Assembly (NCBI RefSeq): GCF_003333305.1
Contig: NZ_QOLD01000020.1
Coordinates: 1-64,000, forward strand
Length of the DNA stretch: 64,000 nucleotides
Reading direction: 5' to 3'
From: Candidatus Colwellia aromaticivorans
GTDB taxonomy: Bacteria; Pseudomonadota; Gammaproteobacteria; Enterobacterales; Alteromonadaceae
Shown: piece after piece, positions 1 through 64,000 of the stretch
Layout: each line of letters opens with the position of its first letter
Numbering within the stretch: the stretch's first letter is position 1
Translations under genes and position numbers: made by a program
The notes under the pieces: model-generated
Databases searched by the model: none
Told to the model about the DNA's origin: nothing
What the model saw: the letters and a program-made list of their open reading frames with translations, nothing else

Positions 1-176
1 GAAAGCTTGTGGCTTAAATTGACTCTGTCAAACACAGTGTTGACAGTCGGCTTGGTTTTATCCTCCACACCATTACTGGCTTTCATCGGCCTAGCCTTAC
101 TCACTACTACGGGTTCATCTGCCACCTCACACTCGTAATACTCTTGAGTCACCTCTTGAATAATACGTCCAACCAT
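1..176 (-). CDS. Group II intron-encoded protein, N-terminal fragment
   Basis: An open frame begins with ATG at 174-176 on the minus strand and runs off the window after 58 codons (MVGRIIQEVTQEYYECEV at the start, then TVNTVFDRVNLSHKL at the edge). Intron-encoded reverse transcriptase/maturases often start with a variable polar stretch of this kind before the RT domain, and the phrase VFDRVNLSH fits the lead-in to that domain. No catalytic motif is inside the window, so function rests on the ribozyme-like sequence upstream. No strong ribosome-binding site is visible. Confidence 0.45.
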   Translation of the reverse strand, partial: MVGRIIQEVTQEYYECEVADEPVVVSKARPMKASNGVEDKTKPTVNTVFDRVNLSHKL

Positions 177-487
177 TTTTGATCAAATCATTTTGATTGG
201 ATACAATGCCAGGCTTCCCCAGTTACTGCACTAGTTCCCTGTTAGAAATTCCACCCTCAAACACAGCATTGGTCTGACTAAGTATTGGGCTTCGCGCTAT
301 TTTGGACGCTTACCCACCAATACCGCCGAAGCAGGTTACGGTTAGTTGTGTACCTCTAACTTCTTATGGCTTCCTTCAGACCCCACCGTTAGCCAGTGAC
401 GCCCTTGCCATTCAGATTATCTTCCCCTTAGTCGGGGTGATAAGGCTTCTTTCAGCCTATCGGGTTTGCCAGCTTCGCTGGGCAAAC
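1..487 (-). mobile_element. 5' part of a group II intron, truncated by the window edge
   Basis: Read on the minus strand, this stretch has the look of the 5' ribozyme part of a bacterial group II intron (domain I region with the familiar CTGAAGGAAGCC motif near 366-377), followed by the start of an open reading frame at 176. Its outer edge lies directly against the T-tract of the deaD terminator, starting with a hairpin at 465-487 (GTTTGCC paired with GGCAAAC). Insertion just behind a Rho-independent terminator is the known habit of class C introns, but the class cannot be fixed from this fragment. Domains V and VI and the rest of the maturase lie outside the window. The identification rests on recognised sequence style and not on an alignment. 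Confidence 0.6.
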
Positions 488-512
488 AAAAAAGGCGCTA
501 AAAAGCGCCTTT
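488..512 (-). terminator. Rho-independent terminator of deaD
   Basis: AAGGCGCT (492-499) pairs with AGCGCCTT (504-511) around a 4-nt loop. Read on the minus strand, the stem is followed by a T-run at 488-491. It begins 24 bases after the deaD stop codon and marks the boundary of the intron. Confidence 0.85.
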
Positions 513-535
513 ATAAACATCAAAATAATTCTATA

Positions 536-2368
536 TTAGTTATGACGTTGTGGACGTTCAGTGCGACGAGGAGCTTCCTGTCTAACTATTTGTTCATCTG
601 AGGTACTAATAGCAAGCGGTTGACGACGAACACGTACACCTTTTAACTGCTTAAACAATTCAGCTGGAATACCTTTAGGCAATTGAACAAAGCTGTGTTT
701 GTCATGTAAGTTAATTGCGCCTATGTAACTACTGTCTAGTGATATTTCATTGGCGATAGCGCCAACAATATCACCAGGACGTGCGCCATGCTCTTTACCA
801 ACTTCTAAACGGTACGTCTGCCAATCAACATCGTTGCGATTTACTTTAGCTTTACGTGGTCTTTCATCACGTGAACCACGTTGATTATTTCTATCTCCTC
901 GGCTATCTGCACGAGAGTCACGACGAGAATCTCTACCGCGATCATTTCTATCACGGCCATTACGTTCACCTCTGCTATCTTTTTCACGAGCATCACGACG
1001 AGGCTTAGGATCTTCTTTTGGTTGTAATGGTTGTTTTAACTGTTTTTGATATAACAACGCTGCCGCTAAATCAGTCATCGACATTTCAGATTCACTTGCC
1101 ATTGCTTCAACGATTTCACGCATGCTTGATATTTCTTTCGATTCAACAATACCAGCTATTTCATCGCGAGCGCGTTCAATACGTTTTTTACCAAGTTCTT
1201 GTATATTTGGTAATTCATACATATTTACTGTGCCAGAAGTTAAACGCTCATAGTGACGTATTGAGTACATTTCACGTGGGCGAACGAAAGCAATTGACAT
1301 ACCTTCACGACCAGCACGGCCTGTACGACCAATACGGTGAACATAAGCTTCATGATCACCTGGTAAGTCATAGTTTATTACTAAAGAAATACGAGGAATA
1401 TCTAAACCACGAGCAACAACATCTGTTGCAACTAGAATTGACGATTTACCAGATTTCATTTGATCAATACAACGTTCACGCTGTGCTTGGTTCAAATCAC
1501 CATTAAGTGCTAATGCAGGATAACCAGCACGCTCTAATTTTTCAGCAACATCAACAGTATCGTTACGCGTACGTACAAAAATAATCATCGCATCGTAATC
1601 AACAATTTCAGCTATACGCTCTAAAGCGGTCATTTTAGTAATGCCACCTACTTTCCATGCATATTGAGTAATATTAGCTTTGGCTTTTTTAACCGCTGCA
1701 ATTTTAATGTGCTCAGGATTTTTTAAGAAACGGTTAGCAATTTTGCGAATAGCTGCTGGCATAGTCGCTGAGAACAAGCACATTTGCGTAGTTTCAGGTA
1801 AATGATCCAAAATCCACTGAATATCTTCTAAAAAGCCCATGTTTAACATTTCATCAGCTTCATCGAGAACACATACTTTTAAGTCGCCTAATTTTAGACT
1901 CTTACGACGTAGGTGATCCATTAGTCGACCTGGTGTACCAACAACAACTTGCGCTCCGCGCTCTAATTGTTGAAATTGTGGACCGTAAGATTGACCACCA
2001 TATAAAGTAGCAACACGTAAACCTTTCATGTTCTTACCGAAAGATTCAATCGCTTCAGCTACTTGCATCGCTAATTCACGTGTAGGCGCTAATACCATTA
2101 ATTGTGGTTTTTTAATTGAAGTATCAATTTTTGCTAATGCCGGTAAACCAAACGCAGCAGTTTTACCTGTACCTGTTTGCGCTTCGCCTAAAACATCTTT
2201 TCCCGCTAATAAAGGCGGTATCGTTTGTGCTTGAATATCGGTAGCAGCACTAAAACCAATTGAGGTAATGGCCGTTAATAAATTTTCAGGTAAGCCTAGA
2301 GTATCAAAACCGATAGCGTCATTTTTTTGTTCAGTTTTGTTTTTATCCGTATTTTTTTGTTCAGTCAT
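536..2368 (-). CDS. deaD: DEAD-box ATP-dependent RNA helicase DeaD/CsdA
   Basis: A cytoplasmic RNA helicase that helps large-subunit ribosome assembly and mRNA unwinding, especially in the cold. The Q motif lies near residues 21-50, Walker A AQTGTGKT at 63-70, PTRELA at 95-100, DEAD at 169-172 and SAT at 200-202, with the ATDVVARGLDI and HRIGRTGR motifs in the second RecA-like lobe. A basic low-complexity stretch rich in R, D and S follows at about 450-510, then a DeaD/DbpA-type RNA-binding domain (VDWQTYRLEVG... to the end). The length of 610 aa is usual for DeaD. It is monocistronic, with its own terminator and a long leader. A marine cold-adapted host would fit a cold-induced copy. The assignment is firm. 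Confidence 0.96.
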   Translation of the reverse strand: MTEQKNTDKNKTEQKNDAIGFDTLGLPENLLTAITSIGFSAATDIQAQTIPPLLAGKDVLGEAQTGTGKTAAFGLPALAKIDTSIKKPQLMVLAPTRELAMQVAEAIESFGKNMKGLRVATLYGGQSYGPQFQQLERGAQVVVGTPGRLMDHLRRKSLKLGDLKVCVLDEADEMLNMGFLEDIQWILDHLPETTQMCLFSATMPAAIRKIANRFLKNPEHIKIAAVKKAKANITQYAWKVGGITKMTALERIAEIVDYDAMIIFVRTRNDTVDVAEKLERAGYPALALNGDLNQAQRERCIDQMKSGKSSILVATDVVARGLDIPRISLVINYDLPGDHEAYVHRIGRTGRAGREGMSIAFVRPREMYSIRHYERLTSGTVNMYELPNIQELGKKRIERARDEIAGIVESKEISSMREIVEAMASESEMSMTDLAAALLYQKQLKQPLQPKEDPKPRRDAREKDSRGERNGRDRNDRGRDSRRDSRADSRGDRNNQRGSRDERPRKAKVNRNDVDWQTYRLEVGKEHGARPGDIVGAIANEISLDSSYIGAINLHDKHSFVQLPKGIPAELFKQLKGVRVRRQPLAISTSDEQIVRQEAPRRTERPQRHN

Positions 2369-2770
2369 TGTTAAGTTTCATCTTCTCAAGGCAGGCATTA
2401 ACGAAGAACACAAAAAAATCACAAAAGAATAGAACACCTTCAAACGACATATTGATCAAAAAAAGATCGATAGCGAAAAGTGTACTGATAAATAATTTTT
2501 AATTGCTAAGTCTTAAACCTGCGTACATCATACGAGGAAACCACCAGGAAGACTTAAAGCGCATAGTGTATTGTCACACTATATTTCTGCTGGAAACGAA
2601 ATGTTCAGCTGGGCAAGTCTATTGGGCGGTATAAACCCCACTCATTTTCGATTTGTTTATTTATTCTTCATTCTAAATAATGAAATCAATAAATAATGCA
2701 CTTTCTTAATAAATTTTAGTGCAATTGTTGCTTTTGTCGAAAAAAACAACATCCCTATATCGAGGCGCGC

Positions 2771-2798
2771 ATTATACATAGTTTTATAAAAGATACAA
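2771..2798 (-). promoter_or_regulatory. Probable deaD promoter with a leader of about 395 nt
   Basis: On the minus strand TTGTAT (2793-2798) and TATAAT (2771-2776) are separated by 16 bp. The start point would fall near 2764, leaving roughly 395 nt of untranslated leader before the ATG at 2368. The intervening sequence (2369-2764) has no gene-like frame. It holds several small hairpins, for example GATC around a T-run near 2457-2471. Confidence 0.6.
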
Positions 2799-2882
2799 TA
2801 TATTTAACTAATAGCAACGCGTTTTTAATTAAGGTAAAATCAATGCCGTGTAAATTACCAAGTACACCTATTTCGTTACTCG

Positions 2883-3494
2883 TTATTTAATAGCATAACC
2901 CCGTATAAAAAAAGCGACACTATTACGTAAATACTCTTCAACTTCCTCAGGAGAGATACGCTCTTTAATATTAAATTCCGTTTGCATCCACAATTCCCCT
3001 TTCATCATATTTAGGAACTGCGAAGCAGCATGTCTGGGATTTTCAATAACGAGTATTTTCTGTTGATGCAACTTAGCCATCAAGAGAGTTACCTCATTAA
3101 TTATTCTAAGTGGCCCTGCTTTATAAAAAATTTCAGATACTTGCGGATAAGAAGTAGACTCAAACACACATATTTTATGTACGGCACATGCTTCTTTAGA
3201 CGTAATAAACTCAGTAAAATTTTGGGCTAATTTTAATAAAACAGCTTGAGGATCTGATAAGTCATGAAGTGATAAATCTAAAATATTTAGTGATTCACAT
3301 TTATATTCAACAGATGCCGAAAATAACTCATCTTTACTACCAAAGTGGCTATAAACAGTTTGCTTAGAAACATCTGCATTTTTAGCAATCAGATCCATAC
3401 TTGTTGCTGCATAACCATGTTCGGTAAACAACGTAACTGCAGCATCTAGTATTTGTTGTCGCTTTATTTCATTTTTACTTCGCTTATTAACCAT
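2883..3494 (-). CDS. TetR/AcrR-family transcriptional regulator
   Basis: The N-terminal TetR helix-turn-helix is clear: KRQQILDAAVTLFTEHGYAA at about 12-31, then SMDLIAKNADVSKQTVYSHF, where the recognition helix lies. The rest is the variable ligand-binding half with a TetR C-terminal AefR-like feel, 203 aa in all. It is divergent from the RND efflux operon, and palindromes lie in the 164-bp space between them, so it is inferred to repress the pump and itself and to respond to a pump substrate. The closest functional analogues would be AcrR-type pump repressors. The ligand is unknown. Confidence 0.88.
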   Translation of the reverse strand: MVNKRSKNEIKRQQILDAAVTLFTEHGYAATSMDLIAKNADVSKQTVYSHFGSKDELFSASVEYKCESLNILDLSLHDLSDPQAVLLKLAQNFTEFITSKEACAVHKICVFESTSYPQVSEIFYKAGPLRIINEVTLLMAKLHQQKILVIENPRHAASQFLNMMKGELWMQTEFNIKERISPEEVEEYLRNSVAFFIRGYAIK

Positions 3495-3547
3495 TGTCTC
3501 TCACTACATCTATTTTTCATCTGCTTATTTTACCATTCTAACAAAGT

Positions 3548-3566
3548 AAACTAGACAGTCTAGTTT
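3548..3566. promoter_or_regulatory. Palindromic operator candidate in the tetR/RND intergenic region
   Basis: AAACTAGAC and GTCTAGTTT flank a single central A, giving a perfect 19-bp palindrome. It overlaps the likely -35 side of the promoter for the efflux operon (TTGTTA at 3570-3575) and also lies upstream of tetR. This is the usual geometry for a TetR autoregulatory operator. Confidence 0.65.
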
Positions 3567-3589
3567 ATTTTGTTAAACTAATCCTAATT

Positions 3590-3608
3590 AGACTATACAG
3601 TCCAGTCT
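3590..3608. promoter_or_regulatory. Second, imperfect operator-like site
   Basis: AGACT (3590-3594) and AGTCT (3604-3608) are inverted around 9 bp containing ACAGTCC. The half-site AGAC/GTCT is shared with the perfect palindrome 24 bp away. It overlaps a possible -10 region (CTATAC, 3593-3598). A second bound dimer would cover the promoter. Confidence 0.45.
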
Positions 3609-3658
3609 TGTTTTGCAGCAATTTATTGTTAAGCACTCTTCTTTTTAGGTATGGATAA

Positions 3659-4858
3659 ATGATACAGCACAGTAAAATTCACCCTTTCCAATGTCGGTTA
3701 GCAAAAATGAAAGCCATCATTTTAATTTTTATCGCCGTCTCTGCACTAACAGCATGTTCAAAAGCGGTAGAAAAAAAAGATGCCAGCAATAGTTATAAGC
3801 AAAGTGCTTCATTAATAACCATCTCTCCAGAAAAAAGTTACACCATCGCGAGAAACTATCTAGGTCAAATCACTGCCAAACAACACACAAACCTTAGTTT
3901 TGAATATTCTGGCAGAATAAGTAATGTATTGGTAGACAGTGGTGATGTGATAAAAAAAGGGCAATTACTTGCTCAACAAGATACACAATTACTTAGCTAT
4001 AAAACTACTGAGCTACAATCACAAAAGAACCAAGCACAAGCACAAATAACATTGAATCAAGCTAATTTAAGGCGAATAAAAACCTTGATCAACGATGGCT
4101 ATAGTTCTTTACAACGTCTTGATGAACTTAATAGTGAAAATCAAATCCTTAAAGCGCAAATAAACGGGTTAAATGCTCGAATTAACACCTTACAATATCA
4201 AAGAGAAAAGTCCGCATTAATTGCCCCCTTTGATGGTGTGATCACCGAGCGATTTATTTCAAATGGTGAAGTGACCACCGCCAGCCAGCCAAGCTTTCGT
4301 TTCATAGAAAATGCTAATAATGAAATTAATGTCGGCATTCCCCGTAAAGTGGCTAGTACATTAGTTTTAGGCCAAGTATTTGAAATAAAAATAGATAATA
4401 TTCGTCTGGATAATCAACCCAAGCAAGCCAAGCTAATTGCCATTGGTCAGCAAATCAATACAGTAAATAGAACAGTACAGTTGCGGTTAAAAATGCTCAA
4501 ACAATTAGATAAAGCAAACAGTTATAACGGCCAACTTGTCAGAGTAACTATTGTGCAAGAAATTAAAAAGCCGGGCTTTTGGTTACCACTTAATGCCATT
4601 ACAGACGGTGTTCGTGGTCAATGGCAACTATTTATTGCCACCCCTACCGGTGGCTCAAGCAATAGTCATCAATTACAGGCGGCAACAGTAAATGTTTTAC
4701 ATACTAGCGAACATTCAGCCTATATAAATGGTTTATCACTAGAGCCACATAAAATAGTTGCTCAAGGGGTGCATCGTTATGTGGGCGGGCAAGTAGTCAA
4801 AGCATCAACACAAGCATTAGCCAATATTCCTGACTATACTATAGGTAGCCAAGAATGA
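3659..4858 (+). CDS. RND efflux periplasmic adaptor (membrane fusion protein), lipoprotein
   Basis: The adaptor subunit linking an inner-membrane RND pump to an outer-membrane channel. A lipoprotein signal is visible: MKAIILIFIAVSALTAC, with lipobox LTAC, begins at residue 17. The true start may therefore be ATG 3707, although ATG 3659 has the better AGG ribosome-binding site 9 nt upstream. After the signal come a lipoyl/barrel-sandwich part (LSFEYSGRISNVLVDSGDVIKKGQLLAQQD), a coiled-coil hairpin (about 110-175) and a beta-barrel domain. The stop codon overlaps the start of the pump gene by ATGA, so the two are translationally coupled. No outer-membrane factor gene is adjacent. The substrate is unknown. 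Confidence 0.9.
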   Translation: MIQHSKIHPFQCRLAKMKAIILIFIAVSALTACSKAVEKKDASNSYKQSASLITISPEKSYTIARNYLGQITAKQHTNLSFEYSGRISNVLVDSGDVIKKGQLLAQQDTQLLSYKTTELQSQKNQAQAQITLNQANLRRIKTLINDGYSSLQRLDELNSENQILKAQINGLNARINTLQYQREKSALIAPFDGVITERFISNGEVTTASQPSFRFIENANNEINVGIPRKVASTLVLGQVFEIKIDNIRLDNQPKQAKLIAIGQQINTVNRTVQLRLKMLKQLDKANSYNGQLVRVTIVQEIKKPGFWLPLNAITDGVRGQWQLFIATPTGGSSNSHQLQAATVNVLHTSEHSAYINGLSLEPHKIVAQGVHRYVGGQVVKASTQALANIPDYTIGSQE

Positions 4859-7800
4859 TCCGTTCATTTGTTAAAAATGGCCGGTTAATGTCGCTTGCCA
4901 TTATTCTATTAATTGTTTCAGGACTTGGTGCACTATCTACGATGCCAAGGATGGAAGATCCACGAATGGAAAACAGGCATGCAAGTGTTTTAACGCGTTT
5001 ACCCGGCGCTAGTGCTGAAAGAATAGAAGTACTCATTACAGAAAAAATAGAACAAAAACTGCGTAAAATTTCTGAAATAAAAAATATTACATCAGTATCA
5101 CGTCCTGGAATTTCATCGGTAAAACTTGAATTACACGATGAAGTGACAAACTCCCTACCTATTTGGTCTAGAGTTAGAGATTTAATTAATGACGTGGCGC
5201 CACAATTTCCACCAAATACACTACCACCAACATTAGAAGATGATCGAAGTTACGCCTTTACCCAACTTATCGCCTTAAATTGGCAAGGGGATAGTCCTAG
5301 TGATATTGCTAGTTTAGGTCGATATGCTAATGATCTTCAAAACCGTTTACGTATTGTCACTGGCACTGATTTGGTTAGTATTTTTGGTCATGGTCAAGAA
5401 GAAGTTTTAGTAGAAATAGAACAAGGGCTTAATAGTAAGTTAAATCTTTCCAGTAAGGTTATCGCCCAGAAAATTCAACAATCGGATGCCAAAGTCTCAG
5501 CAGGGCAATTGGTTAACCAGAAAAACCAAATGCAAGTTGAGTTAAATGGCGCTTTTAATAGCGTTACACGTATTGAAAATATCCCCATTAAAGGAGGAAA
5601 TTCAGGTACCATTCTACGATTAGGTGACATAGCAAAAGTAAGTAAAAATTTAGCTTGGCCTGCCCAAGAAATGGCTATTGTTAATGATAAACCCGCTGTG
5701 GTGGTAGCGGCGCGTATGCTGCCAAATTTACGCATAGATCAATGGAGTGCAAATATAAAGGAAGCGTTAGCACAATACGCTAAACAATTGCCGCAAACTA
5801 TTGAGCTTGAAGTTTTGTTTGATCAGAATACTTATACTGAAAAACGCCTTGGTGATTTAGTAGATAATATTGCACTTGGCTTTATTTTAATTTCAACCGT
5901 ATTGTTAGTCACATTAGGCTGGCGATCCGCTGCCATTGTGGCAGCTTCTTTACCATTAACGGTATTATTTACACTTTCTGTAATGAATTTTTATGGTATA
6001 CCTATTCACCAAATGTCCGTCACTGGTTTAGTCGTAGCTTTAGGTATTATGGTTGATAACGCCATAGTGATGACAGACACTATTCAAACTAAACGCCAAG
6101 AAGGTATGAATCGACTTGACAGTGTTAGCTTTGCGGTAAAACACTTATGGTTACCTTTACTTGGTTCAACCATCACTACTATTTTAGCCTTTATGCCCCT
6201 TATTTTAATGCCTGGCTCTGCCGGAGAATTTGTTGGTGGTATCGCTTATAGCGTTATTTTTTCCCTTATTGGCTCCTATATAATTTCTCATACTATAGTA
6301 GCTGGCTTAGCTGGACGTTTCATTCCTAGAGGGATAGCGTCAGGAGGATCTATAAAGACCGATAGCCACTGGTATCAAGTGGGTATTCACTTACCTAAAC
6401 TAAATCAATCATTTGAAAAAGGACTGCACTGGGCGCTGACGTATAAAAAAATAACGATAATCACCGTATTTGGTTTACCCCTATTAGGTTTTGTTCTCTC
6501 CAAACACTTAAGCGAGCAGTTTTTTCCACCTTCTGATCGCGATATGTTTCAAATTGAACTATTTATGCCAACACAAAGCAGCATTCTTAATACACAAGTC
6601 ACTAGCCAACAAATAAGTGACTACCTTTATCAACAACAAGGCATAGAAAAAGTCCGTTGGTTCCTAGGGAAAAATGCGCCTTCCTTTTATTATAATTTAA
6701 CACCAACAAAAGATGGTTTTCAAAATTATGGTCAGGCGATGATCACGACAACTGATTTTCAAACCGCAAATAATTTAATTCCTAAATTACAATCAGCCTT
6801 AGATGAATTAATACCACAAGCACAAATATTAGTGCGAAAACTAGAACAAGGCCCTCCTTTTAATGCGCCAGTTGAATTACGTGTATATGGCCCTAACTTA
6901 GATACCCTAAAAGTTATTGGTGATGACATTCGAAAAATAATGACGCAAACCACTGATATTATTCATACTCGAGTTTCACTACAGCCTGGCACACCTAAAG
7001 TGTGGGTAAATGCCGATGAAGAAGCGGCAGCCTTACTCGGGTTATCTTTAGTTGATATTGCAGAGCAATTGCAAGGCAACTTAAGTGGGCAAGTTAGCGG
7101 CTCTATTATTGAAGCAACTGAATCAATTCCTGTTCGAGTACGGCTTGCCAATGAAGACAGATCTACTATCAATGATTTAGCTAATATCAATTTACTTAGC
7201 CCAAGTGTTGCGAGTAATGCACAACCTATCCCTTTGACAGCAATCGCTGATTTCTCACTAAAGCCTAGTCGTGGGGCAATTCCACATCGTAATGGCTCAA
7301 GAGTAAATGTTATTGAAGGTTATATCCGCTCAGGGGTTTTACCCAGCGTGGTTTTGACAAACGTTAGCGCAAAGATCGCAGCAGAAAATTACCAATTACC
7401 CGCTGGATACAAAATAGAAATTGGTGGAGAGTCATCCAAACGTAATGATGCAGTGGGTAAATTACTTGCCAGCGTAGGAGTTATATTTACTTTATTAATA
7501 ACCGTGGTAGTACTGTCATTTAATTCTTTTAGACTCGGCGGTATTATCTTCTTCTCTGCACTACAATCCGTAGGATTAGGATTACTAACAGTATATATAT
7601 TTGGTTACCCATTTGGTTTCACTGTGATAATTGCTTTATTAGGCCTAATGGGCCTAGCGATAAATGCAGCGATAGTTATTATTGCTGAATTAAAAAGTGA
7701 CGCCCAAGCCGTACAAGGTAATCCAAGTGCTATTATTAGAGGCGTACAAAACTGTACTCGCCATATAACGTCCACCACAATTACCACTGTAGGGGGCTTC

Positions 7801-7959
7801 TTACCTTTAATTTTGGCAGGGGGAGGCTTTTGGCCACCTTTTGCTATTGCAATAGCAGGCGGTACCGTATTAACAACGTTGTTATCCTTCTTATTTGTGC
7901 CAGCAGCATTTTCATGGTTTTGCCAACGCCGCGCTTTTGAATTAAATGAACAAACGTAG
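4855..7959 (+). CDS. RND-family efflux transporter permease
   Basis: An inner-membrane proton-driven pump of the AcrB/HAE-like superfamily, 1034 aa. TM1 is near residues 10-30, followed by the periplasmic porter domain (MPRMEDPRMENRHASVLTRLPGASAERIEVLITE). A TM2-6 block with VALGIMVDNAIVMTD holds the conserved Asp pair region, then a second porter domain and TM7-12 (LLGLMGLAINAAIVIIAELK). The ATGA overlap with the adaptor gene makes a two-gene operon. The motif in the second half has Asn-Ala where many pumps have Asn-Gly. Substrate class cannot be told from sequence. Confidence 0.93.
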   Translation: MIRSFVKNGRLMSLAIILLIVSGLGALSTMPRMEDPRMENRHASVLTRLPGASAERIEVLITEKIEQKLRKISEIKNITSVSRPGISSVKLELHDEVTNSLPIWSRVRDLINDVAPQFPPNTLPPTLEDDRSYAFTQLIALNWQGDSPSDIASLGRYANDLQNRLRIVTGTDLVSIFGHGQEEVLVEIEQGLNSKLNLSSKVIAQKIQQSDAKVSAGQLVNQKNQMQVELNGAFNSVTRIENIPIKGGNSGTILRLGDIAKVSKNLAWPAQEMAIVNDKPAVVVAARMLPNLRIDQWSANIKEALAQYAKQLPQTIELEVLFDQNTYTEKRLGDLVDNIALGFILISTVLLVTLGWRSAAIVAASLPLTVLFTLSVMNFYGIPIHQMSVTGLVVALGIMVDNAIVMTDTIQTKRQEGMNRLDSVSFAVKHLWLPLLGSTITTILAFMPLILMPGSAGEFVGGIAYSVIFSLIGSYIISHTIVAGLAGRFIPRGIASGGSIKTDSHWYQVGIHLPKLNQSFEKGLHWALTYKKITIITVFGLPLLGFVLSKHLSEQFFPPSDRDMFQIELFMPTQSSILNTQVTSQQISDYLYQQQGIEKVRWFLGKNAPSFYYNLTPTKDGFQNYGQAMITTTDFQTANNLIPKLQSALDELIPQAQILVRKLEQGPPFNAPVELRVYGPNLDTLKVIGDDIRKIMTQTTDIIHTRVSLQPGTPKVWVNADEEAAALLGLSLVDIAEQLQGNLSGQVSGSIIEATESIPVRVRLANEDRSTINDLANINLLSPSVASNAQPIPLTAIADFSLKPSRGAIPHRNGSRVNVIEGYIRSGVLPSVVLTNVSAKIAAENYQLPAGYKIEIGGESSKRNDAVGKLLASVGVIFTLLITVVVLSFNSFRLGGIIFFSALQSVGLGLLTVYIFGYPFGFTVIIALLGLMGLAINAAIVIIAELKSDAQAVQGNPSAIIRGVQNCTRHITSTTITTVGGFLPLILAGGGFWPPFAIAIAGGTVLTTLLSFLFVPAAFSWFCQRRAFELNEQT

Positions 7960-7989
7960 AATAAATAATACTAAATGGATGAGTAAACT

Positions 7990-8633
7990 ATCGTCGATAA
8001 GAAGAATCTTTGGGCTTTATTTGAATATGATAACTTTCATCAATTTTTCTTATGCGCTCTACACGCTTTAAATGAGTACGACGAAACACATAAATACATT
8101 TCGCTGTGTAACAGCATAGTTTCTTTAGGTGACTCAGTTGTGCTGGAAACCTTATCCGCTATGCTGAAGCTTCTATCATCACGTTGGTTGAACTTAAAAG
8201 AGGAACTAAAACTCATAGATGGACAGCTTAAGAAATTAACAAACCTGCTGCTGGTAGTTTAATAACGCAACATGGTGTTGGCCCATATGTAGCCGCAACC
8301 TTATTGGTTACGGCAGGAGATAATCCAGAACGTTTAAGAAAAGAGTCCTCTTTTGCAGCCTTATGTGGTGTTAGCCCATTAGAGGCATCTTCAGCTAAGA
8401 AGCAACGGCACCGTTTAAACCGTGGCGGATCTAGAGAAGCGAATAATGCTTTATGGACAGTAGCGCTAATAAGAATGAGAGCCGATGCAATAACTATCCA
8501 ATACACGGAAAAACGAACTTGTGATAGCCTTACGGTTAAAGAAATCCAACGGTGTTTAAAGCGATATATAGCCAGAGAATTATTTCCAATTATCTGCCAG
8601 GATCTGACAAATTCTCGTCATGTATTAACATAG
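7990..8633 (+). pseudogene. IS110-family transposase remnant, frameshifted
   Basis: The 3' half is a clear IS110/IS116/IS902 C-terminal domain, with VGPYVAATLLVTAGDNPERL, ALCGVSPLEASSAKKQRHR, LNRGGSREANNALW and IQRCLKRYIARELFP. It is readable in one frame from about 8232 to the TAG at 8631-8633. The 5' part continues in another frame (VDKKNLWALFEYDN... to NLKEELKLIDGQLKKLTN) and is separated by a frameshift near 8235-8243. The N-terminal DEDD catalytic domain is largely missing. It lies directly downstream of the RND operon. It is dead and not mobile on its own. Confidence 0.82.
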
Positions 8634-8635
8634 GA

Positions 8636-8780
8636 GCGTCAATACAATAATGGAGCGATTTTTTAGAAGCTTGAAGGCAGAGCGGCTAAATGCAGTTAGC
8701 TTTATAAATCATCGTTCGGTTACCTTTTCTTTTGAGTCAATGCGTCGCTTGCATCACTCAGTGAGCTATTCAAGGTACTA
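8636..8780 (+). pseudogene. IS3-family transposase (orfB) fragment
   Basis: The frame NTIMERFFRSLKAERL followed by NAVSFINHRSV matches the conserved segment after the last catalytic Glu of IS3-family orfB integrases, which is normally followed by the YNYKRLHSA region. Here the match stops after about 30 residues and the frame closes near 8778. It is a short leftover lying just behind the IS110 remnant. Confidence 0.65.
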
Positions 8781-8887
8781 AAGGGCAACTGTTTTGACTC
8801 AGAGCGGCCGTTAACATCAATGATTACCTTATGACTTCTGCTCGCTAAGCCTTCATCAGAATTTAAAACTAAACCTCCACTTTGTAA

Positions 8888-9151
8888 TAGAATATGACTA
8901 CAATCAATGGTTGGCCTACTATCGCTGAAAATACTCACATTTTTAGTGTTAGTAATCGTACGAAACGAGCCATAGGCGATACTTTTGATAAAGTAGAACA
9001 AAAGTTATTAAAGGTTGTACTTAAAGCGTTTAATGTGGATGTTCATCATTGGCTAATTCTTCATGGCCGGTACACTTGTGTTGCCCATAAATCCAAAGGC
9101 GGCTCATGTATTATTGAATATTTATGTGAGTTTAAAGATAAAGTAGAATGA
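8888..9151 (+). pseudogene. nth: Endonuclease III (nth) C-terminal remnant
   Basis: The 85-residue frame reproduces the C-terminal third of endonuclease III, with GWPTIAENTHIF, KVEQKLLKVV, VDVHHWLILHGRYTC and GGSCIIEYLCEFKDKVE. The N-terminal half with the helix-hairpin-helix is absent. Two essential features are lost. The catalytic Asp of the VDTH motif is Asn (ENTH), and one of the four iron-sulphur cysteines (C-x6-C-x2-C-x5-C) is Gly (HKSKGGSC). It ends in TGA at 9149-9151, 32 bp before gloA. It is judged a dead fragment. A functional nth is expected elsewhere in the genome. Confidence 0.82.
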
Positions 9152-9183
9152 TAAGTCGTCTTACTTTAAGTTAAGGAATAAAG

Positions 9184-9603
9184 ATGAAGTTTTTACATAC
9201 CATGGTTCGAATTCATGATCTTGACCAATCGCTCGACTTTTACATCAATAAACTAGGGTTAGTTGAAATCAGACGTAGAGATGTACCAGAAGGAAAGTTT
9301 ACCTTGATCTTTTTAGCGACAGCTAAAGGGGAAGCAGAAATTGAATTAACCCATAATTGGGACTCAAAAGAAGAATACACTACAGGACGTAATTTTGGGC
9401 ATTTAGCCTTTGAAGTAGAAGATATTTACCAAACGTGTCAACAACTGCAAGCAAGTGGCGTGATTATTAACCGACCTCCACGTTGTGGAAAAATGGCTTT
9501 TGTTAAATCACCTGACAATGTTTCTATTGAATTATTACAAAAAGGACCTGCATTAGCACCACAAGAGCCGTGGTCAAGTATGAAAAACATTGGCTCTTGG
9601 TAG
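9184..9603 (+). CDS. gloA: Lactoylglutathione lyase (glyoxalase I)
   Basis: A cytoplasmic VOC-fold metalloenzyme converting the methylglyoxal-glutathione hemithioacetal to S-lactoylglutathione. Ligands expected for GloA are in place at His5 (MKFLHTMVR), Glu54 (EIELTHNW), His73 (NFGHLAFEV) and Glu116 (VSIELL). The length of 139 aa is close to the usual 135. The start is preceded by TTAAGGAATAAAG, a good ribosome-binding site. The C-terminal tail [15 protein letters not shown] is longer than in the enteric enzyme. The gene is convergent with the aminotransferase that follows. Confidence 0.93.
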
Positions 9604-9649
9604 TGCTTTGTAGTCATCAATTATTTAACAGATTATCAGTAAAAATCGC

Positions 9650-10771
9650 TTATCGAGCCAACGCCTCTTTAAGCGCAGCTAAACATAAAAGAACATTTTC
9701 ATTACGAGCCGCATAGCCCATTAAACCAATACGCCAAGCATTGCCAGCAAATTGTCCTAAGCCAGCGCCAATCTCTAAGTTATATTCATTTAATAAAAAT
9801 TGACGCACTTTTGCATCGTCAACACCTTCAGGAATATGAACCGTATTTAACTGTGGTAACCTTTCACTTTCAGGCACAACAAAACTTATTCCTAACGCCT
9901 CTAAACCAGAAGCCAATTTTTCATGTTGAGCTTTATGGCGTGCCCAGCTGTTTTCTAAGCCTTCGTTCTGAAGCATTAATAAAGACTCATGTAGTGCATA
10001 TAAAGAATTGACTGGTGCGGTATGGTGATAACTACGCTTACCTTCACCTGACCAATAACCCATGACAAGTGATTGATCTAAAAACCAACTTTGTACGGGA
10101 ATTTCTCTATTTTTAATGATCTCAGCAGCTCGATCGCTAAAGCTCACTGGTGATAAACCTGGCACGCAAGATAAGCATTTTTGACTACCGGCATACACAG
10201 CATCTATGCCCCAGTCATCAACTTTTAATTCAACGCCACCCAGTGAAGTTACCGCATCAACAATCGTTAAACAGTTGTGTTTACGTGCTATTTCACAAAG
10301 GGTTTTAGCATCAGATAATGCACCTGTAGAGGTTTCGGCATGTACAAAAGCAACAAAAGTTGCTTGCGGTGTCTGCTTTAAAGTATCCTCTAATGCTTGT
10401 GGGTCAACCGCTCTACCCCATGTGCCATCAACAACAACGGCTTTTGCACCAATACGCTGTACATTTTCAATCATACGCGCGCCAAACACACCATTACGAC
10501 AAACAACAACCGTATCATTTGGCGTAATTAAGTTAACAAAACATGCTTCCATACCCGCAGAGCCAGGAGCAGAAATAGCCATTGTATAAGTGTTTTTAGT
10601 TTGAAAGGCATATTGTAACAATGACTTAACTTCATCCATCATACCAATAAAAGTAGGATCTAAATGACCCACTGTCGGTCTTGCTAAAGCTGACAATACA
10701 CGAGGACTAACATCAGAAGGACCTGGGCCCATTAACGTACGTTGTGGTGGTATAAAAGATTGAATTGGCAT
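9650..10771 (-). CDS. Class V aminotransferase, alanine/serine-glyoxylate type
   Basis: A PLP-dependent fold-type I enzyme of the AGXT/PucG group, transferring an amino group from alanine or serine to glyoxylate. The PLP lysine is K198 in AGSQKCLS. The PLP-phosphate region SAPGSAGMEA (68-77) and the Asp of VDAVTSLGG (171-179) are present. The start MPIQSFIPPQRTLMGPGPSD is typical. It is 373 aa, complete and monocistronic, with no purine-catabolism genes nearby, so glyoxylate detoxification or one-carbon metabolism is as likely as ureidoglycine transamination. Donor specificity cannot be read from sequence. Confidence 0.88.
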   Translation of the reverse strand: MPIQSFIPPQRTLMGPGPSDVSPRVLSALARPTVGHLDPTFIGMMDEVKSLLQYAFQTKNTYTMAISAPGSAGMEACFVNLITPNDTVVVCRNGVFGARMIENVQRIGAKAVVVDGTWGRAVDPQALEDTLKQTPQATFVAFVHAETSTGALSDAKTLCEIARKHNCLTIVDAVTSLGGVELKVDDWGIDAVYAGSQKCLSCVPGLSPVSFSDRAAEIIKNREIPVQSWFLDQSLVMGYWSGEGKRSYHHTAPVNSLYALHESLLMLQNEGLENSWARHKAQHEKLASGLEALGISFVVPESERLPQLNTVHIPEGVDDAKVRQFLLNEYNLEIGAGLGQFAGNAWRIGLMGYAARNENVLLCLAALKEALAR

Positions 10772-10948
10772 AGTGAGCTCACCTGTTGATATAATTTGGC
10801 TATAGATGCTAACACCATAGCATTAATTGAACTATTTCTTTAATTAATAGTTGTTATCCTAGTTATTCATTTCATAAATGAAGTGGCAAGTACTCCACTT
10901 ATTGTTATCATTGATTTTATTGACTTTACTGATGACGAATAGCTTCTT

Positions 10949-11485
10949 ATGGCACTAAAAGCAACAATTTATAAAGTAAACATTGAGCTAGCAAATATGG
11001 ATCGTAATTATTATGATTCATTACAACTTACGCTAGCGCAACACCCTTCAGAAACAGAGCAACGGCTTATGGTACGTTTAATCTGTTATATATTAAATGC
11101 TCATCCAGACTTGCAGTTTGGTAAGGGTGTTAGTGACGAAGATGAAGCGGTTATCCGTCAAATAAATTATAGTGATGAAATTGCTCTCTGGATTGAGTTA
11201 GGGCAAATAGACGAAAAACGAATCAAAAAAGCGTGTAATAAGGCTGCAAAAGTAAAGCTATATTGTTATGGCTCAAGCGTGAATACTTGGTGGTCGCAGT
11301 CACAAGCTACTTTACTGAAGTTCCCTAAACTGAGTATTGAACAGTTTGATACCACTACAACGAATGAGTTAGTGAAATTACTGAGTAGAAATATGGAATT
11401 TCAATGTAGCATTCAAGACGATCAACTATGGCTAAGCTGTGGTGATGAAACATTGTTGATAGAAACAACTACTTTAAAGTCGTAA
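10949..11485 (+). CDS. yaeQ: YaeQ family protein
   Basis: 178 aa with the YaeQ family pattern throughout: MALKATIYKVNIELANMDRNYYDS, HPSETEQRLMVRLICYIL, ISDEDEAV-like GVSDEDEAVIRQ, WIELGQIDEKRIKKACNKA. The family has a compact nuclease-like (PD-(D/E)XK-related) fold, and its role has been linked to suppressing RfaH loss, so its true function is uncertain. It is divergent from the aminotransferase across a 177-bp gap and followed 30 bp later by the peptidase gene. Confidence 0.88.
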   Translation: MALKATIYKVNIELANMDRNYYDSLQLTLAQHPSETEQRLMVRLICYILNAHPDLQFGKGVSDEDEAVIRQINYSDEIALWIELGQIDEKRIKKACNKAAKVKLYCYGSSVNTWWSQSQATLLKFPKLSIEQFDTTTTNELVKLLSRNMEFQCSIQDDQLWLSCGDETLLIETTTLKS

Positions 11486-11515
11486 AAAACTTACTCCCTC
11501 ATAAAAGAATTAATA

Positions 11516-12910
11516 ATGTTCAACGAGAAAAAAAAGACTAACAGCCTTTCTACTTTATTAATGAAAGTTGGTGTACTGATAACTAGCTTAGCTACAGCAA
11601 GCTTTGCTTGTGCAGTGACAAATAATATATCTTTAGCACAAGTCACTAAAGATGTGACCTACCTAGCGAGTGACGACTTAAAAGGTCGAAATAACTATTC
11701 AGCAGAAATACGCTTAGCTGCTGATTATATTGCTAAACGTTTTCAAGAAAGTGGTTTAGTGGCTGCAGACAACATATCAGGGGCGGATTTTTTACAAAAA
11801 TATCAAATAACTAAAACTATCCCAAAAAAAATCAACTTAACGATAAATGGACAAAATATTGCTTCTGAAAGTTTAGCAATGGCTAGCACTATTACTGATT
11901 TTTCATGGGCAATTAACAACAATGTTAAAAACACGGAGTTTACTATACATAGCATAGGTAAAAACGATGATATGCGAGCCATCGTTGACACATTAAATAA
12001 TCAAGGAGGAAAACATCTAGTTTTATTAAACACCGATCATAAAGCTCTCTTTGAACGTTATCAACACTATTTGCAACAAGGGTCAACAAAACTAACACAA
12101 GAAGATAATGGTAAAAACTCAGGTGGAGTTATCGTTATAGCGCTCTCAACAATGAAAGCTGAAAAAATTAAGACATTGAACGTTTCAGGTGTTAACACAA
12201 TAAGTAAAAACGAACTAATGAACGTAGTGGCTATATTACCTGGGAAAACTAAACCAGAAGAAGTTGTGCTCTATTCTGCTCATTATGATCACTTGGGAGT
12301 TAAAGATGACCAAAGTGACGTTATTTATAATGGCGCTGATGATAATGCTTCAGGTACAACCGCAATTATCAACTTGGCACATTACTATGCCAAACAGGGA
12401 GATAATGCGCGTACGCTTATGTTTGCTGCCTTTAGCGCAGAAGAAATTGGCGGTTTTGGCTCGAGTTATTTTTCGAAACAACTTGAGCCACAAACAATCA
12501 CCGCAATGATTAATATTGAAATGATTGGTAAACCGTCAAAATTTGGCGCTGGCACACTGTGGATGACAGGGATGGATCGCTCTAATCTAGGCGAACAATT
12601 AAATACAGTGCTAGCCAAATCAGGTAAAAAAATATACGAAGACCCTTACCCAGAGCAAGGTTTATTCTATCGTTCAGACAATGCAACCTTAGCAAGGTTA
12701 GGTGTACCCGCTCATAGTTTTAGTAGTGCTCAGCTTGATAAAGATCAGTACTATCATCAAACTAGCGACGATCTATCATCATTAGATTTAACATCTCTTC
12801 ATCAAATTATTGAAATGCTTGCTATGGCAACTCAGCCTTTAGTCGACGGCAATATAACCCCTTCACGAATTGATAAAAAATTGGTAAAAGGGAAAGGACT
12901 TATATTTTAA
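11516..12910 (+). CDS. Secreted M28-family zinc aminopeptidase
   Basis: A signal peptide is present (MKVGVLITSLATASFACA; the start could be ATG 11516 or ATG 11564). The mature part carries the co-catalytic zinc site of family M28: AHYDHLGV (His/Asp region), NGADDNASGTTAIINLA (bridging Asp), FSAEEIGGFGSSYF (catalytic Glu and Glu ligand), then INIEMIG (Asp ligand normally here replaced by Glu in EMIG) and a late His in DQYYHQTSD. It is probably periplasmic or exported, releasing N-terminal amino acids from peptides. A PA-like insert at about 100-230 precedes the catalytic domain. It is convergent with the GNAT gene. Confidence 0.87.
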   Translation: MFNEKKKTNSLSTLLMKVGVLITSLATASFACAVTNNISLAQVTKDVTYLASDDLKGRNNYSAEIRLAADYIAKRFQESGLVAADNISGADFLQKYQITKTIPKKINLTINGQNIASESLAMASTITDFSWAINNNVKNTEFTIHSIGKNDDMRAIVDTLNNQGGKHLVLLNTDHKALFERYQHYLQQGSTKLTQEDNGKNSGGVIVIALSTMKAEKIKTLNVSGVNTISKNELMNVVAILPGKTKPEEVVLYSAHYDHLGVKDDQSDVIYNGADDNASGTTAIINLAHYYAKQGDNARTLMFAAFSAEEIGGFGSSYFSKQLEPQTITAMINIEMIGKPSKFGAGTLWMTGMDRSNLGEQLNTVLAKSGKKIYEDPYPEQGLFYRSDNATLARLGVPAHSFSSAQLDKDQYYHQTSDDLSSLDLTSLHQIIEMLAMATQPLVDGNITPSRIDKKLVKGKGLIF

Positions 12911-12927
12911 TTAAGTAATCAGAAAAC

Positions 12928-13395
12928 TCAGGCAACAATAACGTCAAGTGGACAACGCATTTGGAACTCTAGTTTATTTTTTCCTTCAATCTGAAAACCA
13001 TGACGTAAATAAAGCCCTCTAGCTGGGTTTTGCAATAATACATTAAGGGTAACTGGTAATTGAAGTTGCAATGCTCTTTTTTTCACAACAGTTAATATCT
13101 TACTACCAACACCCTTTCCTTGAAATTCTGGTAATATTTGTAGTTGTCTAATATGGAGGCTTTTTGTTGTGCCATTAAGTGCAATTACTCCCATCTTTAA
13201 CACGCCAATGGGTTTACGATCTCGTAAGATAATATGCGAGTCATAGTAGTGTTCTTTGATTCGTTCAAGGTGCTGTTCATTGGTTAACTTTAATTTAGCT
13301 TTAGCTAAATGTGCTGACATTGATTTTTGTCGAAGTCTTAGTAAAAAGTCTATATCTTCATGCTTTACTTTTCTAAAGCCAATTGTAAATCTCAT
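12928..13395 (-). CDS. GNAT-family N-acetyltransferase
   Basis: 155 aa with the GNAT core. The acetyl-CoA pyrophosphate loop is LPEFQGKGVGSKILTVVKKRA (Q/R-x-x-G-x-G/A), preceded by strand LHIRQLQI. The C-terminal LYLRHGFQIEGKNKLEFQMR is also typical. Substrate is unknown. It begins with ATG at 13395 and ends 17 bp from the end of the convergent M28 gene. Confidence 0.8.
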   Translation of the reverse strand: MRFTIGFRKVKHEDIDFLLRLRQKSMSAHLAKAKLKLTNEQHLERIKEHYYDSHIILRDRKPIGVLKMGVIALNGTTKSLHIRQLQILPEFQGKGVGSKILTVVKKRALQLQLPVTLNVLLQNPARGLYLRHGFQIEGKNKLEFQMRCPLDVIVA

Positions 13396-13476
13396 TAGAA
13401 TTTAAATAGTAAGAGGAATAATAAATAAAAAGAGTATAACAGGTTTACTGCCAAGTGAATTGTCTTGATTATAACA

Positions 13477-14770
13477 TTAATATTTATAATCAGTTAAGTA
13501 GTTAACTAAGTGTTCGCTAGGTAGAGGTTTAGAAAAATAATAACCTTGAATACAATCACAACCTAATTCAGTAAGTTGTTGTAACTGTTCTTTGGTTTCA
13601 ACGCCTTCAGTAACAACTTTTTTCCCTAATGATTTAGACATGACAATAATAGTAGAGACTAAAACGTTGTCACCTTCATTTGTACTCATGCCTCTAATGA
13701 ATGATTTATCAATTTTTATATAATCAACAGGAATACGGCGCAAATAGCTTAACGATGAATAACCTGTACCAAAATAATCAAGTGCAATAGTACAACCTGC
13801 TACTCGTAACTGGTTAAAAAGGCGTTCGTTATTTCGTTTATCAGGCGCTAGTGCACTTTCTGTTAATTCAAAGCAAATATCACTCGGCTTAAGCCCATGT
13901 TGTTCAATAACCATCAGCCATTGACCATTTTCACTTTTGTTTAAAGGAATTTCATATACAGAACGATTTATATTAAAAACAATATCATTAAAACCTTGAG
14001 ACTTTAATATTTTTAACTGGCGACAGGCTTCATTTAAAACAAACTCACCTAACGGTCTAATCAATGAGAATTCTTCTGCAATAGGAATAAACTCTTCAGG
14101 CGAAATCCATTGTCCTTCATTTTTCCAACGTACTAACGCTTCAAATTTATTAATTTTTTGTTCTGTAATTGAGACTATTGGCTGAAAGGCCACACTAAGT
14201 AAATTACTGGTTAATGCTGCGGATAAAGCCTTTTTCAAAAATAATTGTCGCTGTACATTTTGTTGCATATCTTGGGTGAAATAATTAAATGAATTTCTCC
14301 CATCATCTTTCGCATGAACCATTGCATGTTCAGCTTTTTTAATTAACGTACTTGCATCATCTGTATCATCTTGAAAGAGTAGGATGGCGATACAGAGCGA
14401 CTAAAATGGCATCGGTTTCACCCATACTATTTTTTAAAGGTACGCCTACATAACCTACGATAGCCATATCAATCAATAGTTAATCATCCAGGTATGCTTG
14501 TTGCGTGTGAGAAGTATGAAAGCACACATCACCTTCGCTAACATTCTGGCATGGCGTATGTTGTAAACCATAAGAGAAGTTGTCATTGATAACACCATGC
14601 GCAGCTAAGGAAATAGTGGTCGCGAGAGTTTTTCAGCGTTTAATTTTGCAATAAAGACGAAATCAGCTTTTATAGCTTTTGGCTAGAGATAAGCAAATAG
14701 AATCGGTAAAATCATCCGATGTAGAATGGGATAAACTGTCAATTATCGATTTAACTTTCTCTTCAACCAC
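13477..14770 (-). pseudogene. Decayed GAF-GGDEF-EAL cyclic-di-GMP gene (EAL domain still open)
   Basis: A 281-residue frame (14322 to 13477) holds a full EAL phosphodiesterase domain, with FEALVRW, FELTESAL, LDYFGTGYSSL, IKIDKSFI and VVTEGVE. The signature EAL is intact but DDFGTG reads DYFGTG, which loses one metal-binding Asp. Just before it is the end of a GGDEF domain (AILLFQDDTDDASTL, KKAEHAMVHAKDDGRN) cut off by a stop at 14401-14403. Further upstream, in other frames, are pieces of a GAF-like sensor: ADFVFIAKLN, NDNFSYGLQHTPCQNV and IVGYVGVPLKNSMGE, with an internal TAA. The probable original start is GTG 14770 with AAGGAA 10 nt upstream. The GGDEF core is deleted. Confidence 0.8.
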
Positions 14771-14928
14771 TGTTTAAATTTCCTTATGAAAACGATATTG
14801 ATTGTGAATATATGATTCTATAAGCCCACATATAGTGAAACTTTCGCTACTCTATCTTATTTACGCTCATCTAGTTGTTATATATAGTGTACATTACTGT
14901 TTTAACCTATATTGATACAGATAAAAGT

Positions 14929-15219
14929 ATGACAACACCTCAAAAAAATAATATAGCTACCAAGCTTACCAAGCGCCACCCAAAATTGATTCATACAGAA
15001 AACATTAAGGTAGTTTCTCATGTACAACGCGAATCTTATGATTGGCAACTTAATACATTAATGCTTGATGGCGTTGATGTCCCCTTTAAATATAAACGAA
15101 AGAAACTCTACAAAAACCTTAAAAATTCAAGAGTTAATATTACTTATTATCCAGATAATGAAAAAGTTGCCGGTTTAGATATTGAAGTAATGAAAATAGT
15201 ACGAATAAAAGTAGCTTAA
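14929..15219 (+). CDS. Small basic conserved-looking hypothetical protein
   Basis: I do not recognise this family. From ATG 14929 the product is 96 aa (MTTPQKNNIATKLTKRHPKL...) and very basic. An in-frame ATG at 14875 would add 18 mostly hydrophobic residues but has no better ribosome-binding site. The middle part (WQLNTLMLDGVDVPFKYKRK) and the end (VAGLDIEVMKIVRIKVA) look like beta strands of a small compact domain. It is isolated between the decayed EAL gene and the Yip1 gene. Confidence 0.55.
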   Translation: MTTPQKNNIATKLTKRHPKLIHTENIKVVSHVQRESYDWQLNTLMLDGVDVPFKYKRKKLYKNLKNSRVNITYYPDNEKVAGLDIEVMKIVRIKVA

Positions 15220-15489
15220 CTCTGATATAAAAACACCAAGACTAAATACTAACGATTATTATTTTTATATCAATTAATTATAAAAAGCATTGTTTTTATT
15301 TATTTTTAATATAAAAAGAATATATTTTGATGTTTTTACCCTTGTTTTTCAAACAAGTCTTGACGAATGCTCAGCCATCTCCCATAAATAAGGTATCGGT
15401 ATAAAATAATTATTACTACCGAACGTTTATTTAGCGAACAAGAATAACAAAACTAAATAATTTATTGGGGACTGTAAGAGGAAGTTATT

Positions 15490-16089
15490 ATGATATTAAA
15501 TCATATTTGGGGATTGTACGCTCATCCAAAAGATGAATGGCAAACAATTGAAAAACGTCATGAAAGTTTGATATACAGTCTAATGCATATTTTAGTGGTA
15601 GCGTTGATTCCCTCAATATGCAGTTATTATTCAGCAGCACACATAGGTTGGACTATAGGCGTCGGTGACCCAATAAAAATCAGCCAGTCAAGTGCACAAA
15701 TGATGGCTATTGCTATGTATATAGCCTTAGTTTTAGGCGTATTTTCACTGGCTTATTTAATTCAATGGATGGCAAAAACCTTCGATTCTAAACCTAGCTT
15801 TATTCAATCACTAGAGTTAGCTGCTTATACCGCAACACCTATGTTAATGGTTGGTATCGTTACTTTGTTTCCTGTGCTTTGGTTTGTTGCTCTAGCCGGA
15901 CTAGCCGCAGTTAGTTATTCAGTATATCTATTATACTCTGGTGTACCTATTATGATGAATATTCCAGAAGAGAAAGGCTTTATCTATTCAAGCTCAGTGG
16001 TAACTTGTGGCTTAGTGCTACTGGTAGCTATCATGGCATTGAGTGCAATATTCTGGACCACGGGCTTTGGTCCTGAATATGTAAGCTAG
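15490..16089 (+). CDS. YIP1-family inner-membrane protein
   Basis: 199 aa with about five predicted membrane segments (near 30-50, 70-95, 112-132, 135-155, 170-192). The Yip1 family start is clear (ILNHIWGLYAHPKDEWQTIEKR), as is the central EL(A)AYTATPMLM motif. Bacterial members are integral membrane proteins of unknown role. A strong AGAGGAAG ribosome-binding site precedes the start. The 270 bp upstream (15220-15489) is very AT-rich with no gene. Confidence 0.82.
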   Translation: MILNHIWGLYAHPKDEWQTIEKRHESLIYSLMHILVVALIPSICSYYSAAHIGWTIGVGDPIKISQSSAQMMAIAMYIALVLGVFSLAYLIQWMAKTFDSKPSFIQSLELAAYTATPMLMVGIVTLFPVLWFVALAGLAAVSYSVYLLYSGVPIMMNIPEEKGFIYSSSVVTCGLVLLVAIMALSAIFWTTGFGPEYVS

Positions 16090-16103
16090 TTTCGAGTTAA
16101 CGA

Positions 16104-16136
16104 GTAGCGAGTGACGAAATAACTCGCTACTTTTCT
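16104..16136 (+). terminator. Rho-independent terminator of the Yip1 gene
   Basis: GTAGCGAGT (16104-16112) pairs with ACTCGCTAC (16122-16130) and is followed by TTTTCTT. It lies between the convergent Yip1 and purF genes. Confidence 0.8.
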
Positions 16137-16152
16137 TACTCGTACCTATTGG

Positions 16153-17670
16153 CTATTCAGCCCCTTCGTTATACATATCGATTACAGAATCGGCATTTTT
16201 ATCTGACTCTTCTTTAGAGTTATTGTTACGCATAGCATCCAGTCTTTCTAAATAAGCATTATCAATATCATTGGTGATATAATGACCATTGAATACAGAG
16301 GTATCAAAACATTTTATATCTGGGTTCCCTAAACCGACAGCAATAACTAAATCTTCAATAGATTGAAAAATGAGTTTATCCGCACCAATTAAACTGCATA
16401 TATCATCAACATCACGTCCATGAGCAATTAATTCATTAGCGCTCGGCATATCTATACCATAAACGTTAGGAAAGCGTACTTCAGGGGCAGCAGAAGCAAA
16501 ATAAACTTTTTTAGCTCCAGCAGAGCGTGCCATTTCAATGATCTGTGAGGACGTTGTTCCACGCACTACTGAGTCATCAACAAGTAGTACATTTTTACCT
16601 TTAAATTCTGTTGTAATAGCATTAAGTTTTTGTCGTACAGATTTTTTACGTTGCTCTTGGCCTGGCATAATAAAAGTTCGACCAATATAACGATTTTTCA
16701 CAAAACCTTGTCTATAGGGTAACTTTAATTGATGCGCTATTTGCAAAGCAATATCGCATGATGTTTCAGGGATAGGAATAACGACATCGATATCCACATC
16801 ACTCCATTCTTCAGCTATTTTTTCACCAAGTTTAGTTCCCATTTCAACACGAGATGCATAAACAGACATTTTATCAATAGTTGAATCTGGACGAGCAAAA
16901 TAGACAAATTCAAAAATACAAGGACTATAGACAGGATTTTCGGAGCACTGTCGGCTATAAATCTGACCATCTTCAGTGAAAAATATCGCTTCGCCAGGGG
17001 CTACATCACGCACAAACTCAAATGAACAAGCATCAAGGGCTACTGACTCAGAGGCGATCATGTATTCAACACCGTTTTCAGTTTCACGTTTACCAAAAAC
17101 TAACGGACGAATACCATTTGGGTCACGAAAAGCAATCATGCCATAACCAACAATTAGGGCTACTGTTGCGTAAGCACCTCGCACACGTTTATGCACATTA
17201 GCAACGGCTGTAAAAACATCATCAGGCGTTAATGTTACTTGGGTGCTTTGTTGTAACTCATGACCCAAAATATTTAATAGTAACTCTGAATCAGACGTAG
17301 TATTTACATGACGGCGAGCTTCAGTATTCAACCAAACTTTTAACTCGTCTGCATTAGTTAAGTTACCATTATGAGCTAAAGATATTCCGTAAGGTGAGTT
17401 AGCATAAAAAGGCTGAGCCTCAGATGAGCTTGACGTACCCGCTGTTGGGTAGCGTACATGACCAATACCAACATTACCTTGCAAACGCAACATATGGCGA
17501 GTATGAAAGACATCTTTTACTAAACCATTACCTTTTCTAAGGCGAAATGTATTGTTATGAATAGTTACAATACCGGCAGCATCTTGTCCCCGATGCTGTA
17601 ACACTGTTAATCCGTCATACAAATACTGATTAACCGGGGTTTTACCGACAATACCAACAATACCACACAT
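16153..17670 (-). CDS. purF: Amidophosphoribosyltransferase
   Basis: First committed step of purine synthesis: PRPP plus glutamine gives 5-phosphoribosylamine. After Met removal Cys2 (MCGIVGIVG) is the N-terminal nucleophile of the glutaminase domain, and [17 protein letters not shown] follows. The C-terminal phosphoribosyltransferase half carries the PRPP loop [14 protein letters not shown]. The length of 505 aa matches the enteric enzyme. It follows cvpA by 48 bp on the same strand, the classical cvpA-purF pair. No PurR-type box was recognised upstream of cvpA. Confidence 0.97.
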
Positions 17671-17718
17671 GAATTTTTCTCCGCTTGAAACTTAGTTAAC
17701 TTTAATCAAATAAATAGA

Positions 17719-18201
17719 CTAAGTTAGAAAACTTGATGATTGCTTGAGATACTCAAAAAACCACTCAACAACTAACCTAAATTCGGGTATTAGTTGTGAG
17801 CTTTTCCACCAACCACTTGTTGCTGCTCCCGTGAAAGCATCCATAAAGAATAACACAGCGCTAATAATTAAAACGCCACGTAAAGCTCCAAAGACTAGCC
17901 CTAACACACGATCTGTACCTGACAAACCAGTTTTACTGACTAATTGACCTATAAGGTAATTAACAAGCGCACCTAGTATTAAGGTAACAATAAACAAGAT
18001 CGCGATTGCGGCAGCATTTCGCAAGGTTTGATCGGAAATATTGGTAAGAAGATTGGCTAGATTGGCATAAAAAGTACTGGCAATAAAGAAGGCACTTATC
18101 CAGATAACTAGTGAGACTGCTTCTTTTACAAAGCCGCGTGCCAAACTAATTAACGTTGATATACCTACAACTGCCAAAATGGCATAATCTATCCAAACCA
18201 T
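17719..18201 (-). CDS. cvpA: Colicin V production protein family membrane protein
   Basis: 160 aa with four hydrophobic segments (about 3-20, 27-47, 62-85, 100-122) and the CvpA pattern [25 protein letters not shown] and [15 protein letters not shown]. It is an inner-membrane protein linked in enterobacteria to envelope homeostasis and colicin V export. It lies directly upstream of purF. A possible promoter (TAGAAT near 18233-18238 on the minus strand) lies just before it. Confidence 0.93.
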
Positions 18202-18281
18202 GTTTTGAGTTTCTCATTGATTAGAGGCGCGCATTCTATCAGAATAAAAGTAAAAATACTTAAGTTTTTAACAAAAATAAA

Positions 18282-18977
18282 TTATTTTGTCGGGTAAAAA
18301 CGTGCAATCTTTCCTTGTACATTGGTCAACTTTTTCAACGCTGGTATTTTTTTCATCAATGTCGCTTTAATTAATTCCGGCCCAACGAAGACCTTAGTCA
18401 AAGTACCTTGTTTTGTTTTAATTGGTTTGGTAAAAGCGGTATAACCATTACGTTTCAGTTTAGTCACGAGTTCAGCAACGTTGCTTTTATGTTTAAAGCT
18501 ACCGAGTTGAATAACCCAGGCTTCTTTATTAACTGATTTCGGTGGTTGTTGACCTAAGACTGGCTTAGTGATTGCCGATTTAGTATTCATTTTTAAAGGT
18601 GCGTTAGCAACAATTTTTTTAACCTTGATAGCCGGAGTAACTTTTGTTTTTTGTACATCAGTATCTACTGCTTGATTATTGATTTTACTGATACTTTGTT
18701 TACTAGTCTGCGCGGTATTATCTATTTTCAACAGATCATCTTGCGCTTGTTCATTAAAAACTGTTACTTTATCTTTTATTACTAGCTTTTGCTCTGGAAA
18801 AGGTTTTTTAGTCATTTTTCCAGTAAAAGTGGAAACTTGGGGTATTTTCTCAAAGTCCGTTTGATTCGATTCCTTTTTACCATCAAGTAAGTCCGGTAAA
18901 AAAATGATAACGGCAGCAGCAACGATGACAGTACCAACAAGGCGATTTTGAAACGGTGTAGACAAGTAATACTCCAA
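18282..18977 (-). CDS. dedD: SPOR-domain cell-division protein, DedD-like
   Basis: A single N-terminal membrane anchor (residues about 10-30, NRLVGTVIVAAAVIIFLPDLL), a flexible K/T/Q-rich linker and a C-terminal SPOR domain (AWVIQLGSFKHKSNVAELVTKLKRNGYTAF...). SPOR domains bind denuded septal peptidoglycan, so the product should act at the division site. 231 aa. Position between folC and cvpA is the same as for dedD in E. coli, which supports the name. Confidence 0.9.
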   Translation of the reverse strand: MEYYLSTPFQNRLVGTVIVAAAVIIFLPDLLDGKKESNQTDFEKIPQVSTFTGKMTKKPFPEQKLVIKDKVTVFNEQAQDDLLKIDNTAQTSKQSISKINNQAVDTDVQKTKVTPAIKVKKIVANAPLKMNTKSAITKPVLGQQPPKSVNKEAWVIQLGSFKHKSNVAELVTKLKRNGYTAFTKPIKTKQGTLTKVFVGPELIKATLMKKIPALKKLTNVQGKIARFYPTK

Positions 18978-19004
18978 AGAAATAAGGGTTGCGCTAAATT
19001 TAAC

Positions 19005-20387
19005 TTAAACCAATAATCGCCTAATTTCAGCAACCGTATAAAAAGAACCAAAAACAAGAATCAAGTCAGTTGATTGTGCTTTTTTATTCGCTATTTTAAA
19101 TGCTTGAGTGATATTGTCAAAGCAATTGATTGAATTAGTAAAGCTAGCTAGCTCTGCAGTCATAATCTCAACTGATGCAGCTCTTGGTACAGTTAACTGC
19201 GCTATATACCAATCGTCAATTACGTCATGAAATGGCTGTAAAGTATTATTGATATCTTTATCTGCTAACATGGCAACAACAGCGATTACTTTCTGATATT
19301 GATTCTGCTTCTTTAACTGAACTAATTTTTTTGCTAAATAACGTCCTGCATGAGGGTTATGGCCAACATCAAGCATAACATCACTATCATCTACTGAATT
19401 ATTGATTAATAATTCAGTTCGACCCGCAACTTTAGTTTTTGCTATTAACGCATTAATTTTATCTGTTGTTAACGTAACACCAAGTTGTGTTAATACCATC
19501 AGTGCTGTGGCAACATTATCTCGAGGAATATGCGTACTAATTAAACCTTCAAAATAAATAGTTTCATCATTAATACCTGTGCTATTAACATCTGTGTACT
19601 GCCATTGCCATAAACCTTGATTTTTACCAATATTCTGCTCAACTATTGTGAAGTCTTGCTCGCGTACTTTTATTTTGTTTCTTACTTCTTTAGTAAGTAC
19701 GTTGGCAATAGAATGATTCACCTTTTCAGCATATTCAATGACAGAGTTAGGCGCATGGCTATCACCAATAATAATATGCTGATTAGCACGAAAAATACCC
19801 GCTTTTTCAAAACCGATAGTTTCTCTGTCATTTCCTAAATAGGTTTGATGATCCAGATCAATCGTTGTAACCACCGCTACATCAGCATCAATAATATTGG
19901 TTGCATCAAGGCGCCCGCCAAGACCTACCTCGAGAATAATAATGTTTGGCTTCTTCGCCATCAATATAATAAAAGCTGCTAAAGTAGTAAATTCATAATA
20001 ACTTAATGATATTTCAGCTCTTGCCAGCTCTATCTGCTCAAAAGCAGTGATAAAAGATTGATCATCAACATCGGTTTTATTTATTCGCAACCTTTCATTA
20101 AAACGTTCAATATGTGGTGAAGAATACACCGCAACAGTTAATGCTTGTTCATTAATGATTTCTTCAAGTAAAGCATTTTCCAGAAAGGAACAGGTAGTTC
20201 CCTTGCCATTAGTTCCGGCAACAGTAATAACACGAGCAAAGTCAAAATTAATATTTAACCGTTTGGCAACTTGACCAATGCGAGATAAACCCAAATCAAT
20301 TTCGGCATTATGAAGTGTTTCTAAATAACAAAGCCACTCATTAAGATCTTTACAACCTTTAGAGTGGCTTGAAGTGTTTTGTGGCAT
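19005..20387 (-). CDS. folC: Bifunctional dihydrofolate/folylpolyglutamate synthase
   Basis: Adds glutamate to dihydropteroate and to tetrahydrofolates, with ATP. The P-loop VAGTNGKGTTCSF is near residue 57, with the Mur-ligase type motifs EVGLGGRLDATN and TTIDLDHQTYLGNDRETIGFEKAGIF. The C-terminal domain begins with GRTELL and includes DVGHNPHAGRYLA. 460 aa, a little longer than the enteric enzyme. It lies 27 bp upstream of dedD. The gap to accD contains a 46-bp palindromic mini-element. Confidence 0.95.
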   Translation of the reverse strand: MPQNTSSHSKGCKDLNEWLCYLETLHNAEIDLGLSRIGQVAKRLNINFDFARVITVAGTNGKGTTCSFLENALLEEIINEQALTVAVYSSPHIERFNERLRINKTDVDDQSFITAFEQIELARAEISLSYYEFTTLAAFIILMAKKPNIIILEVGLGGRLDATNIIDADVAVVTTIDLDHQTYLGNDRETIGFEKAGIFRANQHIIIGDSHAPNSVIEYAEKVNHSIANVLTKEVRNKIKVREQDFTIVEQNIGKNQGLWQWQYTDVNSTGINDETIYFEGLISTHIPRDNVATALMVLTQLGVTLTTDKINALIAKTKVAGRTELLINNSVDDSDVMLDVGHNPHAGRYLAKKLVQLKKQNQYQKVIAVVAMLADKDINNTLQPFHDVIDDWYIAQLTVPRAASVEIMTAELASFTNSINCFDNITQAFKIANKKAQSTDLILVFGSFYTVAEIRRLLV

Positions 20388-20452
20388 TTATTGCTCTTGC
20401 TTTTTGTGTTTTATTTAACGTAGTAATGTATCTGACAAAGCTACGTTATTTA

Positions 20453-20498
20453 TACCAATACCAGTAAGTTAGTGATCAAATATTTATTGGCATTGGTA
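20453..20498. repeat. 46-bp palindromic mini-element with TTA duplication
   Basis: Starts TACCAATACCAGTAA and ends TTATTGGCATTGGTA, two arms of an imperfect palindrome centred on TGATCA. It is flanked by TTA at 20450-20452 and 20499-20501. Ends and duplication match the larger family A elements at 26, 43, 48 and 49 kb, so it looks like a terminal-only derivative. It sits 4 bp beyond the accD stop codon and could fold into a transcript-end hairpin. Confidence 0.65.
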
Positions 20499-20502
20499 TT
20501 AC

Positions 20503-21366
20503 TTAACTTTCTGAAAATGGGCTAGTTTGTCCCATAAACTTACCTAACATGCGTGCTAAAGTTTCACGCATTTCACGGCGATCAATAATCATATCAATAG
20601 CACCTTTCGAAAGTAAAAATTCACTACGCTGAAAGCCTTCAGGTAATTTTTCACGTACTGTTTGCTCTATTACACGAGGACCCGCAAAACCAATTAATGC
20701 TTTAGGCTCAGCAACGTTAATATCACCTAGCATAGCTAAACTTGCCGAAACACCACCCATAGTAGGATCGGTCAACACAGAAACATAAGGTAAACCTTTT
20801 TCGCTCATTTTAGCTAATGCTGCACTGGTTTTAGCCATTTGCATTAACGAGAATAGGGCTTCTTGCATACGCGCACCACCACTGGCCGAGAAGCAAATAA
20901 AAGGTATATTATGTTCTAAGCAATATTCAACACCTTTTACAAAACGGGCACCAACAACAGAGGCCATTGAACCGCCTAAAAATGAAAATTCAAAAGCGGC
21001 AACAACCACTGGCATGCCATGAAGTTCCCCCTTCATTACGACTAAGGCATCTTTCTCACCCGTACTTTTACGAGCAGCACTTAATCTATCTTTATAACGC
21101 TTTGAATCTTTAAATTTTAAAACATCTTGTGCTTCAAACTCTTCACCGAGCTCCTCTCTATTGTCTTGATCAAGGAAGCTATCAATGCGCTTACGAGCAC
21201 TAATGCGCATATGATGATCACATTTTGGACAAACAGATATTTGACGCTCTAGTTCAACTTTATATAATACTGCATTACATGCAGAGCACTTACTCCAAAC
21301 GCCTTCAGGAATATTGCGTTTTTGAGTAGATTTTGCTTTGGGGAGAATTTTTTCTATCCAGCTCAT
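20503..21366 (-). CDS. accD: Acetyl-CoA carboxylase, carboxyltransferase beta subunit
   Basis: Works with AccA to transfer the carboxyl group from biotin to acetyl-CoA, the first step of fatty-acid synthesis. The N-terminal zinc ribbon has Cys27, Cys30, Cys46 and Cys49 (CSAC...CPKC). The crotonase-like core holds [21 protein letters not shown] and [21 protein letters not shown] (oxyanion-hole region). 287 aa. It is in its usual place between truA and folC. Confidence 0.97.
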
Positions 21367-21536
21367 AATTTTTTTGCCTATTGCAACGAATACAAATCAA
21401 CTTTTGAGTGAAAATTATCACTTCGATAGTCAATTTAAAAAATAATGCTAATTTACCGTTAATTAGAACACACTTTAGCCTATGTTTTATATAAAAAACT
21501 GGTCGGGCGTGCTATTTAAATATCTGAAAGTTTGAA

Positions 21537-22319
21537 TTAACTTAAAAAAAGTGGTCCAAAAGGTCTTTTAGGTAAGTTAAATTCTTGCGGATAATCAACC
21601 TCAACAAAATACAAGCCCTCAGGAGGTGCTGTTACACCGGCTAAACAACGGTTTTTAAGCTCAAGTACTTCTCTCATCCAAGCAGGGTTTTCTTGCGCTT
21701 GCCCTACTCTCATCAAACTTCCAACAATATTTCGTACCATATGGTGTAAAAATGCATTTGCCTTAATATCAACAATAATATAATCGCCTTGGCGAGTTAT
21801 GTCACAATGAATAATGGTGCGTATTGGTGAATGTGATTGACAATGAACCGTACGAAATGAGGTAAAATCATTTTTTCCAATAAGGTATTGTGCCCCTTGG
21901 TTCATTAATTTCTCATCGAGAGGAAAATGATGGTGGCTAATACCGTAACTTAAAATAGCGGGACGTAATTTGTTATTATAAATAATATAACGATAACGCC
22001 TAGCTGTAGCGCTAAAACGAGCATGAAACTCTTCATTAACGGCTTTAACCCAAGTAATAGCAATATCACTCGGTAAATGAGTATTTACGCCTAGAGTCCA
22101 CGCGGTATCTTTACGAATTTTACTGGTATCAAAGTGAACAACTTGGTTAGTAGCATTGACACCAGTGTCTGTACGACCAGCGCAAATAATTTCTATCGGT
22201 TCGTTAGCTATTTTTGAGAGCGCTTCTTCAACCTTTTGCTGAACACCAATAACATTCTTTTGACGCTGCCAACCACAGTAATTTCTACCATCGTATTCAA
22301 CACCTAACGCATAACGCAT
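21537..22319 (-). CDS. truA: tRNA pseudouridine(38-40) synthase
   Basis: Isomerises uridines 38-40 in the anticodon stem-loop. Catalytic Asp is in [17 protein letters not shown], the invariant R-T-D-x-G motif. Other family blocks are [26 protein letters not shown] and [17 protein letters not shown] 22319 is chosen because AGAGG lies 5 bp upstream and the protein then begins [11 protein letters not shown] as in homologues (260 aa). The frame is open for 32 more codons upstream, but that part runs into a family B mobile element and is not expected to be translated. Confidence 0.95.
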
Positions 22320-22353
22320 GTAAACCTCTTCAAACGCAGCTCTGATGGACTTA

Positions 22354-22615
22354 TACCCGCTCCACTTGAAGATGCTCGTTTCAGGAAGTCTGAGCGATTC
22401 ATAATCAAGACACATTTTTTATTAAGGGTTATTCCCTTAAAAATAAATGTAACGCAGAGTATGATTTGCTCAGCCTTCCCCAAAGGGCTGGTTTAGAAAC
22501 GCTTTATGCTGCGTTATTGATTTTGAGAAGGAAATAACCATTCTCTTCAATCAATACCTTGCCTAAAGGCGTTTCTAATTCCAGCTGAATCATGCATCTT
22601 CAAGTGGAGCGGGTA
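22354..22615. mobile_element. Family B MITE-like element, copy 1
   Basis: 262 bp with perfect 22-bp terminal inverted repeats (TACCCGCTCCACTTGAAGAT plus GC) and TA on both sides (22352-22353, 22616-22617), the duplication expected for IS630/mariner-type transposition. It has no coding capacity. Inside, on the minus strand, lies the shared core (AAGGTATTGATTGAAGAGAA, then TGGTTATTTCC and AAAATCAATAACGC), enclosed by a stem AGAAACGC/GCGTTTCT. It ends 35 bp before the truA start, so it lies in the truA 5' region. Confidence 0.8.
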
Positions 22616-22685
22616 TATATCCAACTTATACAAGTGGCGCATTATCTATTATTTTACTTCGCTATGCCAACGCTTGTTAAACATA

Positions 22686-22944
22686 TACCCGTAATCATTC
22701 AAAGTGCTCGATTCAGAGTACTTGAGCAATTTCAGTTTGAGGCGCGTCAATTAAATCATGGTATTCCCTATTTCTTTGGCGCAACAATAAAATGGGATTG
22801 CTCAAGTGCTTCTCCGATGGGGCTAAAAACGATTTACACTGCCTTATTGATTTTGACAAGGGAACAACCATTCTCCGCAATCAATACCTTGTTTAAATCG
22901 TTTTTTTCTCCCACTGAAACCTGCACTTTGAATGGTCACGGGTA
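22686..22944. mobile_element. Family B MITE-like element, copy 2
   Basis: 259 bp, 70 bp from copy 1. Ends are TACCCGTAATCATTCAAAGT and its near-perfect inverse ACTTTGAATGGTCACGGGTA, with flanking TA on both sides (22684-22685, 22945-22946). The internal core is recognisable in the same place but is enclosed by a different stem, AAAAACGATTTA (near 22827-22838) pairing with TAAATCGTTTTT. The right end lies 17 bp from the fimV stop codon. Both elements separate fimV from truA. Confidence 0.78.
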
Positions 22945-22961
22945 TATACCCATTGAATTAA

Positions 22962-25900
22962 CTATAAGTTATCTAACAATTCTTGCGCTACAACTTGTTG
23001 TTGAGTATCTCCTTGCTTAACAACCTCTTCTAAAATCACCAGAGCATTGTCTTGATCACCAATTTCAATATAAACTTTGGCTAGATCGAGCTTTGCAGCC
23101 ATACCATTCTCATCAATATCTACGTCAACCTGATTAACGCCATCGGTAAATTCTGAAAATTCATTTAAACCAACATCAATGTTAGCTTTATCATAAGGCT
23201 CATTCGGGCTTACTTCATATTGACTTTCTGACAATAATGAATCTACAGAGACAAAATCTTGTTCATTTTCAGTCGTTTGATTATTGTCATTTAGAGGATT
23301 ATTTGAGGTGAGATTGTCGAAATCTGCAAGAGAAACATCATCGACAACACCTAAGTTTTCATTGAAATCAACAGACTGGCTAGCAACACTAGATTCTTCT
23401 TCAATATTTGCTAATAGTTCATCAAAATCTAAACTGTCTAATTCTTGAATATCATTTATTTCAGTAGCTTCAGATACTTGGCTAATATCGTTATTTTCAT
23501 CATTAAGTAAACCTGCAAGAACATTCTGATCAGAAAAGTCAGGTGTTAATTCAACAGCTGGCTCTGTCGATTGATCGTTTAATAACTCAGCAAGTGTATC
23601 TTCATCAAACGCCCCTTCTGCTAAGTCATCGCCAATATCAAAATCATCATTAGCGAAATCTTCTTGTGAAGCATCTGCTTCTATAAGATCTGTCTCTGTT
23701 TTTACTAATATATCACTAAAGTCAGTGGCTAACAGAGGTGCTAGATATTCCTCAGTCAAGCTGTCAATCTTAGCCTTATTTTGGTTTTCCTCTGGTTTTA
23801 CGTTTTCTTCATCAACAGCTTTTTTTTCAGAATTATTATCACTTTCTAAACCTACAACATCCATCGAGGCTAGCAAAGCATCAATATCATCGGGATCGGT
23901 AATTTCGGTTTGAGCATTATCACCTTCTGATGGTTCTTCTTTAACTAAAGGCGCTTCATCTATCGCCATTGAATCAAGCAAGGCATCAATATCATCGGGA
24001 TCGGTAATTTCGGTTTGAGCATTATCACCTTCTGATGGTTCTTCTTTAACTAAAGGCGCTTCATCTATCGCCATTGAATCAAGCAAGGCATCAATATCAT
24101 CGGGATCGGTTATTTCGGTTTGAGCATTATCACCTTCTGATGGTTCTTCTTTAACTAAAGGCGCTTCATCTAACGCCATTGAATCAAGCAAGGCATCAAT
24201 ATCATCGGGATCGGTTATTTCGGTTTGAGCATTATCACCTTCTGATGGTTCTTCTTTAACTAAAGGCGCTTCATCTATCGCCATTGAATCAAGCAAGGCA
24301 TCAATATCATCGGGATCGGTTATTTCGGTTTGAGCATTATCACCTTCTGATGGTTCTTCTTTAACTAAAGGCGCTTCATCTATCGCCATTGAATCAAGCA
24401 AGGCATCAATATCATCGGGATCGGTTATTTCGGTTTGAGCATTATCACCCTCTGATGGTTCTTCTTTAACTAAAGGAACTTCATCTAACGCTATTGAATC
24501 AAGCAAGTCATCAAGATCTACTTCCTCTATGCTTGAGAGCTCTGCATCTTCAACGACTAACTCATCATCACCAAGGTCACCAAGTAAATCATCAAGATCA
24601 CTTTGATCAAGTTGATCATCGACTAGTGCTTCACTTTCTTTAGCTTCTTGCTCTTCAATTGCTAAGGGCTCTTCAAGAGCATCATCTTCCATCAATAAAG
24701 AATCAAGCGCATCTTGTCCTAACTCCCCTCCTTCAAGTTCATCATCGTCATCTAATAAAATATCTTCTAAATCATCAAGACCATCTAAAAGATCGTCATC
24801 GTCTTCATCTAGGTGAACGACATCATTTTCACTATTGTCTTCTTCCTCAAGTAAGTCAATTGATAAGTCATCATCAAGAGAAATCTCACCTTCTAAAGAT
24901 AATTCATCATCAAGAGAAATCTCACCTTCTAAAGATAATTCATCATCAAGAGACAGCTCATCCTCTAAAGATAATTCATCTATTTCGTCTATATTAGCTT
25001 TTGGTTCTTTTGATATATTTTCAGATTTAACTTTAGATTTTTTATTAGGCTTACTTTCCGCTGTAATCGTCTCTGTTTTACGTCGTTTAAAAATAAGCGC
25101 AACAACGAACAAAATTAAAATAGCAGGTAACGTTGACATTAAAACAACAAACCATAGACTTGAAAAAATATTATTTTTTTCTAATGCTGCTTGCTGTTTT
25201 TCTAATAATAGCTCTTGTTCTCTCGCTTGTGCTTTTTCTAATAGTGCTTGCTGCAACTTGATCATATCATCCATTTGCAGCTTAATTTCTTTTCCTTTAG
25301 CAACCTCTTTTTGCATAGTACCTAATTGACTGTTGAATGAAGTTAACCTCTGACGTAAGTCTTCATTTTCTTTTAAAATGGCTTGTAAACCATCAATAGA
25401 ATCTAAAACATCATTTTGAATATTTGTTAAACGCTTTTGCTGTTCATCATCTATTTTTTGAAGTTGATCATTTATTTCAACTTTTACAGTATCTAAATCT
25501 TTTTTGTTAACGCTAGGTACTTGTGGTGTTATAGCTTTCTTAGCTACCTTTTTAGGCTGTTTTTTCTGCCAATCTTTATCATCTTGATTAGACTTTTGTC
25601 TTGCAGCATTTTTATTCACAGACATCATGCGATCAAATGATGGAATTTTTAAATATTGTCCTTGGACCAAATGGTTAAAATTACCATTAACAAATGAATT
25701 AGGGTTAGCTTGATACAAGGCTTGCATTACTTGATAAACACTTAAGCGGCTATCAGGGCGAACCGTTAATGCTATTTTCCATAACGTATCCCTTTGTGTA
25801 ATTGGCCCATATCTATCATAAGGGAAAACATCTGTACTTTTTGGGCCACGCATACGAATGCCGCGTTCTTGTGTTTGCACTTCTTGTGCAAATGCAGATT

Positions 25901-25991
25901 CGCTTAAGGAGAGAGTACTAATAGAGAATACACTAACAGTGAATATACCAAGAACAACCTGCCATAGGCACAGGCGTAATAATTTTTGCAT
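22962..25991 (-). CDS. fimV: FimV-like polar hub protein with tandem acidic repeats
   Basis: A peptidoglycan-binding inner-membrane scaffold that in relatives organises type IV pilus, chemotaxis or flagellar poles. A signal peptide (about 1-35) precedes a LysM-type domain (TQRDTLWKIALTVRP... to YLKIPSF, about 65-125). A coiled coil follows (about 160-270), then one membrane segment (SSLWFVVLMSTLPAILILFV, about 275-300) and a very acidic cytoplasmic part. The last 45 residues (KLDLAKVYIEIGDQDNALVILEEVV) are the conserved FimV C-terminal TPR-like domain. The acidic part contains six 35-residue repeats. 1009 aa. The truA-fimV-asd order is as in Pseudomonas. Base use is ordinary. Confidence 0.93.
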   Translation of the reverse strand: MQKLLRLCLWQVVLGIFTVSVFSISTLSLSESAFAQEVQTQERGIRMRGPKSTDVFPYDRYGPITQRDTLWKIALTVRPDSRLSVYQVMQALYQANPNSFVNGNFNHLVQGQYLKIPSFDRMMSVNKNAARQKSNQDDKDWQKKQPKKVAKKAITPQVPSVNKKDLDTVKVEINDQLQKIDDEQQKRLTNIQNDVLDSIDGLQAILKENEDLRQRLTSFNSQLGTMQKEVAKGKEIKLQMDDMIKLQQALLEKAQAREQELLLEKQQAALEKNNIFSSLWFVVLMSTLPAILILFVVALIFKRRKTETITAESKPNKKSKVKSENISKEPKANIDEIDELSLEDELSLDDELSLEGEISLDDELSLEGEISLDDDLSIDLLEEEDNSENDVVHLDEDDDDLLDGLDDLEDILLDDDDELEGGELGQDALDSLLMEDDALEEPLAIEEQEAKESEALVDDQLDQSDLDDLLGDLGDDELVVEDAELSSIEEVDLDDLLDSIALDEVPLVKEEPSEGDNAQTEITDPDDIDALLDSMAIDEAPLVKEEPSEGDNAQTEITDPDDIDALLDSMAIDEAPLVKEEPSEGDNAQTEITDPDDIDALLDSMALDEAPLVKEEPSEGDNAQTEITDPDDIDALLDSMAIDEAPLVKEEPSEGDNAQTEITDPDDIDALLDSMAIDEAPLVKEEPSEGDNAQTEITDPDDIDALLASMDVVGLESDNNSEKKAVDEENVKPEENQNKAKIDSLTEEYLAPLLATDFSDILVKTETDLIEADASQEDFANDDFDIGDDLAEGAFDEDTLAELLNDQSTEPAVELTPDFSDQNVLAGLLNDENNDISQVSEATEINDIQELDSLDFDELLANIEEESSVASQSVDFNENLGVVDDVSLADFDNLTSNNPLNDNNQTTENEQDFVSVDSLLSESQYEVSPNEPYDKANIDVGLNEFSEFTDGVNQVDVDIDENGMAAKLDLAKVYIEIGDQDNALVILEEVVKQGDTQQQVVAQELLDNL
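23878..24507 (-). repeat. Six 105-bp in-frame tandem repeats in fimV
   Basis: Six copies starting at 23878, 23983, 24088, 24193, 24298 and 24403 are almost identical in DNA. Differences are mostly a change such as tatcgcc/taacgcc or gtaatt/gttatt. Each encodes 35 residues including DDIDALLDSMAIDEAPLV and KEEPSEGDNAQTEITDP. A second, shorter set of repeats (SLDDELSLEGEI) lies near 24860-24970. The near identity points to recent expansion or ongoing homogenisation by slippage or recombination. Confidence 0.95.
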
Positions 25992-26106
25992 TGCAATTTT
26001 CCTAGTTAATATTTTCCATAAAATTAGCTATTTGTCAGTTATTTGACATCATTAAGGTGATAGATAAACATACAAATTTAAGCAAAATTCATTCCATCTT
26101 ATATAA
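25992..26106. other. Upstream region of fimV
   Basis: AT-rich 115 bp between the fimV start and the first mini-element. No gene. It should hold the fimV promoter (minus strand), but no convincing -35/-10 pair could be fixed. Confidence 0.4.
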
Positions 26107-26151
26107 TACCAATTGAATAAATGAATAGATCATTCATTTTTTCATTTGGTA
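26107..26151. repeat. 45-bp mini-element of family A type
   Basis: TACCAATTGAATAAATGAA at the left and TTCATTTTTTCATTTGGTA at the right form an inverted pair, and TAA flanks both sides (26104-26106, 26152-26154). Only termini are present, with no core. It lies about 50 bp left of the large nested A/B element, in the intergenic space upstream of fimV. Confidence 0.6.
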
Positions 26152-26201
26152 TAAGTCTGAAATTAGTGAATAAATAATAATACCAAATTCAAAAGAGATT
26201 A

Positions 26202-26859
26202 TACCAATTGAATTAATGAATGCACCACTTAGCGAGAATTAAAAGGCTTCCTTCGACAAGCTCAGGACCGACGAAGGCAAGGCATTGATTGAAGAGAATG
26301 GTTATTCAGGAGAATGTGCTCCTGCATTCTCCACAAAAGCTACATCCATGTAGCGTCCTTGTCAAAATCAATAACGCCGCCTGTAAGCCTTTACCTTTTA
26401 TTAGGTACTCGCCCTTCGGGAGTTTCGTAGCAAACTGATAACATCACAAAATGAATGAAATATAGAATAACTATGTTTAACTCATTTCGTTTGTTCTATA
26501 CCCATGTTACTTCAATATGTCGGATTCAGCTGGAGTTAGAAACGCCTTTAGGCAAGGCTTTGATTGAAGATAATGGTTGTTCAGGATAATGTGCTCCTGC
26601 ATTATCTAATAAGCTACATCCATGTAGCGCCATTGTCGAAATCAATAACGAAGCATAAAGCGTTTCTAAACCAGCCTTACAGGGGCCCCTGATCAAATCA
26701 TGTTCTTCGTTGCATCTCTTTTTAAGGGAACGACCCTTAATAAAAAGATGCGCCTTGACCATGAATCGTTCAGCTGCCCTGAAACGCACATCTTGAAGTA
26801 TCATGGGTATAAGCTCGCTACGTAACTCTAAGTTGGTCGATTCATTATTTCAATTGGTA
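26202..26859. mobile_element. Family A MITE-like element interrupted by a nested family B element
   Basis: Ends TACCAATTGAATTAATGAAT and ATTCATTATTTCAATTGGTA, flanked by TTA at 26199-26201 and 26860-26862. Apart from the nested insert (26499-26809) and a block of about 50 bp near 26310-26360, it matches the intact copy at 48290-48586 almost base for base. The core stem here is AAAGGCTT/AAGCCTTT. It has no coding capacity. The element lies between fimV and asd, and its right end is about 30 bp from the asd terminator. Confidence 0.85.
26499..26809. mobile_element. Family B MITE-like element, copy 3, nested with TA duplication
   Basis: Starts TACCCATGTTACTTCAATAT and ends ATCTTGAAGTATCATGGGTA, 22-bp inverted repeats with two mismatches. 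TA flanks both sides (26497-26498, 26810-26811). Removing the element and one TA restores TTGTTCTAAGCTCG, exactly the sequence at the same place in the intact family A copy at 48.5 kb. The apparent long frame inside it on the minus strand is fortuitous. Confidence 0.88.
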
Positions 26860-26885
26860 TTACTCCATTTTTGAGAAATAAAACA

Positions 26886-26937
26886 AAAAAAACTCGTCGT
26901 TATCATTATTACTAATGTTAACGACGAGTTTTAAAGT
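26886..26937 (-). terminator. Terminator downstream of asd
   Basis: AACTCGTCGTTA (26891-26902) pairs with TAACGACGAGTT (26919-26930) over a 16-nt loop. On the minus strand the stem is followed by a run of eight T (26883-26890). A shorter T-run on the plus side could make it bidirectional. Confidence 0.88.
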
Positions 26938-26968
26938 TTCTTGAGCTTTCTTTAACTAAACGGCTTAG

Positions 26969-27988
26969 TTAGCTTAAGTGATCTTTAATCAATAATTCCG
27001 CAATTTGAACACTATTTGTTGCCGCACCTTTACGCACGTTATCGGCAACTATCCACATATTTATGCCACAATTATGGCTAATATCTTCACGAATACGACC
27101 AACAAAAGTGTCATCTTTACCACTTGCATCACTAATTTGTGTAGGGAAGTCTTCGTCTTTATGACAAACTACTAACCCCGGAGCTTGTGCTAATAACTCT
27201 TTAACTTCTTCAGCAGAAATAGGAGAATTAGTTTCAATATGTAAAGCCTCACCATGACCAAAAAATACTGGCACACGAACAGCGGTAGGGTTTACCAAAA
27301 CATTATCATCACATAATATTTTCTTCGTTTCCCATACCATTTTCATTTCTTCTTTGGTGTAACCATTTTCAAGAAAAACATCAATTTGTGGAATAACGTT
27401 AAACGCTATTTGGCGTGAAAAGTTTTTTGTTTCAACAGGCTTACCACTTAATAAATCAGCAGTTTGCTTAGCTAACTCATCCATTGCAGCTTTACCACCG
27501 CCAGAAACTGACTGATAAGTACACACGTTAACACGGCTAATTCCTACCGCATCATAAATAGGCTTTAATGCCACCAGCATTTGAATGGTAGAACAATTAG
27601 GGTTAGCAATAATATTGCGATTGCGGTATTCACCTAATGCTTGTGGATTTACTTCTGGTACAACTAATGGAATATCGTCGTCATAACGAAACTCTGAGGT
27701 ATTATCAATAACGATACAGCCAGCTTCGCCTGCAATAGGTGCATATTTTGCTGAGGTAGCGCCACCAGCAGAGAAGAAACCAATTTGCGCTTGGCTCCAA
27801 TCAAAATTATCTGCATCAAGCACTTCAATGCTTTCGCCATTAAATTCAATAAATTCACCAGCAGAGCGAGCACTTGCTAATGGATATAGTTTATTAATTG
27901 GGAAATCTCTTTCTTCTAAAATTTCCATAATGGTTTTGCCAACTAGCCCGGTTGCGCCAAGTATGCATACATCAAATTTTTGTGCCAT
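26969..27988 (-). CDS. asd: Aspartate-semialdehyde dehydrogenase
   Basis: NADP-dependent conversion of aspartyl phosphate to aspartate semialdehyde, the branch to lysine/diaminopimelate, threonine and methionine. The N-terminal Rossmann motif is GATGLVGKTIMEIL (11-24), the catalytic Cys is 132 in ANPNCSTIQM, and the catalytic His is in FFGHGEALHIE. These residues mark a genuine enzyme and not the inactive Usg paralogue found at this locus in enterobacteria. 339 aa, in the fimV-asd-pdxB order. It has its own terminator. Confidence 0.94.
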   Translation of the reverse strand: MAQKFDVCILGATGLVGKTIMEILEERDFPINKLYPLASARSAGEFIEFNGESIEVLDADNFDWSQAQIGFFSAGGATSAKYAPIAGEAGCIVIDNTSEFRYDDDIPLVVPEVNPQALGEYRNRNIIANPNCSTIQMLVALKPIYDAVGISRVNVCTYQSVSGGGKAAMDELAKQTADLLSGKPVETKNFSRQIAFNVIPQIDVFLENGYTKEEMKMVWETKKILCDDNVLVNPTAVRVPVFFGHGEALHIETNSPISAEEVKELLAQAPGLVVCHKDEDFPTQISDASGKDDTFVGRIREDISHNCGINMWIVADNVRKGAATNSVQIAELLIKDHLS

Positions 27989-28037
27989 GATCCTCTCTCT
28001 TTACTTTTGTTTAAATTAAGTAGTTTTCACTTAAAAT

Positions 28038-29171
28038 CTAAGCGCTACTGAAACCTAAGCGATGTGGCACACCGCTATAGGCGTTAAATGACGAAGTTAC
28101 TTGCACTGCTGAAAACTCCCTGCGAATTGGGTAGTTTTTTCTAAGAGCATCGAAACCTTGACTTGATAATTGGTGACGAAAAATAGCATCGTCCCGTCTA
28201 ACATCGTAAACCATTTTTACTAACTGGTTTAGTACTATTTCATTAAATTCTTTATTTAATTCTACAGATGAAATACTAGCTATAGGTAGAAGTGTTGTTA
28301 ACTGACATACAGGCTCAATATTAATATGTTGGCATAATGCCTGATATAGCATTTCTGTACCACGCGCTTTTCCTTCTAAGCTATAACCTGCTATATGGGC
28401 TGTAGCTATTTCGGTATAGTCTATAAGTGGTGTTAATACCTCTGGCTCACCTTCCCATACATCTAATACTAATTTAACTCCATGGCCTGATTTTTTTAGC
28501 GCAAGTAAGGCGTGATTATCTATGACCTCACCACGACAAGCACTGATCAATATTTGTTCATCTTTTAAATTACTTAACCGAGTCTCATCTATTAGATGAT
28601 AGGTAGGATATTCACCACCCATAACTTTAGGTACATGCAATGAAATAACATCACACTCAAGCACCTCCTCTAATGATACAAACTTTCTTATATCCTTTGG
28701 GGCAGAGGCAAGTAGCGGATCACAAATTTTGTATTGAATACCTAATGCTGATAACTTTTCACTTAAACGAGTACCCGTGTTTCCGCCACCAACAATCCCT
28801 ACACTGAGCTTTGTTAAATCAAATAAATACCGTTCAGCTAAAACAACTAAGGCACTAATAACATATTCGGCAACCGAAACTGCATTACAACCAGGAGCTG
28901 AATGAAAAGTAACATCACGATCAGCAAGATAAGCTTGATCTATGTGATCTGTACCTATAGTGGCAGTACCAACGAAGGTTATATTTTGATTTTTATGTAA
29001 TAGCGCTTCATCAACCTGAGTAATTGAGCGCACTAATAACACGTCAGCATCAAGGACTTGCTCAGGGGATAAATCTCGACCTGAAAAAGGTATTAACTTA
29101 GTATCATTGACAACTAAATCATTAAAAAACTCTTTAGCGTAAGGCATATTTTCATCGAAAAGTATTTTCAT
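28038..29171 (-). CDS. pdxB: Erythronate-4-phosphate dehydrogenase
   Basis: The second step of DXP-dependent pyridoxal phosphate synthesis, oxidising 4-phosphoerythronate. A D-2-hydroxyacid dehydrogenase fold is seen, with the start MKILFDENMPYAKEFF. The NAD motif is VGIVGGGNTGTRL, the catalytic Arg is in ISACRGEVID, and the Glu/His pair lies in DVWEGEP and TAHIAGYSLEGKARG. The C-terminal PdxB-specific dimerisation domain is present. 377 aa. It lies 49 bp upstream of asd. Confidence 0.95.
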   Translation of the reverse strand: MKILFDENMPYAKEFFNDLVVNDTKLIPFSGRDLSPEQVLDADVLLVRSITQVDEALLHKNQNITFVGTATIGTDHIDQAYLADRDVTFHSAPGCNAVSVAEYVISALVVLAERYLFDLTKLSVGIVGGGNTGTRLSEKLSALGIQYKICDPLLASAPKDIRKFVSLEEVLECDVISLHVPKVMGGEYPTYHLIDETRLSNLKDEQILISACRGEVIDNHALLALKKSGHGVKLVLDVWEGEPEVLTPLIDYTEIATAHIAGYSLEGKARGTEMLYQALCQHINIEPVCQLTTLLPIASISSVELNKEFNEIVLNQLVKMVYDVRRDDAIFRHQLSSQGFDALRKNYPIRREFSAVQVTSSFNAYSGVPHRLGFSSA

Positions 29172-29233
29172 TGATGCTTAAAGCTATTAGATGATTGGGA
29201 GGTTTCGCGTATTATACTCAGTTTATTTGCCAT

Positions 29234-29272
29234 AAAAAAGCCATGTGGATCAATTTATCTCACATGGCTTCA
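29234..29272 (-). terminator. Terminator of fabB
   Basis: AAGCCATGTG (29238-29247) pairs with CACATGGCTT (29261-29270). Read on the minus strand it is followed by a T-run (29234-29239). It lies between fabB and pdxB and separates their transcripts. Confidence 0.85.
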
Positions 29273-29355
29273 TTTGAACTCTTAATTTAAACTCTTAACT
29301 TGAACTTTTGTGTGCTTAAACTTAACATTCGAAATTCAACACTGACAAAGCATCA

Positions 29356-30570
29356 CTAGCCTTTATACTTCTGCATCACTAACGTCGCGTTAGTGCCACC
29401 AAAACCAAAACTGTTAGACATTACTAAATTAAGTTCAACGTCACGTTTTTCAGTAACAATATCTAAACCTTGTGCTTGTTCATCTAAGTTTTCAATATTA
29501 ATTGATGGCGCAACAAAGTTGTTTTCCATCATTAAGATTGAGTAAATTGCTTCATGAACACCAGCTGCACCTAATGCGTGACCAGTCATTGCTTTAGTTG
29601 CGCTAATCGCAGGTGATTTTTCACCGAATAGGGCTTGAATCGCGCCAAGTTCTTTAACATCACCTACCGGAGTCGATGTGCCGTGAGTATTTAAATAATC
29701 TACTTCGCCAGTCACACCTTGCATGGCTTGTTGCATACAACGTACTGCGCCTTCACCACTTGGTGCTACCATGTCGTAACCATCAGATGTAGCTCCGTAG
29801 CCAACTAGTTCGGCATAAATGTGTGCGCCACGAGAAAGTGCGTGTTCTAGCTCTTCAACAACAACCATACCGCCGCCGCCAGAAATAACAAAACCATCTC
29901 TATCAGCATCATAAGTACGTGAAGCTAGTTCAGGGGTATCATTACGACCCGCAGATAATGCGCCCATACCATCAAACATCATAGCTAAGGACCAATCAAC
30001 TTCTTCACCACCACCAGCAAAAACAATATCTTGCTTGCCTAGTTGAATAAGCTCCATGGCATTACCAATACAATGAGCACTAGTTGCACACGCTGAACTG
30101 ATAGAATAGTTAACACCTTTAATTTTAAAAGGTGTTGCTAAACAGGCCGATACGGTACTACTCATCGTTTTAGGAACCGCATAAGGACCTACACGGCGAA
30201 TACCGCGGCTACGAAGGGTATCAGTTGACGCAACAATGTTGGCTGAAGATGCGCCACCAGAGCCAGCAACAATGCCGGTACGAAAATTAGATACTTGTTC
30301 ATCTGTTAATTTTGCATCACTAATGGCTTGTTCCATAGCAATATAAGAATAACCTGCTGCATCACCCATAAAGCGTAATGCTTTACGATCAATGTGATCT
30401 TTAATATCAATATCAGGTCTGCCCCACACATTACTTTTTAAGCCTTGCTCAGCAAAACTTTCCGAGTGAGTTATACCTGACTTACCAGATTTTAATGACG
30501 CTAAAACTTCTTCTGCATTATTACCAATGCTTGAGACTATACCGAGACCGGTGATCACTACACGTTTCAT
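29356..30570 (-). CDS. fabB: Beta-ketoacyl-ACP synthase I
   Basis: A condensing enzyme of fatty-acid elongation, needed for unsaturated fatty acids together with FabA. Active-site Cys161 is in [12 protein letters not shown], and the two catalytic histidines are in [11 protein letters not shown] and [12 protein letters not shown]. The glycine-rich C-terminus is [14 protein letters not shown]. 404 aa matches FabB and not FabF by its start ([18 protein letters not shown]) and by its neighbour mnmC. A FabR-like palindrome lies upstream. In a cold-adapted host this gene would help to set membrane fluidity. Confidence 0.95.
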
Positions 30571-30674
30571 TTAAATAACCATTATTATAATAAGAAAATT
30601 TCAAAAATCGGACATATCATTATACTTAACTTAGCCCCCAAACTGGTATTACTAGTTAGCTAACCTAGTAAACC

Positions 30675-30692
30675 AGCGTACACATGTACGCT
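30675..30692. promoter_or_regulatory. FabR-like operator upstream of fabB
   Basis: AGCGTACACATGTACGCT has 8-bp arms around a CA centre. It closely resembles the GCGTACA/TGTACGC palindrome bound by FabR, the TetR-type repressor of fabA and fabB in gammaproteobacteria. It lies about 105 bp before the fabB start and about 45 bp upstream of a TATAAT hexamer (near 30626-30631, minus strand). Recognition is from memory of the motif. Confidence 0.6.
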
Positions 30693-30816
30693 ATACTATA
30701 TTTTTAATAAAAATATATCTACGCCCTTTAGCTAAAAAAGAAATGAATATCACTGATCTCAATCAATAATTATCGTAAAATATGCCGATGCAAGCTAAGT
30801 AAAACCAACTAAACAT

Positions 30817-32214
30817 ATGAATAACAAAATAAAATCAAGTTTTCAATCCGATAGTACGACCTACTCTGAACAATTTAGTGATATTAATGTTGAGTGTAGA
30901 TCTGGCTACAAATTAAGGCCACAAATAACAAAACCACAACACGTCAGCATTATCGGTGGTGGTATCGCTTCTGCTTGCGCTGCTTATACTTTAACTAAGC
31001 AAGGCATAAAAGTTACTTTATACTGCAAAGACAATACTCTCGCCCAAGGCGCTTCAAGCAATGCTATCGGTGCATTGTATCCGTTATTACACCAGCAAAA
31101 AGATGACATTAGTTTATTTTACCAGCAAGCTTTTTGGCGAGCGAAAGCGCTTTATACTGAAGTGGCTGAACAAGGATTCGATTTTCCTCATAGTTGGTGT
31201 GGTTTACTAGAAATAGGCTATAAAGAGTCAATAGTAAAACGCCAAGAAAAATTCACTGAACTTGCCACTTGGCCAACCGAGCTTATTCATAAAATTAGCG
31301 CTGAACAGGCGAGTGAAATTGCCAATATAACATTAAGTAATGGCGGCCTATTTATGCCAAATGCTGGTTGGATAGCTCCTCAAGAACTTGTTAAACAAAT
31401 GATTAATGTAGCCAAAGCCACAGGTAGGTTAAATGTTAATACTAATGTTTTGGTGAATAAAATAGAACAAGTACAACCCATTGAAGATCATACTCAAAAA
31501 GTGAAAGCTGAAAAAGAGAAAACACACTGGCGATTACGCACTGACAAAGGTGATTTTGATGCCAGTGTTTTAGTGGTATGTGGTGGTGCAGAAATTATTG
31601 ACGCTGAGTTTATCAAACAATTGCCCTTTAGCTCAGTTCAAGGGCAAGTAACCTCGATGACAACTAACAGTCGCATTAACGCATTATCTACGGTTATTTG
31701 TCATAAAGGTTATTTAACCCCTACCAGCAACGCTTCTCAACACCAAGGCATTCATTGTATCGGTGCCACTTTTAAGAAAAATAACACGAGCACTATCGCG
31801 ACAAAAGAAGATGACAAGTTCAATTTAAACATGCTTTATAGCTGCTTACCTGAGTTAGCTAAGGAAATAAATTGGACTGAGCAAGATATATCAACCAGTA
31901 AAGCAAGGCTACGCTGTATGACACCAGACCATATGCCTATGGTTGGCGCAATGCCTGATATTCAAAAACATATCGAGACATACCCTCATCTGGCCAAAGA
32001 TAAAAATTGGAAATACAACCAAGCGGCGCCTGTGGTTAATAACCTTTATGTAATGATGGGCTTTGGTGCTCGTGGTTTATGTTCAGCACCTTTAGCCGCA
32101 GATATTTTAACAGCAGATTTATGCGGTACACCTTACCCTGTAAGTAACGATATGTTATTTAACTTAAGTCCAAATCGCTTTGTTATTCGCGATATAGTTA
32201 GACGAAAAGTTTAA
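30817..32214 (+). CDS. mnmC: MnmC oxidase-half protein (FAD-dependent tRNA cmnm5U demodification)
   Basis: The C-terminal domain of MnmC removes the carboxymethyl group of cmnm5(s2)U34 in tRNA using FAD. The FAD-binding motif [17 protein letters not shown] begins at residue 43. The rest follows the family through [34 protein letters not shown] and [16 protein letters not shown] to NPNRFVIRD. The usual protein is about 660 aa with an N-terminal methyltransferase half. Here only 42 residues precede the FAD domain, and no methyltransferase sequence is found upstream in any frame up to fabB. The divergent fabB-mnmC arrangement is the conserved one. No frameshift is visible. Confidence 0.88.
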
Positions 32215-32291
32215 CGAATGAAATGAATGAAATATAAAATCTTATCGACGGTCTTTTATTAACATATAAATGAGTAAAAGAAGATAATTTA

Positions 32292-32498
32292 ATGAAAAAG
32301 CTCGAACACAAATTACTCCCCTGCGTTTTTTGTACCATTGGACTTAATTGTTATGTTGTTGGCCACAACCTAGTACATGCAAGTGTTCAAAAATTAATGA
32401 ACCCTAAAAATAAAGAGTCTGTGGCTAACGATGAGCAATACGATGAACATTACACTGTGTTAAAAAGTGATGACAGAAAGTTACCAAATACAAAATAA
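32292..32498 (+). CDS. Small hypothetical protein
   Basis: 68 aa (MKKLEHKLLPCVFCTIGLNC...), preceded by AAAAGAAGATAATTTA, an acceptable ribosome-binding site. It has a weakly hydrophobic N-terminal half with three cysteines and a polar tail (NDEQYDEHYTVLKSDDRKL). I recognise no family. It may be real because nothing else occupies the plus strand between mnmC and the acyltransferase gene, but there is no independent support. Confidence 0.35.
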   Translation: MKKLEHKLLPCVFCTIGLNCYVVGHNLVHASVQKLMNPKNKESVANDEQYDEHYTVLKSDDRKLPNTK

Positions 32499-32605
32499 AA
32501 TAAATACAGCCATGCGCCACTCCATCAATTGTCGATGATCTTATTTTCACTTTAGACTAAGATTCCCGATTAAGAAACCACGGGAATGACGCTCCTGAGC
32601 TATGT

Positions 32606-32640
32606 GCATAGGCATAGGCATAGGCATAGGCATAGGCATA
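32606..32640. repeat. Hexanucleotide GCATAG microsatellite
   Basis: The unit GCATAG occurs 5.8 times without error. It lies about 90 bp upstream of the acyltransferase start, next to a hairpin of the type TTCCCG...CGGGAA (32560-32590) that recurs near 35.2 kb. Length variation by slippage is likely between strains. Confidence 0.9.
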
Positions 32641-32730
32641 ATAATTTTAACCTTCACTTACTTAGTATCACCTAAGTGTATAGAGTTGTATTAAACAGCA
32701 ATACAAACTTGGTTTGATCAGGAAGATAAC

Positions 32731-34539
32731 ATGAGTAGTAGCAAAGTTGAAAACACACTAAGCTCAATAGAACCGAACTCTAACCCTAAACCTTTATCAC
32801 ACATCAGCCTTGCTGCTTTTTCACAAAAAACCATCTCTGGTAAAGTGTTCAACTTTTTCGCGCCTATTTTAGATAGACTACTCGGCATAAAAAAACTCAA
32901 CAACCTTTATATAGAACAACAGTTTTCAGGCCTAGACAAACAAGATTTTTCAGAAAAGCTATTAGATGCGCTAGGTGTCAGTATTTTATCGGTGGATAAA
33001 GTACTTAATAAAATTCCCAAAACAGGCAAGTGCATTGTTGTTTGTAATCATCCCTATGGCATGGTTGAAGGCGTCATTATTGCGCATCTATTAACGAACT
33101 ACCGAAAAGACACCAAAGTAATGGCAAATATTGGCCTTAAAGTGTTTAAAGAAATAAACGATTATTTTATTTTTGCCAATCCATTAAAACCTAAAGCAGT
33201 GATTAATAGTACCGCCATAAAGCAATGTTATCGGCATGTAGAAAATGATGGGTTATTAGTGATATTTCCAGCCGGTCGAGTATCTTTTTATCAAAGTGAA
33301 CAAAAAGTAATTACTGATGGTCATTGGAATCGCTTAGCCGTAAATATAGCTGACAAAACACAATCGCCTATTTTACCCATATTTATTTCTGGAACCAACT
33401 CAGCACTTTTTCACCGTTTAGGGCGAGTTTATTATCGTTTTCGTTTATTGATGCTAGCCCGAGAAATGTTTAAATTACAAAACCATCAAATTACACTGAG
33501 TGCCAACAACCTAATTACGCCAAAGCAATTAGCCCCCTTTAGCAACAGTGAAATGAAAAACAATCTCTTACGATTACAGTGTTACTTAAATGATCAACAG
33601 TATTTTCAACCTTGGCTACAAGATGAAGCTAAAACATTGATAAGTCCTGTCGCTGAAAAAACCGATAGTGCTTTGATAAAGTCTGAACTAGAGAAACTAC
33701 CAGCAAAACAACATTTATTAGCCTTTAAACATTATGCTGTTTACTACGGTTATCAAACACAAATACCAAACTGTGTAAAAGAAATAGCCCGTTTACGTGA
33801 GTTAACTTTCCGTGATTTAGACGAAGGCAGTGGAGAGCCATACGACACCGATAAGTTTGATGCTACCTATATGCATCTATTTATCTATGATCATAATAAT
33901 AATCAAATCACAGGGGCTTATCGTATTGGCCAAACAGATAGACTACAAAAGCAAGGCGGTTTAGCACAATTGTATCTGTCACAAATGTTTAACTTTAACG
34001 ACGACTTTATTAACCAGCAACAACCTTGTTTGGAAATGGGACGCTCTTTTATTATTGCCAGCGAACAAAAAAGCTATCACAGCCTATTATTACTTTGGAA
34101 AGGCATTGGTGCCTATGTTTCTCAAAATCCAAGATACCGTACTTTTTACGGAACCGTTTCATTAAGTAAACTATATGATCCTCGCTCAGTTGCCATTATG
34201 GAAAAAATTATGGTGAATGCATCAGCAGGTGTAACAGCAAAAACAGCCTTTAGTGGACAACTACATCCTGAAGTAACTCAGTTTATGGAGCAAAATACTC
34301 TTGGTCTAGAAGGACTATCAACAATCATTAGCGCAATAGAGGAAGATGGTAAAGATATACCCGTACTGCTAAAGCAATATCATAAACTTGGCGCTAACTT
34401 TCATTGTATGGCTATTGATACTAACTTCAACCAAACGCCCGGTTTATTGTTAAGTGTTCATTTTCCTAGCGCGCCAAAAAAATTACTAAAACTCTATTTG
34501 GGTAATAACAAGGCTGATTATTTAGCCTACAAAGAATAG
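32731..34539 (+). CDS. OlsF-like bifunctional acyltransferase (putative aminolipid synthase)
   Basis: Two acyltransferase modules in one 602-residue chain. The N-terminal half is a PlsC-type lysophospholipid acyltransferase fold, with the His-containing block VVCNHPYGMVEGVI at His107 and IFPAGRVSF near 190. The C-terminal half (from about 320) is a GNAT-like N-acyltransferase of the OlsB/hemolysin type, with ARLRELTFRDLDEGSGEPYDTDKFD, GAYRIGQTDRL and CLEMGRSFI. This order is that of OlsF from Serratia, which makes ornithine lipids by N- then O-acylation. The acceptor amino acid is not readable here. The alternative is a general putative hemolysin acyltransferase. Confidence 0.75.
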   Translation: MSSSKVENTLSSIEPNSNPKPLSHISLAAFSQKTISGKVFNFFAPILDRLLGIKKLNNLYIEQQFSGLDKQDFSEKLLDALGVSILSVDKVLNKIPKTGKCIVVCNHPYGMVEGVIIAHLLTNYRKDTKVMANIGLKVFKEINDYFIFANPLKPKAVINSTAIKQCYRHVENDGLLVIFPAGRVSFYQSEQKVITDGHWNRLAVNIADKTQSPILPIFISGTNSALFHRLGRVYYRFRLLMLAREMFKLQNHQITLSANNLITPKQLAPFSNSEMKNNLLRLQCYLNDQQYFQPWLQDEAKTLISPVAEKTDSALIKSELEKLPAKQHLLAFKHYAVYYGYQTQIPNCVKEIARLRELTFRDLDEGSGEPYDTDKFDATYMHLFIYDHNNNQITGAYRIGQTDRLQKQGGLAQLYLSQMFNFNDDFINQQQPCLEMGRSFIIASEQKSYHSLLLLWKGIGAYVSQNPRYRTFYGTVSLSKLYDPRSVAIMEKIMVNASAGVTAKTAFSGQLHPEVTQFMEQNTLGLEGLSTIISAIEEDGKDIPVLLKQYHKLGANFHCMAIDTNFNQTPGLLLSVHFPSAPKKLLKLYLGNNKADYLAYKE

Positions 34540-34553
34540 CAATTATACCCAGG

Positions 34554-35066
34554 TTACGCTTTTCTCAAATAAGTTGCGGTAGCTGGCGCAATACCAAAAC
34601 TACTTGGTAATTCCATGCCTTGGTGCTGAGCAATTTGCGCAATCATTGCATAATGATGTACCGCGTGGCTACCAGTAAAGACTAACTCTCGCGCTAACGA
34701 GGTAGGCACTGATTGCACTTTCTGTTCATGTACTGAAACTTCTGTCGATAAAGTTAAAGCGCGCGTTAAATCTGTATTTACTAATGAATTAAGCCAGTAT
34801 GAAATTTGTGACAATTTATCCAAGGCTAACGCAGGATCTTGCTCTACCTTCGAATGTCGATGCCTAATATCGTAATCAACCTTGCCTAATGGTAAGCCAG
34901 TAATAAGCGCTAAGTAATGATCAATAATATGGCGCATATGCGCCCCTGCTGAACTCATAAATAACGGTGAAAACACCTCACGGTAATTAGCATTATTATT
35001 GTTATTGGGTAGCAGATTAAGATAATCCTGCCCCTGTTTTATTATTTCTAACTGGCTAGTTAACAT
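34554..35066 (-). CDS. DinB-like four-helix-bundle protein
   Basis: 170 aa. The family signature is a three-His metal site on a four-helix bundle: MRHIIDHYLAL (about 43-53) supplies the first and GSHAVHHYAMIAQIA (about 131-145) the last two. DinB/YfiT-like proteins include thiol-dependent transferases and DNA-damage-induced proteins, but the activity of this one is unknown. It is convergent with the acyltransferase gene, with a gap of 14 bp. Confidence 0.75.
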   Translation of the reverse strand: MLTSQLEIIKQGQDYLNLLPNNNNNANYREVFSPLFMSSAGAHMRHIIDHYLALITGLPLGKVDYDIRHRHSKVEQDPALALDKLSQISYWLNSLVNTDLTRALTLSTEVSVHEQKVQSVPTSLARELVFTGSHAVHHYAMIAQIAQHQGMELPSSFGIAPATATYLRKA

Positions 35067-35154
35067 GCCTTAACCCTTGTCTTAATTCTCTGTACAAACA
35101 AAGACCGCGTACCATGAAATATCTTTCACTTCTTGTATCTATTCACCATACCTA

Positions 35155-35245
35155 GTATTCCCGTCATTCCAGTTGTGTCTTAAGCTAGAATCTCAGTGTT
35201 TAAAATTCTAGACTCCCGATTTAAAGACCTCGGGAGTGACGATAG
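35155..35245. repeat. Inverted-repeat intergenic element
   Basis: TTCCCGTCATTCC at the left and CTCGGGAGTGACG at the right form an imperfect inverted pair, with two internal hairpins: TAGAAT...ATTCTA, and CTCCCGATTT...CCTCGGGAG. The right arm closely resembles 32560-32590 upstream of the acyltransferase. It has no gene. It fills most of the 213-bp gap between the dinB-like gene and yfcL. Confidence 0.55.
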
Positions 35246-35279
35246 GTGAATAGTTACCACTTCTTTAGCTATTTTAATT

Positions 35280-35552
35280 TTACATCGCTTGCTGTAATAC
35301 CGACCAATAATTTTGCACTATGGCATTATCTTGTGGACTAAGTTCAGTTTTTACTTTGGCTAATTTATCAGTGACTGAGTCAATTAGTTCAGCTGATATT
35401 TCTTGTTGCTCACCTAATGTTGGTGACACGGCAGATGAGAATAAACCGCGTAAATAGCTACTTGCGAATAAAGTATCATTATCGATATCTTGATCAAACA
35501 AGCTATCAAAATGCTGATAAAGATCAGCGACTGTGTGCAATTTTTTTAACAT
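35280..35552 (-). CDS. yfcL: YfcL family protein
   Basis: 90 aa, a small acidic protein with the YfcL pattern (HFDSLFDQDIDNDTLFASSYLRG, then QDNAIVQNYWSVLQQAM). Function is unknown in all species. The neighbour pair yfcL-epmC (yfcM) next to fabB/mnmC is also conserved in E. coli, although here an ATP-NAD-kinase-like gene has come between them. Confidence 0.8.
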   Translation of the reverse strand: MLKKLHTVADLYQHFDSLFDQDIDNDTLFASSYLRGLFSSAVSPTLGEQQEISAELIDSVTDKLAKVKTELSPQDNAIVQNYWSVLQQAM

Positions 35553-35633
35553 GGAATCTCTTTGTAATGTTTATTTATTATGACTAAGGGGAGTTTACTT
35601 AAAAAAGGCTAATACCAAAACTAGGTAACTGAC

Positions 35634-36809
35634 TTATTCTGGGCTAGCAACCGGATATAAAACCTGATCTTTATACCCGGTAGTAACAGGCATAAATCCT
35701 GATAATTTTTGATCTAATTTAACATCACCGGTATCACTGATTAGTGGCCTATTTTCAAGTGCGGTTAATTTAGTTTTACTGGCAATAATGGTAATATTTT
35801 CTTTCCCACCTTTTTGCTCAATGATGTGATTAATAATACGCGGGCTTAATTGTTGGTTACCTCGCCCAAACAAGTGACCTTGACCACCGATTAAGGTAAT
35901 AATCAAATGCACGCTTTGCTTATTCTGCTCGGCTCGCATTAACTGTTCCCACAATTTTTCCTCGGTAACATCACTAGCGATCAAATCATTATTTTGCACC
36001 AAATCTACACCAAGTAAGGTATTGTCTAGGTTAAGCTCGGTCATTAAAAAAGCCGTTGTTGAGCCAGAGCCAATAATAAATAAGCTATCCTCGCCATCAC
36101 TCATTTGATCAATGACATCTTCGCTCAGGTCATGCAATACCAGTTCATCTGACTCTTTGCCACCTGACTTCACCGCTTGTACATAACGTAACTCGCTCGG
36201 GATCTGCATTTCCCCAAAGCGCTTTGCTTTAACAACACCTTCGCGAAATAAAGATTCATCAATATCCATAATATCACCGGTCGTTAAGGTGACTAACTGT
36301 TTAGTTACCATTAACTCCACCACACGACCTGCTGCTATTGGCGTGATAGCATACACGCCCGAATGTATTTTACATCCTGCAGGGATACCTAAAACCGGTA
36401 TTTGCGTTTGGTTTTGTTGGTTAGCATGTTCAGTGACTATCTTGGCAATATTACGCGCGGTACCATCGCCGCCAGCAAAAAGAATAATATCAACTTGTTC
36501 AGCAAGTAAGGCCGCAACGGATTGTTCAGTATCATCTGCCTGTGTATTGGCACTGTCGGTTTTATAAACCAATTTAACTGGAAAGCCTAACGCTTTGGCC
36601 GCTTTTTCACCCATCAAGTCATTCACCGTATAAACGGTAATTTCGTCTTGATAGGGCTGTAATACTTTTAATGCGGTTTGTGCGCGGTCATTAGCTTTTG
36701 GCTCTGCACCTAAAGCAAGCGCATGCATAGTCATGCCATCGCTACCTTTTAAAGCAACGCTACCACCAATACCAGCAACAGGGTTAATAATTAAACCTAA
36801 TTTAAACAT
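35634..36809 (-). CDS. ATP-NAD kinase family protein (COG3199-type)
   Basis: 391 aa with a diacylglycerol/NAD-kinase-like fold. It starts FKLGLIINPVAGIGGSVALKGSDG, has the GGDGTARNI phosphate-binding motif near residue 115, and GIPAGCKIHSGVYAI. It is distinct from the true NAD kinase found at 54.4 kb. The family is annotated as ATP-NAD/AcoX kinase, and the substrate is not established. Its start overlaps the end of epmC by 13 bp, so the two are co-translated. Confidence 0.8.
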   Translation of the reverse strand: MFKLGLIINPVAGIGGSVALKGSDGMTMHALALGAEPKANDRAQTALKVLQPYQDEITVYTVNDLMGEKAAKALGFPVKLVYKTDSANTQADDTEQSVAALLAEQVDIILFAGGDGTARNIAKIVTEHANQQNQTQIPVLGIPAGCKIHSGVYAITPIAAGRVVELMVTKQLVTLTTGDIMDIDESLFREGVVKAKRFGEMQIPSELRYVQAVKSGGKESDELVLHDLSEDVIDQMSDGEDSLFIIGSGSTTAFLMTELNLDNTLLGVDLVQNNDLIASDVTEEKLWEQLMRAEQNKQSVHLIITLIGGQGHLFGRGNQQLSPRIINHIIEQKGGKENITIIASKTKLTALENRPLISDTGDVKLDQKLSGFMPVTTGYKDQVLYPVASPE

Positions 36810-37366
36810 ACGCTTTCTTCTTTAATTTTAGAAAAATGTTCAATCGTTAATGGGTATGGCGTATTATAAAATTGCGCTAATACTTCAATAAACTGATTAG
36901 CTCTTTCAGGAAAGCCTTTTTCTAAAAACACCTGAACTTGTTGAAATACTTTCTTTTTAAAACTATTTGTATCTGCTTGAAAGCCACTTAGGTTATCAGA
37001 AGAGACGTGAAACTTTCGTTGTGCGGCAACATTAAACGCCCACTCTATTGCTTGTGGAATAACTTCAACTTGCTCAAACTCTTTCTGTTCTTGCTCATTT
37101 CTTCCATCAGGTTTATACCAGTAGCCAAAGTCTTCTAATAACCGTCTTGCTTCACCGGCTTGACACCAATGAGATATTTCGTGAAATGCACTAGCATAAT
37201 AGCCTCTAGCGAAAATAACTTGATGATACTCGCAATCATCATTAGCTGGACTATATAAAGGCTCATCACCACCTTTAACTAAACGGGTATTATGACTTTG
37301 ACTGAAGCAATCATTGAATAAGGTGATAAGATCTTGATACTGATGAGACTTAATGTGATCTGGCAT
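36797..37366 (-). CDS. epmC: Elongation factor P hydroxylase
   Basis: Hydroxylates the beta-lysylated lysine of EF-P (formerly YfcM). The metal-binding H-E-x-x-H motif is in FHEISHWCQAGEARRLLEDFGYWY (about 60-83), and the rest follows the family through PQAIEWAFNVAA and FHVSSDNL. 189 aa. EpmA and EpmB are not in the window. It overlaps the kinase-like gene downstream. Confidence 0.9.
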   Translation of the reverse strand: MPDHIKSHQYQDLITLFNDCFSQSHNTRLVKGGDEPLYSPANDDCEYHQVIFARGYYASAFHEISHWCQAGEARRLLEDFGYWYKPDGRNEQEQKEFEQVEVIPQAIEWAFNVAAQRKFHVSSDNLSGFQADTNSFKKKVFQQVQVFLEKGFPERANQFIEVLAQFYNTPYPLTIEHFSKIKEESVCLN

Positions 37367-37624
37367 GAAGAGATAACAACATATAAAATTTTATGACACT
37401 ATTGTAACGAAAAAATGTGATTTATACATCGTCATTTATACCTTAAATAAGTGAATATTTTTTTAGTTCTAAATCAAGAGAATTAAGGCTAAGCCGATGG
37501 ATAATAGTTAAGATATTTCAGATTATTTATCCTTAAAAAATCTATTATTGTCAAGTTGTGTGAAAAATAAAAGCATTATGCCTTTAAGCATGCTTTTATT
37601 TATAAACAGAAATCTGTAAAGACA

Positions 37625-37957
37625 TTAAACATCATCTTCGATATTACCTTTACCTTTAGTACGCTCTATAGAATCAAGCTTATGATGAATAGCCGATTTA
37701 ATCATCATATAGGCGCTGATCGGTGCCGTTAGTAATAAAAATAAAGAGATGAGTATTTCTTTTACACTCAAGCCGGCTTCTGTCGTGCTAAAAAAAATCA
37801 TTGCCCCAGTTAACAACGATGCCATTCCCAGTGTTGTCGCTTTAGTTGGGCCATGAAGCCGCATAAAAAAGTCAGGCATTTTCACTAAACCAATAGAGCC
37901 AACGAGTACAAAAGAACCGCCAATTAATAATAATATTGAAATAATCCATTCAGTCAT
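37625..37957 (-). CDS. mrpG: Na+/H+ antiporter subunit G
   Basis: A small subunit of the multi-subunit Mrp antiporter: 110 aa, three membrane segments (about 5-25, 38-58, 65-85), with the family phrase GSIGLVKMPDFFMRLHGPTKATTLG. It is the last gene of the six-gene operon, 10 bp after mrpF. The C-terminus is charged (SIERTKGKGNIEDDV). Confidence 0.92.
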   Translation of the reverse strand: MTEWIISILLLIGGSFVLVGSIGLVKMPDFFMRLHGPTKATTLGMASLLTGAMIFFSTTEAGLSVKEILISLFLLLTAPISAYMMIKSAIHHKLDSIERTKGKGNIEDDV

Positions 37958-37967
37958 AACCTAGCCC

Positions 37968-38237
37968 TTATTCAATGATGTCGCCGCGTAGCAAGTATTT
38001 ACATACTGCGACAGTACTTACAAATCCTAGCATAGCTATTAACAGTGCTGCTTCGAAATACAATGCTGTTCCCATACTCATACCGTACAAGATGATCAAT
38101 GCAATGCTATTAATGTACATAGTATCGAGTGCAAGTATTCTATCCGGTACTGATGGGCCTATTAATAAGCGCCATACGTTTAACAATAATGACAAACCTA
38201 TCATGGCAAAGACAATTAAAATCACAGTTTCTAGCAT
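37968..38237 (-). CDS. mrpF: Na+/H+ antiporter subunit F
   Basis: 89 aa with three membrane helices. The MrpF motif GPSVPDRILALDTMYINSIALIILYG is clear. The start overlaps the end of mrpE by 7 bp. In Mrp complexes subunit F belongs to the E-F-G module anchoring the A and D pumps. Confidence 0.92.
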   Translation of the reverse strand: MLETVILIVFAMIGLSLLLNVWRLLIGPSVPDRILALDTMYINSIALIILYGMSMGTALYFEAALLIAMLGFVSTVAVCKYLLRGDIIE

Positions 38238-38767
38238 TGAAATATCTCCTTAAGAGGGGCTTCGTAACGTTGCTTAATGGTGTTTATTAAGGCTTGCTCA
38301 TCTTTAAGATCTAAAACGTGTATCAATAAAAATCGTTGCTCCGATGTTTTCCCTTCAATGAAAGTCTCACTACAAGGATACACTTCAGCACTGACTGTTC
38401 CCGGTGTTAATGACACAGTACTGGCCAAAATGGTAATGGGCGTACTGTGTGTTAAGTCTAACGGCACTTTAACAAACCCTGGGGTTAATTTTTTATTCGG
38501 GCCTAATATCAAAATAGCAACCTGTACATTGGCTGTAACTATGTCAAATAAAACCAGCATTAAATGACGTAATGCCAAACCTGGCTTTATAATTAATGGC
38601 TGTTTTTCTCTAAATGGATTAGTCGCCATTGGAATAACAATGGCTAAAATTGTCGCCAAGACAATATGCCCTGCTGAGACACTATTATTTAATAATAACC
38701 ATACAATAAATAATAAAAGGCTCAATACTGGCGCGGGTAGCCATTTAAATCGTGTTTCTAACTGCAT
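38231..38767 (-). CDS. mrpE: Na+/H+ antiporter subunit E
   Basis: 178 aa with two to three N-terminal membrane helices and a cytoplasmic C-terminal domain including STVSLTPGTVSAEV and LLIHVLDL, standard for MrpE. Its start codon overlaps the mrpD stop by one base. Confidence 0.93.
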   Translation of the reverse strand: MQLETRFKWLPAPVLSLLLFIVWLLLNNSVSAGHIVLATILAIVIPMATNPFREKQPLIIKPGLALRHLMLVLFDIVTANVQVAILILGPNKKLTPGFVKVPLDLTHSTPITILASTVSLTPGTVSAEVYPCSETFIEGKTSEQRFLLIHVLDLKDEQALINTIKQRYEAPLKEIFQC

Positions 38768-40284
38768 TACTGCCCTCCTGAAAGAATAACGTTAATGTTA
38801 TTATTAAAGTCATGTAACTGGGCAGCGGCACCAGTGGCATATTCACTTAATGGTCCAGCAAAAATACTCATCAAGGGTGCACCAGAAATAAGAATAACCA
38901 ATGCTACTAACTGCGCAGGATGAACGCATTCTTGCTTAGCACCTTCTGTTATCTTATCGTGATGATGCCAAAACACAGTACTACCTGCTTTAGACATACC
39001 CATTAATATCGCTAGACTTGCAAGTAAATAGAGCGGCCAAAAGACAAAGGTATATTCAGCATTCAATGTGGCTTTAAGCAGCCACACTTTACCGATAAAG
39101 CCTGACAAGGGAGGCATGCCTATTACCGCAATAGCTGCAATCAAAAAACAAACACCGAGCAATTTTGGCTGATAAAGCGGTGGTCCTGCAGCTATACGAT
39201 CTGAAGCTACACCTCGTTGGCGACCAATCAAATCAGCTAAAAGGAACAGTGCAGCAGTGACCAACGTTGAATGAACTAAGTAATAAATAGCCGCAGAGCT
39301 GGCCTCAACGCTCTGTACCGCAGCCAGCGCAACTAACGTTCCCACCGAGACAATGACTAAATTAGCGGTTAATTTTCTTAAGTCTTTACTGGCTAAAACG
39401 CCCATTGCGCCCATTGCAATAGTAGCAAGTGCTAACCACCATAACCAACTTTGCGCCATATGACTCAACTCACCGGCTTCTTCGCCAAAAATTAACGTAT
39501 AAACACGCATCATTGAGTAAACGCCGACTTTTGTCATAATCGCAAATAATGCCGCTACAACGGGCATCGCTGTCGCGTAAGTATTGGGTAACCACAAATG
39601 CAAGGGTAATAAAGCTCCCTTTAAAGCAAACACCACCAGCAATAACAGCCCACCTATTTTAACGAGAAAAACATTATCTCCTTGTAAAAGTGCTACTTTC
39701 TGAGCCATATCAGCCATGTTTAGTGTGCCTAACACACCGTATAGAATACCCAGGGCAATCAAAAAAATAGCCGATCCTACAAGGTTTAGGATCACATAAT
39801 GTAAAGCCGCCCGAGTATTGGTTTTATCTCCACCGTGCATTAGTAATGCATACGAGGCAATCAGTAACACTTCAAAAAATACAAATAGATTAAAAGCATC
39901 ACCCGTTAAAAATGCACCGTTTACCCCTAACACCAAAAAGTGTACTAATGGGTGGAAGAAGCTGCCTTTTTCATCATCACCCGCGCTCGCATATAAAACA
40001 CAAACAACACCAAGTAATGTGGTTAAACAAACTAACAAGATCGAAAATGGATCAGCAACTAAAACGATACCAAAAGGTGCACTCCAATCACCAACGGCAT
40101 AAACTTGCGTACCCTCGGTTTGAACTTTCAATAATAGCGCTAATGAAACTAAAAATGAGACTGTACCTAGCAATACAGAAGTGATCCTTCTGCTGGCCGT
40201 TTTGCTGCCAAAAGGTGGCAGCAATAAAATAACACCTGCCAACATGGGTAATAAAACAGGTAAAAAGGTCAAATGCTGGATCAT
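38767..40284 (-). CDS. mrpD: Na+/H+ antiporter subunit D
   Basis: 505 aa with about 14 membrane helices, homologous to complex I NuoN/NuoM-type antiporter subunits. Family features include the conserved Glu in FVFFEVLLIASYALLMHG, the Lys in KGALLPLHLWLPNTYATAMPVVAALFA, and the segment LVHSTLVTAALFLLADLIGRQRG. It overlaps mrpC by 4 bp. Confidence 0.95.
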   Translation of the reverse strand: MIQHLTFLPVLLPMLAGVILLLPPFGSKTASRRITSVLLGTVSFLVSLALLLKVQTEGTQVYAVGDWSAPFGIVLVADPFSILLVCLTTLLGVVCVLYASAGDDEKGSFFHPLVHFLVLGVNGAFLTGDAFNLFVFFEVLLIASYALLMHGGDKTNTRAALHYVILNLVGSAIFLIALGILYGVLGTLNMADMAQKVALLQGDNVFLVKIGGLLLLVVFALKGALLPLHLWLPNTYATAMPVVAALFAIMTKVGVYSMMRVYTLIFGEEAGELSHMAQSWLWWLALATIAMGAMGVLASKDLRKLTANLVIVSVGTLVALAAVQSVEASSAAIYYLVHSTLVTAALFLLADLIGRQRGVASDRIAAGPPLYQPKLLGVCFLIAAIAVIGMPPLSGFIGKVWLLKATLNAEYTFVFWPLYLLASLAILMGMSKAGSTVFWHHHDKITEGAKQECVHPAQLVALVILISGAPLMSIFAGPLSEYATGAAAQLHDFNNNINVILSGGQ

Positions 40285-40628
40285 ACTTTAACCTTTTCAT
40301 TTTTGTCTTTAACAGAACCATCTACATGATCACTACCTAAATCTGCTCGTCCTCTTATTGCTAAAATAACTACAAAGGCAGTCATAGCAAAGCCGATAAC
40401 AATCGCGGTTAACACTAAAGCTTGCGGCAATGGATCAGCATATCCTGAACTATATCCAAGTACTGCAGCTTGGTTTAGACTTAGTCGTCCAGAGGAAAAC
40501 AAGAATAAATTAACCGCGTAAGAAAGCATCGTTAGCCCTAATACAACAGTGAAAGTTCTAGCACGTAATATTAAAAATACGCCACAAGCCACTAAAAGCC
40601 CAACGCAGGATGCGTAAAGTAATTCCAT
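40281..40628 (-). CDS. mrpC: Na+/H+ antiporter subunit C
   Basis: 115 aa with three helices, a NuoK homologue. The motif DPLPQALVLTAIVIGFAMTAF is diagnostic. It overlaps the mrpA stop codon as TAATG. Confidence 0.94.
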   Translation of the reverse strand: MELLYASCVGLLVACGVFLILRARTFTVVLGLTMLSYAVNLFLFSSGRLSLNQAAVLGYSSGYADPLPQALVLTAIVIGFAMTAFVVILAIRGRADLGSDHVDGSVKDKNEKVKV

Positions 40629-43420
40629 TAAACATTAACCTCTTTTTTAGGTGCATTAACCGTTAATTGACCGAGGCTCGCCAAAATCATTAATGTCGCA
40701 CCAACAACCGTAATATAAACACCTACATCAAATACCAATGCACTAGCGAGTTCAATTTCCCCAATCAAAGGAATATCAAAATAATCAAACCAAGTGGTCA
40801 TGAAAGGTCTGCCAAAGAACCAACTGCCAACCCCTGTAAATAACGCGATAGCAATTCCTGACGCAATAATCTTGCGGTAATTTATCGTTAACCGCTCAGC
40901 AATCCAATTTGAGCCATGCGCTATATACTGCAAAATAAACGCCACTGCGGTCACCAAACCTGCGATAAACCCACCGCCAGGGAGATTGTGTCCACGTAAG
41001 AAAATATAAAACGACACCATTAATGCCAAAGGCAGTAATGACTGAGAAATACTGGCTAATAATACCGGGTAACGCTCTTTCGCCCATGGCCGCCCTTCAC
41101 TATCACTGGTTGGCATAAACAATGGTAAGTTGATTAATAACTTGTAAATACCTAAAGCAGCAATGCCCAGTACGCAAATTTCACCTAAGGTATCAAAACC
41201 ACGAAAATCCACCAAAATAACATTAACAACGTTAGTACCACCGCCCCCTGTTTTAGCATTGGCTAAGAAAAAGTCCGAGATTGATTCAAGTGGACGGGTA
41301 ATTAATGCATAACAAATACTCGCAACAACAATACCCAAGCCAGCTGAAATCCCTACGTCACGAAGCACACGCATAGAGCTAGACTCTCTTGGCGAGTGCT
41401 GTGGTAAGAAAAACAATGCCAACATAAGTAAAATAATAGTAACTACTTCTACCGTTAATTGCGTTAATGCTAGATCCGGTGCAGAAAACCGAGTAAACGC
41501 GACAGACACCATTAAACCCACAACTGAAATCATCAACAATGATACCACTCGTTTGCGATACCAAATCACAGTACAAATTGCACCAACCATTAACAACGCT
41601 GCGCCCATCGCATTATGAACATCAATTGGCGTCAGTTGTTTTTGCCCACTTAACTGATTCATTTCAAATAATGGCCAACCAGCAAAAAGTAACACAACCA
41701 GAAATATCAACATTAAATAACGTTGTAAAGAGCCATTTTCTATGGCGTTTATTTTAAGCTGACACCAGGTTGTTATGGCAGACATTGCGCCATCGAAGGC
41801 CTTTTTAGCATTTAAAGAAGGCAGTGACTCTTGGAATTTGTATAGATGTCGTCGCTGTGCGTACAGAAATAAGCCACCACCTACTGCAAAGGCGCTCATC
41901 AATAGAGGTAAGTTAAAACCGTGCCATAGCGCAACCTTAAATTCTGGTACGTAACCACCGAGAACAGCAAAAGATGCCGCCTTTAAAATATCATCAATAA
42001 TAAAGTTTGGAAATATTCCTACAAGTAAACATAAAGCTACAAGTATCTCAATTGGCACTCGCATATAACGAGGCGGCTCACTAGGCTGTTTGGGTAAATC
42101 AATGGGATCGCCATTAAAGAAAACATCATGAATAAAGCGCGCTGAATAAGCCACGGCTAAAGCGCCAGCAACAGTTGCCAACACAGGAATAAGCCAAGAC
42201 ATAGAGCCAAGTAGCTGTTGATGTAGCGTCTCAGCAAAAAACATTTCTTTAGACAAGAAGCCATTTAACAGTGGCACACCTGCCATCGCTGCTGCTGCAA
42301 CCATTGCCAAGGTAGCCGTGTAAGGCATAAATCGCCACATGCCGTTGAGCTTTCTCATGTCACGCGTACCGGTTTCATGGTCAATAATGCCCGTTGCCAT
42401 AAACAAAGAGGCTTTAAATGTTGCATGATTAATGATATGAAAAATGGCTGCTACTGCCGCAAGCTTAGTATCCAAACCAAATAATAAGGTGATCAAACCT
42501 AAATGGCTGATGGTCGAATAGGCTAATAAACCTTTTAAATCATGTTTAAATAACGCGATATAAGCGCCAAACAATAATGTCGCGAGTCCGGTTAAACTAA
42601 CAATAATAAACCATATGTCAGTACCGGCTAAGGCTGGGTAAAAACGCGCTAATAAGAAGATCCCCGCTTTTACCATTGTGGCCGAGTGCAGATAAGCACT
42701 TACCGGTGTTGGCGCCGCCATCGCATGTGGTAACCAAAAATGAAAAGGAAATTGTGCTGATTTAGTGAACGCGCCAAGTAATATTAAAATTAAGGTGACT
42801 TCGTACCAAGCATGCGCCTGAATAATTTCTCTGCTGGCTAAAATAACATCTAAATTGTAACTACCAACGATATTACCCAATAAAAGCAAGCCAGCCAATA
42901 ATGCTAAACCGCCACCACCAGTTACAGTTAAGGCCATGATTGCGCCTTTACGTGCTTCGGGTTTATGCCACCAATAACTAATTAACAAAAACGAGCTAAT
43001 ACTGGTAAGTTCCCAAAAAAACCAGAGCTGAATGACATTGTTTGACATAACAATACCAAGCATTGCTGTCATAAATAACATCAAATACGCATAAAGCTTA
43101 GGCATGGAGTCATTACTACTTAGGTAATAACGGGCATAAAAGATAACTAATATACCAATCCCTAATATCATAAAAACAAATAACAGCGCTAAGCCGTCTA
43201 AACGAAAAGCAATATCTACACCTAATAAAGGGATCCACGAAAATGTTTCACGGATAACCTCACCAGAAAATACTGCTGGCGCTAAGCTAATCGTCATTAA
43301 TAAGGCGATGATCGGCATTAACATCGTCAACCTTGTCGATTGGTTACGAGTTAACTTACCCGTCATTGAAGAAATAATACTGCCAAGTAAGGATAACAAG
43401 GGTATCCAAAGCAAAGTCAT
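40628..43420 (-). CDS. mrpA: Na+/H+ antiporter subunit A, fused to subunit B
   Basis: 930 aa. The first 480 or so residues are the NuoL-like pump, with [53 protein letters not shown] and [21 protein letters not shown] MrpA C-terminal extension follows, then from about residue 790 a MrpB-type domain ([24 protein letters not shown]). The operon therefore has no separate mrpB, the group 2 gene order A(B)-C-D-E-F-G. It exports Na+ and regulates internal pH. It is the first gene of the operon. 43421-43702 upstream is AT-rich and is presumed to hold the promoter, though I could not pick a clear one. Confidence 0.95.
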
Positions 43421-43702
43421 AGAGTAAACCTTATTTATTTTTCTTATTAGAAGTCATGGTATCGAGAGATATTGCCATATTATGTCAAATCATATAGCAC
43501 TGGCAAACATTATCACTCTGAAAATTTGTAACGATATTACCACGAAGTAACACAATAATTAGCACTAAAGTCTAATGAAAATTCGGACTTTTCACTTATT
43601 AACGTCGAAAATTCAAATAAACTGTCTATTTTCACTAGTTATACTAGTGTCAGCACCCGTGTTAAGTGTAGTATTTAGCCTAATGATGCGTTAATAGGCT
43701 TA
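43421..43702. other. Upstream region of the mrp operon
   Basis: About 280 bp without a gene frame between mrpA and a family A element. It contains a palindrome-like CACTAGTTATACTAGTG (43636-43652) that could be an operator. I see nothing else. Confidence 0.4.
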
Positions 43703-43966
43703 TACCAAGTCTATTAAGTTATTTCCTGCTCAGCGAGAATTAAAAGGCTAAGAGGCAAGGCTTTAATTAAAGATAATGGTTATTCCCTTATCAAAATAAA
43801 TAACGCAGCATATAAGCCTTTTAAACTCGCCCTCCGGGAGCTTATTAGCAAACTGATAACATCGCAAAATTGGTAAAATATAGAATAACTATGTTTAATC
43901 AATTTCACTTGTTCTAAGCTCACTAATAGTAGCTCTGAGCTGGGAATAAATTTAATAGAATTGGTA
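43703..43966. mobile_element. Family A MITE-like element abutting the Lrp-type gene
   Basis: 264 bp. Ends TACCAAGTCTATTAAGTTAT and AAATTTAATAGAATTGGTA, flanked by TTA (43700-43702, 43967-43969). Core GGCAAGGCTTTAATTAAAGA plus TAATGGTTATTCCC and AAATAACGC, with enclosing stem AAAAGGCT/AGCCTTTT. The right TTA is followed directly by the AGG ribosome-binding site of the regulator gene. Confidence 0.8.
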
Positions 43967-43979
43967 TTACAGGTACCTG

Positions 43980-44444
43980 ATGAAAAAACTCGACAATATA
44001 GACCTTCGTATTTTAACTCTCTTGTATAATGATGCTGATATCACTAATAAAGAATTAGCCGCTAAAATAGGTATTGCCCCATCAACTTGTTTAGAGCGAG
44101 TTAAACGCCTTAAACAAAATGGGGTAATTAAAGGCGCTTTTATTGATGTTAACTTAAAGATCATCGGTGGAAATATTGAAGCCATTGCCGCCATTCGTTT
44201 ACAGCCTTATTCTGAAGAAATTGTAAATAAATTTCGCGATGACTTATTAAGATACCCAGAGATATTAAACCTTTATCATATGGGTGGCAGTTACGATTAT
44301 TATATTCACATGTCAGTACAAGACAGCGAACATTTACGTCAGTTTGTTTTTAAAAAAATCACATCGCGTGATGAAGTTACCACGGTGGAAACTTCATTAG
44401 TATTTGAACATAGCCGCAGTGGTGTATTGCCTGATTTTCAATAA
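43980..44444 (+). CDS. Lrp/AsnC-family transcriptional regulator
   Basis: 154 aa with an N-terminal helix-turn-helix (LDNIDLRILTLLYNDADITNKELAAKIGIAPSTCLERVKRL, about 3-43) and a C-terminal RAM ligand-binding domain (VTTVETSLVFEHSRSG). It resembles small Lrp-type feast/famine regulators, and its ligand and targets are unknown. AGG lies 6 bp before ATG 43980. The gene begins 10 bp after the target duplication of a MITE-like element, so its native promoter has either been displaced or is supplied by the element. Confidence 0.88.
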   Translation: MKKLDNIDLRILTLLYNDADITNKELAAKIGIAPSTCLERVKRLKQNGVIKGAFIDVNLKIIGGNIEAIAAIRLQPYSEEIVNKFRDDLLRYPEILNLYHMGGSYDYYIHMSVQDSEHLRQFVFKKITSRDEVTTVETSLVFEHSRSGVLPDFQ

Positions 44445-44460
44445 GAATAACCCTCGTTAT

Positions 44461-45783
44461 TTAATTTCGATTTTTCGCTATTCTCGAATGATTTCTTTTT
44501 GTTGATGCTCCTTTACGGTTTGAGGCTTTATGGCTTGAAGCTTTAGTTGCTCGGTGCTGCTCTTTTCTTACCGATGATGCAACACGCTTATTTGGTTTTG
44601 GCTTTTGTTTTCTTTTTTGCTGACTTATTTGGCGACTCTGCTTATGTTGATGAGAACTTGTACTTCGCGGTTTCTGGTGCAACGCTGAATGTTTAGAAAC
44701 TTGACGAGACTTCACTTTATTGTGCTTTACCTTATGACTAGCCTTATGACTAGCCTTATGACTAGCCTTATGACTAGCCTTATGATTAACTTTATTCTTA
44801 GGGTTATATTTTGCTTTGTACTGTGACTTATTGGCAGCGTGTAACCTTTGTTTAATTTTATGATGACTGCTTTTTAATTGCTTGTTAACACGGTGAGCAC
44901 CTACACGCTTACTGTAATATTTTTCACTGGTTCGTTTAGTTCGATAAGCAACGCCTTTTCGATGAGAAGGTTTATGCGACCAACGTTTTGCGTAACCACC
45001 ATTAGCAACTAAACGACGCGGGCGCTGATGATAATAACGATAATGACCACGATTGGGGTTAACGACCACCACATGACGATTGTGCCAATGAACAGCGCTA
45101 AAAAAATAATTAAAAGTAATATGAACGCCGGTATGCCAATAAAAAGGACGGTAATGACTTACATATACATTGCGATACGGACGCCAATAAACCGGTGGAT
45201 AGGCTGACCAATACCATGAACCATAGACCATACGAGAGTCATAGTAAGGCACATACACAACCTCTTTTTCTCGCGACAAAATACTAATATTATTATCTTG
45301 ATAGTCAATATCCATATTGTTCATTTTTTTAAGGCTGCCTGCTAACTTAGCCTGTTTTCTTAACGTTTGAATACTTAGCAACAATCGTGATTCATCTTGC
45401 AAAAAAGCATCACCAAGCACTTGTGTCCAACTTAAATCTTCACTTAATCGGCTCAAAACACGCTCAAATGGAATTAACGCTTTGACACTGGCGTCCCAAT
45501 TAAAATTGTCTATTAACTCCTTCTTTTGCCCAGTACTTAGATTGTCATTTTTTTTCAACCAACGGTGGGCTTCGATAATTTCAATGGGGTAAGTTGAAGC
45601 AATTAAAATATGTGTTAATAAACTGTCGGGGTACAAAGCAATAGGCGCCAGCATTTGAGCCAGCTCTGCATCGCTAAATGTTTGCTCTTCTTGCTCAGCT
45701 ATTGTGGTAAAACTTACCAACATACTGACAACTAGGCTTAGATAAAATATGATGTTTTTCATTATGATGATCCTTATAACCAA
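44461..45783 (-). CDS. DUF3300 exported basic protein with KASH repeats
   Basis: The likely start is ATG 45762 (MKNIIFYLSLVVSMLVSFTTIAEQ), a signal peptide. The DUF3300 domain follows (AELAQMLAPIALYPDSLLTHILIASTYPIEIIEAHRWL... to about 190). An aromatic and His-rich stretch (YWSAYPPVYWRPYRNVYVSHY) and a very basic low-complexity tail rich in K, H, S and R make up the rest. Residues KASH repeat four times in succession. Function of the family is unknown; the product is probably periplasmic or secreted. It ends 16 bp from the convergent Lrp gene. Confidence 0.8.
   Translation of the reverse strand: MVIRIIIMKNIIFYLSLVVSMLVSFTTIAEQEEQTFSDAELAQMLAPIALYPDSLLTHILIASTYPIEIIEAHRWLKKNDNLSTGQKKELIDNFNWDASVKALIPFERVLSRLSEDLSWTQVLGDAFLQDESRLLLSIQTLRKQAKLAGSLKKMNNMDIDYQDNNISILSREKEVVYVPYYDSRMVYGSWYWSAYPPVYWRPYRNVYVSHYRPFYWHTGVHITFNYFFSAVHWHNRHVVVVNPNRGHYRYYHQRPRRLVANGGYAKRWSHKPSHRKGVAYRTKRTSEKYYSKRVGAHRVNKQLKSSHHKIKQRLHAANKSQYKAKYNPKNKVNHKASHKASHKASHKASHKVKHNKVKSRQVSKHSALHQKPRSTSSHQHKQSRQISQQKRKQKPKPNKRVASSVRKEQHRATKASSHKASNRKGASTKRNHSRIAKNRN
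44729..44784 (-). repeat. 12-bp tandem repeats encoding KASH in the DUF3300 gene
   Basis: The 12-bp unit CTTATGACTAGC (plus-strand reading) repeats four times without change, giving K-A-S-H units, with a partial fifth. Codon identity shows very recent expansion and not selection on diverged copies. Confidence 0.85.
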
Positions 45784-45885
45784 TTACTCGTTATAAGAAT
45801 ATCAATAGTAAACTGAACGCAAGCTGAACAATCATAGCTGTTATCATTCACGTGCAGAGTTTTAGTGAGAATTAGAAGGTAAGAA

Positions 45886-47259
45886 TTAGAATGTGAGAAT
45901 AAAAGCAGCGCCACCTAGTAATGTGGAAGTGCTAATAGCTAATTGCCCTTGATAACTACTAACCAAATCTCGCACAATGGCTAGGCCAATGCCGTGGCCT
46001 GCATGATAAGTGTCAGCTCTTGTTCCTCGCGCTAGAATAGCTTGTTGTTTCGATGCTTCAATGCCAACACCATCATCTTCAACGGTTATGGTCAATTGTT
46101 TATCGTTGCCCTTTACAGTAACCGTAACTGCAAATTTTGCAGCCTTACAAGCGTTGTCTACAACATTACCTAGCATTTCCATCAAATCAGCTTCATCGCC
46201 CTTAAATAAAGCGCTTTTATCAATATTAACAGTAAAGCGTAATTGCTTCTCTTGATAAATTTTCATCAAGCTAGCGATAAGTTTGTCTAATACTGGTTTC
46301 ACCGAGACCCCTAAATGCCATGAAGACTCACCAGCACTTTGTGCTCTTTTTAATTGATGTTCGATGATATTATTAATCAAACTAATTTGCTGACGGGCAT
46401 CTTTTGATAAGTTTGCTTCGCTTTGCATAATAGCCAATGGATTTTTTAAACTATGCGCTAAATCAGATAAGGCATTGCGATAACGTTTACGTTGATTCTG
46501 TTCAGTTAATAACAACGTATTTAGCTGTGAGGTAACTTGCTGTAATTCGAGTGGGTAATGTGCGTTTAATGCATTCTTCTTACCTTGCTCTATATTCGCC
46601 AGCTCATGGGCTAACACTTTTAACGGCTTCAATGTCCACAGCAACCAAGCCACTTGAATCACTATAAACACTAACATTAAGGCAATAAGCCAGCTCCATA
46701 GTTGTTGTTTAAAATCATTTAGCGCAAGCAATAATTCTTTTTGATCTTTAATTAAATGTAAGGTGATAGGAAATGGCTGTGCATTATCAGAAAAACTTAC
46801 ACTAAAGCTATAAAGTAAATGTTTTCTTCCTTCAAGCATAATAGAAGAGAAGGCACTTTCTCCGACTTTTGGTGACGGGATAAATTCAGCAGATAACGCC
46901 TGTATTGGCAGAGTTAATAATGATTGTGATTGCCATAATTTTTCTGCTCGAAAGTTTTGCTTAGGTAGCGAATAAATCAAGGCATATAAGCCAGATTGAC
47001 TGATATTAAATTGATTTTCCAACAGGTATTCAGGCATCAATAACTGACGTTCATCAACTTCTGCAACGGTTAGAATGGAGTAACTATAGGCGGTAAGTTC
47101 ATTTTTCATTGCAATACTTAACTGACGTTCAAAAGCCTGAGTTAACGTAAAACCAATAACAGGCAACATGACAATAGTCATCACTAAAGTACTTAATAGC
47201 ACCCGAATTTTTAATGAATTTATTTTCCAAAAGGGAGGCGTAATCGCTTTTGTTTCCAT
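45886..47259 (-). CDS. PhoQ-like sensor histidine kinase
   Basis: 457 aa. Membrane segment about 20-40, periplasmic sensor of about 140 residues, second membrane segment (LWSWLIALMLVFIVIQVAWLLW), HAMP-like linker, then a kinase core: H-box LAHSLKNPLAIM, N-box DLMEMLGNVVDNACKAA, G1 VEDDGVGIE and G2 GHGIGLAIVRDLV. The H-box Ser-Leu-Lys-Asn-Pro is typical of the PhoQ branch. Its start overlaps the response-regulator stop. The signal is unknown. Confidence 0.9.
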   Translation of the reverse strand: METKAITPPFWKINSLKIRVLLSTLVMTIVMLPVIGFTLTQAFERQLSIAMKNELTAYSYSILTVAEVDERQLLMPEYLLENQFNISQSGLYALIYSLPKQNFRAEKLWQSQSLLTLPIQALSAEFIPSPKVGESAFSSIMLEGRKHLLYSFSVSFSDNAQPFPITLHLIKDQKELLLALNDFKQQLWSWLIALMLVFIVIQVAWLLWTLKPLKVLAHELANIEQGKKNALNAHYPLELQQVTSQLNTLLLTEQNQRKRYRNALSDLAHSLKNPLAIMQSEANLSKDARQQISLINNIIEHQLKRAQSAGESSWHLGVSVKPVLDKLIASLMKIYQEKQLRFTVNIDKSALFKGDEADLMEMLGNVVDNACKAAKFAVTVTVKGNDKQLTITVEDDGVGIEASKQQAILARGTRADTYHAGHGIGLAIVRDLVSSYQGQLAISTSTLLGGAAFILTF

Positions 47260-47936
47260 TATTGACTTACGCGCTTTAATTTATAACCGTGCCCACGAAG
47301 CGTTTCGATAAAACCATAGTCGTTGTTAGGATCGAGTTTCTTGCGTAAACGACGAATAAATACTTCAATGACGTTAGAGTCTAAATCAAAGTCTTGATCA
47401 TAAATATGTTCAGTTAATAGCGCTTTCGATGTAACTTCATCAAGGTGCAACATCATGTATTCAAGTAATTTATATTCCGAACTACTTAATTTCACTACTT
47501 GGTTATTCACTTCAACAAGCAGGCTTTTAGTATTAATAGATAACGGGCCATTTTTTATTAGTGGGCTCGCCTGCCCTGCTGAGCGACGAATAAGTGCATT
47601 TAAGCGGGCAAGTAATTCTTCTGCGTGAAATGGTTTAGTCAGGTAATCATCGGCACCGGCATCTAAGCCAGCGACTTTATCTTGCCAGCTGTTACGTGCA
47701 GTTAGTACCAAAATAGGAAAGATTTTATTTTTTTCTCGTAAAGATTTAATAACACTAATACCATCAATAACGGGTAAACCAATATCAATTACCGCAGCAT
47801 CATAAGGGTATTCTAACCCCTGAAATAATCCTGTTTCACCATCGCTAGCAACATCAACCAAATAATTTGCCGCTAATAAATGTTTGTTTAAGTTTTGTTG
47901 TAGAGCAATGTCATCTTCTATAAGCAATAAACGCAT
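47259..47936 (-). CDS. PhoP/OmpR-type response regulator
   Basis: Receiver domain with the phosphoacceptor Asp in DAAVIDIGLPVIDG (about residue 51), acidic pair EDD at 7-9 and Lys in DYLTKPFH. The C-terminal winged-helix (SSSEYKLLEYMMLHLDEVTSK, then SNVIEVFIRRLRKKL) binds DNA. ATG 47936 is preferred because it gives the standard MRLLLIEDD start. A GTG 15 bp upstream overlaps the PepSY gene. It forms an operon with the kinase (one-base overlap) and the PepSY gene. Confidence 0.92.
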   Translation of the reverse strand: MRLLLIEDDIALQQNLNKHLLAANYLVDVASDGETGLFQGLEYPYDAAVIDIGLPVIDGISVIKSLREKNKIFPILVLTARNSWQDKVAGLDAGADDYLTKPFHAEELLARLNALIRRSAGQASPLIKNGPLSINTKSLLVEVNNQVVKLSSSEYKLLEYMMLHLDEVTSKALLTEHIYDQDFDLDSNVIEVFIRRLRKKLDPNNDYGFIETLRGHGYKLKRVSQ

Positions 47937-47940
47937 AATC

Positions 47941-48273
47941 TTATCGCCCACTTATTCGGCCAGACTTGGCATCAACAAAAACAGAAATAATATGACCATC
48001 TTTTTTAATCAGCTTAACTCTATAACCTGATTTTTGTGATTGCACCTTGAGTACTTTACCACCAAAACGTCTTTGAGCCAGTTGAGCCGCTTGTTTAGTA
48101 CTTTTAACCCGTACCTGCTGCTTACTAGTTTGCTGATTAGTTTTCATTGTGTTTATTGTTGCAGCGAAGTTTCCTTGAGCAACCGCGGGCACAGAAAAGG
48201 TAATCATAAAAGTAGTGACCAAAATAATAATTAAAGATAAAACAGATTTCATTATTTTTCCGAGTGCTGACAT
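47941..48273 (-). CDS. Exported PepSY-domain protein
   Basis: The signal peptide MKSVLSLIIILVTTFMITFSVPAVAQ starts at ATG 48252 (residue 8), the more likely start. The mature part ends in a PepSY domain (TKQAAQLAQRRFGGKVLKVQSQKSGYRVKLI... FVDAKSGRISGR). It is the first gene of the operon, ending 4 bp before the response regulator. Small PepSY proteins beside PhoPQ-like pairs are probably periplasmic modulators or targets. This role is inferred. Confidence 0.82.
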   Translation of the reverse strand: MSALGKIMKSVLSLIIILVTTFMITFSVPAVAQGNFAATINTMKTNQQTSKQQVRVKSTKQAAQLAQRRFGGKVLKVQSQKSGYRVKLIKKDGHIISVFVDAKSGRISGR

Positions 48274-48289
48274 TAATAGCTATAGCTTA

Positions 48290-48586
48290 TACCAATTGAA
48301 TTAATGAATGTACCACTTAGCGAGAATTAAAAGGCTTCCTTCGACAAGCTCAGGACCGACGAAGGCAAGGCATTGATTGAAGTGAATGGTTATTGCCCTT
48401 GTCAAAATCAATAACGCCGCTTGTAAGCCTTTACCTTTTATTAGGTACTCGCCCTTCGGGAGTTTCGTAGCAAACTGATAACATCACAAAATGAATGAAA
48501 TATAGAATAACTATGTTTAACTCATTTTGTTTGTTCTAAGCTCGCTACGTAAATCTAAGTTGGTCGATTCATTATTTCAATTGGTA
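48290..48586. mobile_element. Family A MITE-like element, intact copy
   Basis: 297 bp. Ends TACCAATTGAATTAATGAAT and ATTCATTATTTCAATTGGTA, flanked by TTA (48287-48289, 48587-48589). Nearly identical to the left and right parts of the interrupted copy at 26.2-26.9 kb, for which it provides the empty site. Core stem AAAGGCTT/AAGCCTTT. It lies in the space upstream of the PepSY operon and of the surface-protein gene. Confidence 0.87.
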
Positions 48587-48759
48587 TTATTAAAATAATA
48601 CCCCTTCGCAACTGAACATTCGCTGAACAGTAATTTAATACACACTAAATTCTCACTAAAAAGTTATGAATGCTTAAAATGTTCAGCTTGTATTCATCTT
48701 CATTACGCTCTAATAGCTTCAATAGCTTCAATAGCAGCAAATATTAATAGGACAATATT

Positions 48760-49563
48760 ATGAGTAAGGTGATGTTCAAAAAATTTATCAACAAGAGCGT
48801 TGTAGGCATATTTCTACTAGCAAACTTAATTGTTAGCAGCTACACAATTGCCGAAGAACAAACAAGTATTTCATTTGGGGAATTATCACAAAACCTTACT
48901 ACTGATATTAGGCTTGCCATTACCAAAGAAAATAGTGAGGCATCGATTGTTGACCAACACATTGGTAAAGCAACAGGTAAAACCAGAACAGAAATACTAG
49001 AAAATAAAATATCGAAAACCACATCATTCGCGCGTAGTAACAGCTACAACAACTATGCTGACTTTGCTATTTACGGTGCAACAACACTATTGCAAGATGA
49101 TTATGACGGAGATGGCTTTTACCAAACTTTTAGCGTTAGTTTTGATGCTGACATTTATAGTTATACTCCGAGCCAATTGGGTGAAGTGTATGCTTTATTG
49201 TATATAAGTAAAAATGGCGGACCTTGGACACATTACTACACCACTGACAACTTTCTTATAGAAGGCGATTCAGACTTAGATGAATATGAAGTAATAACTA
49301 CTTTTTTATCCGGTTATTCTGCTGATCATTACGATATATTAATTGATTTATACCAAGTAGGTTATAGCGATATTGTGGCAAGTTATAGCGCTGACGACAG
49401 TAATGCTTTATACGCTTTACCACTAGAAAGTGCCGATTATGATGAGCCCTATATAGAATATATAGAAGTTATTGAAATAAGCCACGGTGGCAGTTTTTCA
49501 ATAGTCATACTATTACTTTTTCTATTCATATATTCGGTTCGTACCGTAAATAGAAAATACTAA
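48760..49563 (+). CDS. Choice-of-anchor H family surface protein
   Basis: 267 aa. Signal peptide (about 1-31, ending SSYTIAEE). The middle part has the family blocks DYDGDGFYQTFSVSFDAD, VYALLYIS and YEVITTFLSGYSADHYDILIDLYQ. The C-terminus is a Gly-Gly, then hydrophobic helix and Arg/Lys tail (HGGSFSIVILLLFLFIYSV, then RTVNRKY), as in rhombosortase (GlyGly-CTERM) sorting signals. It is probably processed and displayed on the surface. AGGA lies 8 bp before the start. Function is unknown. Confidence 0.75.
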   Translation: MSKVMFKKFINKSVVGIFLLANLIVSSYTIAEEQTSISFGELSQNLTTDIRLAITKENSEASIVDQHIGKATGKTRTEILENKISKTTSFARSNSYNNYADFAIYGATTLLQDDYDGDGFYQTFSVSFDADIYSYTPSQLGEVYALLYISKNGGPWTHYYTTDNFLIEGDSDLDEYEVITTFLSGYSADHYDILIDLYQVGYSDIVASYSADDSNALYALPLESADYDEPYIEYIEVIEISHGGSFSIVILLLFLFIYSVRTVNRKY

Positions 49564-49573
49564 TTTTTAATAA

Positions 49574-49837
49574 TACCAAGTTGATTAAGTTCTTTCCCAC
49601 TCAGCGAGAATTAAAAAGCTTAGAGGCAAGGCATTGATTGAAGAGAATGGTTATTCCCTTATCAAAATCAATAACGCAGCATGTAAGCTTTTTAAACTCG
49701 CCCTTTGGGAACTTGCTCGATGCCCACTAACATCGTTAAATTAATTTGATTTAGAGTGACTAGATCTAAATAAATTTGCCTTGTTATTGAACATCGAGCA
49801 TAGCTCTGAGTTGGGAAGAAATTTAATCAAATTGGTA
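49574..49837. mobile_element. Family A MITE-like element between the surface-protein gene and dnaJ
   Basis: 264 bp. Ends TACCAAGTTGATTAAGTTCT and AAATTTAATCAAATTGGTA, flanked by TAA (49571-49573, 49838-49840). Core GGCAAGGCATTGATTGAAGA plus GAATGGTTATTCCC, then AAAATCAATAACGC, with enclosing stem AAAAAGCTTA/TAAGCTTTTT. It begins 10 bp after the upstream gene's stop codon. Confidence 0.82.
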
Positions 49838-49853
49838 TAACTTTAGATAAGGG

Positions 49854-49890
49854 AAAGCCACAAGAAGTCTTACTTTTTGTGGCTTTTGTT
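49854..49890. terminator. Terminator between the surface-protein gene and dnaJ
   Basis: AAAGCCACAA (49854-49863) pairs with TTGTGGCTTT (49877-49886). The plus strand has the better T-run (TTTTGTTTT). On the minus strand it could also end the dnaJ transcript. Confidence 0.7.
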
Positions 49891-49916
49891 TTGGTTATTA
49901 ACTAAAAATTAATTGA

Positions 49917-51056
49917 TTAACTTTTTAAGTCATCAAAAAACTTTTTTACGCCATCAAAGAAACCGGTTTCTTTCGGGCTATGCTTTTTACTGCTTTTACC
50001 CATTTTTTCTTCTAATTGACGTAATAAATCAGCTTGATCGCCAGATAAATTAATTGGCGTTTCAAGTACCACTTTACACATTAAATCACCGGTAATAGAA
50101 CTACGTACTGATTTAACGCCTTTACCACGTAAGCGGAACATTTTTCCCGTTTGCGTTTCTTTTGGTACTTTAAGTTTAACTTTACCGCCTAATGTCGGCA
50201 CTTCTATTTCACCACCCAACGCTGCGGTAACAAAACTAATAGGCACTTCACAATATAAGTGGTTTTCGTCACGAACAAAAATTTCGTGATCACGTACATT
50301 GACTTGTACATATAGATCACCCGCTGGAGCACCATGTTCACCCGCTTCACCTTCACCAGATAAGCGAATTCTGTCACCAGTATCTACACCAGGTGGAATT
50401 TTAACTGACAAAGTCTTAGTTTTTTCAACACGACCTTGACCACGACATGAAGTACAAGGGCTAGAAATAACTTTGCCTTTACCACTACAAGTTGGACAGG
50501 TTTGCTGAACAGCAAATAGCCCTTGACGCATTTGCACTTGGCCGTGACCATGACAAGTGCTACACGCTTTAGCGCTAGTGCCTTTTTTAGCACCTGAGCC
50601 ATCACACGGCTCACAGCTAACAAAAGTAGGCACTTTAATTTCTAAGCTTTTACCTTTAACGGCATCTTCTAGGTTTAATTCTACGTTATAGCGTAAATCT
50701 GAGCCACGTTGCGCACGTGATTGACGACCACCACGACCGCGACCGCCACCAAAAATATCACCAAAAATATCACCAAATGCATCACCAAAATCGCCATGAC
50801 CATGACCACCACCGCCGCCATGACCACCTTGTTCAAAAGCAGCATGACCGTATTGATCATAAGCAGCGCGTTTTTGATCGTCTTTTAATATCTCATACGC
50901 TTCTTGGATTTCTTTAAAGGTTTCTTCTTTTTTCTTGTCACCTTGAGTACGATCAGGATGAAACTTCATCGCTAACTTTTTATAGGCTTTTTTAATTTCT
51001 TTATCTTCAGCACTTTTTGAAACACCAAGCGTTTCATAATAATCACGTTTTGACAT
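49917..51056 (-). CDS. dnaJ: Chaperone DnaJ
   Basis: Hsp40 co-chaperone that delivers substrates to DnaK and stimulates its ATPase. J domain with HPD in [10 protein letters not shown] (about 31-40), Gly/Phe linker ([20 protein letters not shown]), four zinc-finger CxxCxGxG repeats ([32 protein letters not shown]), then the C-terminal substrate-binding domains. 379 aa. It follows dnaK on the same strand, after a terminator and a repeat element. Confidence 0.97.
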
Positions 51057-51171
51057 AAATCTTCTTTACTTCAAGTTGATTGAGACTAATTTTCTTCATT
51101 TTTTAGAAGTAGTCCGAAAAAAATCAAGAAAATCAGCACCAATTTAAAAATTAATTACTGATTTCTTATAC

Positions 51172-51200
51172 ACAAAAAGCGCCGAGAAATATCGACGCTT
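51172..51200 (-). terminator. Terminator in the dnaK-dnaJ gap
   Basis: On the minus strand AAGCGTCGA pairs with TCGGCGCTT (one mismatch each side) and is followed by TTTTTG (51172-51177). It could partly separate dnaJ from dnaK expression. Confidence 0.6.
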
Positions 51201-51221
51201 TAAAAAGACGTTATAAAGCAA

Positions 51222-51338
51222 AGTTAAATAAGCTTTAAGCTAGTTAGTTTCAGTACAAGGCGGAAGCACGGAGCTTGGTTTACCAAGTGAGTACTGACAA
51301 CGTCGTAATGGAGCTGACTAGCAACAAGCTTTTTAACT
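51222..51338. repeat. Inverted-repeat element downstream of dnaK
   Basis: 117 bp. Left arm AGTTAAATAAGCTTTAAGCT plus AGTTAG pairs with the right arm read backwards (AGTTAAAAAGCTTGTTGCTA plus GTCAG). Inside are AGTAC...AGTACT and CTTGGTTTACCAAG hairpins. It begins 3 bp after the dnaK stop codon. It belongs to neither of the A and B families. The central text (CAAGGCGGAAGCACGGAGCT) reads like a dispersed marine-gammaproteobacterial repeat. Confidence 0.6.
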
Positions 51339-51341
51339 GAC

Positions 51342-53264
51342 TTACTTGTCGTCCTTAACCTCTTCAAACTCTGCGTCTACAACGTCATCTGCTGGCGCTG
51401 CGCCACCATCTTCAGAAGCTGAACCTTCAGGCGCGCTTTGAGCTTCTTGTTTAGCTTGAGCAATTTCCATTAACTTAGCTGATGCTTCCATTAACGCTTG
51501 AGTTTTTGCATCAATCACTTCTTTATCATCACCTTTAACCGCTTCTTCAAGCTCAGTTAATGCGGTTTCAATTTTTTCTTTGTCTTCCGCTGGTAAATCA
51601 TCGCCGGCTTCTTCAACTTGCTTGCGAGTAGCGTGAATCATGCCATCAGCTTGGTTACGCGCAGTAACTAACTCTTCAAATTTCGCATCTTCATCAGCAT
51701 TTGCTTCAGCATCACGTACCATTTGTTCTACTTCTTCATCAGATAAACCTGAAGACGCTTTAATGGTGATTTTTTGTTCTTTACCCGTATTTTTATCTTT
51801 TGCTGTTACGTGCAATATACCATCCGCATCAATATCGAAAGTTACTTCAATTTGCGGTTGACCACGTGGTGCTGCAGGGATACCTTCAAGGTTGAATTGA
51901 CCTAAAGATTTATTAGCAGAAGCTTGCTTACGCTCACCTTGACAAACATGAACCGTTACTGCCGCTTGGTTATCGTCAGCTGTTGAGAATGTTTGTGATT
52001 GCTTCGTTGGGATAGTGGTGTTTTTATCGATAACTTTCGTCATTACGCCACCCATCGTTTCAATACCTAATGATAATGGCGTAACGTCTAATAAAAGAAC
52101 GTCAGTTACATCACCAGAAAGAACACCCGCTTGAATCGCCGCACCAGAAGCTACTGCTTCATCAGGGTTAACGTCTTTACGTGGCTCTTTACCGAAGAAA
52201 TCAGTAACCGCTTTTTGTACCATTGGCATACGAGATTGACCACCAACCAAGATAACATCATCAATTTTACTTACGGATAAATCGGCATCTTTAAGCGCTT
52301 TTTTAAGCGGCTCTAATGTTGCTTTAACCATATCTTCAACTAACGACTCTAATTTAGCACGCGTCACTTTGATGTTCATGTGCTTAGGACCAGAACCATC
52401 AGCAGTGATGTAAGGTAAGTTAACATCGGTTTGCTGTGCTGAAGAAAGCTCACATTTAGCTTTTTCTGCTGCTTCTTTTAAACGCTGCATTGCTAAAGGA
52501 TCAGACGTTAAGTCCATGCCTTGGTCTTTTTTGAATTCAGCGACAAGATAGTTAATTAAACGGTTATCGAAATCTTCACCACCTAAGTGAGTATCACCAT
52601 TAGTCGCTAATACTTCAAATGTGTGTTCGCCATCCATTTCATCAATTTCAATGATTGAAATATCGAATGTACCGCCACCTAAATCGTAAACAGCAACAAC
52701 TTTGTCACCTTCTTGCTTGTCCATGCCGTAAGCAAGAGCAGCAGCAGTTGGTTCGTTGATAATACGCTTAACATCTAAGCCAGCAATACGACCAGCATCT
52801 TTAGTTGCTTGACGTTGTGAATCATTGAAATATGCAGGAACCGTAATTACCGCTTCAGAAACTGTTTCACCTAAGTAATCTTCAGCAGTTTTTTTCATTT
52901 TTGCTAATACTTCAGCAGACACTTGCGGTGGAGCTACATTTTTATCGCGAGCAGTTACCCAAGCATCGCCATTGTCAGCTTTAACAATGCCAAATGGCAT
53001 TATTTTTATGTCACGTTGAACTTCTTCATCTTCAAAACGACGACCAATTAAACGCTTGATAGCATATAAGGTATTTGTTGGGTTTGTTACTGATTGACGT
53101 TTAGCAGGTTGACCTACTAAAGTTTCGCCTTCTTCAGTATAGGCAATGATTGATGGCGTTGTTCTATCGCCTTCTGCATTTTCAATTACACGTACACTGT
53201 CGCCGTCTAAAACAGCTACACATGAGTTAGTTGTTCCTAGGTCAATACCGATTATTTTGCCCAT
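51342..53264 (-). CDS. dnaK: Chaperone DnaK (Hsp70)
   Basis: ATP-dependent chaperone, 640 aa. The nucleotide-binding domain has [13 protein letters not shown] (about 4-16), [21 protein letters not shown] and [13 protein letters not shown]. The linker [20 protein letters not shown] leads to the substrate-binding domain, and the tail is [15 protein letters not shown]. The usual order is kept (grpE, dnaK, dnaJ, all minus). A sigma-32-type promoter lies about 90 bp upstream. Confidence 0.98.
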
Positions 53265-53353
53265 GGTGGGAGCTCCTATTCATTGTTTGATTACTTCGCC
53301 GTTTATTCCGACAGAAGTAAAGAGTTAAATCTAATTTGTTGTTGAAATAGTAA

Positions 53354-53379
53354 GTGGGGTCAGCAAATTACTTTTCAAT
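53354..53379 (-). promoter_or_regulatory. Sigma-32-type heat-shock promoter of dnaK
   Basis: On the minus strand TTGAAA (53373-53378) and CCCCAC (53354-53359) are separated by 13 bp, close to the sigma-32 consensus CTTGAAA-N11-16-CCCCATnT. The start point would be near 53346, leaving about 80 nt of leader. Confidence 0.75.
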
Positions 53380-53430
53380 AGAAAAATGTAAATAAAAGTG
53401 TTTTTATTCTAAATTCAAAGTATTAAAAGC

Positions 53431-53462
53431 AAAAAAAATCCACTAATTTTCATTAACGGATT
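53431..53462 (-). terminator. Terminator of grpE
   Basis: On the minus strand AATCCGTTAATG and CATTAGTGGATT-type arms (AATCC, TAAT paired with ATTA, GGATT) are followed by eight T. It lies between grpE and the dnaK promoter, so grpE and dnaK are probably separate transcription units. Confidence 0.7.
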
Positions 53463-53610
53463 CTATGTTTAAGTTTTCGCTTTAGCTGACTTAGCTTAAA
53501 CTGGGCTTAAACCGAGACAAAACCAAGTACTCAACTTTAAGCTGTATGGCTAAATTTAACGAAAAAATCACAGATTTTACGAAAATAAATCATTACTTTT
53601 GACATATAAT

Positions 53611-54246
53611 TTATGCTGATGTATCTACGGAAGGTGCCGCTTTAGATACCATTACCATCGCTGGACGAACCAATCGGCCATTTAATTCATAACCTTTTTG
53701 CATCACTGCTATCACGGTATTTGGTGCTACATCAGGTACTTCTTGCATTGACATCGCTTGATGAAACTCAGGGTTAAATGGTTGATCTTGTGGATCGACT
53801 GCTTTAACTCCAAATTTTTCTAATGAAGCAATTAAACCTTGTAAGGTTAATTCAATCCCCTCGATAACACCTTTTTTGCTTTCATCTTCTTTATCGATAC
53901 TTTGCAAAGCACGCTCTAAGTTATCAACCGTGGTTAACATTTCACCAGCAAATTTTTCTAGCGCAAATTTTCGCGCTTTTTCTACATCTTGTGCAGCACG
54001 GCGACGAATATTATCCACTTCAGCTTTAGCACGAATTACTGAGTCTTTTTGATCACTAACCGTAGATTGTGCAGTGGCAAGAGCTAACTCTAATTCATTA
54101 ATGCGTTCTTGCTCTTCACTAATCACTTCTTGTGCATGATCGTGTTGCTCTTCTACTTGCTCTTCAGCTTGTTGTACTATCTCATCCGCTAATTGCTCTG
54201 CTGAGATCTCTTGGTTTGCGTTATTGGTCGTTGACTCTGTTGTCAT
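53611..54246 (-). CDS. grpE: Nucleotide exchange factor GrpE
   Basis: 211 aa. An N-terminal acidic coiled coil (about 15-110) precedes the GrpE beta domain, with the signature [44 protein letters not shown]. It releases ADP from DnaK and acts as a thermosensor. It has a separate sigma-32 promoter and terminator and is divergent from nadK. Confidence 0.97.
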
Positions 54247-54293
54247 GAAAAACTCCGATTAAATCTAGGTAAACTTTAACATTGTTGCTAATT

Positions 54294-54319
54294 ATGGGGT
54301 CTAGCTTGTTTGATTCAAG
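54294..54319 (-). promoter_or_regulatory. Sigma-32-type heat-shock promoter of grpE
   Basis: On the minus strand CTTGAA (54314-54319) and CCCCAT (54294-54299) are separated by 14 bp, a near-perfect match to the sigma-32 consensus. It is 48 bp before the grpE start. Confidence 0.88.
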
Positions 54320-54426
54320 CTGAATTTAAAACTAAATTAAAAATATTTTATCAAAAGTCAACTTTACAAGCCATCCAAATAGGGGGAAACTTGCTCTATA
54401 GAGATTAAAACTACGAAATATTTGTT

Positions 54427-55308
54427 ATGACTCAACAATTTAAAACAATAGGTCTTATCGGTAAGCCCGAACACAAAGGCGCTAACGCTACAATTACCAC
54501 CTTACACCAATACTTAATTGAGAATGAATATCAGGTGTTGGTCGAAAACTCAGTCGCCAGCTCAATGACAATTAAAAATATGACCACTTGTTCATTAACT
54601 GAAATTGGTGAACAGGCAGACCTAGCCATTGTAATCGGTGGCGATGGCTATATGTTAGGTGCAGCTAGAGTTCTAGCTTGGTATGACATAGGGGTTATTG
54701 GCGTAAACCGTGGTAACTTAGGGTTTTTAACCGATCTTTCACCTGACGATATTATTGAGCCGTTAACGCAAATTTTAGCGGGAAAATCAGGTTCAGAAAA
54801 ACGCTTTATTATAGAGGCTGAAGTTTACCGACACGGTAAACTAAAAAGCTCAAATAGTGCTGTTAATGAAGCGGTACTACATGCCGGTAAAGTGGCTAGC
54901 ATGATAGAGTTTGAAGTTTATATTGATAACTGCTTTATGTTTAGCCAGCGTTCAGATGGCTTAATTATTGCTACTCCTACGGGTTCAACCGCTTATTCAA
55001 TGTCTGCTGGTGGTCCTATTTTAACACCCAATTTAAATGCGTTATCTTTGGTACCCATGTTTCCACATTCGTTAACCAGCCGCCCAATTGTTGTTGATGG
55101 TGATAGTGAAATTAAACTGATACTAGCCAATGAAAACCAGGAACGTTTACAAATAAGCTGTGATGGTCATGTAATATTAGCGGTTATGCCCGGAGATGAA
55201 GTCATCATCAGAAAAAGTGAATCCACAATTGGCTTGGTGCACCCCCTTGATCATAACTATTTTACCGTATTACGTAATAAACTTAGTTGGGGTAATAAGC
55301 TTTACTAG
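54427..55308 (+). CDS. nadK: NAD kinase
   Basis: Phosphorylates NAD to NADP. The GGDG motif is in [15 protein letters not shown], followed by [15 protein letters not shown], the NAD-binding NEAVLH and the [16 protein letters not shown] block. 293 aa, as in E. coli. The neighbours grpE and recN are also those found in E. coli. Confidence 0.96.
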
Positions 55309-55576
55309 TCGCTACGAACGAGTTAATCGTTGAATGTGACGAATGAACAAATAAACAATCAATACTCTTTTTTGGCTATGTTCCATTACACTGTTGTTAG
55401 GCTACGAAAGTCAGATTATTAAAGGGCTAGAGAGACAATTAGTATTTGAGGATAAATTGCTCCTATAGCACTACACATAAAGGCTGAGGTTAATTTCAAC
55501 CAAGGCGACAACAATAAACTACAACAGAGCCTCTTTTTTATACTATTTCTCATAAACATCTTGCAAAAACCTAATT
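55309..55576. other. Gene-free gap between nadK and the recN control region
   Basis: About 270 bp with no credible frame and no strong hairpin. Nothing recognised. Confidence 0.5.
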
Positions 55577-55596
55577 TACTGTATAAATTAACAGGT
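55577..55596 (+). promoter_or_regulatory. LexA (SOS) box overlapping the recN promoter
   Basis: CTG (55579-55581), ten bases TATAAATTAA and CAG (55592-55594) match the LexA consensus CTG-N10-CAG, with TA before and GT after. A TATAAA hexamer lies inside it and TTGCAA (55561-55566) upstream could be the -35, with a 15-bp spacer. It explains DNA-damage induction of recN. Confidence 0.82.
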
Positions 55597-55626
55597 AGTT
55601 ATTTATACAGTTACTGGTGCCACGTT

Positions 55627-57327
55627 ATGCTATTACAACTAAACATTCAAAACTTTGCCATTGTGCGATCACTTGATATTGATTGGCAATCGGGTATGAC
55701 CACCATCACCGGCGAAACAGGTGCAGGTAAATCAATAGCAATTGATGCATTAGGGCTATGTTTAGGTGAACGCGCAACAACTAATGTAGTTCGGCCCAAC
55801 AGTAAAAAAGCCGAGCTAGCCGCGACCTTTGAAACACAAAAAAACATTTGCGCGCAACAATGGTTAGCGCAACATGATTTATTACTAGAATCGAGTAGTG
55901 AATGTATATTACGACGGGTTATTTCCTCTGAGGGACGCTCTAAATCTTATATTAATGGTAGTCAGGTTCCTTTAGTACAACTTAAAGAAATTGGTCAATT
56001 ACTCATCAATATTCATGGGCAGCATGATCATCAACTAATCGTTAAATCAAGTCAGCAGTGTAAACTTGTTGACGAATACGCCGATCACAAACCACTTATT
56101 GATGGCGTAAAACACTATTATCAACAATGGCATAAACTGAATAAAGAACTAACATTGTTACAACAAAATAAGCAGCAGCGTGAAGCACAACGACAACTCC
56201 TTCAATACCAAGTAAGTGAACTAGATGAATTTTCGTTACAAGAAAGTGAATTTCAACTACTTGAAAGTGATTATAAACGCCATGCTAATGCCCAAGATAT
56301 ACTTGATACAACACTGCAATCACTACAAATATTAGCTGAAAATGAGCAATTTAACGTACTCGATTCTCTCAGGCAATGTAGTGAAAATATCAACGCATTA
56401 GCTAAGCTTGATAATAGGCTTATAAACGTAGCAAATATTCTTAATGATTCTCATATTCAACTTGAAGAAGCCAGTACAGATCTTACACATTACTATCAAG
56501 AGCTTGAGCTAGATCCCCAAGCCTATACGCTAATTGAAGAGCGCTACTCTACTGCTTTGCAACTTGCCAAAAAACACAGTTTACCTCCTGAAAACCTAGT
56601 TTCTTTTCACCAAGAACTAAAACAAGAATTAACCGCTATTTCAAGTGATGATTCTAGAATAAACTCAATAATAGACGAGATTTCAAAAACTCAGCAATAC
56701 TATCGCGATGCAGCACTCACTTTATCATCATCAAGGATTCAAGCAGCCAGTGCCTTAAGTGAATTAATTACGTTAAGTATGCAAGAGCTAAATATGCCTC
56801 ATGGACAATTTAATATCGTTATAGAACAAAAAAATAATGACGTTGATAGCAATTCTGACAATGTATTAGTTAATATATCAGCAAATGGCTTTGACAGAAT
56901 TGATTTTCAAGTAAGTTTAAATCCAGGACAGTCGTTAGAAGCAATGAATAAAGTTGCTTCTGGAGGCGAATTATCACGAATAAGCTTAGCAATGCAAGTT
57001 ATTTTAGCTGACAAGGTTGTTACCCCTACCCTCATCTTTGATGAAGTTGATGTGGGTATAAGTGGCCCAACTGCTGCCATGGTAGGAAAAAAATTACAGC
57101 AATTAGCACAAAGTACTCAAGTAATTTGTGTTACCCATCTGCCGCAGGTTGCCTGCAAAGGACATCAACAGCTATTTGTGAGTAAATTAACCGATGGTGA
57201 GCACACTGAAACAAAAGTAACGGAACTAAGTGAACAAAATCGCATCCAAGAAATAGCACGCTTACTCGCAGGTGATAAAATATCAGAACATAGCTTAGCT
57301 AATGCCCAAGAATTATTGGCAAGTTAA
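55627..57327 (+). CDS. recN: DNA repair protein RecN
   Basis: SMC-like ATPase used in double-strand break repair. Walker A GETGAGKS at about residues 29-36, coiled-coil arms (about 150-350), signature ASGGELSRISLAMQ and Walker B TLIFDEVDVGISG. ATG 55627 is chosen because it gives MLLQLNIQNFAIV as in homologues (566 aa). Longer readings from 55561 would start at a TTG inside the promoter and run through the LexA box. Confidence 0.96.
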   Translation: MLLQLNIQNFAIVRSLDIDWQSGMTTITGETGAGKSIAIDALGLCLGERATTNVVRPNSKKAELAATFETQKNICAQQWLAQHDLLLESSSECILRRVISSEGRSKSYINGSQVPLVQLKEIGQLLINIHGQHDHQLIVKSSQQCKLVDEYADHKPLIDGVKHYYQQWHKLNKELTLLQQNKQQREAQRQLLQYQVSELDEFSLQESEFQLLESDYKRHANAQDILDTTLQSLQILAENEQFNVLDSLRQCSENINALAKLDNRLINVANILNDSHIQLEEASTDLTHYYQELELDPQAYTLIEERYSTALQLAKKHSLPPENLVSFHQELKQELTAISSDDSRINSIIDEISKTQQYYRDAALTLSSSRIQAASALSELITLSMQELNMPHGQFNIVIEQKNNDVDSNSDNVLVNISANGFDRIDFQVSLNPGQSLEAMNKVASGGELSRISLAMQVILADKVVTPTLIFDEVDVGISGPTAAMVGKKLQQLAQSTQVICVTHLPQVACKGHQQLFVSKLTDGEHTETKVTELSEQNRIQEIARLLAGDKISEHSLANAQELLAS

Positions 57328-57467
57328 TAAGTAATACCAAAATTATGAAAAATAGTTTTGTATCTATAGCCATGCTTAGTTATTATCCCTGCCACACTTA
57401 AAGTACTATTATTTTTAAGTGTTAATTTTAAATTGTATTTATTTGTATTAAAGGAAAGTAAAATTTC

Positions 57468-57848
57468 ATGTTGCTTCGTACCGTTATTATTTCCATCGCT
57501 TTATCGCTTTCTGCTTGTTCAAGCTGGGTTTACCGTATTGATATCCCACAAGGAAATTATCTTGAACAAAAAAGTATAGATAAAATACAAATAGGTATGA
57601 CTAAAGAACAAGTTAAATTTATTCTCGGTAGCCCAGTTTTAATTGATACTTTTGATAATGACACTTGGAACTATATTTATCGTTTCAAATCAGGTAAGAG
57701 CGATAAATTAGATGTTCAAAAAAGTTTCACTATAAAATTTAAAGATGATGAGTTGATTTCGGCTGACGGTGATTTTGAACTATCAAAAAACTTTAACACG
57801 CCATTTAATGCTCCTGCTTCTACAGACGATGATAAAGCCAATCAATAG
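57468..57848 (+). CDS. bamE: Outer membrane assembly factor BamE
   Basis: A lipoprotein subunit of the BAM complex (formerly SmpA/OmlA). Signal peptide with lipobox LSAC (MLLRTVIISIALSLSAC), then GNYLEQKSIDKIQIGMTKEQVKFILGSP and WNYIYRF, the family core. 126 aa. It sits downstream of recN as in E. coli. Confidence 0.93.
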   Translation: MLLRTVIISIALSLSACSSWVYRIDIPQGNYLEQKSIDKIQIGMTKEQVKFILGSPVLIDTFDNDTWNYIYRFKSGKSDKLDVQKSFTIKFKDDELISADGDFELSKNFNTPFNAPASTDDDKANQ

Positions 57849-57891
57849 AAAGTAGAATCAATAAACAGCAACGTTAAAAATAGTTAGCCAA

Positions 57892-57920
57892 TAAAAACGG
57901 CATCAATGCCGTTTTTTATT
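57892..57920. terminator. Terminator between bamE and the ratB-ratA pair
   Basis: AAAACGGCA (57895-57903) pairs with TGCCGTTTT (57907-57915) and is followed by TTTT on the plus strand. The A-run before it could also serve the convergent minus-strand transcript. Confidence 0.85.
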
Positions 57921-57964
57921 ATAATTTTATCTGGTTGTGGGTATAAAATATTCTTTAGAAACAG

Positions 57965-58327
57965 TTAACCTTTTTTAGCTAAAGGATTAACTCGACCACC
58001 CGTTGTTTTATCAGCTCGGCCTTCAAGCTTTGCCTTTTCAGCCCTACGCTTTCTTACTTCTTTGGGATCAGCAATTAAGGGACGATAAATTTCAATTCTA
58101 TCTAAATCTTCTACAACTTGTGATAGCTTTACCGCTTTATTCCAAATACCGACTTTATTTTCATTTAAATCTATTTCAGAAAAAAGCGTTAATATCCCTG
58201 ACTCAATAATAACTTGTTCAACCGTTGCCCCTATACTAACTGGCATAGATAATAGCTTTTGTTTATGCGCTAAGCCATAAACAACTTCAACTTGAATGGT
58301 AGCCTTGTTTGTTATTGTGGTCTCCAT
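57965..58327 (-). CDS. ratB: RnfH/RatB-type ubiquitin-like fold protein
   Basis: A small beta-grasp (ubiquitin-like) protein: VEVVYGLAHKQKLLSMPVSIGATVEQVI and VEDLDRIEIYRPLIADPKEVRKRRAEK are the family marks. ATG 58327 (METTITNK) is favoured; it begins one base after the ratA stop. The role is unknown. It always pairs with ratA in this neighbourhood. 121 aa from this start. Confidence 0.9.
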   Translation of the reverse strand: METTITNKATIQVEVVYGLAHKQKLLSMPVSIGATVEQVIIESGILTLFSEIDLNENKVGIWNKAVKLSQVVEDLDRIEIYRPLIADPKEVRKRRAEKAKLEGRADKTTGGRVNPLAKKG

Positions 58328-58328
58328 T

Positions 58329-58769
58329 TTAGCAATTAACTCCATATACTTGCTTAGCGCGTTGAGTAAATGCCTGCACCATATTATTCGTCATATGATT
58401 AAAAACACGACCGAATGCAAGATCAAACATTCTATTAGAAAATTCATATTCAAGCTCTAAACTGACTTTACACGCATCTTCTGATAGTGGTGTTAGTAAC
58501 CAATGCCCTTGTAATTTATTAAAGGGTCCATCAACTAGCTCTAAAGTTACTTGCTGATTAGAAACTAAGGTGTTCTTCGTTGTAAACCATTTTTTCAAGC
58601 CTGCTTTAGACACCAGTAATGCCGCTGTTACAGAGCTTTCGTCTTGAGCAATTATTTTACTATTACTGCAGTCAGGTAAAAATTGAGGATAAGCAGGAAC
58701 ATCATTAATTAATTGATACATTTGCTCAGCACTATACATAACCAGTGCACTACGACTTATGGATGGCAT
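58329..58769 (-). CDS. ratA: Ribosome association toxin RatA / coenzyme Q-binding START-domain protein
   Basis: 146 aa, polyketide cyclase/START fold: VMYSAEQMYQLINDVPAYPQFLPDCSNSKII and LEYEFSNRMFDLAFGRVFNHMTNNMVQAF match RatA/YfjG, a family related to Coq10. In E. coli it was reported to block 70S formation when overproduced. A CoQ-binding role is the alternative. It is divergent from smpB. Confidence 0.93.
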   Translation of the reverse strand: MPSISRSALVMYSAEQMYQLINDVPAYPQFLPDCSNSKIIAQDESSVTAALLVSKAGLKKWFTTKNTLVSNQQVTLELVDGPFNKLQGHWLLTPLSEDACKVSLELEYEFSNRMFDLAFGRVFNHMTNNMVQAFTQRAKQVYGVNC

Positions 58770-58980
58770 TCTGTTTTTACCTCAACAATAAATTGACAAT
58801 ATGATACCAAAACATGCCACCAAGCGCATTAATCTAGTAATTTATTTGCTAATAGTAAAATTCTCATATAAATGCGTAGCATTCTACGTATAATAACTGC
58901 CGTTTACTGAGTCATTTTTACAATAAAGAATGACAAAGAAAAAGCAAAACCTCTTATGTATAGAGACACGTGGAAAAAAA

Positions 58981-59469
58981 ATGGCTAAGAAGAAATCAAA
59001 AAGCTCCAACAGTAATACTATCGCTTTAAATAAGAAAGCGAGGCACAATTATAGCTTAACCGATAAGTTTGAAGGTGGAATGAGCTTACAAGGTTGGGAA
59101 ATAAAGAGCATTAGAAGTGGTAAAGTAAACATTTCTGACTGTTACGTACATATTAAAGACCGAGAAGCCTATTTATTAGGTTCTGAAATAATGCCGCTTA
59201 ATGCAGCCTCTAGTCATGTTGTATGTGACCCAAATCGTGATAGAAAATTATTACTGAACCGTAGAGAACTAGAAAAAATAATTGCCGCCGTAGAACGTGA
59301 CGGTTACTCTTTGATTGCAACCGCCATGTACTGGAAGCAATGTTGGGTGAAACTAGAATTTTATCTGGGTAAAGGTAAGAAAGATCACGATAAACGTTCC
59401 GACATAAAAGACAGAGAGTGGGCTGTTGATAAAGGACGTTTAATGAAGAATAAAAACTTGGATCGTTAA
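58981..59469 (+). CDS. smpB: SsrA-binding protein SmpB
   Basis: Binds tmRNA and delivers it to stalled ribosomes. Family blocks: NKKARHNYSLTDKFEGGMSLQGWEIKSIR, VHIKDREAYL, WVKLEFYLGKGKKDHDKR and WAVDKGRLMK. ATG 58981 gives the standard MAKKKSK start (162 aa). An in-frame ATG at 58930 adds 17 residues and is less likely. ssrA follows 107 bp later. Confidence 0.97.
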   Translation: MAKKKSKSSNSNTIALNKKARHNYSLTDKFEGGMSLQGWEIKSIRSGKVNISDCYVHIKDREAYLLGSEIMPLNAASSHVVCDPNRDRKLLLNRRELEKIIAAVERDGYSLIATAMYWKQCWVKLEFYLGKGKKDHDKRSDIKDREWAVDKGRLMKNKNLDR

Positions 59470-59500
59470 TTTGTTCGATATGTGGTTAAAAATTACCACG

Positions 59501-59529
59501 TTGTCTATTCAACTTCATCGTTGTATAAT
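59501..59529 (+). promoter_or_regulatory. ssrA promoter
   Basis: TTGTCT (59501-59506), 17-bp spacer, TATAAT (59524-59529). Start near 59536, so a short 5' precursor of about 40 nt precedes the mature tmRNA. Confidence 0.85.
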
Positions 59530-59576
59530 GAGGGCATAGGCGTATCGAGCCTATTGAAAAAGAAAAGAAAAACTTT

Positions 59577-59926
59577 GGGGCGGATCTAGGATTCGACAAG
59601 ATTCACGAAACCCAAGGTGCATGCCCAGGGGCGGTTTGCCTGGTAAAAAGCCGCAAAACTATAATTGCTAACGACGATACGTTCGCACTAGCCGCTTAGG
59701 CTAGCCATCACCTTGAAATCTCACCTATTGGTTAGAGGATTGATGGTCACCCCAAATAGGTTAGCGAGGGAAGCACGCTTGAGGCTGAACCGCGAAATAG
59801 TATCAAGCTCACCATGACGAAGCCTGTCGCTTGGCGTCTAATTGGTTAAATAAATGAGCGACTAAGCATGTAGTACCGAGGATGTAGGCTTTTTGGACGG
59901 GGGTTCGATTCCCCCCCGCTCCACCA
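59577..59926 (+). ncRNA. ssrA: Transfer-messenger RNA (tmRNA)
   Basis: Rescues stalled ribosomes and tags the nascent chain for degradation. The 5' acceptor strand begins GGGGCGGAT and is followed by GATTCGACAAGATT. The 3' T-arm GGTTCGATTCC precedes the terminal CGCTCCACCA. The tag frame starts at GCT 59667 and reads A-N-D-D-T-F-A-L-A-A, ending in TAG at 59697-59699, close to the ANDENYALAA tag of E. coli. Length about 350 nt. The 3' end is a preferred integrase target, and an integrase gene follows at once. Confidence 0.96.
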
Positions 59927-59933
59927 CATAACT

Positions 59934-59964
59934 AAAAAAGACGTCACAATGGCGTCTTTTTTTA
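59934..59964 (+). terminator. Rho-independent terminator behind ssrA
   Basis: AAAAAGACG pairs with CGTCTTTTT over a 9-nt loop and ends in seven T. It lies 8 bp after the CCA of tmRNA, so it would be the first feature of the integrated island or has been rebuilt by it. Confidence 0.85.
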
Positions 59965-60062
59965 TACCTAAAATTTAGCGTAACCACCTGTACACAGTAA
60001 CTTTTCAGCAAACACCCTATACAAACCTAAACAACTCTGTACAATAATAGACCAACTCAACT

Positions 60063-60126
60063 GCGGGTAAACGCGTGGGTAAAACCACAAATTACGTTTT
60101 TCTTGTGTGGGTAAAAATATTTAAGG
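60063..60126 (+). promoter_or_regulatory. Direct repeats upstream of int, candidate arm-type sites
   Basis: GTGGGTAAAA occurs at 60075-60084 and 60117-60126, with a near copy GCGGGTAA at 60063-60070 and another inside the integrase gene near 60495. Spaced direct repeats beside attL are typical arm sites for the N-terminal domain of tyrosine integrases. The function is inferred. Confidence 0.5.
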
Positions 60127-60133
60127 ACTTAAT

Positions 60134-61432
60134 ATGGCTATTACTATCGAAGCAATAAGGGAAGCAAAGCAGCAAGCTAAAAAGCTTGGTAAGCCCGTTA
60201 AACTGAGCGTTGGTGATGGTATAAGGCTTAACATTAGTAAATCTAGTGCAGTATTTCAGTTACGGTACAGAATTAAAGAAGCGGGTAAAATAAAAGAACG
60301 CACCCTAACCCTAGATAAACTAACAGCAAGAACAGATATAACACTAAATAAAGCAATAACTCAGGTTCTAGATAATGCAGAAAAGGCTAAAGCTCAAGTA
60401 AAGCAAGGTATCGACCCCACTAAAGAAAAACAAATTGCTAAAGCTCAAAACACAGAAAGCCAATATTTAACCTTGAATAACTATTTTGTTATGTGGGTAA
60501 AAAGAATATCTATTGCTACCCAATGGAGTGAAAAGCACTACACAGACATGTCAGCTAAGTTCAAACTGCACATTGCCCCTACTATTGGTGAATTACCACT
60601 CAATAGAATTTCACGCCAGCATATAGGTAATGTTTTAGAAAACTTATCAGATAAACCCGCGACATATAAGAAAGTACGCTCGTTACTCAATATGATCCTT
60701 GAAGATGCTGTAACCTCGAATAAGATTGAAGTTAACCCAACACCTAGAAAATCTGTTGGTGCAGTAACTAAATACGTTGCAAAAAAATTACCCGCTGTAA
60801 CCTCTTTACCCATACTGCAAAATATTATTGCTGGAATAAATACAATAAACATAACACCAACTATTCGTGTTGCTTCATTACTTCAAGCCCAAACGGTTTT
60901 ACGCTCACAAACAGTCATTAAAGCAAAATGGGATGAATTCGACCTTACTAATCAAGTATGGCGTATACCTCGCATTAAAGGACGTATAAAGCTTTCTGAT
61001 GCGGCTAAATATGGTGATTACTTCAATGTTCCTCTATCAAGCGAAAGCACAGAATTAATAGCTCAATGGCGTGATTCATTACGCTGGCAACAAAGTGATT
61101 ACTTATTCCCAAGTACTTCTAAGAGCGGCCACATAACCGTAGAGGCATTGACTAAGGTTTATAAAGTTAGACTCAAGTTAGATAGCCATTGTGCACATGG
61201 CTGGCGTTCGAGCTTTTCAACACTGGCACATGAAGCTATAGACGACACTGGCAAGGCTTTATTCAGAGATGATGTAATTGAACGCTGTCTTGATCATGTA
61301 GTCGGCAATGCAGTTACACAGGCTTACAACCGAGGTGAGCTATTAGAACTTAGAAAGACTCTAATGCAATGGTGGGGTAAACAACTAAGCAATACTAATG
61401 TTTTAGAGTTGCAGTTAAGTAAAACAATTTAA
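60134..61432 (+). CDS. int: Tyrosine recombinase/integrase of the ssrA island
   Basis: 432 aa. N-terminal arm-binding domain (about 1-105), SAM-like core-binding domain (about 110-205) and C-terminal catalytic domain with Arg257 (VLRSQ), His355-x-x-Arg358 (HGWRSS), His388 (CLDHVV) and Tyr398 (TQAYNR). Its position behind the tmRNA 3' end shows the target site. The ribosome-binding site is TAAGGA 8 bp before ATG. All catalytic residues that can be seen are present, so it is likely active. Confidence 0.94.
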   Translation: MAITIEAIREAKQQAKKLGKPVKLSVGDGIRLNISKSSAVFQLRYRIKEAGKIKERTLTLDKLTARTDITLNKAITQVLDNAEKAKAQVKQGIDPTKEKQIAKAQNTESQYLTLNNYFVMWVKRISIATQWSEKHYTDMSAKFKLHIAPTIGELPLNRISRQHIGNVLENLSDKPATYKKVRSLLNMILEDAVTSNKIEVNPTPRKSVGAVTKYVAKKLPAVTSLPILQNIIAGINTINITPTIRVASLLQAQTVLRSQTVIKAKWDEFDLTNQVWRIPRIKGRIKLSDAAKYGDYFNVPLSSESTELIAQWRDSLRWQQSDYLFPSTSKSGHITVEALTKVYKVRLKLDSHCAHGWRSSFSTLAHEAIDDTGKALFRDDVIERCLDHVVGNAVTQAYNRGELLELRKTLMQWWGKQLSNTNVLELQLSKTI

Positions 61433-61529
61433 CGGTTTAATTGAGTCTAGGTTCGCTACCGAAAAGCGGTTAACCAAGCCGCCTGACTCAGTTATTTATT
61501 ATTTGGTAAGTTTATTGGTAACTTGAGAA

Positions 61530-62192
61530 ATGAAAACAAATAGAAACGAGTATCTAAGCCAGCGAGTATCCACATTAGAGTTTGTATTGGTTATATCTGG
61601 TAATTTTGAATTTGATGAAGTTATAGAGGCTTGTTCTAATAAGCAAAAATATTTATACAGTAATATATTTATAAATGGCACTGAGGAGAACAAGCCTTGC
61701 TTTGGTCGAGTACTTGATAGGTTAAATCAGGATATAAAGGACGACCCTGATGAAATACGGTTTCCTGTATCTCAGTGTATATGCCCAAAAACTAGTAAAA
61801 GGGATGATGAGCATTGGAAATACACAATAGGTGATTTAATTGGCTGGGTATCTACTAAATACGATTTATCAGGGTACCCTTTAGCCGATTGGTTTAAAGA
61901 AGAATTAAAGAAAAGAGCCGTCGATAGCAAATCCACTGATAATGATAAAGGCAAAGATTATATAAAAATTGAAACTCTACCTAAAATACTTCAATTAATG
62001 ATAGAAGTTAGTAACAAGCCAGAATACGACAGAGAGAATTCCAGTTACGATGAAAAATCAGCAATTAGTAAATTAGAGAATCTAGCGAAAAATAAGGGAG
62101 TTTACTTTGGGAACAATCAAAGAACCGCTAAAGGTTTAGGTAATATTAATGCTAAAAAAATTATTGAGTATATTCAAAAGGATAAAAATTAA
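61530..62192 (+). CDS. Island protein of unknown function
   Basis: 220 aa. I recognise no family. The chain is mixed alpha/beta, cytoplasmic in composition, with no signal or membrane segment. Visible blocks are STLEFVLVISGNFEFDEVIEAC, VSQCICPKTSKRDDEHWKYTIGDLIGWV and a final NQRTAKGLGNINAKKIIEYI. Two close cysteines (CIC) and several acidic and Trp residues stand out. It lies between int and alpA, the place where satellite elements often carry accessory or defence genes. Base composition is more AT-rich than the backbone. Any function would be a guess. Confidence 0.6.
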   Translation: MKTNRNEYLSQRVSTLEFVLVISGNFEFDEVIEACSNKQKYLYSNIFINGTEENKPCFGRVLDRLNQDIKDDPDEIRFPVSQCICPKTSKRDDEHWKYTIGDLIGWVSTKYDLSGYPLADWFKEELKKRAVDSKSTDNDKGKDYIKIETLPKILQLMIEVSNKPEYDRENSSYDEKSAISKLENLAKNKGVYFGNNQRTAKGLGNINAKKIIEYIQKDKN

Positions 62193-62235
62193 AATCATTC
62201 ATCTTATTTTGCTTCGCTACAGCCCCTATGAAACC

Positions 62236-62320
62236 CATCTTAGATGCAAAAGTCAAAATTAGATTGTATCTAAGATGCTGAACTACCTGTTTAATTTGAA
62301 AATCAACAAATCAAACGATA
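62236..62320. promoter_or_regulatory. Two inverted repeats upstream of the alpA-like gene
   Basis: The first is CATCTTAGAT (62236-62245) with ATCTAAGATG (62268-62277), a perfect 10-bp pair with a 22-nt spacer. The second is TACCTGT (62284-62290) with ACAGGTA near 62315-62321, extended by TTTGA/TCAAA. They fill the 140-bp gap before alpA and could be operators, an excision-related site or RNA hairpins. Confidence 0.55.
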
Positions 62321-62332
62321 CAGGTAATAACC

Positions 62333-62536
62333 ATGAAAACTCGTAACTTAGAAAACCTAGCAGACTATTTAATCCAAGCACAAGAAGCCGAACAAGCAAC
62401 AAATGTTCATCGCATTACACTGCTTAGATGGGCAGCAAAAAATATTGCACCAAAACCACAAAAAATTGGAGGGCGTTGGTTCTGGCGTAACTCTGAAATT
62501 CAACAGCTAGTTGCTGGTGAATGGAAAGCTAAATAA
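62333..62536 (+). CDS. AlpA/MerR-like small DNA-binding protein (probable excisionase or activator)
   Basis: 67 aa with a winged-helix/MerR-like motif: ATNVHRITLLRWAAKNIAPKPQKIGGRWFWRNSEIQQLVAGEW. AlpA-type proteins activate integrase expression or act as recombination directionality factors in satellites, which fits the neighbouring integrase. The stop codon overlaps the start of the next tiny frame (TAATG). Confidence 0.75.
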   Translation: MKTRNLENLADYLIQAQEAEQATNVHRITLLRWAAKNIAPKPQKIGGRWFWRNSEIQQLVAGEWKAK

Positions 62537-62619
62537 TGGATAAGCATTTAAAACTACTTACAAACGTAACACATATGAAAAACCCGTTAAGCCAGCTACC
62601 AACTTTCAAAACGGGTTAG
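62536..62619 (+). CDS. Possible 27-residue peptide gene
   Basis: MDKHLKLLTNVTHMKNPL... ending FKTG. It starts inside the alpA-like stop codon (TAATG) with GGAAAG upstream, and ends just before the AGGAG of the next frame. The tight coupling is the only support. The CCCGTT...AACGGG pair inside (62583-62616) could instead be a hairpin. Confidence 0.3.
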   Translation: MDKHLKLLTNVTHMKNPLSQLPTFKTG

Positions 62620-62630
62620 GAGTCAAAAAT

Positions 62631-62741
62631 ATGAATACTCAAGACATAACCATTATAGCGAATGGGCGGTGGGAATCTACCTTAAATTTACATAGCCATA
62701 TGAACTCGATATTTTTGGGGGTTCAAGATGAACAGCACTAA
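62631..62741 (+). CDS. Possible 36-residue protein gene upstream of the primase
   Basis: MNTQDITIIANGRWESTLNL... ending VQDEQH. A strong AGGAG lies 8 bp before the ATG. The end overlaps the primase start by 14 bp, suggesting translational coupling. I recognise no family. Small leader frames before primase genes are common in satellites. Confidence 0.5.
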   Translation: MNTQDITIIANGRWESTLNLHSHMNSIFLGVQDEQH

Positions 62742-64000
62742 TACAGCGCCCCTAAAAAGTAGCACTACATATACGCCTTTCGTAATCACTAGCTTTACAT
62801 CTACTAAGGATTTAAACAAACAGTTTAATCTGGTTAATGGTTCTATTGTTAAAACATCAAATGCGGTAATGACAACGGGTAAGGGGCAAGCTCTTACAGT
62901 AAACGACGGTTTTCCTGGCCTAAATACTTTAATCAACGATCTAAACCCCAACCAAGCTATTGCAACGGGTGTGTTTGATGTTGCGAATGCAAAGATTGTT
63001 ACTAATACAAAGTACTTAACCCTTGCAGAAGAAAATCGAGACGATTACCGTTCGCGAACTAAAGAACACATGACACAGCCCTCCACTGGCTTAGTGTTTT
63101 TTGATTATGATCATAGTCTTAATTGTACTTTCCCAGCGATTAAAGATGCAAATGAGCTGATCTGTAATTTAGCGAAACTAGACCCTAGTTTTAATGAGGC
63201 TGGTTGTCTTATCCGGTCAAGCTCAAGCAACGGCATTAAAATAGCTGGCACTGACATAGCTCAGAAGTCTACAAGCCAACACGCTTTCTTTTTATATGAT
63301 GGTGGTTTAGAACAGCTCAAAGAGAAGATTGAATTGTTAAGTTGGCTTAATGGGTTTGGTTGGTGGGATATTAGCAAAGCCGGAAGTTTATTACCTCGTG
63401 CTATTATTGATCTTGCTGTTTTTAGTCCTGAACGCTTGATCTTTGAGGCTCCACCGACTCTAGGAGAAGGTATTGAACGCGAATTGTCAGAACCCTTTAT
63501 TCGTGATAATAGCGAATTATTAACCTTACCTGACATTACACCAGAGCAACGTTCAAAGGCTTTAAAGCTTAAAAGCAAAGGAAAAACGGCAATACAAGCC
63601 GAGGCTGATATTGTGAGAGATGAGTACATTGAAAATAAAGCAAATGTTCTCTCTAATAAGCAAGAAATTACATACGAGAAAGCTGTTAGGGTAATCAAAA
63701 AAAGTGTAAATGGAAACTTAGAGTTAGATTTTCCTTTGACCTTACCAAGTGGCAATGAAGGCTTTGTTGCTGATCTGATTGAAGATTGGGAATTCTATGA
63801 TAATAAATCAATGCCTGACCCATATGAGGGTGTCGAATATGGGCGAACTACCGCAAAGTATTACTATAACGATGGAAAGCCTGTTATCCACTCTCAGGCT
63901 CATGGGGGTTGTACTTATCGTTTAAGTGTAAGTGATAAAGGTGAAGAGTTTAAAACCAACGAACGGCTAGATGGATTACTTAAGGATATAAAGGGCTTGA
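62728..64000 (+). CDS. Archaeo-eukaryotic-type primase (AEP), N-terminal part
   Basis: An open frame from ATG 62728 runs off the window after 424 codons. The AEP active-site set can be read: DxD in LVFFDYDHSL (126-128), SxH in STSQHAFF (Ser183, His185), and the hD-type RAIID block near 220. The stretch RSSSSNGIKIAG, FSPERLIFEAPP and VEYGRTTAKYYYNDGKPVIHSQAHGG are familiar from primases of phages and integrative elements, where a helicase domain follows. GGGGG lies 8 bp upstream. It probably initiates replication of the excised island. The helicase part would be beyond the edge. Confidence 0.75.
   Translation, partial: MNSTNTAPLKSSTTYTPFVITSFTSTKDLNKQFNLVNGSIVKTSNAVMTTGKGQALTVNDGFPGLNTLINDLNPNQAIATGVFDVANAKIVTNTKYLTLAEENRDDYRSRTKEHMTQPSTGLVFFDYDHSLNCTFPAIKDANELICNLAKLDPSFNEAGCLIRSSSSNGIKIAGTDIAQKSTSQHAFFLYDGGLEQLKEKIELLSWLNGFGWWDISKAGSLLPRAIIDLAVFSPERLIFEAPPTLGEGIERELSEPFIRDNSELLTLPDITPEQRSKALKLKSKGKTAIQAEADIVRDEYIENKANVLSNKQEITYEKAVRVIKKSVNGNLELDFPLTLPSGNEGFVADLIEDWEFYDNKSMPDPYEGVEYGRTTAKYYYNDGKPVIHSQAHGGCTYRLSVSDKGEEFKTNERLDGLLKDIKGL

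Follow-up and report, generated by a model that had tools for sequence, protein, structure and literature searches.

Why do small mobile elements with different ends carry what appears to be one and the same folded core? The question is raised by the first 64,000 nucleotides of contig NZ_QOLD01000020.1 of Candidatus Colwellia aromaticivorans (hereafter the window), in which elements of two families, A and B, were recognised from sequence. The original prediction held that both families enclose a common core, that the stem closing it covaries under selection on a fold, and that such a cassette on unrelated transposon ends may be undescribed.

Elements and hairpins in the window

All seven predicted elements were recovered (Table 1), family A with TTA or TAA and family B with TA as target duplication, and the core sequences and closing stems quoted for them were confirmed. 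With terminal inverted repeats, target duplications and many copies, the elements have the traits of MITEs. Their mobility is visible from nesting: TA was doubled when the B copy at 26499 inserted into the A copy at 26202, and a B copy nested in another B-type element likewise shows duplicated TA. The ends of the two families, predicted to be different, do differ in sequence, but both start with TACC.

The core is present as described; however, it is not single: in five of the seven elements one covariance model matches twice, as a convergent hairpin pair, and its matches in the window number 12 at E ≤ 0.1. A clear example is the facing pair in the A element of 49574. Two of the three B elements show both hairpins, while in that of 22686 just one was matched at E ≤ 0.1. 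In the A element of 26202 the second hairpin is interrupted by the nested B element, and the left arm of the first holds a TTCGACAAGCTCAGG-type insert. A longer insert in the second-hairpin loops of loci L089 and L107 was considered as parent of the 48-nt apical-loop insert (Table 1) and rejected, as it reads as a further insertion within the 48-nt insert, cut by contig ends.

Table 1. Elements of families A and B and their model-matched hairpins (positions in the window).
Feature	Positions	Strand	Target duplications or model score	Remarks
B element	22354..22615	.	TA, 22352-22353 and 22616-22617	262 bp
Hairpin of B 22354	22383..22482	+	69.2 bits, E 5.4e-16	core AATCAAGACAC..AACGCAG
Convergent hairpin 2 of B 22354	22485..22584	-	81.2 bits, E 3.1e-19	core of the original prediction
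B element	22686..22944	.	TA, 22684-22685 and 22945-22946	259 bp
Hairpin of B 22686	22814..22914	-	79.6 bits, E 7.9e-19	stem AAAAACGATTTA/TAAATCGTTTTT
A element	26202..26859	.	TTA, 26199-26201 and 26860-26862	split by B element at 26499
Hairpin 1 of A 26202	26255..26402	+	36.7 bits, E 3.4e-7	48-nt apical-loop insert
B element inside A 26202	26499..26809	.	TA, 26497-26498 and 26810-26811	311 bp
Hairpin 1 of nested B 26499	26529..26678	+	63.5 bits, E 1.8e-14	48-nt apical-loop insert
Convergent hairpin 2 of nested B 26499	26680..26780	-	63.3 bits, E 2.1e-14	
A element	43703..43966	.	TTA, 43700-43702 and 43967-43969	
Hairpin 1 of A 43703	43733..43833	+	89.4 bits, E 1.8e-21	
Convergent hairpin 2 of A 43703	43835..43934	-	29.7 bits, E 2.8e-5	weak
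A element	48290..48586	.	TTA, 48287-48289 and 48587-48589	
Hairpin 1 of A 48290	48343..48442	+	47.2 bits, E 4.8e-10	arm inserts
Convergent hairpin 2 of A 48290	48457..48556	-	30.6 bits, E 1.5e-5	weak
A element	49574..49837	.	TAA, 49571-49573 and 49838-49840	
Hairpin 1 of A 49574	49604..49704	+	98.7 bits, E 5.3e-24	stem AAAAAGCTTA/TAAGCTTTTT
Convergent hairpin 2 of A 49574	49706..49806	-	71.2 bits, E 1.6e-16	

Architecture and distribution

The elements are non-autonomous mobile elements that share one architecture: terminal inverted repeats enclose two hairpins that are inverted with respect to each other, as a rule with a short CCC-NNN-GGG hairpin between them. The two-hairpin form measures ~265 bp and the one-hairpin form ~160 bp; since the latter has also spread, two hairpins are not needed. 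Each hairpin consists of an outer stem, a conserved internal loop with CAAGGC opposite AACGCnG, and an apical G-TTRTT-C loop. The spacing from CAAGGC to AACGC is exactly 40 nt in 275 of 325 unique hairpins (37-43 allowed), and the central loops TNC and GNA occur in 74 of 86 cases in distant genera and 136 of 220 overall. Among hairpin pairs at most 140 nt apart, 35 of 36 are convergent, with a core-to-core gap of 54-57 nt in 31 of the 35. The motif was found in the loci as 325 unique hairpins and not once after shuffling (one mononucleotide shuffle per locus), and the reversed pattern gave no match across 369 genomes of the class.

The cassette has at least 148 matches in its own genome, and the covariance model matches in at least 123 of the 369 genomes of the class, about one third; these counts are lower bounds, with 150 candidates scored in one scan, 11 per genome in the class scan and 10 per genome in another. 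The class sample and the phylum sample share members, and both contain the own genome, where two pairs of copies have identical flanks at contig ends, so that each pair may be one locus. Among viral contigs six stretches bear the pattern, so that it is not mainly phage-borne. The A element of 49574 had no match in phage records, and a search of plasmids with one element of the class found none.

Selection on a single-stranded fold

The predicted selection on the fold was borne out. Against a tree-based null, 26 of 34 pairs covary significantly in the diverse sets (N=88 and N=120), as judged by our own script, which follows the idea of R-scape but is not R-scape itself. Another five and six column pairs are significant in the two sets, three per set extending modelled helices. 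The genome-wide check that had been proposed gave none of the 34 pairs with own-genome copies alone, owing to too little divergence, and succeeded once distant copies were included. Pairing cells amount to 87.5%, compared with 38-44% when slid and a shuffle average of 56%. Change on both sides, seen in 31 of the 34 pairs, is weak by itself: shuffles average 28.5 and reach 31 in 29 of 500. Most loci had been collected by covariance models, which favour paired sequences, and the regular expression accepted a lower stem only if 5 or more of its 7 pairs were Watson-Crick; to remove this bias, hairpins were also retrieved by their unpaired letters. They still pair: in 89 sequences taken from this retrieval, 817 of 1068 cells are Watson-Crick, 95 G·T and 15 A·C. 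In every long hairpin, then, a single-strand fold is conserved, with near-fixed lengths, conserved loops and covarying stems. An IHF site was considered and rejected: the reverse complement of CAAGGCATTGATT fits the IHF consensus WATCAANNNNTTR, yet elsewhere the letters of the stem are free to change, and IHF therefore does not account for the conservation.

The wobble pairs indicate which strand folds. In the inner stems G·T exceeds A·C by 159 to 22 (~7 to 1) and in the outer stems by 297 to 130, whereas the terminal repeats are near even (319 vs 277). The bias is found in both hairpins of paired elements (74 vs 16 and 67 vs 22) and is weaker in 63 Colwellia-type hairpins fetched without the covariance model (inner 17 vs 6, outer 48 vs 26). 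Since the wobbles are strand-specific, one strand per hairpin folds, as single-stranded DNA or as RNA, and since both hairpins of a pair show the bias, each is apparently read on its own strand. Of the two folds originally envisaged, RNA or cruciform, RNA remains as a rival and the symmetric double-stranded cruciform is disfavoured. Symmetric recognition of a plain cruciform would suit the palindromic architecture and the similar RNA folding energies of both strands in the two window elements folded, but it predicts no strand bias of wobbles in either hairpin of a pair, and we regard it as highly improbable. Template switching between the arms (quasipalindrome correction) would keep stems complementary by a mutational process instead of selection. 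Such correction is known to act on long, near-perfect inverted repeats, many of the stem changes are compensatory, and additional G·T could arise if an extruded strand is deaminated. This process leaves unexplained, however, the fixed lengths and loops conserved across genera and a G·T bias that is strong in the hairpins and hardly present in the terminal repeats, which makes it a very doubtful explanation.

The main rival to a DNA signal is a structured RNA. Read-through from either side would yield one correctly oriented hairpin, because the pair is inverted, and this RNA would protect, destabilise or insulate neighbouring transcripts, or sequester an RNA-binding protein, making insertions tolerable to the host. 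Freely covarying stems with conserved loops are typical of RNA, and so is tolerance of G·T, which is strong here on one strand and to that extent counts against the DNA reading; the inverted pairing would provide independence of orientation. The central loops do not separate the two, as TNC and GNA are reverse complements, stable as RNA UNCG or as DNA GNA. ERIC transcripts affect mRNA decay, with orientation being crucial, according to two reviews (PMC2229807, PMC10969869). However, there is no sense preference with respect to genes in this genome (26 sense vs 31 antisense among 96 classifiable copies) or in one-hairpin elements (5 vs 12 of 34), and with 10 of the 96 copies between convergent genes there is no enrichment at 3' ends, gene contexts being taken from longest open frames and not from annotation, so that the ORF calls are crude. 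The absent sense preference counts for the DNA signal, because a cis-acting RNA would predict one. Nor did Rfam provide a match: at the gathering threshold the window shows only a tmRNA, a group II intron and an int-alpA RNA, all elsewhere, and nine loci at E ≤ 0.1 gave one weak group II intron match outside the element. We consider a structured RNA possible, though less likely than not.

One cassette on different ends

Inverted repeats scoring at least 11 enclose 284 of 320 hairpins with their own flanks, but only 12 of 320 with shuffled flanks. The ends of 34 paired elements fall into 13 sequence clusters. Within one element the terminal arms are 86% complementary; between elements, the median identity of left arms is 41% (90th percentile 59%), compared with 38% (44%) for shuffled arms. 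Target duplications, too, are of two kinds: 58 of 66 family B copies have TA at either end, and 58 of 88 family A copies a perfect TNA. These results substantiate the claim that unrelated transposon ends carry one structural cassette.

In the 103-nt subset to which the comparison of A and B cassettes is confined, 18 B-ended copies have an identity of 62-95% (median 89%) with their best counterpart among 22 A-ended copies, while their ends differ. The likeness of hairpin 1 between A and B is due in part to exchange. An autonomous partner was sought by the end repeats: inspection by eye of 100 of the 211 sites in the own genome, and of 61 sites, many at contig ends, in genome G294, revealed no two sites spaced as if to enclose a gene. 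Neither a transposase nor a binding protein was found, which weighs against the DNA signal.

Relation to ERIC and other repeats

Small bacterial repeats, ERIC included, have been known since 1990-1991. REPINs and BIMEs are likewise non-autonomous and form a convergent hairpin pair, but REPINs are ~100 bp long and lack terminal repeats and duplications, whereas here hairpins of ~100 nt lie within terminal repeats and target duplications are present. In integron attC sites the structure of the folded strand outweighs stem sequence, and IntI recombines at the GTT core site; a likeness of the present hairpins to attC may serve as a lead, by principle only. Correia/NEMIS elements are small and hairpin-forming, with terminal repeats and a TA-ended target duplication, and CIR elements of Caulobacter and Brucella have two arms and a linker, as here, but a GANTC loop and no terminal repeat listed in a 2007 review (PMC2229807); both are compared by description only. 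The same review calls the mode of movement of such repeats unproven.

ERIC (IRU, RU-1) is the closest known relative. Family B resembles it in the TA duplication and, with ERIC ends beginning TATACCC, reaches at best 21 of 26 identities to the E. coli ERIC end in this genome. In the window this end attains 20/26, against 17/26 after shuffling, and the other ERIC end 18/26 against 17. The E. coli ERIC consensus (PMC2759123) places CAAGGC opposite AACGCAG and, when folded, has the same loop signature. In contrast to the family B elements of the window (259-311 bp), ERIC has 127 bp and one hairpin with a longer inner part, and family A is unlike ERIC in its TNA duplication and its start, TACCAA. 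Salmonella SeRU-1 and two E. coli ERIC loci, which represent a single psuT-yeiL site of two strains, have GAAGGC and a different fold, and our model R2 does not match those two E. coli loci at E ≤ 1 with filters off.

These likenesses bear on the possibility of descent only, in which the hairpins would mark a single ERIC-like ancestor whose copies diverged, exchanged hairpins by recombination where they resided together and gained new ends, the fold being without present function beyond descent. The B ends, the loop signature of the ERIC consensus and the exchange between A- and B-ended copies point this way. Descent alone, however, does not predict constant loops and lengths in elements whose stems and ends have drifted, across the class, almost to the identity of random sequence, and the real ERIC copies examined fold differently; we consider it improbable. 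With ERIC as a partial relative, the suggestion that the cassette may be undescribed holds within the literature and Rfam searched. That literature contains no description of it, Zo 2011 (ERIC divergence in Gammaproteobacteria) being known only as a reference in PMC10969869. The literature covered includes a paper on Thiomargarita MITEs (PMC4853749).

Conclusion

The reading that we favour, tentatively and at somewhat less than an even chance, is that the hairpin acts, as a folded strand of DNA, as a signal by which the element is mobilised or maintained. The end repeats would be duplex sites cut by a set of different transposases, and the hairpins a separate signal on the strand running inward from each end. 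Reading of this signal would require the strand to be free of its complement and folded, as may occur in the wake of the replication fork or while the gap left by excision is repaired. The reader would be a conserved trans-acting protein that attaches to the internal and apical loops and so helps the element to be copied, repaired or maintained. Such a separate, loop-bound signal would account for the same hairpins on different ends and for their mirror-image pairing.

More broadly, we speculate that a transferable folded-strand signal exists across Pseudomonadota, which dozens of unrelated transposon ends have adopted as a shared pass to be copied or tolerated and which one conserved host protein reads, with ERIC as a reduced outlier of the class; this we hold to be possible, though not probable. 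It would show that small mobile elements can have a structural module in common across unrelated ends. The rigid fold, whose invariant letters can be named and which occurs in roughly one in three sampled genomes of the class, offers a concrete bait for the reader protein.

Two convergent hairpins in both families

All seven elements of the original prediction are present in the window, with the ends and duplications ascribed to them. Among fetched copies with readable ends, 58 of 88 in family A have perfect three-base TNA duplications (27 TAA, 26 TTA, 4 TGA, 1 TCA) and 58 of 66 in family B have a TA duplication. The supposed common core does occur in both families, but it is not one core but two hairpins: a second covariance model, built on 29 diverse hairpins, matched the window 12 times at E ≤ 0.1, with hairpins paired in five of the seven elements and in both A and B. 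In fetched loci, neighbouring hairpins up to 140 nt apart were convergent in 35 of 36 cases, and 29 of 35 pairs have a CCC-NNN-GGG centre separating the cores (29 of the 31 with a core spacing of 54-57 nt). The loop of this centre reads TNC or GNA in 136 of 220 cases over all loci and in 74 of 86 in distant genera. The distance from CAAGGC to AACGC is exactly 40 nt in 275 of 325 unique hairpins. A first model, built on 24 cassettes from the organism's own genome, gave at least 148 matches there (E ≤ 1e-3), of which 143 were extracted as copies; two pairs of these have common flanks at contig ends, and each may be a single locus.

Side features of the arms and the window were also recorded. A palindrome of the TTCGACAAGCTCAGG type, which is widespread in bacteria, interrupts the left arm in two of the window's A copies, and a separate two-hairpin insert (CAGGTTCATAGTTCC..) that of 4/143 own-genome copies. 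The int-alpA RNA and the tmRNA are less than 2 kb apart.

In the own genome, 14/143 first and 18/143 second hairpins, from A as well as B elements, contain a 48-nt insert that has two small hairpins of its own and enters the apical loop at one and the same position (GGTTATTC^C). No duplication was seen at this insert, and on the antisense strand both loops carry GGA. It may be a mobile piece aimed at the exposed loop. Yersinia RU-2/YPAL, as printed in PMC2759123, has two GGA-loop hairpins that resemble it by eye.

Positions of inserts and other features in the window and in the own genome (G000; C, contig)
Feature	Location	Position	Source
48-nt insert	window	hairpins of elements 26202 and 26499	
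48-nt insert	G000:C10	copy at 72085-72235 (example)	
TTCGACAAGCTCAGG-type palindrome	window	about 26249-26279 and 48337-48367	
CAGGTTCATAGTTCC.. insert	G000:C90	copy at 132184	
CAGGTTCATAGTTCC.. insert	G000:C99	copy at 25223	
CAGGTTCATAGTTCC.. insert	G000:C6	copy at 50466	
CAGGTTCATAGTTCC.. insert	G000:C15	copy at 44794	
Group II intron domain	window	230-399	Rfam
tmRNA	window	59577-59926	Rfam
int-alpA RNA	window	61440-61506	Rfam

Evidence for selection on the fold

RNAalifold predicted 34 pairs for 29 ungapped sequences. Paired cells amounted to 87.5%, compared with 38-44% when partners were slid and a mean of 56% in shuffles; double-sided changes occupied 340 cells (mean in shuffles, 111), and the covariation score was reached by 0/500 shuffles. 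By a cruder count, 31/34 pairs contain any double change, which 29/500 shuffles attained. Selection on the fold, as originally proposed, was supported with a tree-based null, under which 26/34 pairs were significant at N=120 and at N=88; with sequences limited to the own genome (N=58), the same null left 0/34 significant. Five (N=120) and six (N=88) significant column pairs fall outside the 34: 6-94, 22-78 and 37-62 extend modelled helices in both sets, and 43-56, 37-60 and, at N=88, 3-97 are off-register.

Circularity was removed by searching with a conserved-letter pattern in which the G-C pair closing the apical loop was fixed and the rest of the two inner stems left free. It matched in 32/369 genomes, and the reversed control pattern in none of the 369. 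In 89 distinct sequences taken from its listed matches, with the fixed closing pair excluded, Watson-Crick pairs fill 484/623 lower-stem cells (slid versions, at most 201/623) and 333/445 upper-stem cells (at most 205/445).

A subtype in five sampled genomes (G119, G229, G419, G430, G446) has G·A and A·G in the lower stem in place of Watson-Crick pairs (GCGAGGAG..CGACGAGC), arranged as tandem sheared pairs would be.

Different ends and mobility

An inverted repeat scoring at least 11 encloses 284 of the 320 hairpins whose flanks were available; after shuffling of the flanks, 12 were so enclosed. In 34 of 35 paired elements the arms are on average 86% complementary, and between these 34 the left arms have a median identity of 41% (90th percentile 59%; shuffled arms 38% and 44%) and form 13 clusters at 60% identity. 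Since left arms are diverse between elements and complementary within them, the cassette rides on different ends, as had been claimed. Greedy grouping of 282 elements gave 45 groups; since some of these are variants of each other, the number is an upper figure. Within Colwellia, the cassette also moves between families A and B: the 103-nt hairpin 1 of 18 B-ended copies is up to 95% identical to that of an A-ended copy with differing ends, and in one such pair hairpin 2 differs too.

Three candidate empty sites were found among 231 elements with flanks. The clean one is locus L166, a B element at TA inside another B-type element whose other copies are without the insertion; in the two looser ones flank identity is 71%, on the left for L044 versus L277 and on the right for L125 versus L227. 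In the window, the 26499 B element is nested in the 26202 A element with TA duplicated. The review PMC2229807 describes how such elements move as unproven.

Distribution

The first model matched 63/99 genomes, including the own genome and each of its 38 congeners. At E ≤ 1e-5 the second matched at least 123/369 genomes of the class sample and at least 110/398 of the phylum sample, which overlap, both contain the own genome and had few candidates scored per genome. The named sources of matches are records of Colwellia, Pseudocolwellia and Thalassotalea, as well as Pseudoalteromonas plasmids (one matched by the model, four more by similarity) and, by similarity, plasmids of Azotobacter, Halomonas and Pseudomonas. 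One contig labelled uncultured Bacteroidetes (CAJXVU010000055.1, L218) carries an element with a Colwellia-type hairpin and is possibly mis-binned.

Comparison with Rfam and ERIC

No Rfam family matched the elements in the window and selected loci scanned. Family B ends match one end of the E. coli ERIC printed in PMC2759123 at up to 21/26 positions, and in the E. coli consensus printed there CAAGGC stands opposite AACGCAG and, when folded, gives the loop signature of the cassette. The Salmonella copy in the table of that paper and two E. coli loci have GAAGGC, and their folds differ; neither E. coli locus matched the hairpin model, even with filters off. Family B therefore has ERIC-like ends, yet a hairpin pair that, judged by fold and model, is not ERIC. 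ERIC is described as affecting mRNA decay in the reviews PMC2229807 and PMC10969869.

Strand bias and orientation

G·T outnumbers A·C 159 to 22 in inner stems and 297 to 130 in outer stems; identical counting gave 319 to 277 in terminal repeats. Among loci that were fetched without a covariance model, 63 Colwellia-type hairpins showed a weaker bias, 17 to 6 (inner) and 48 to 26 (outer); the 89 pattern-retrieved sequences have 95 G·T and 15 A·C cells (28 and 7 after thinning to 25 clusters). In paired elements both hairpins are biased, each on the strand proper to it, with 74 to 16 over 29 hairpins and 67 to 22 over 28. A duplex cruciform read symmetrically would be expected to have no wobble bias, while a folded single strand, and likewise an RNA, would. 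An RNA acting on adjacent genes should in addition prefer one orientation. Orientation could be assigned to 96 of the 143 own-genome copies, with 26 in sense, 31 in antisense, 10 in convergent and 29 in divergent contexts. Among 34 one-hairpin copies from three genomes, tandem contexts account for 5 sense and 12 antisense cases, with a further 4 convergent, 6 divergent and 7 incomplete. Because these counts are without the preference expected of an RNA acting on neighbouring genes, we weakly favour the hairpin as a DNA signal over an RNA.
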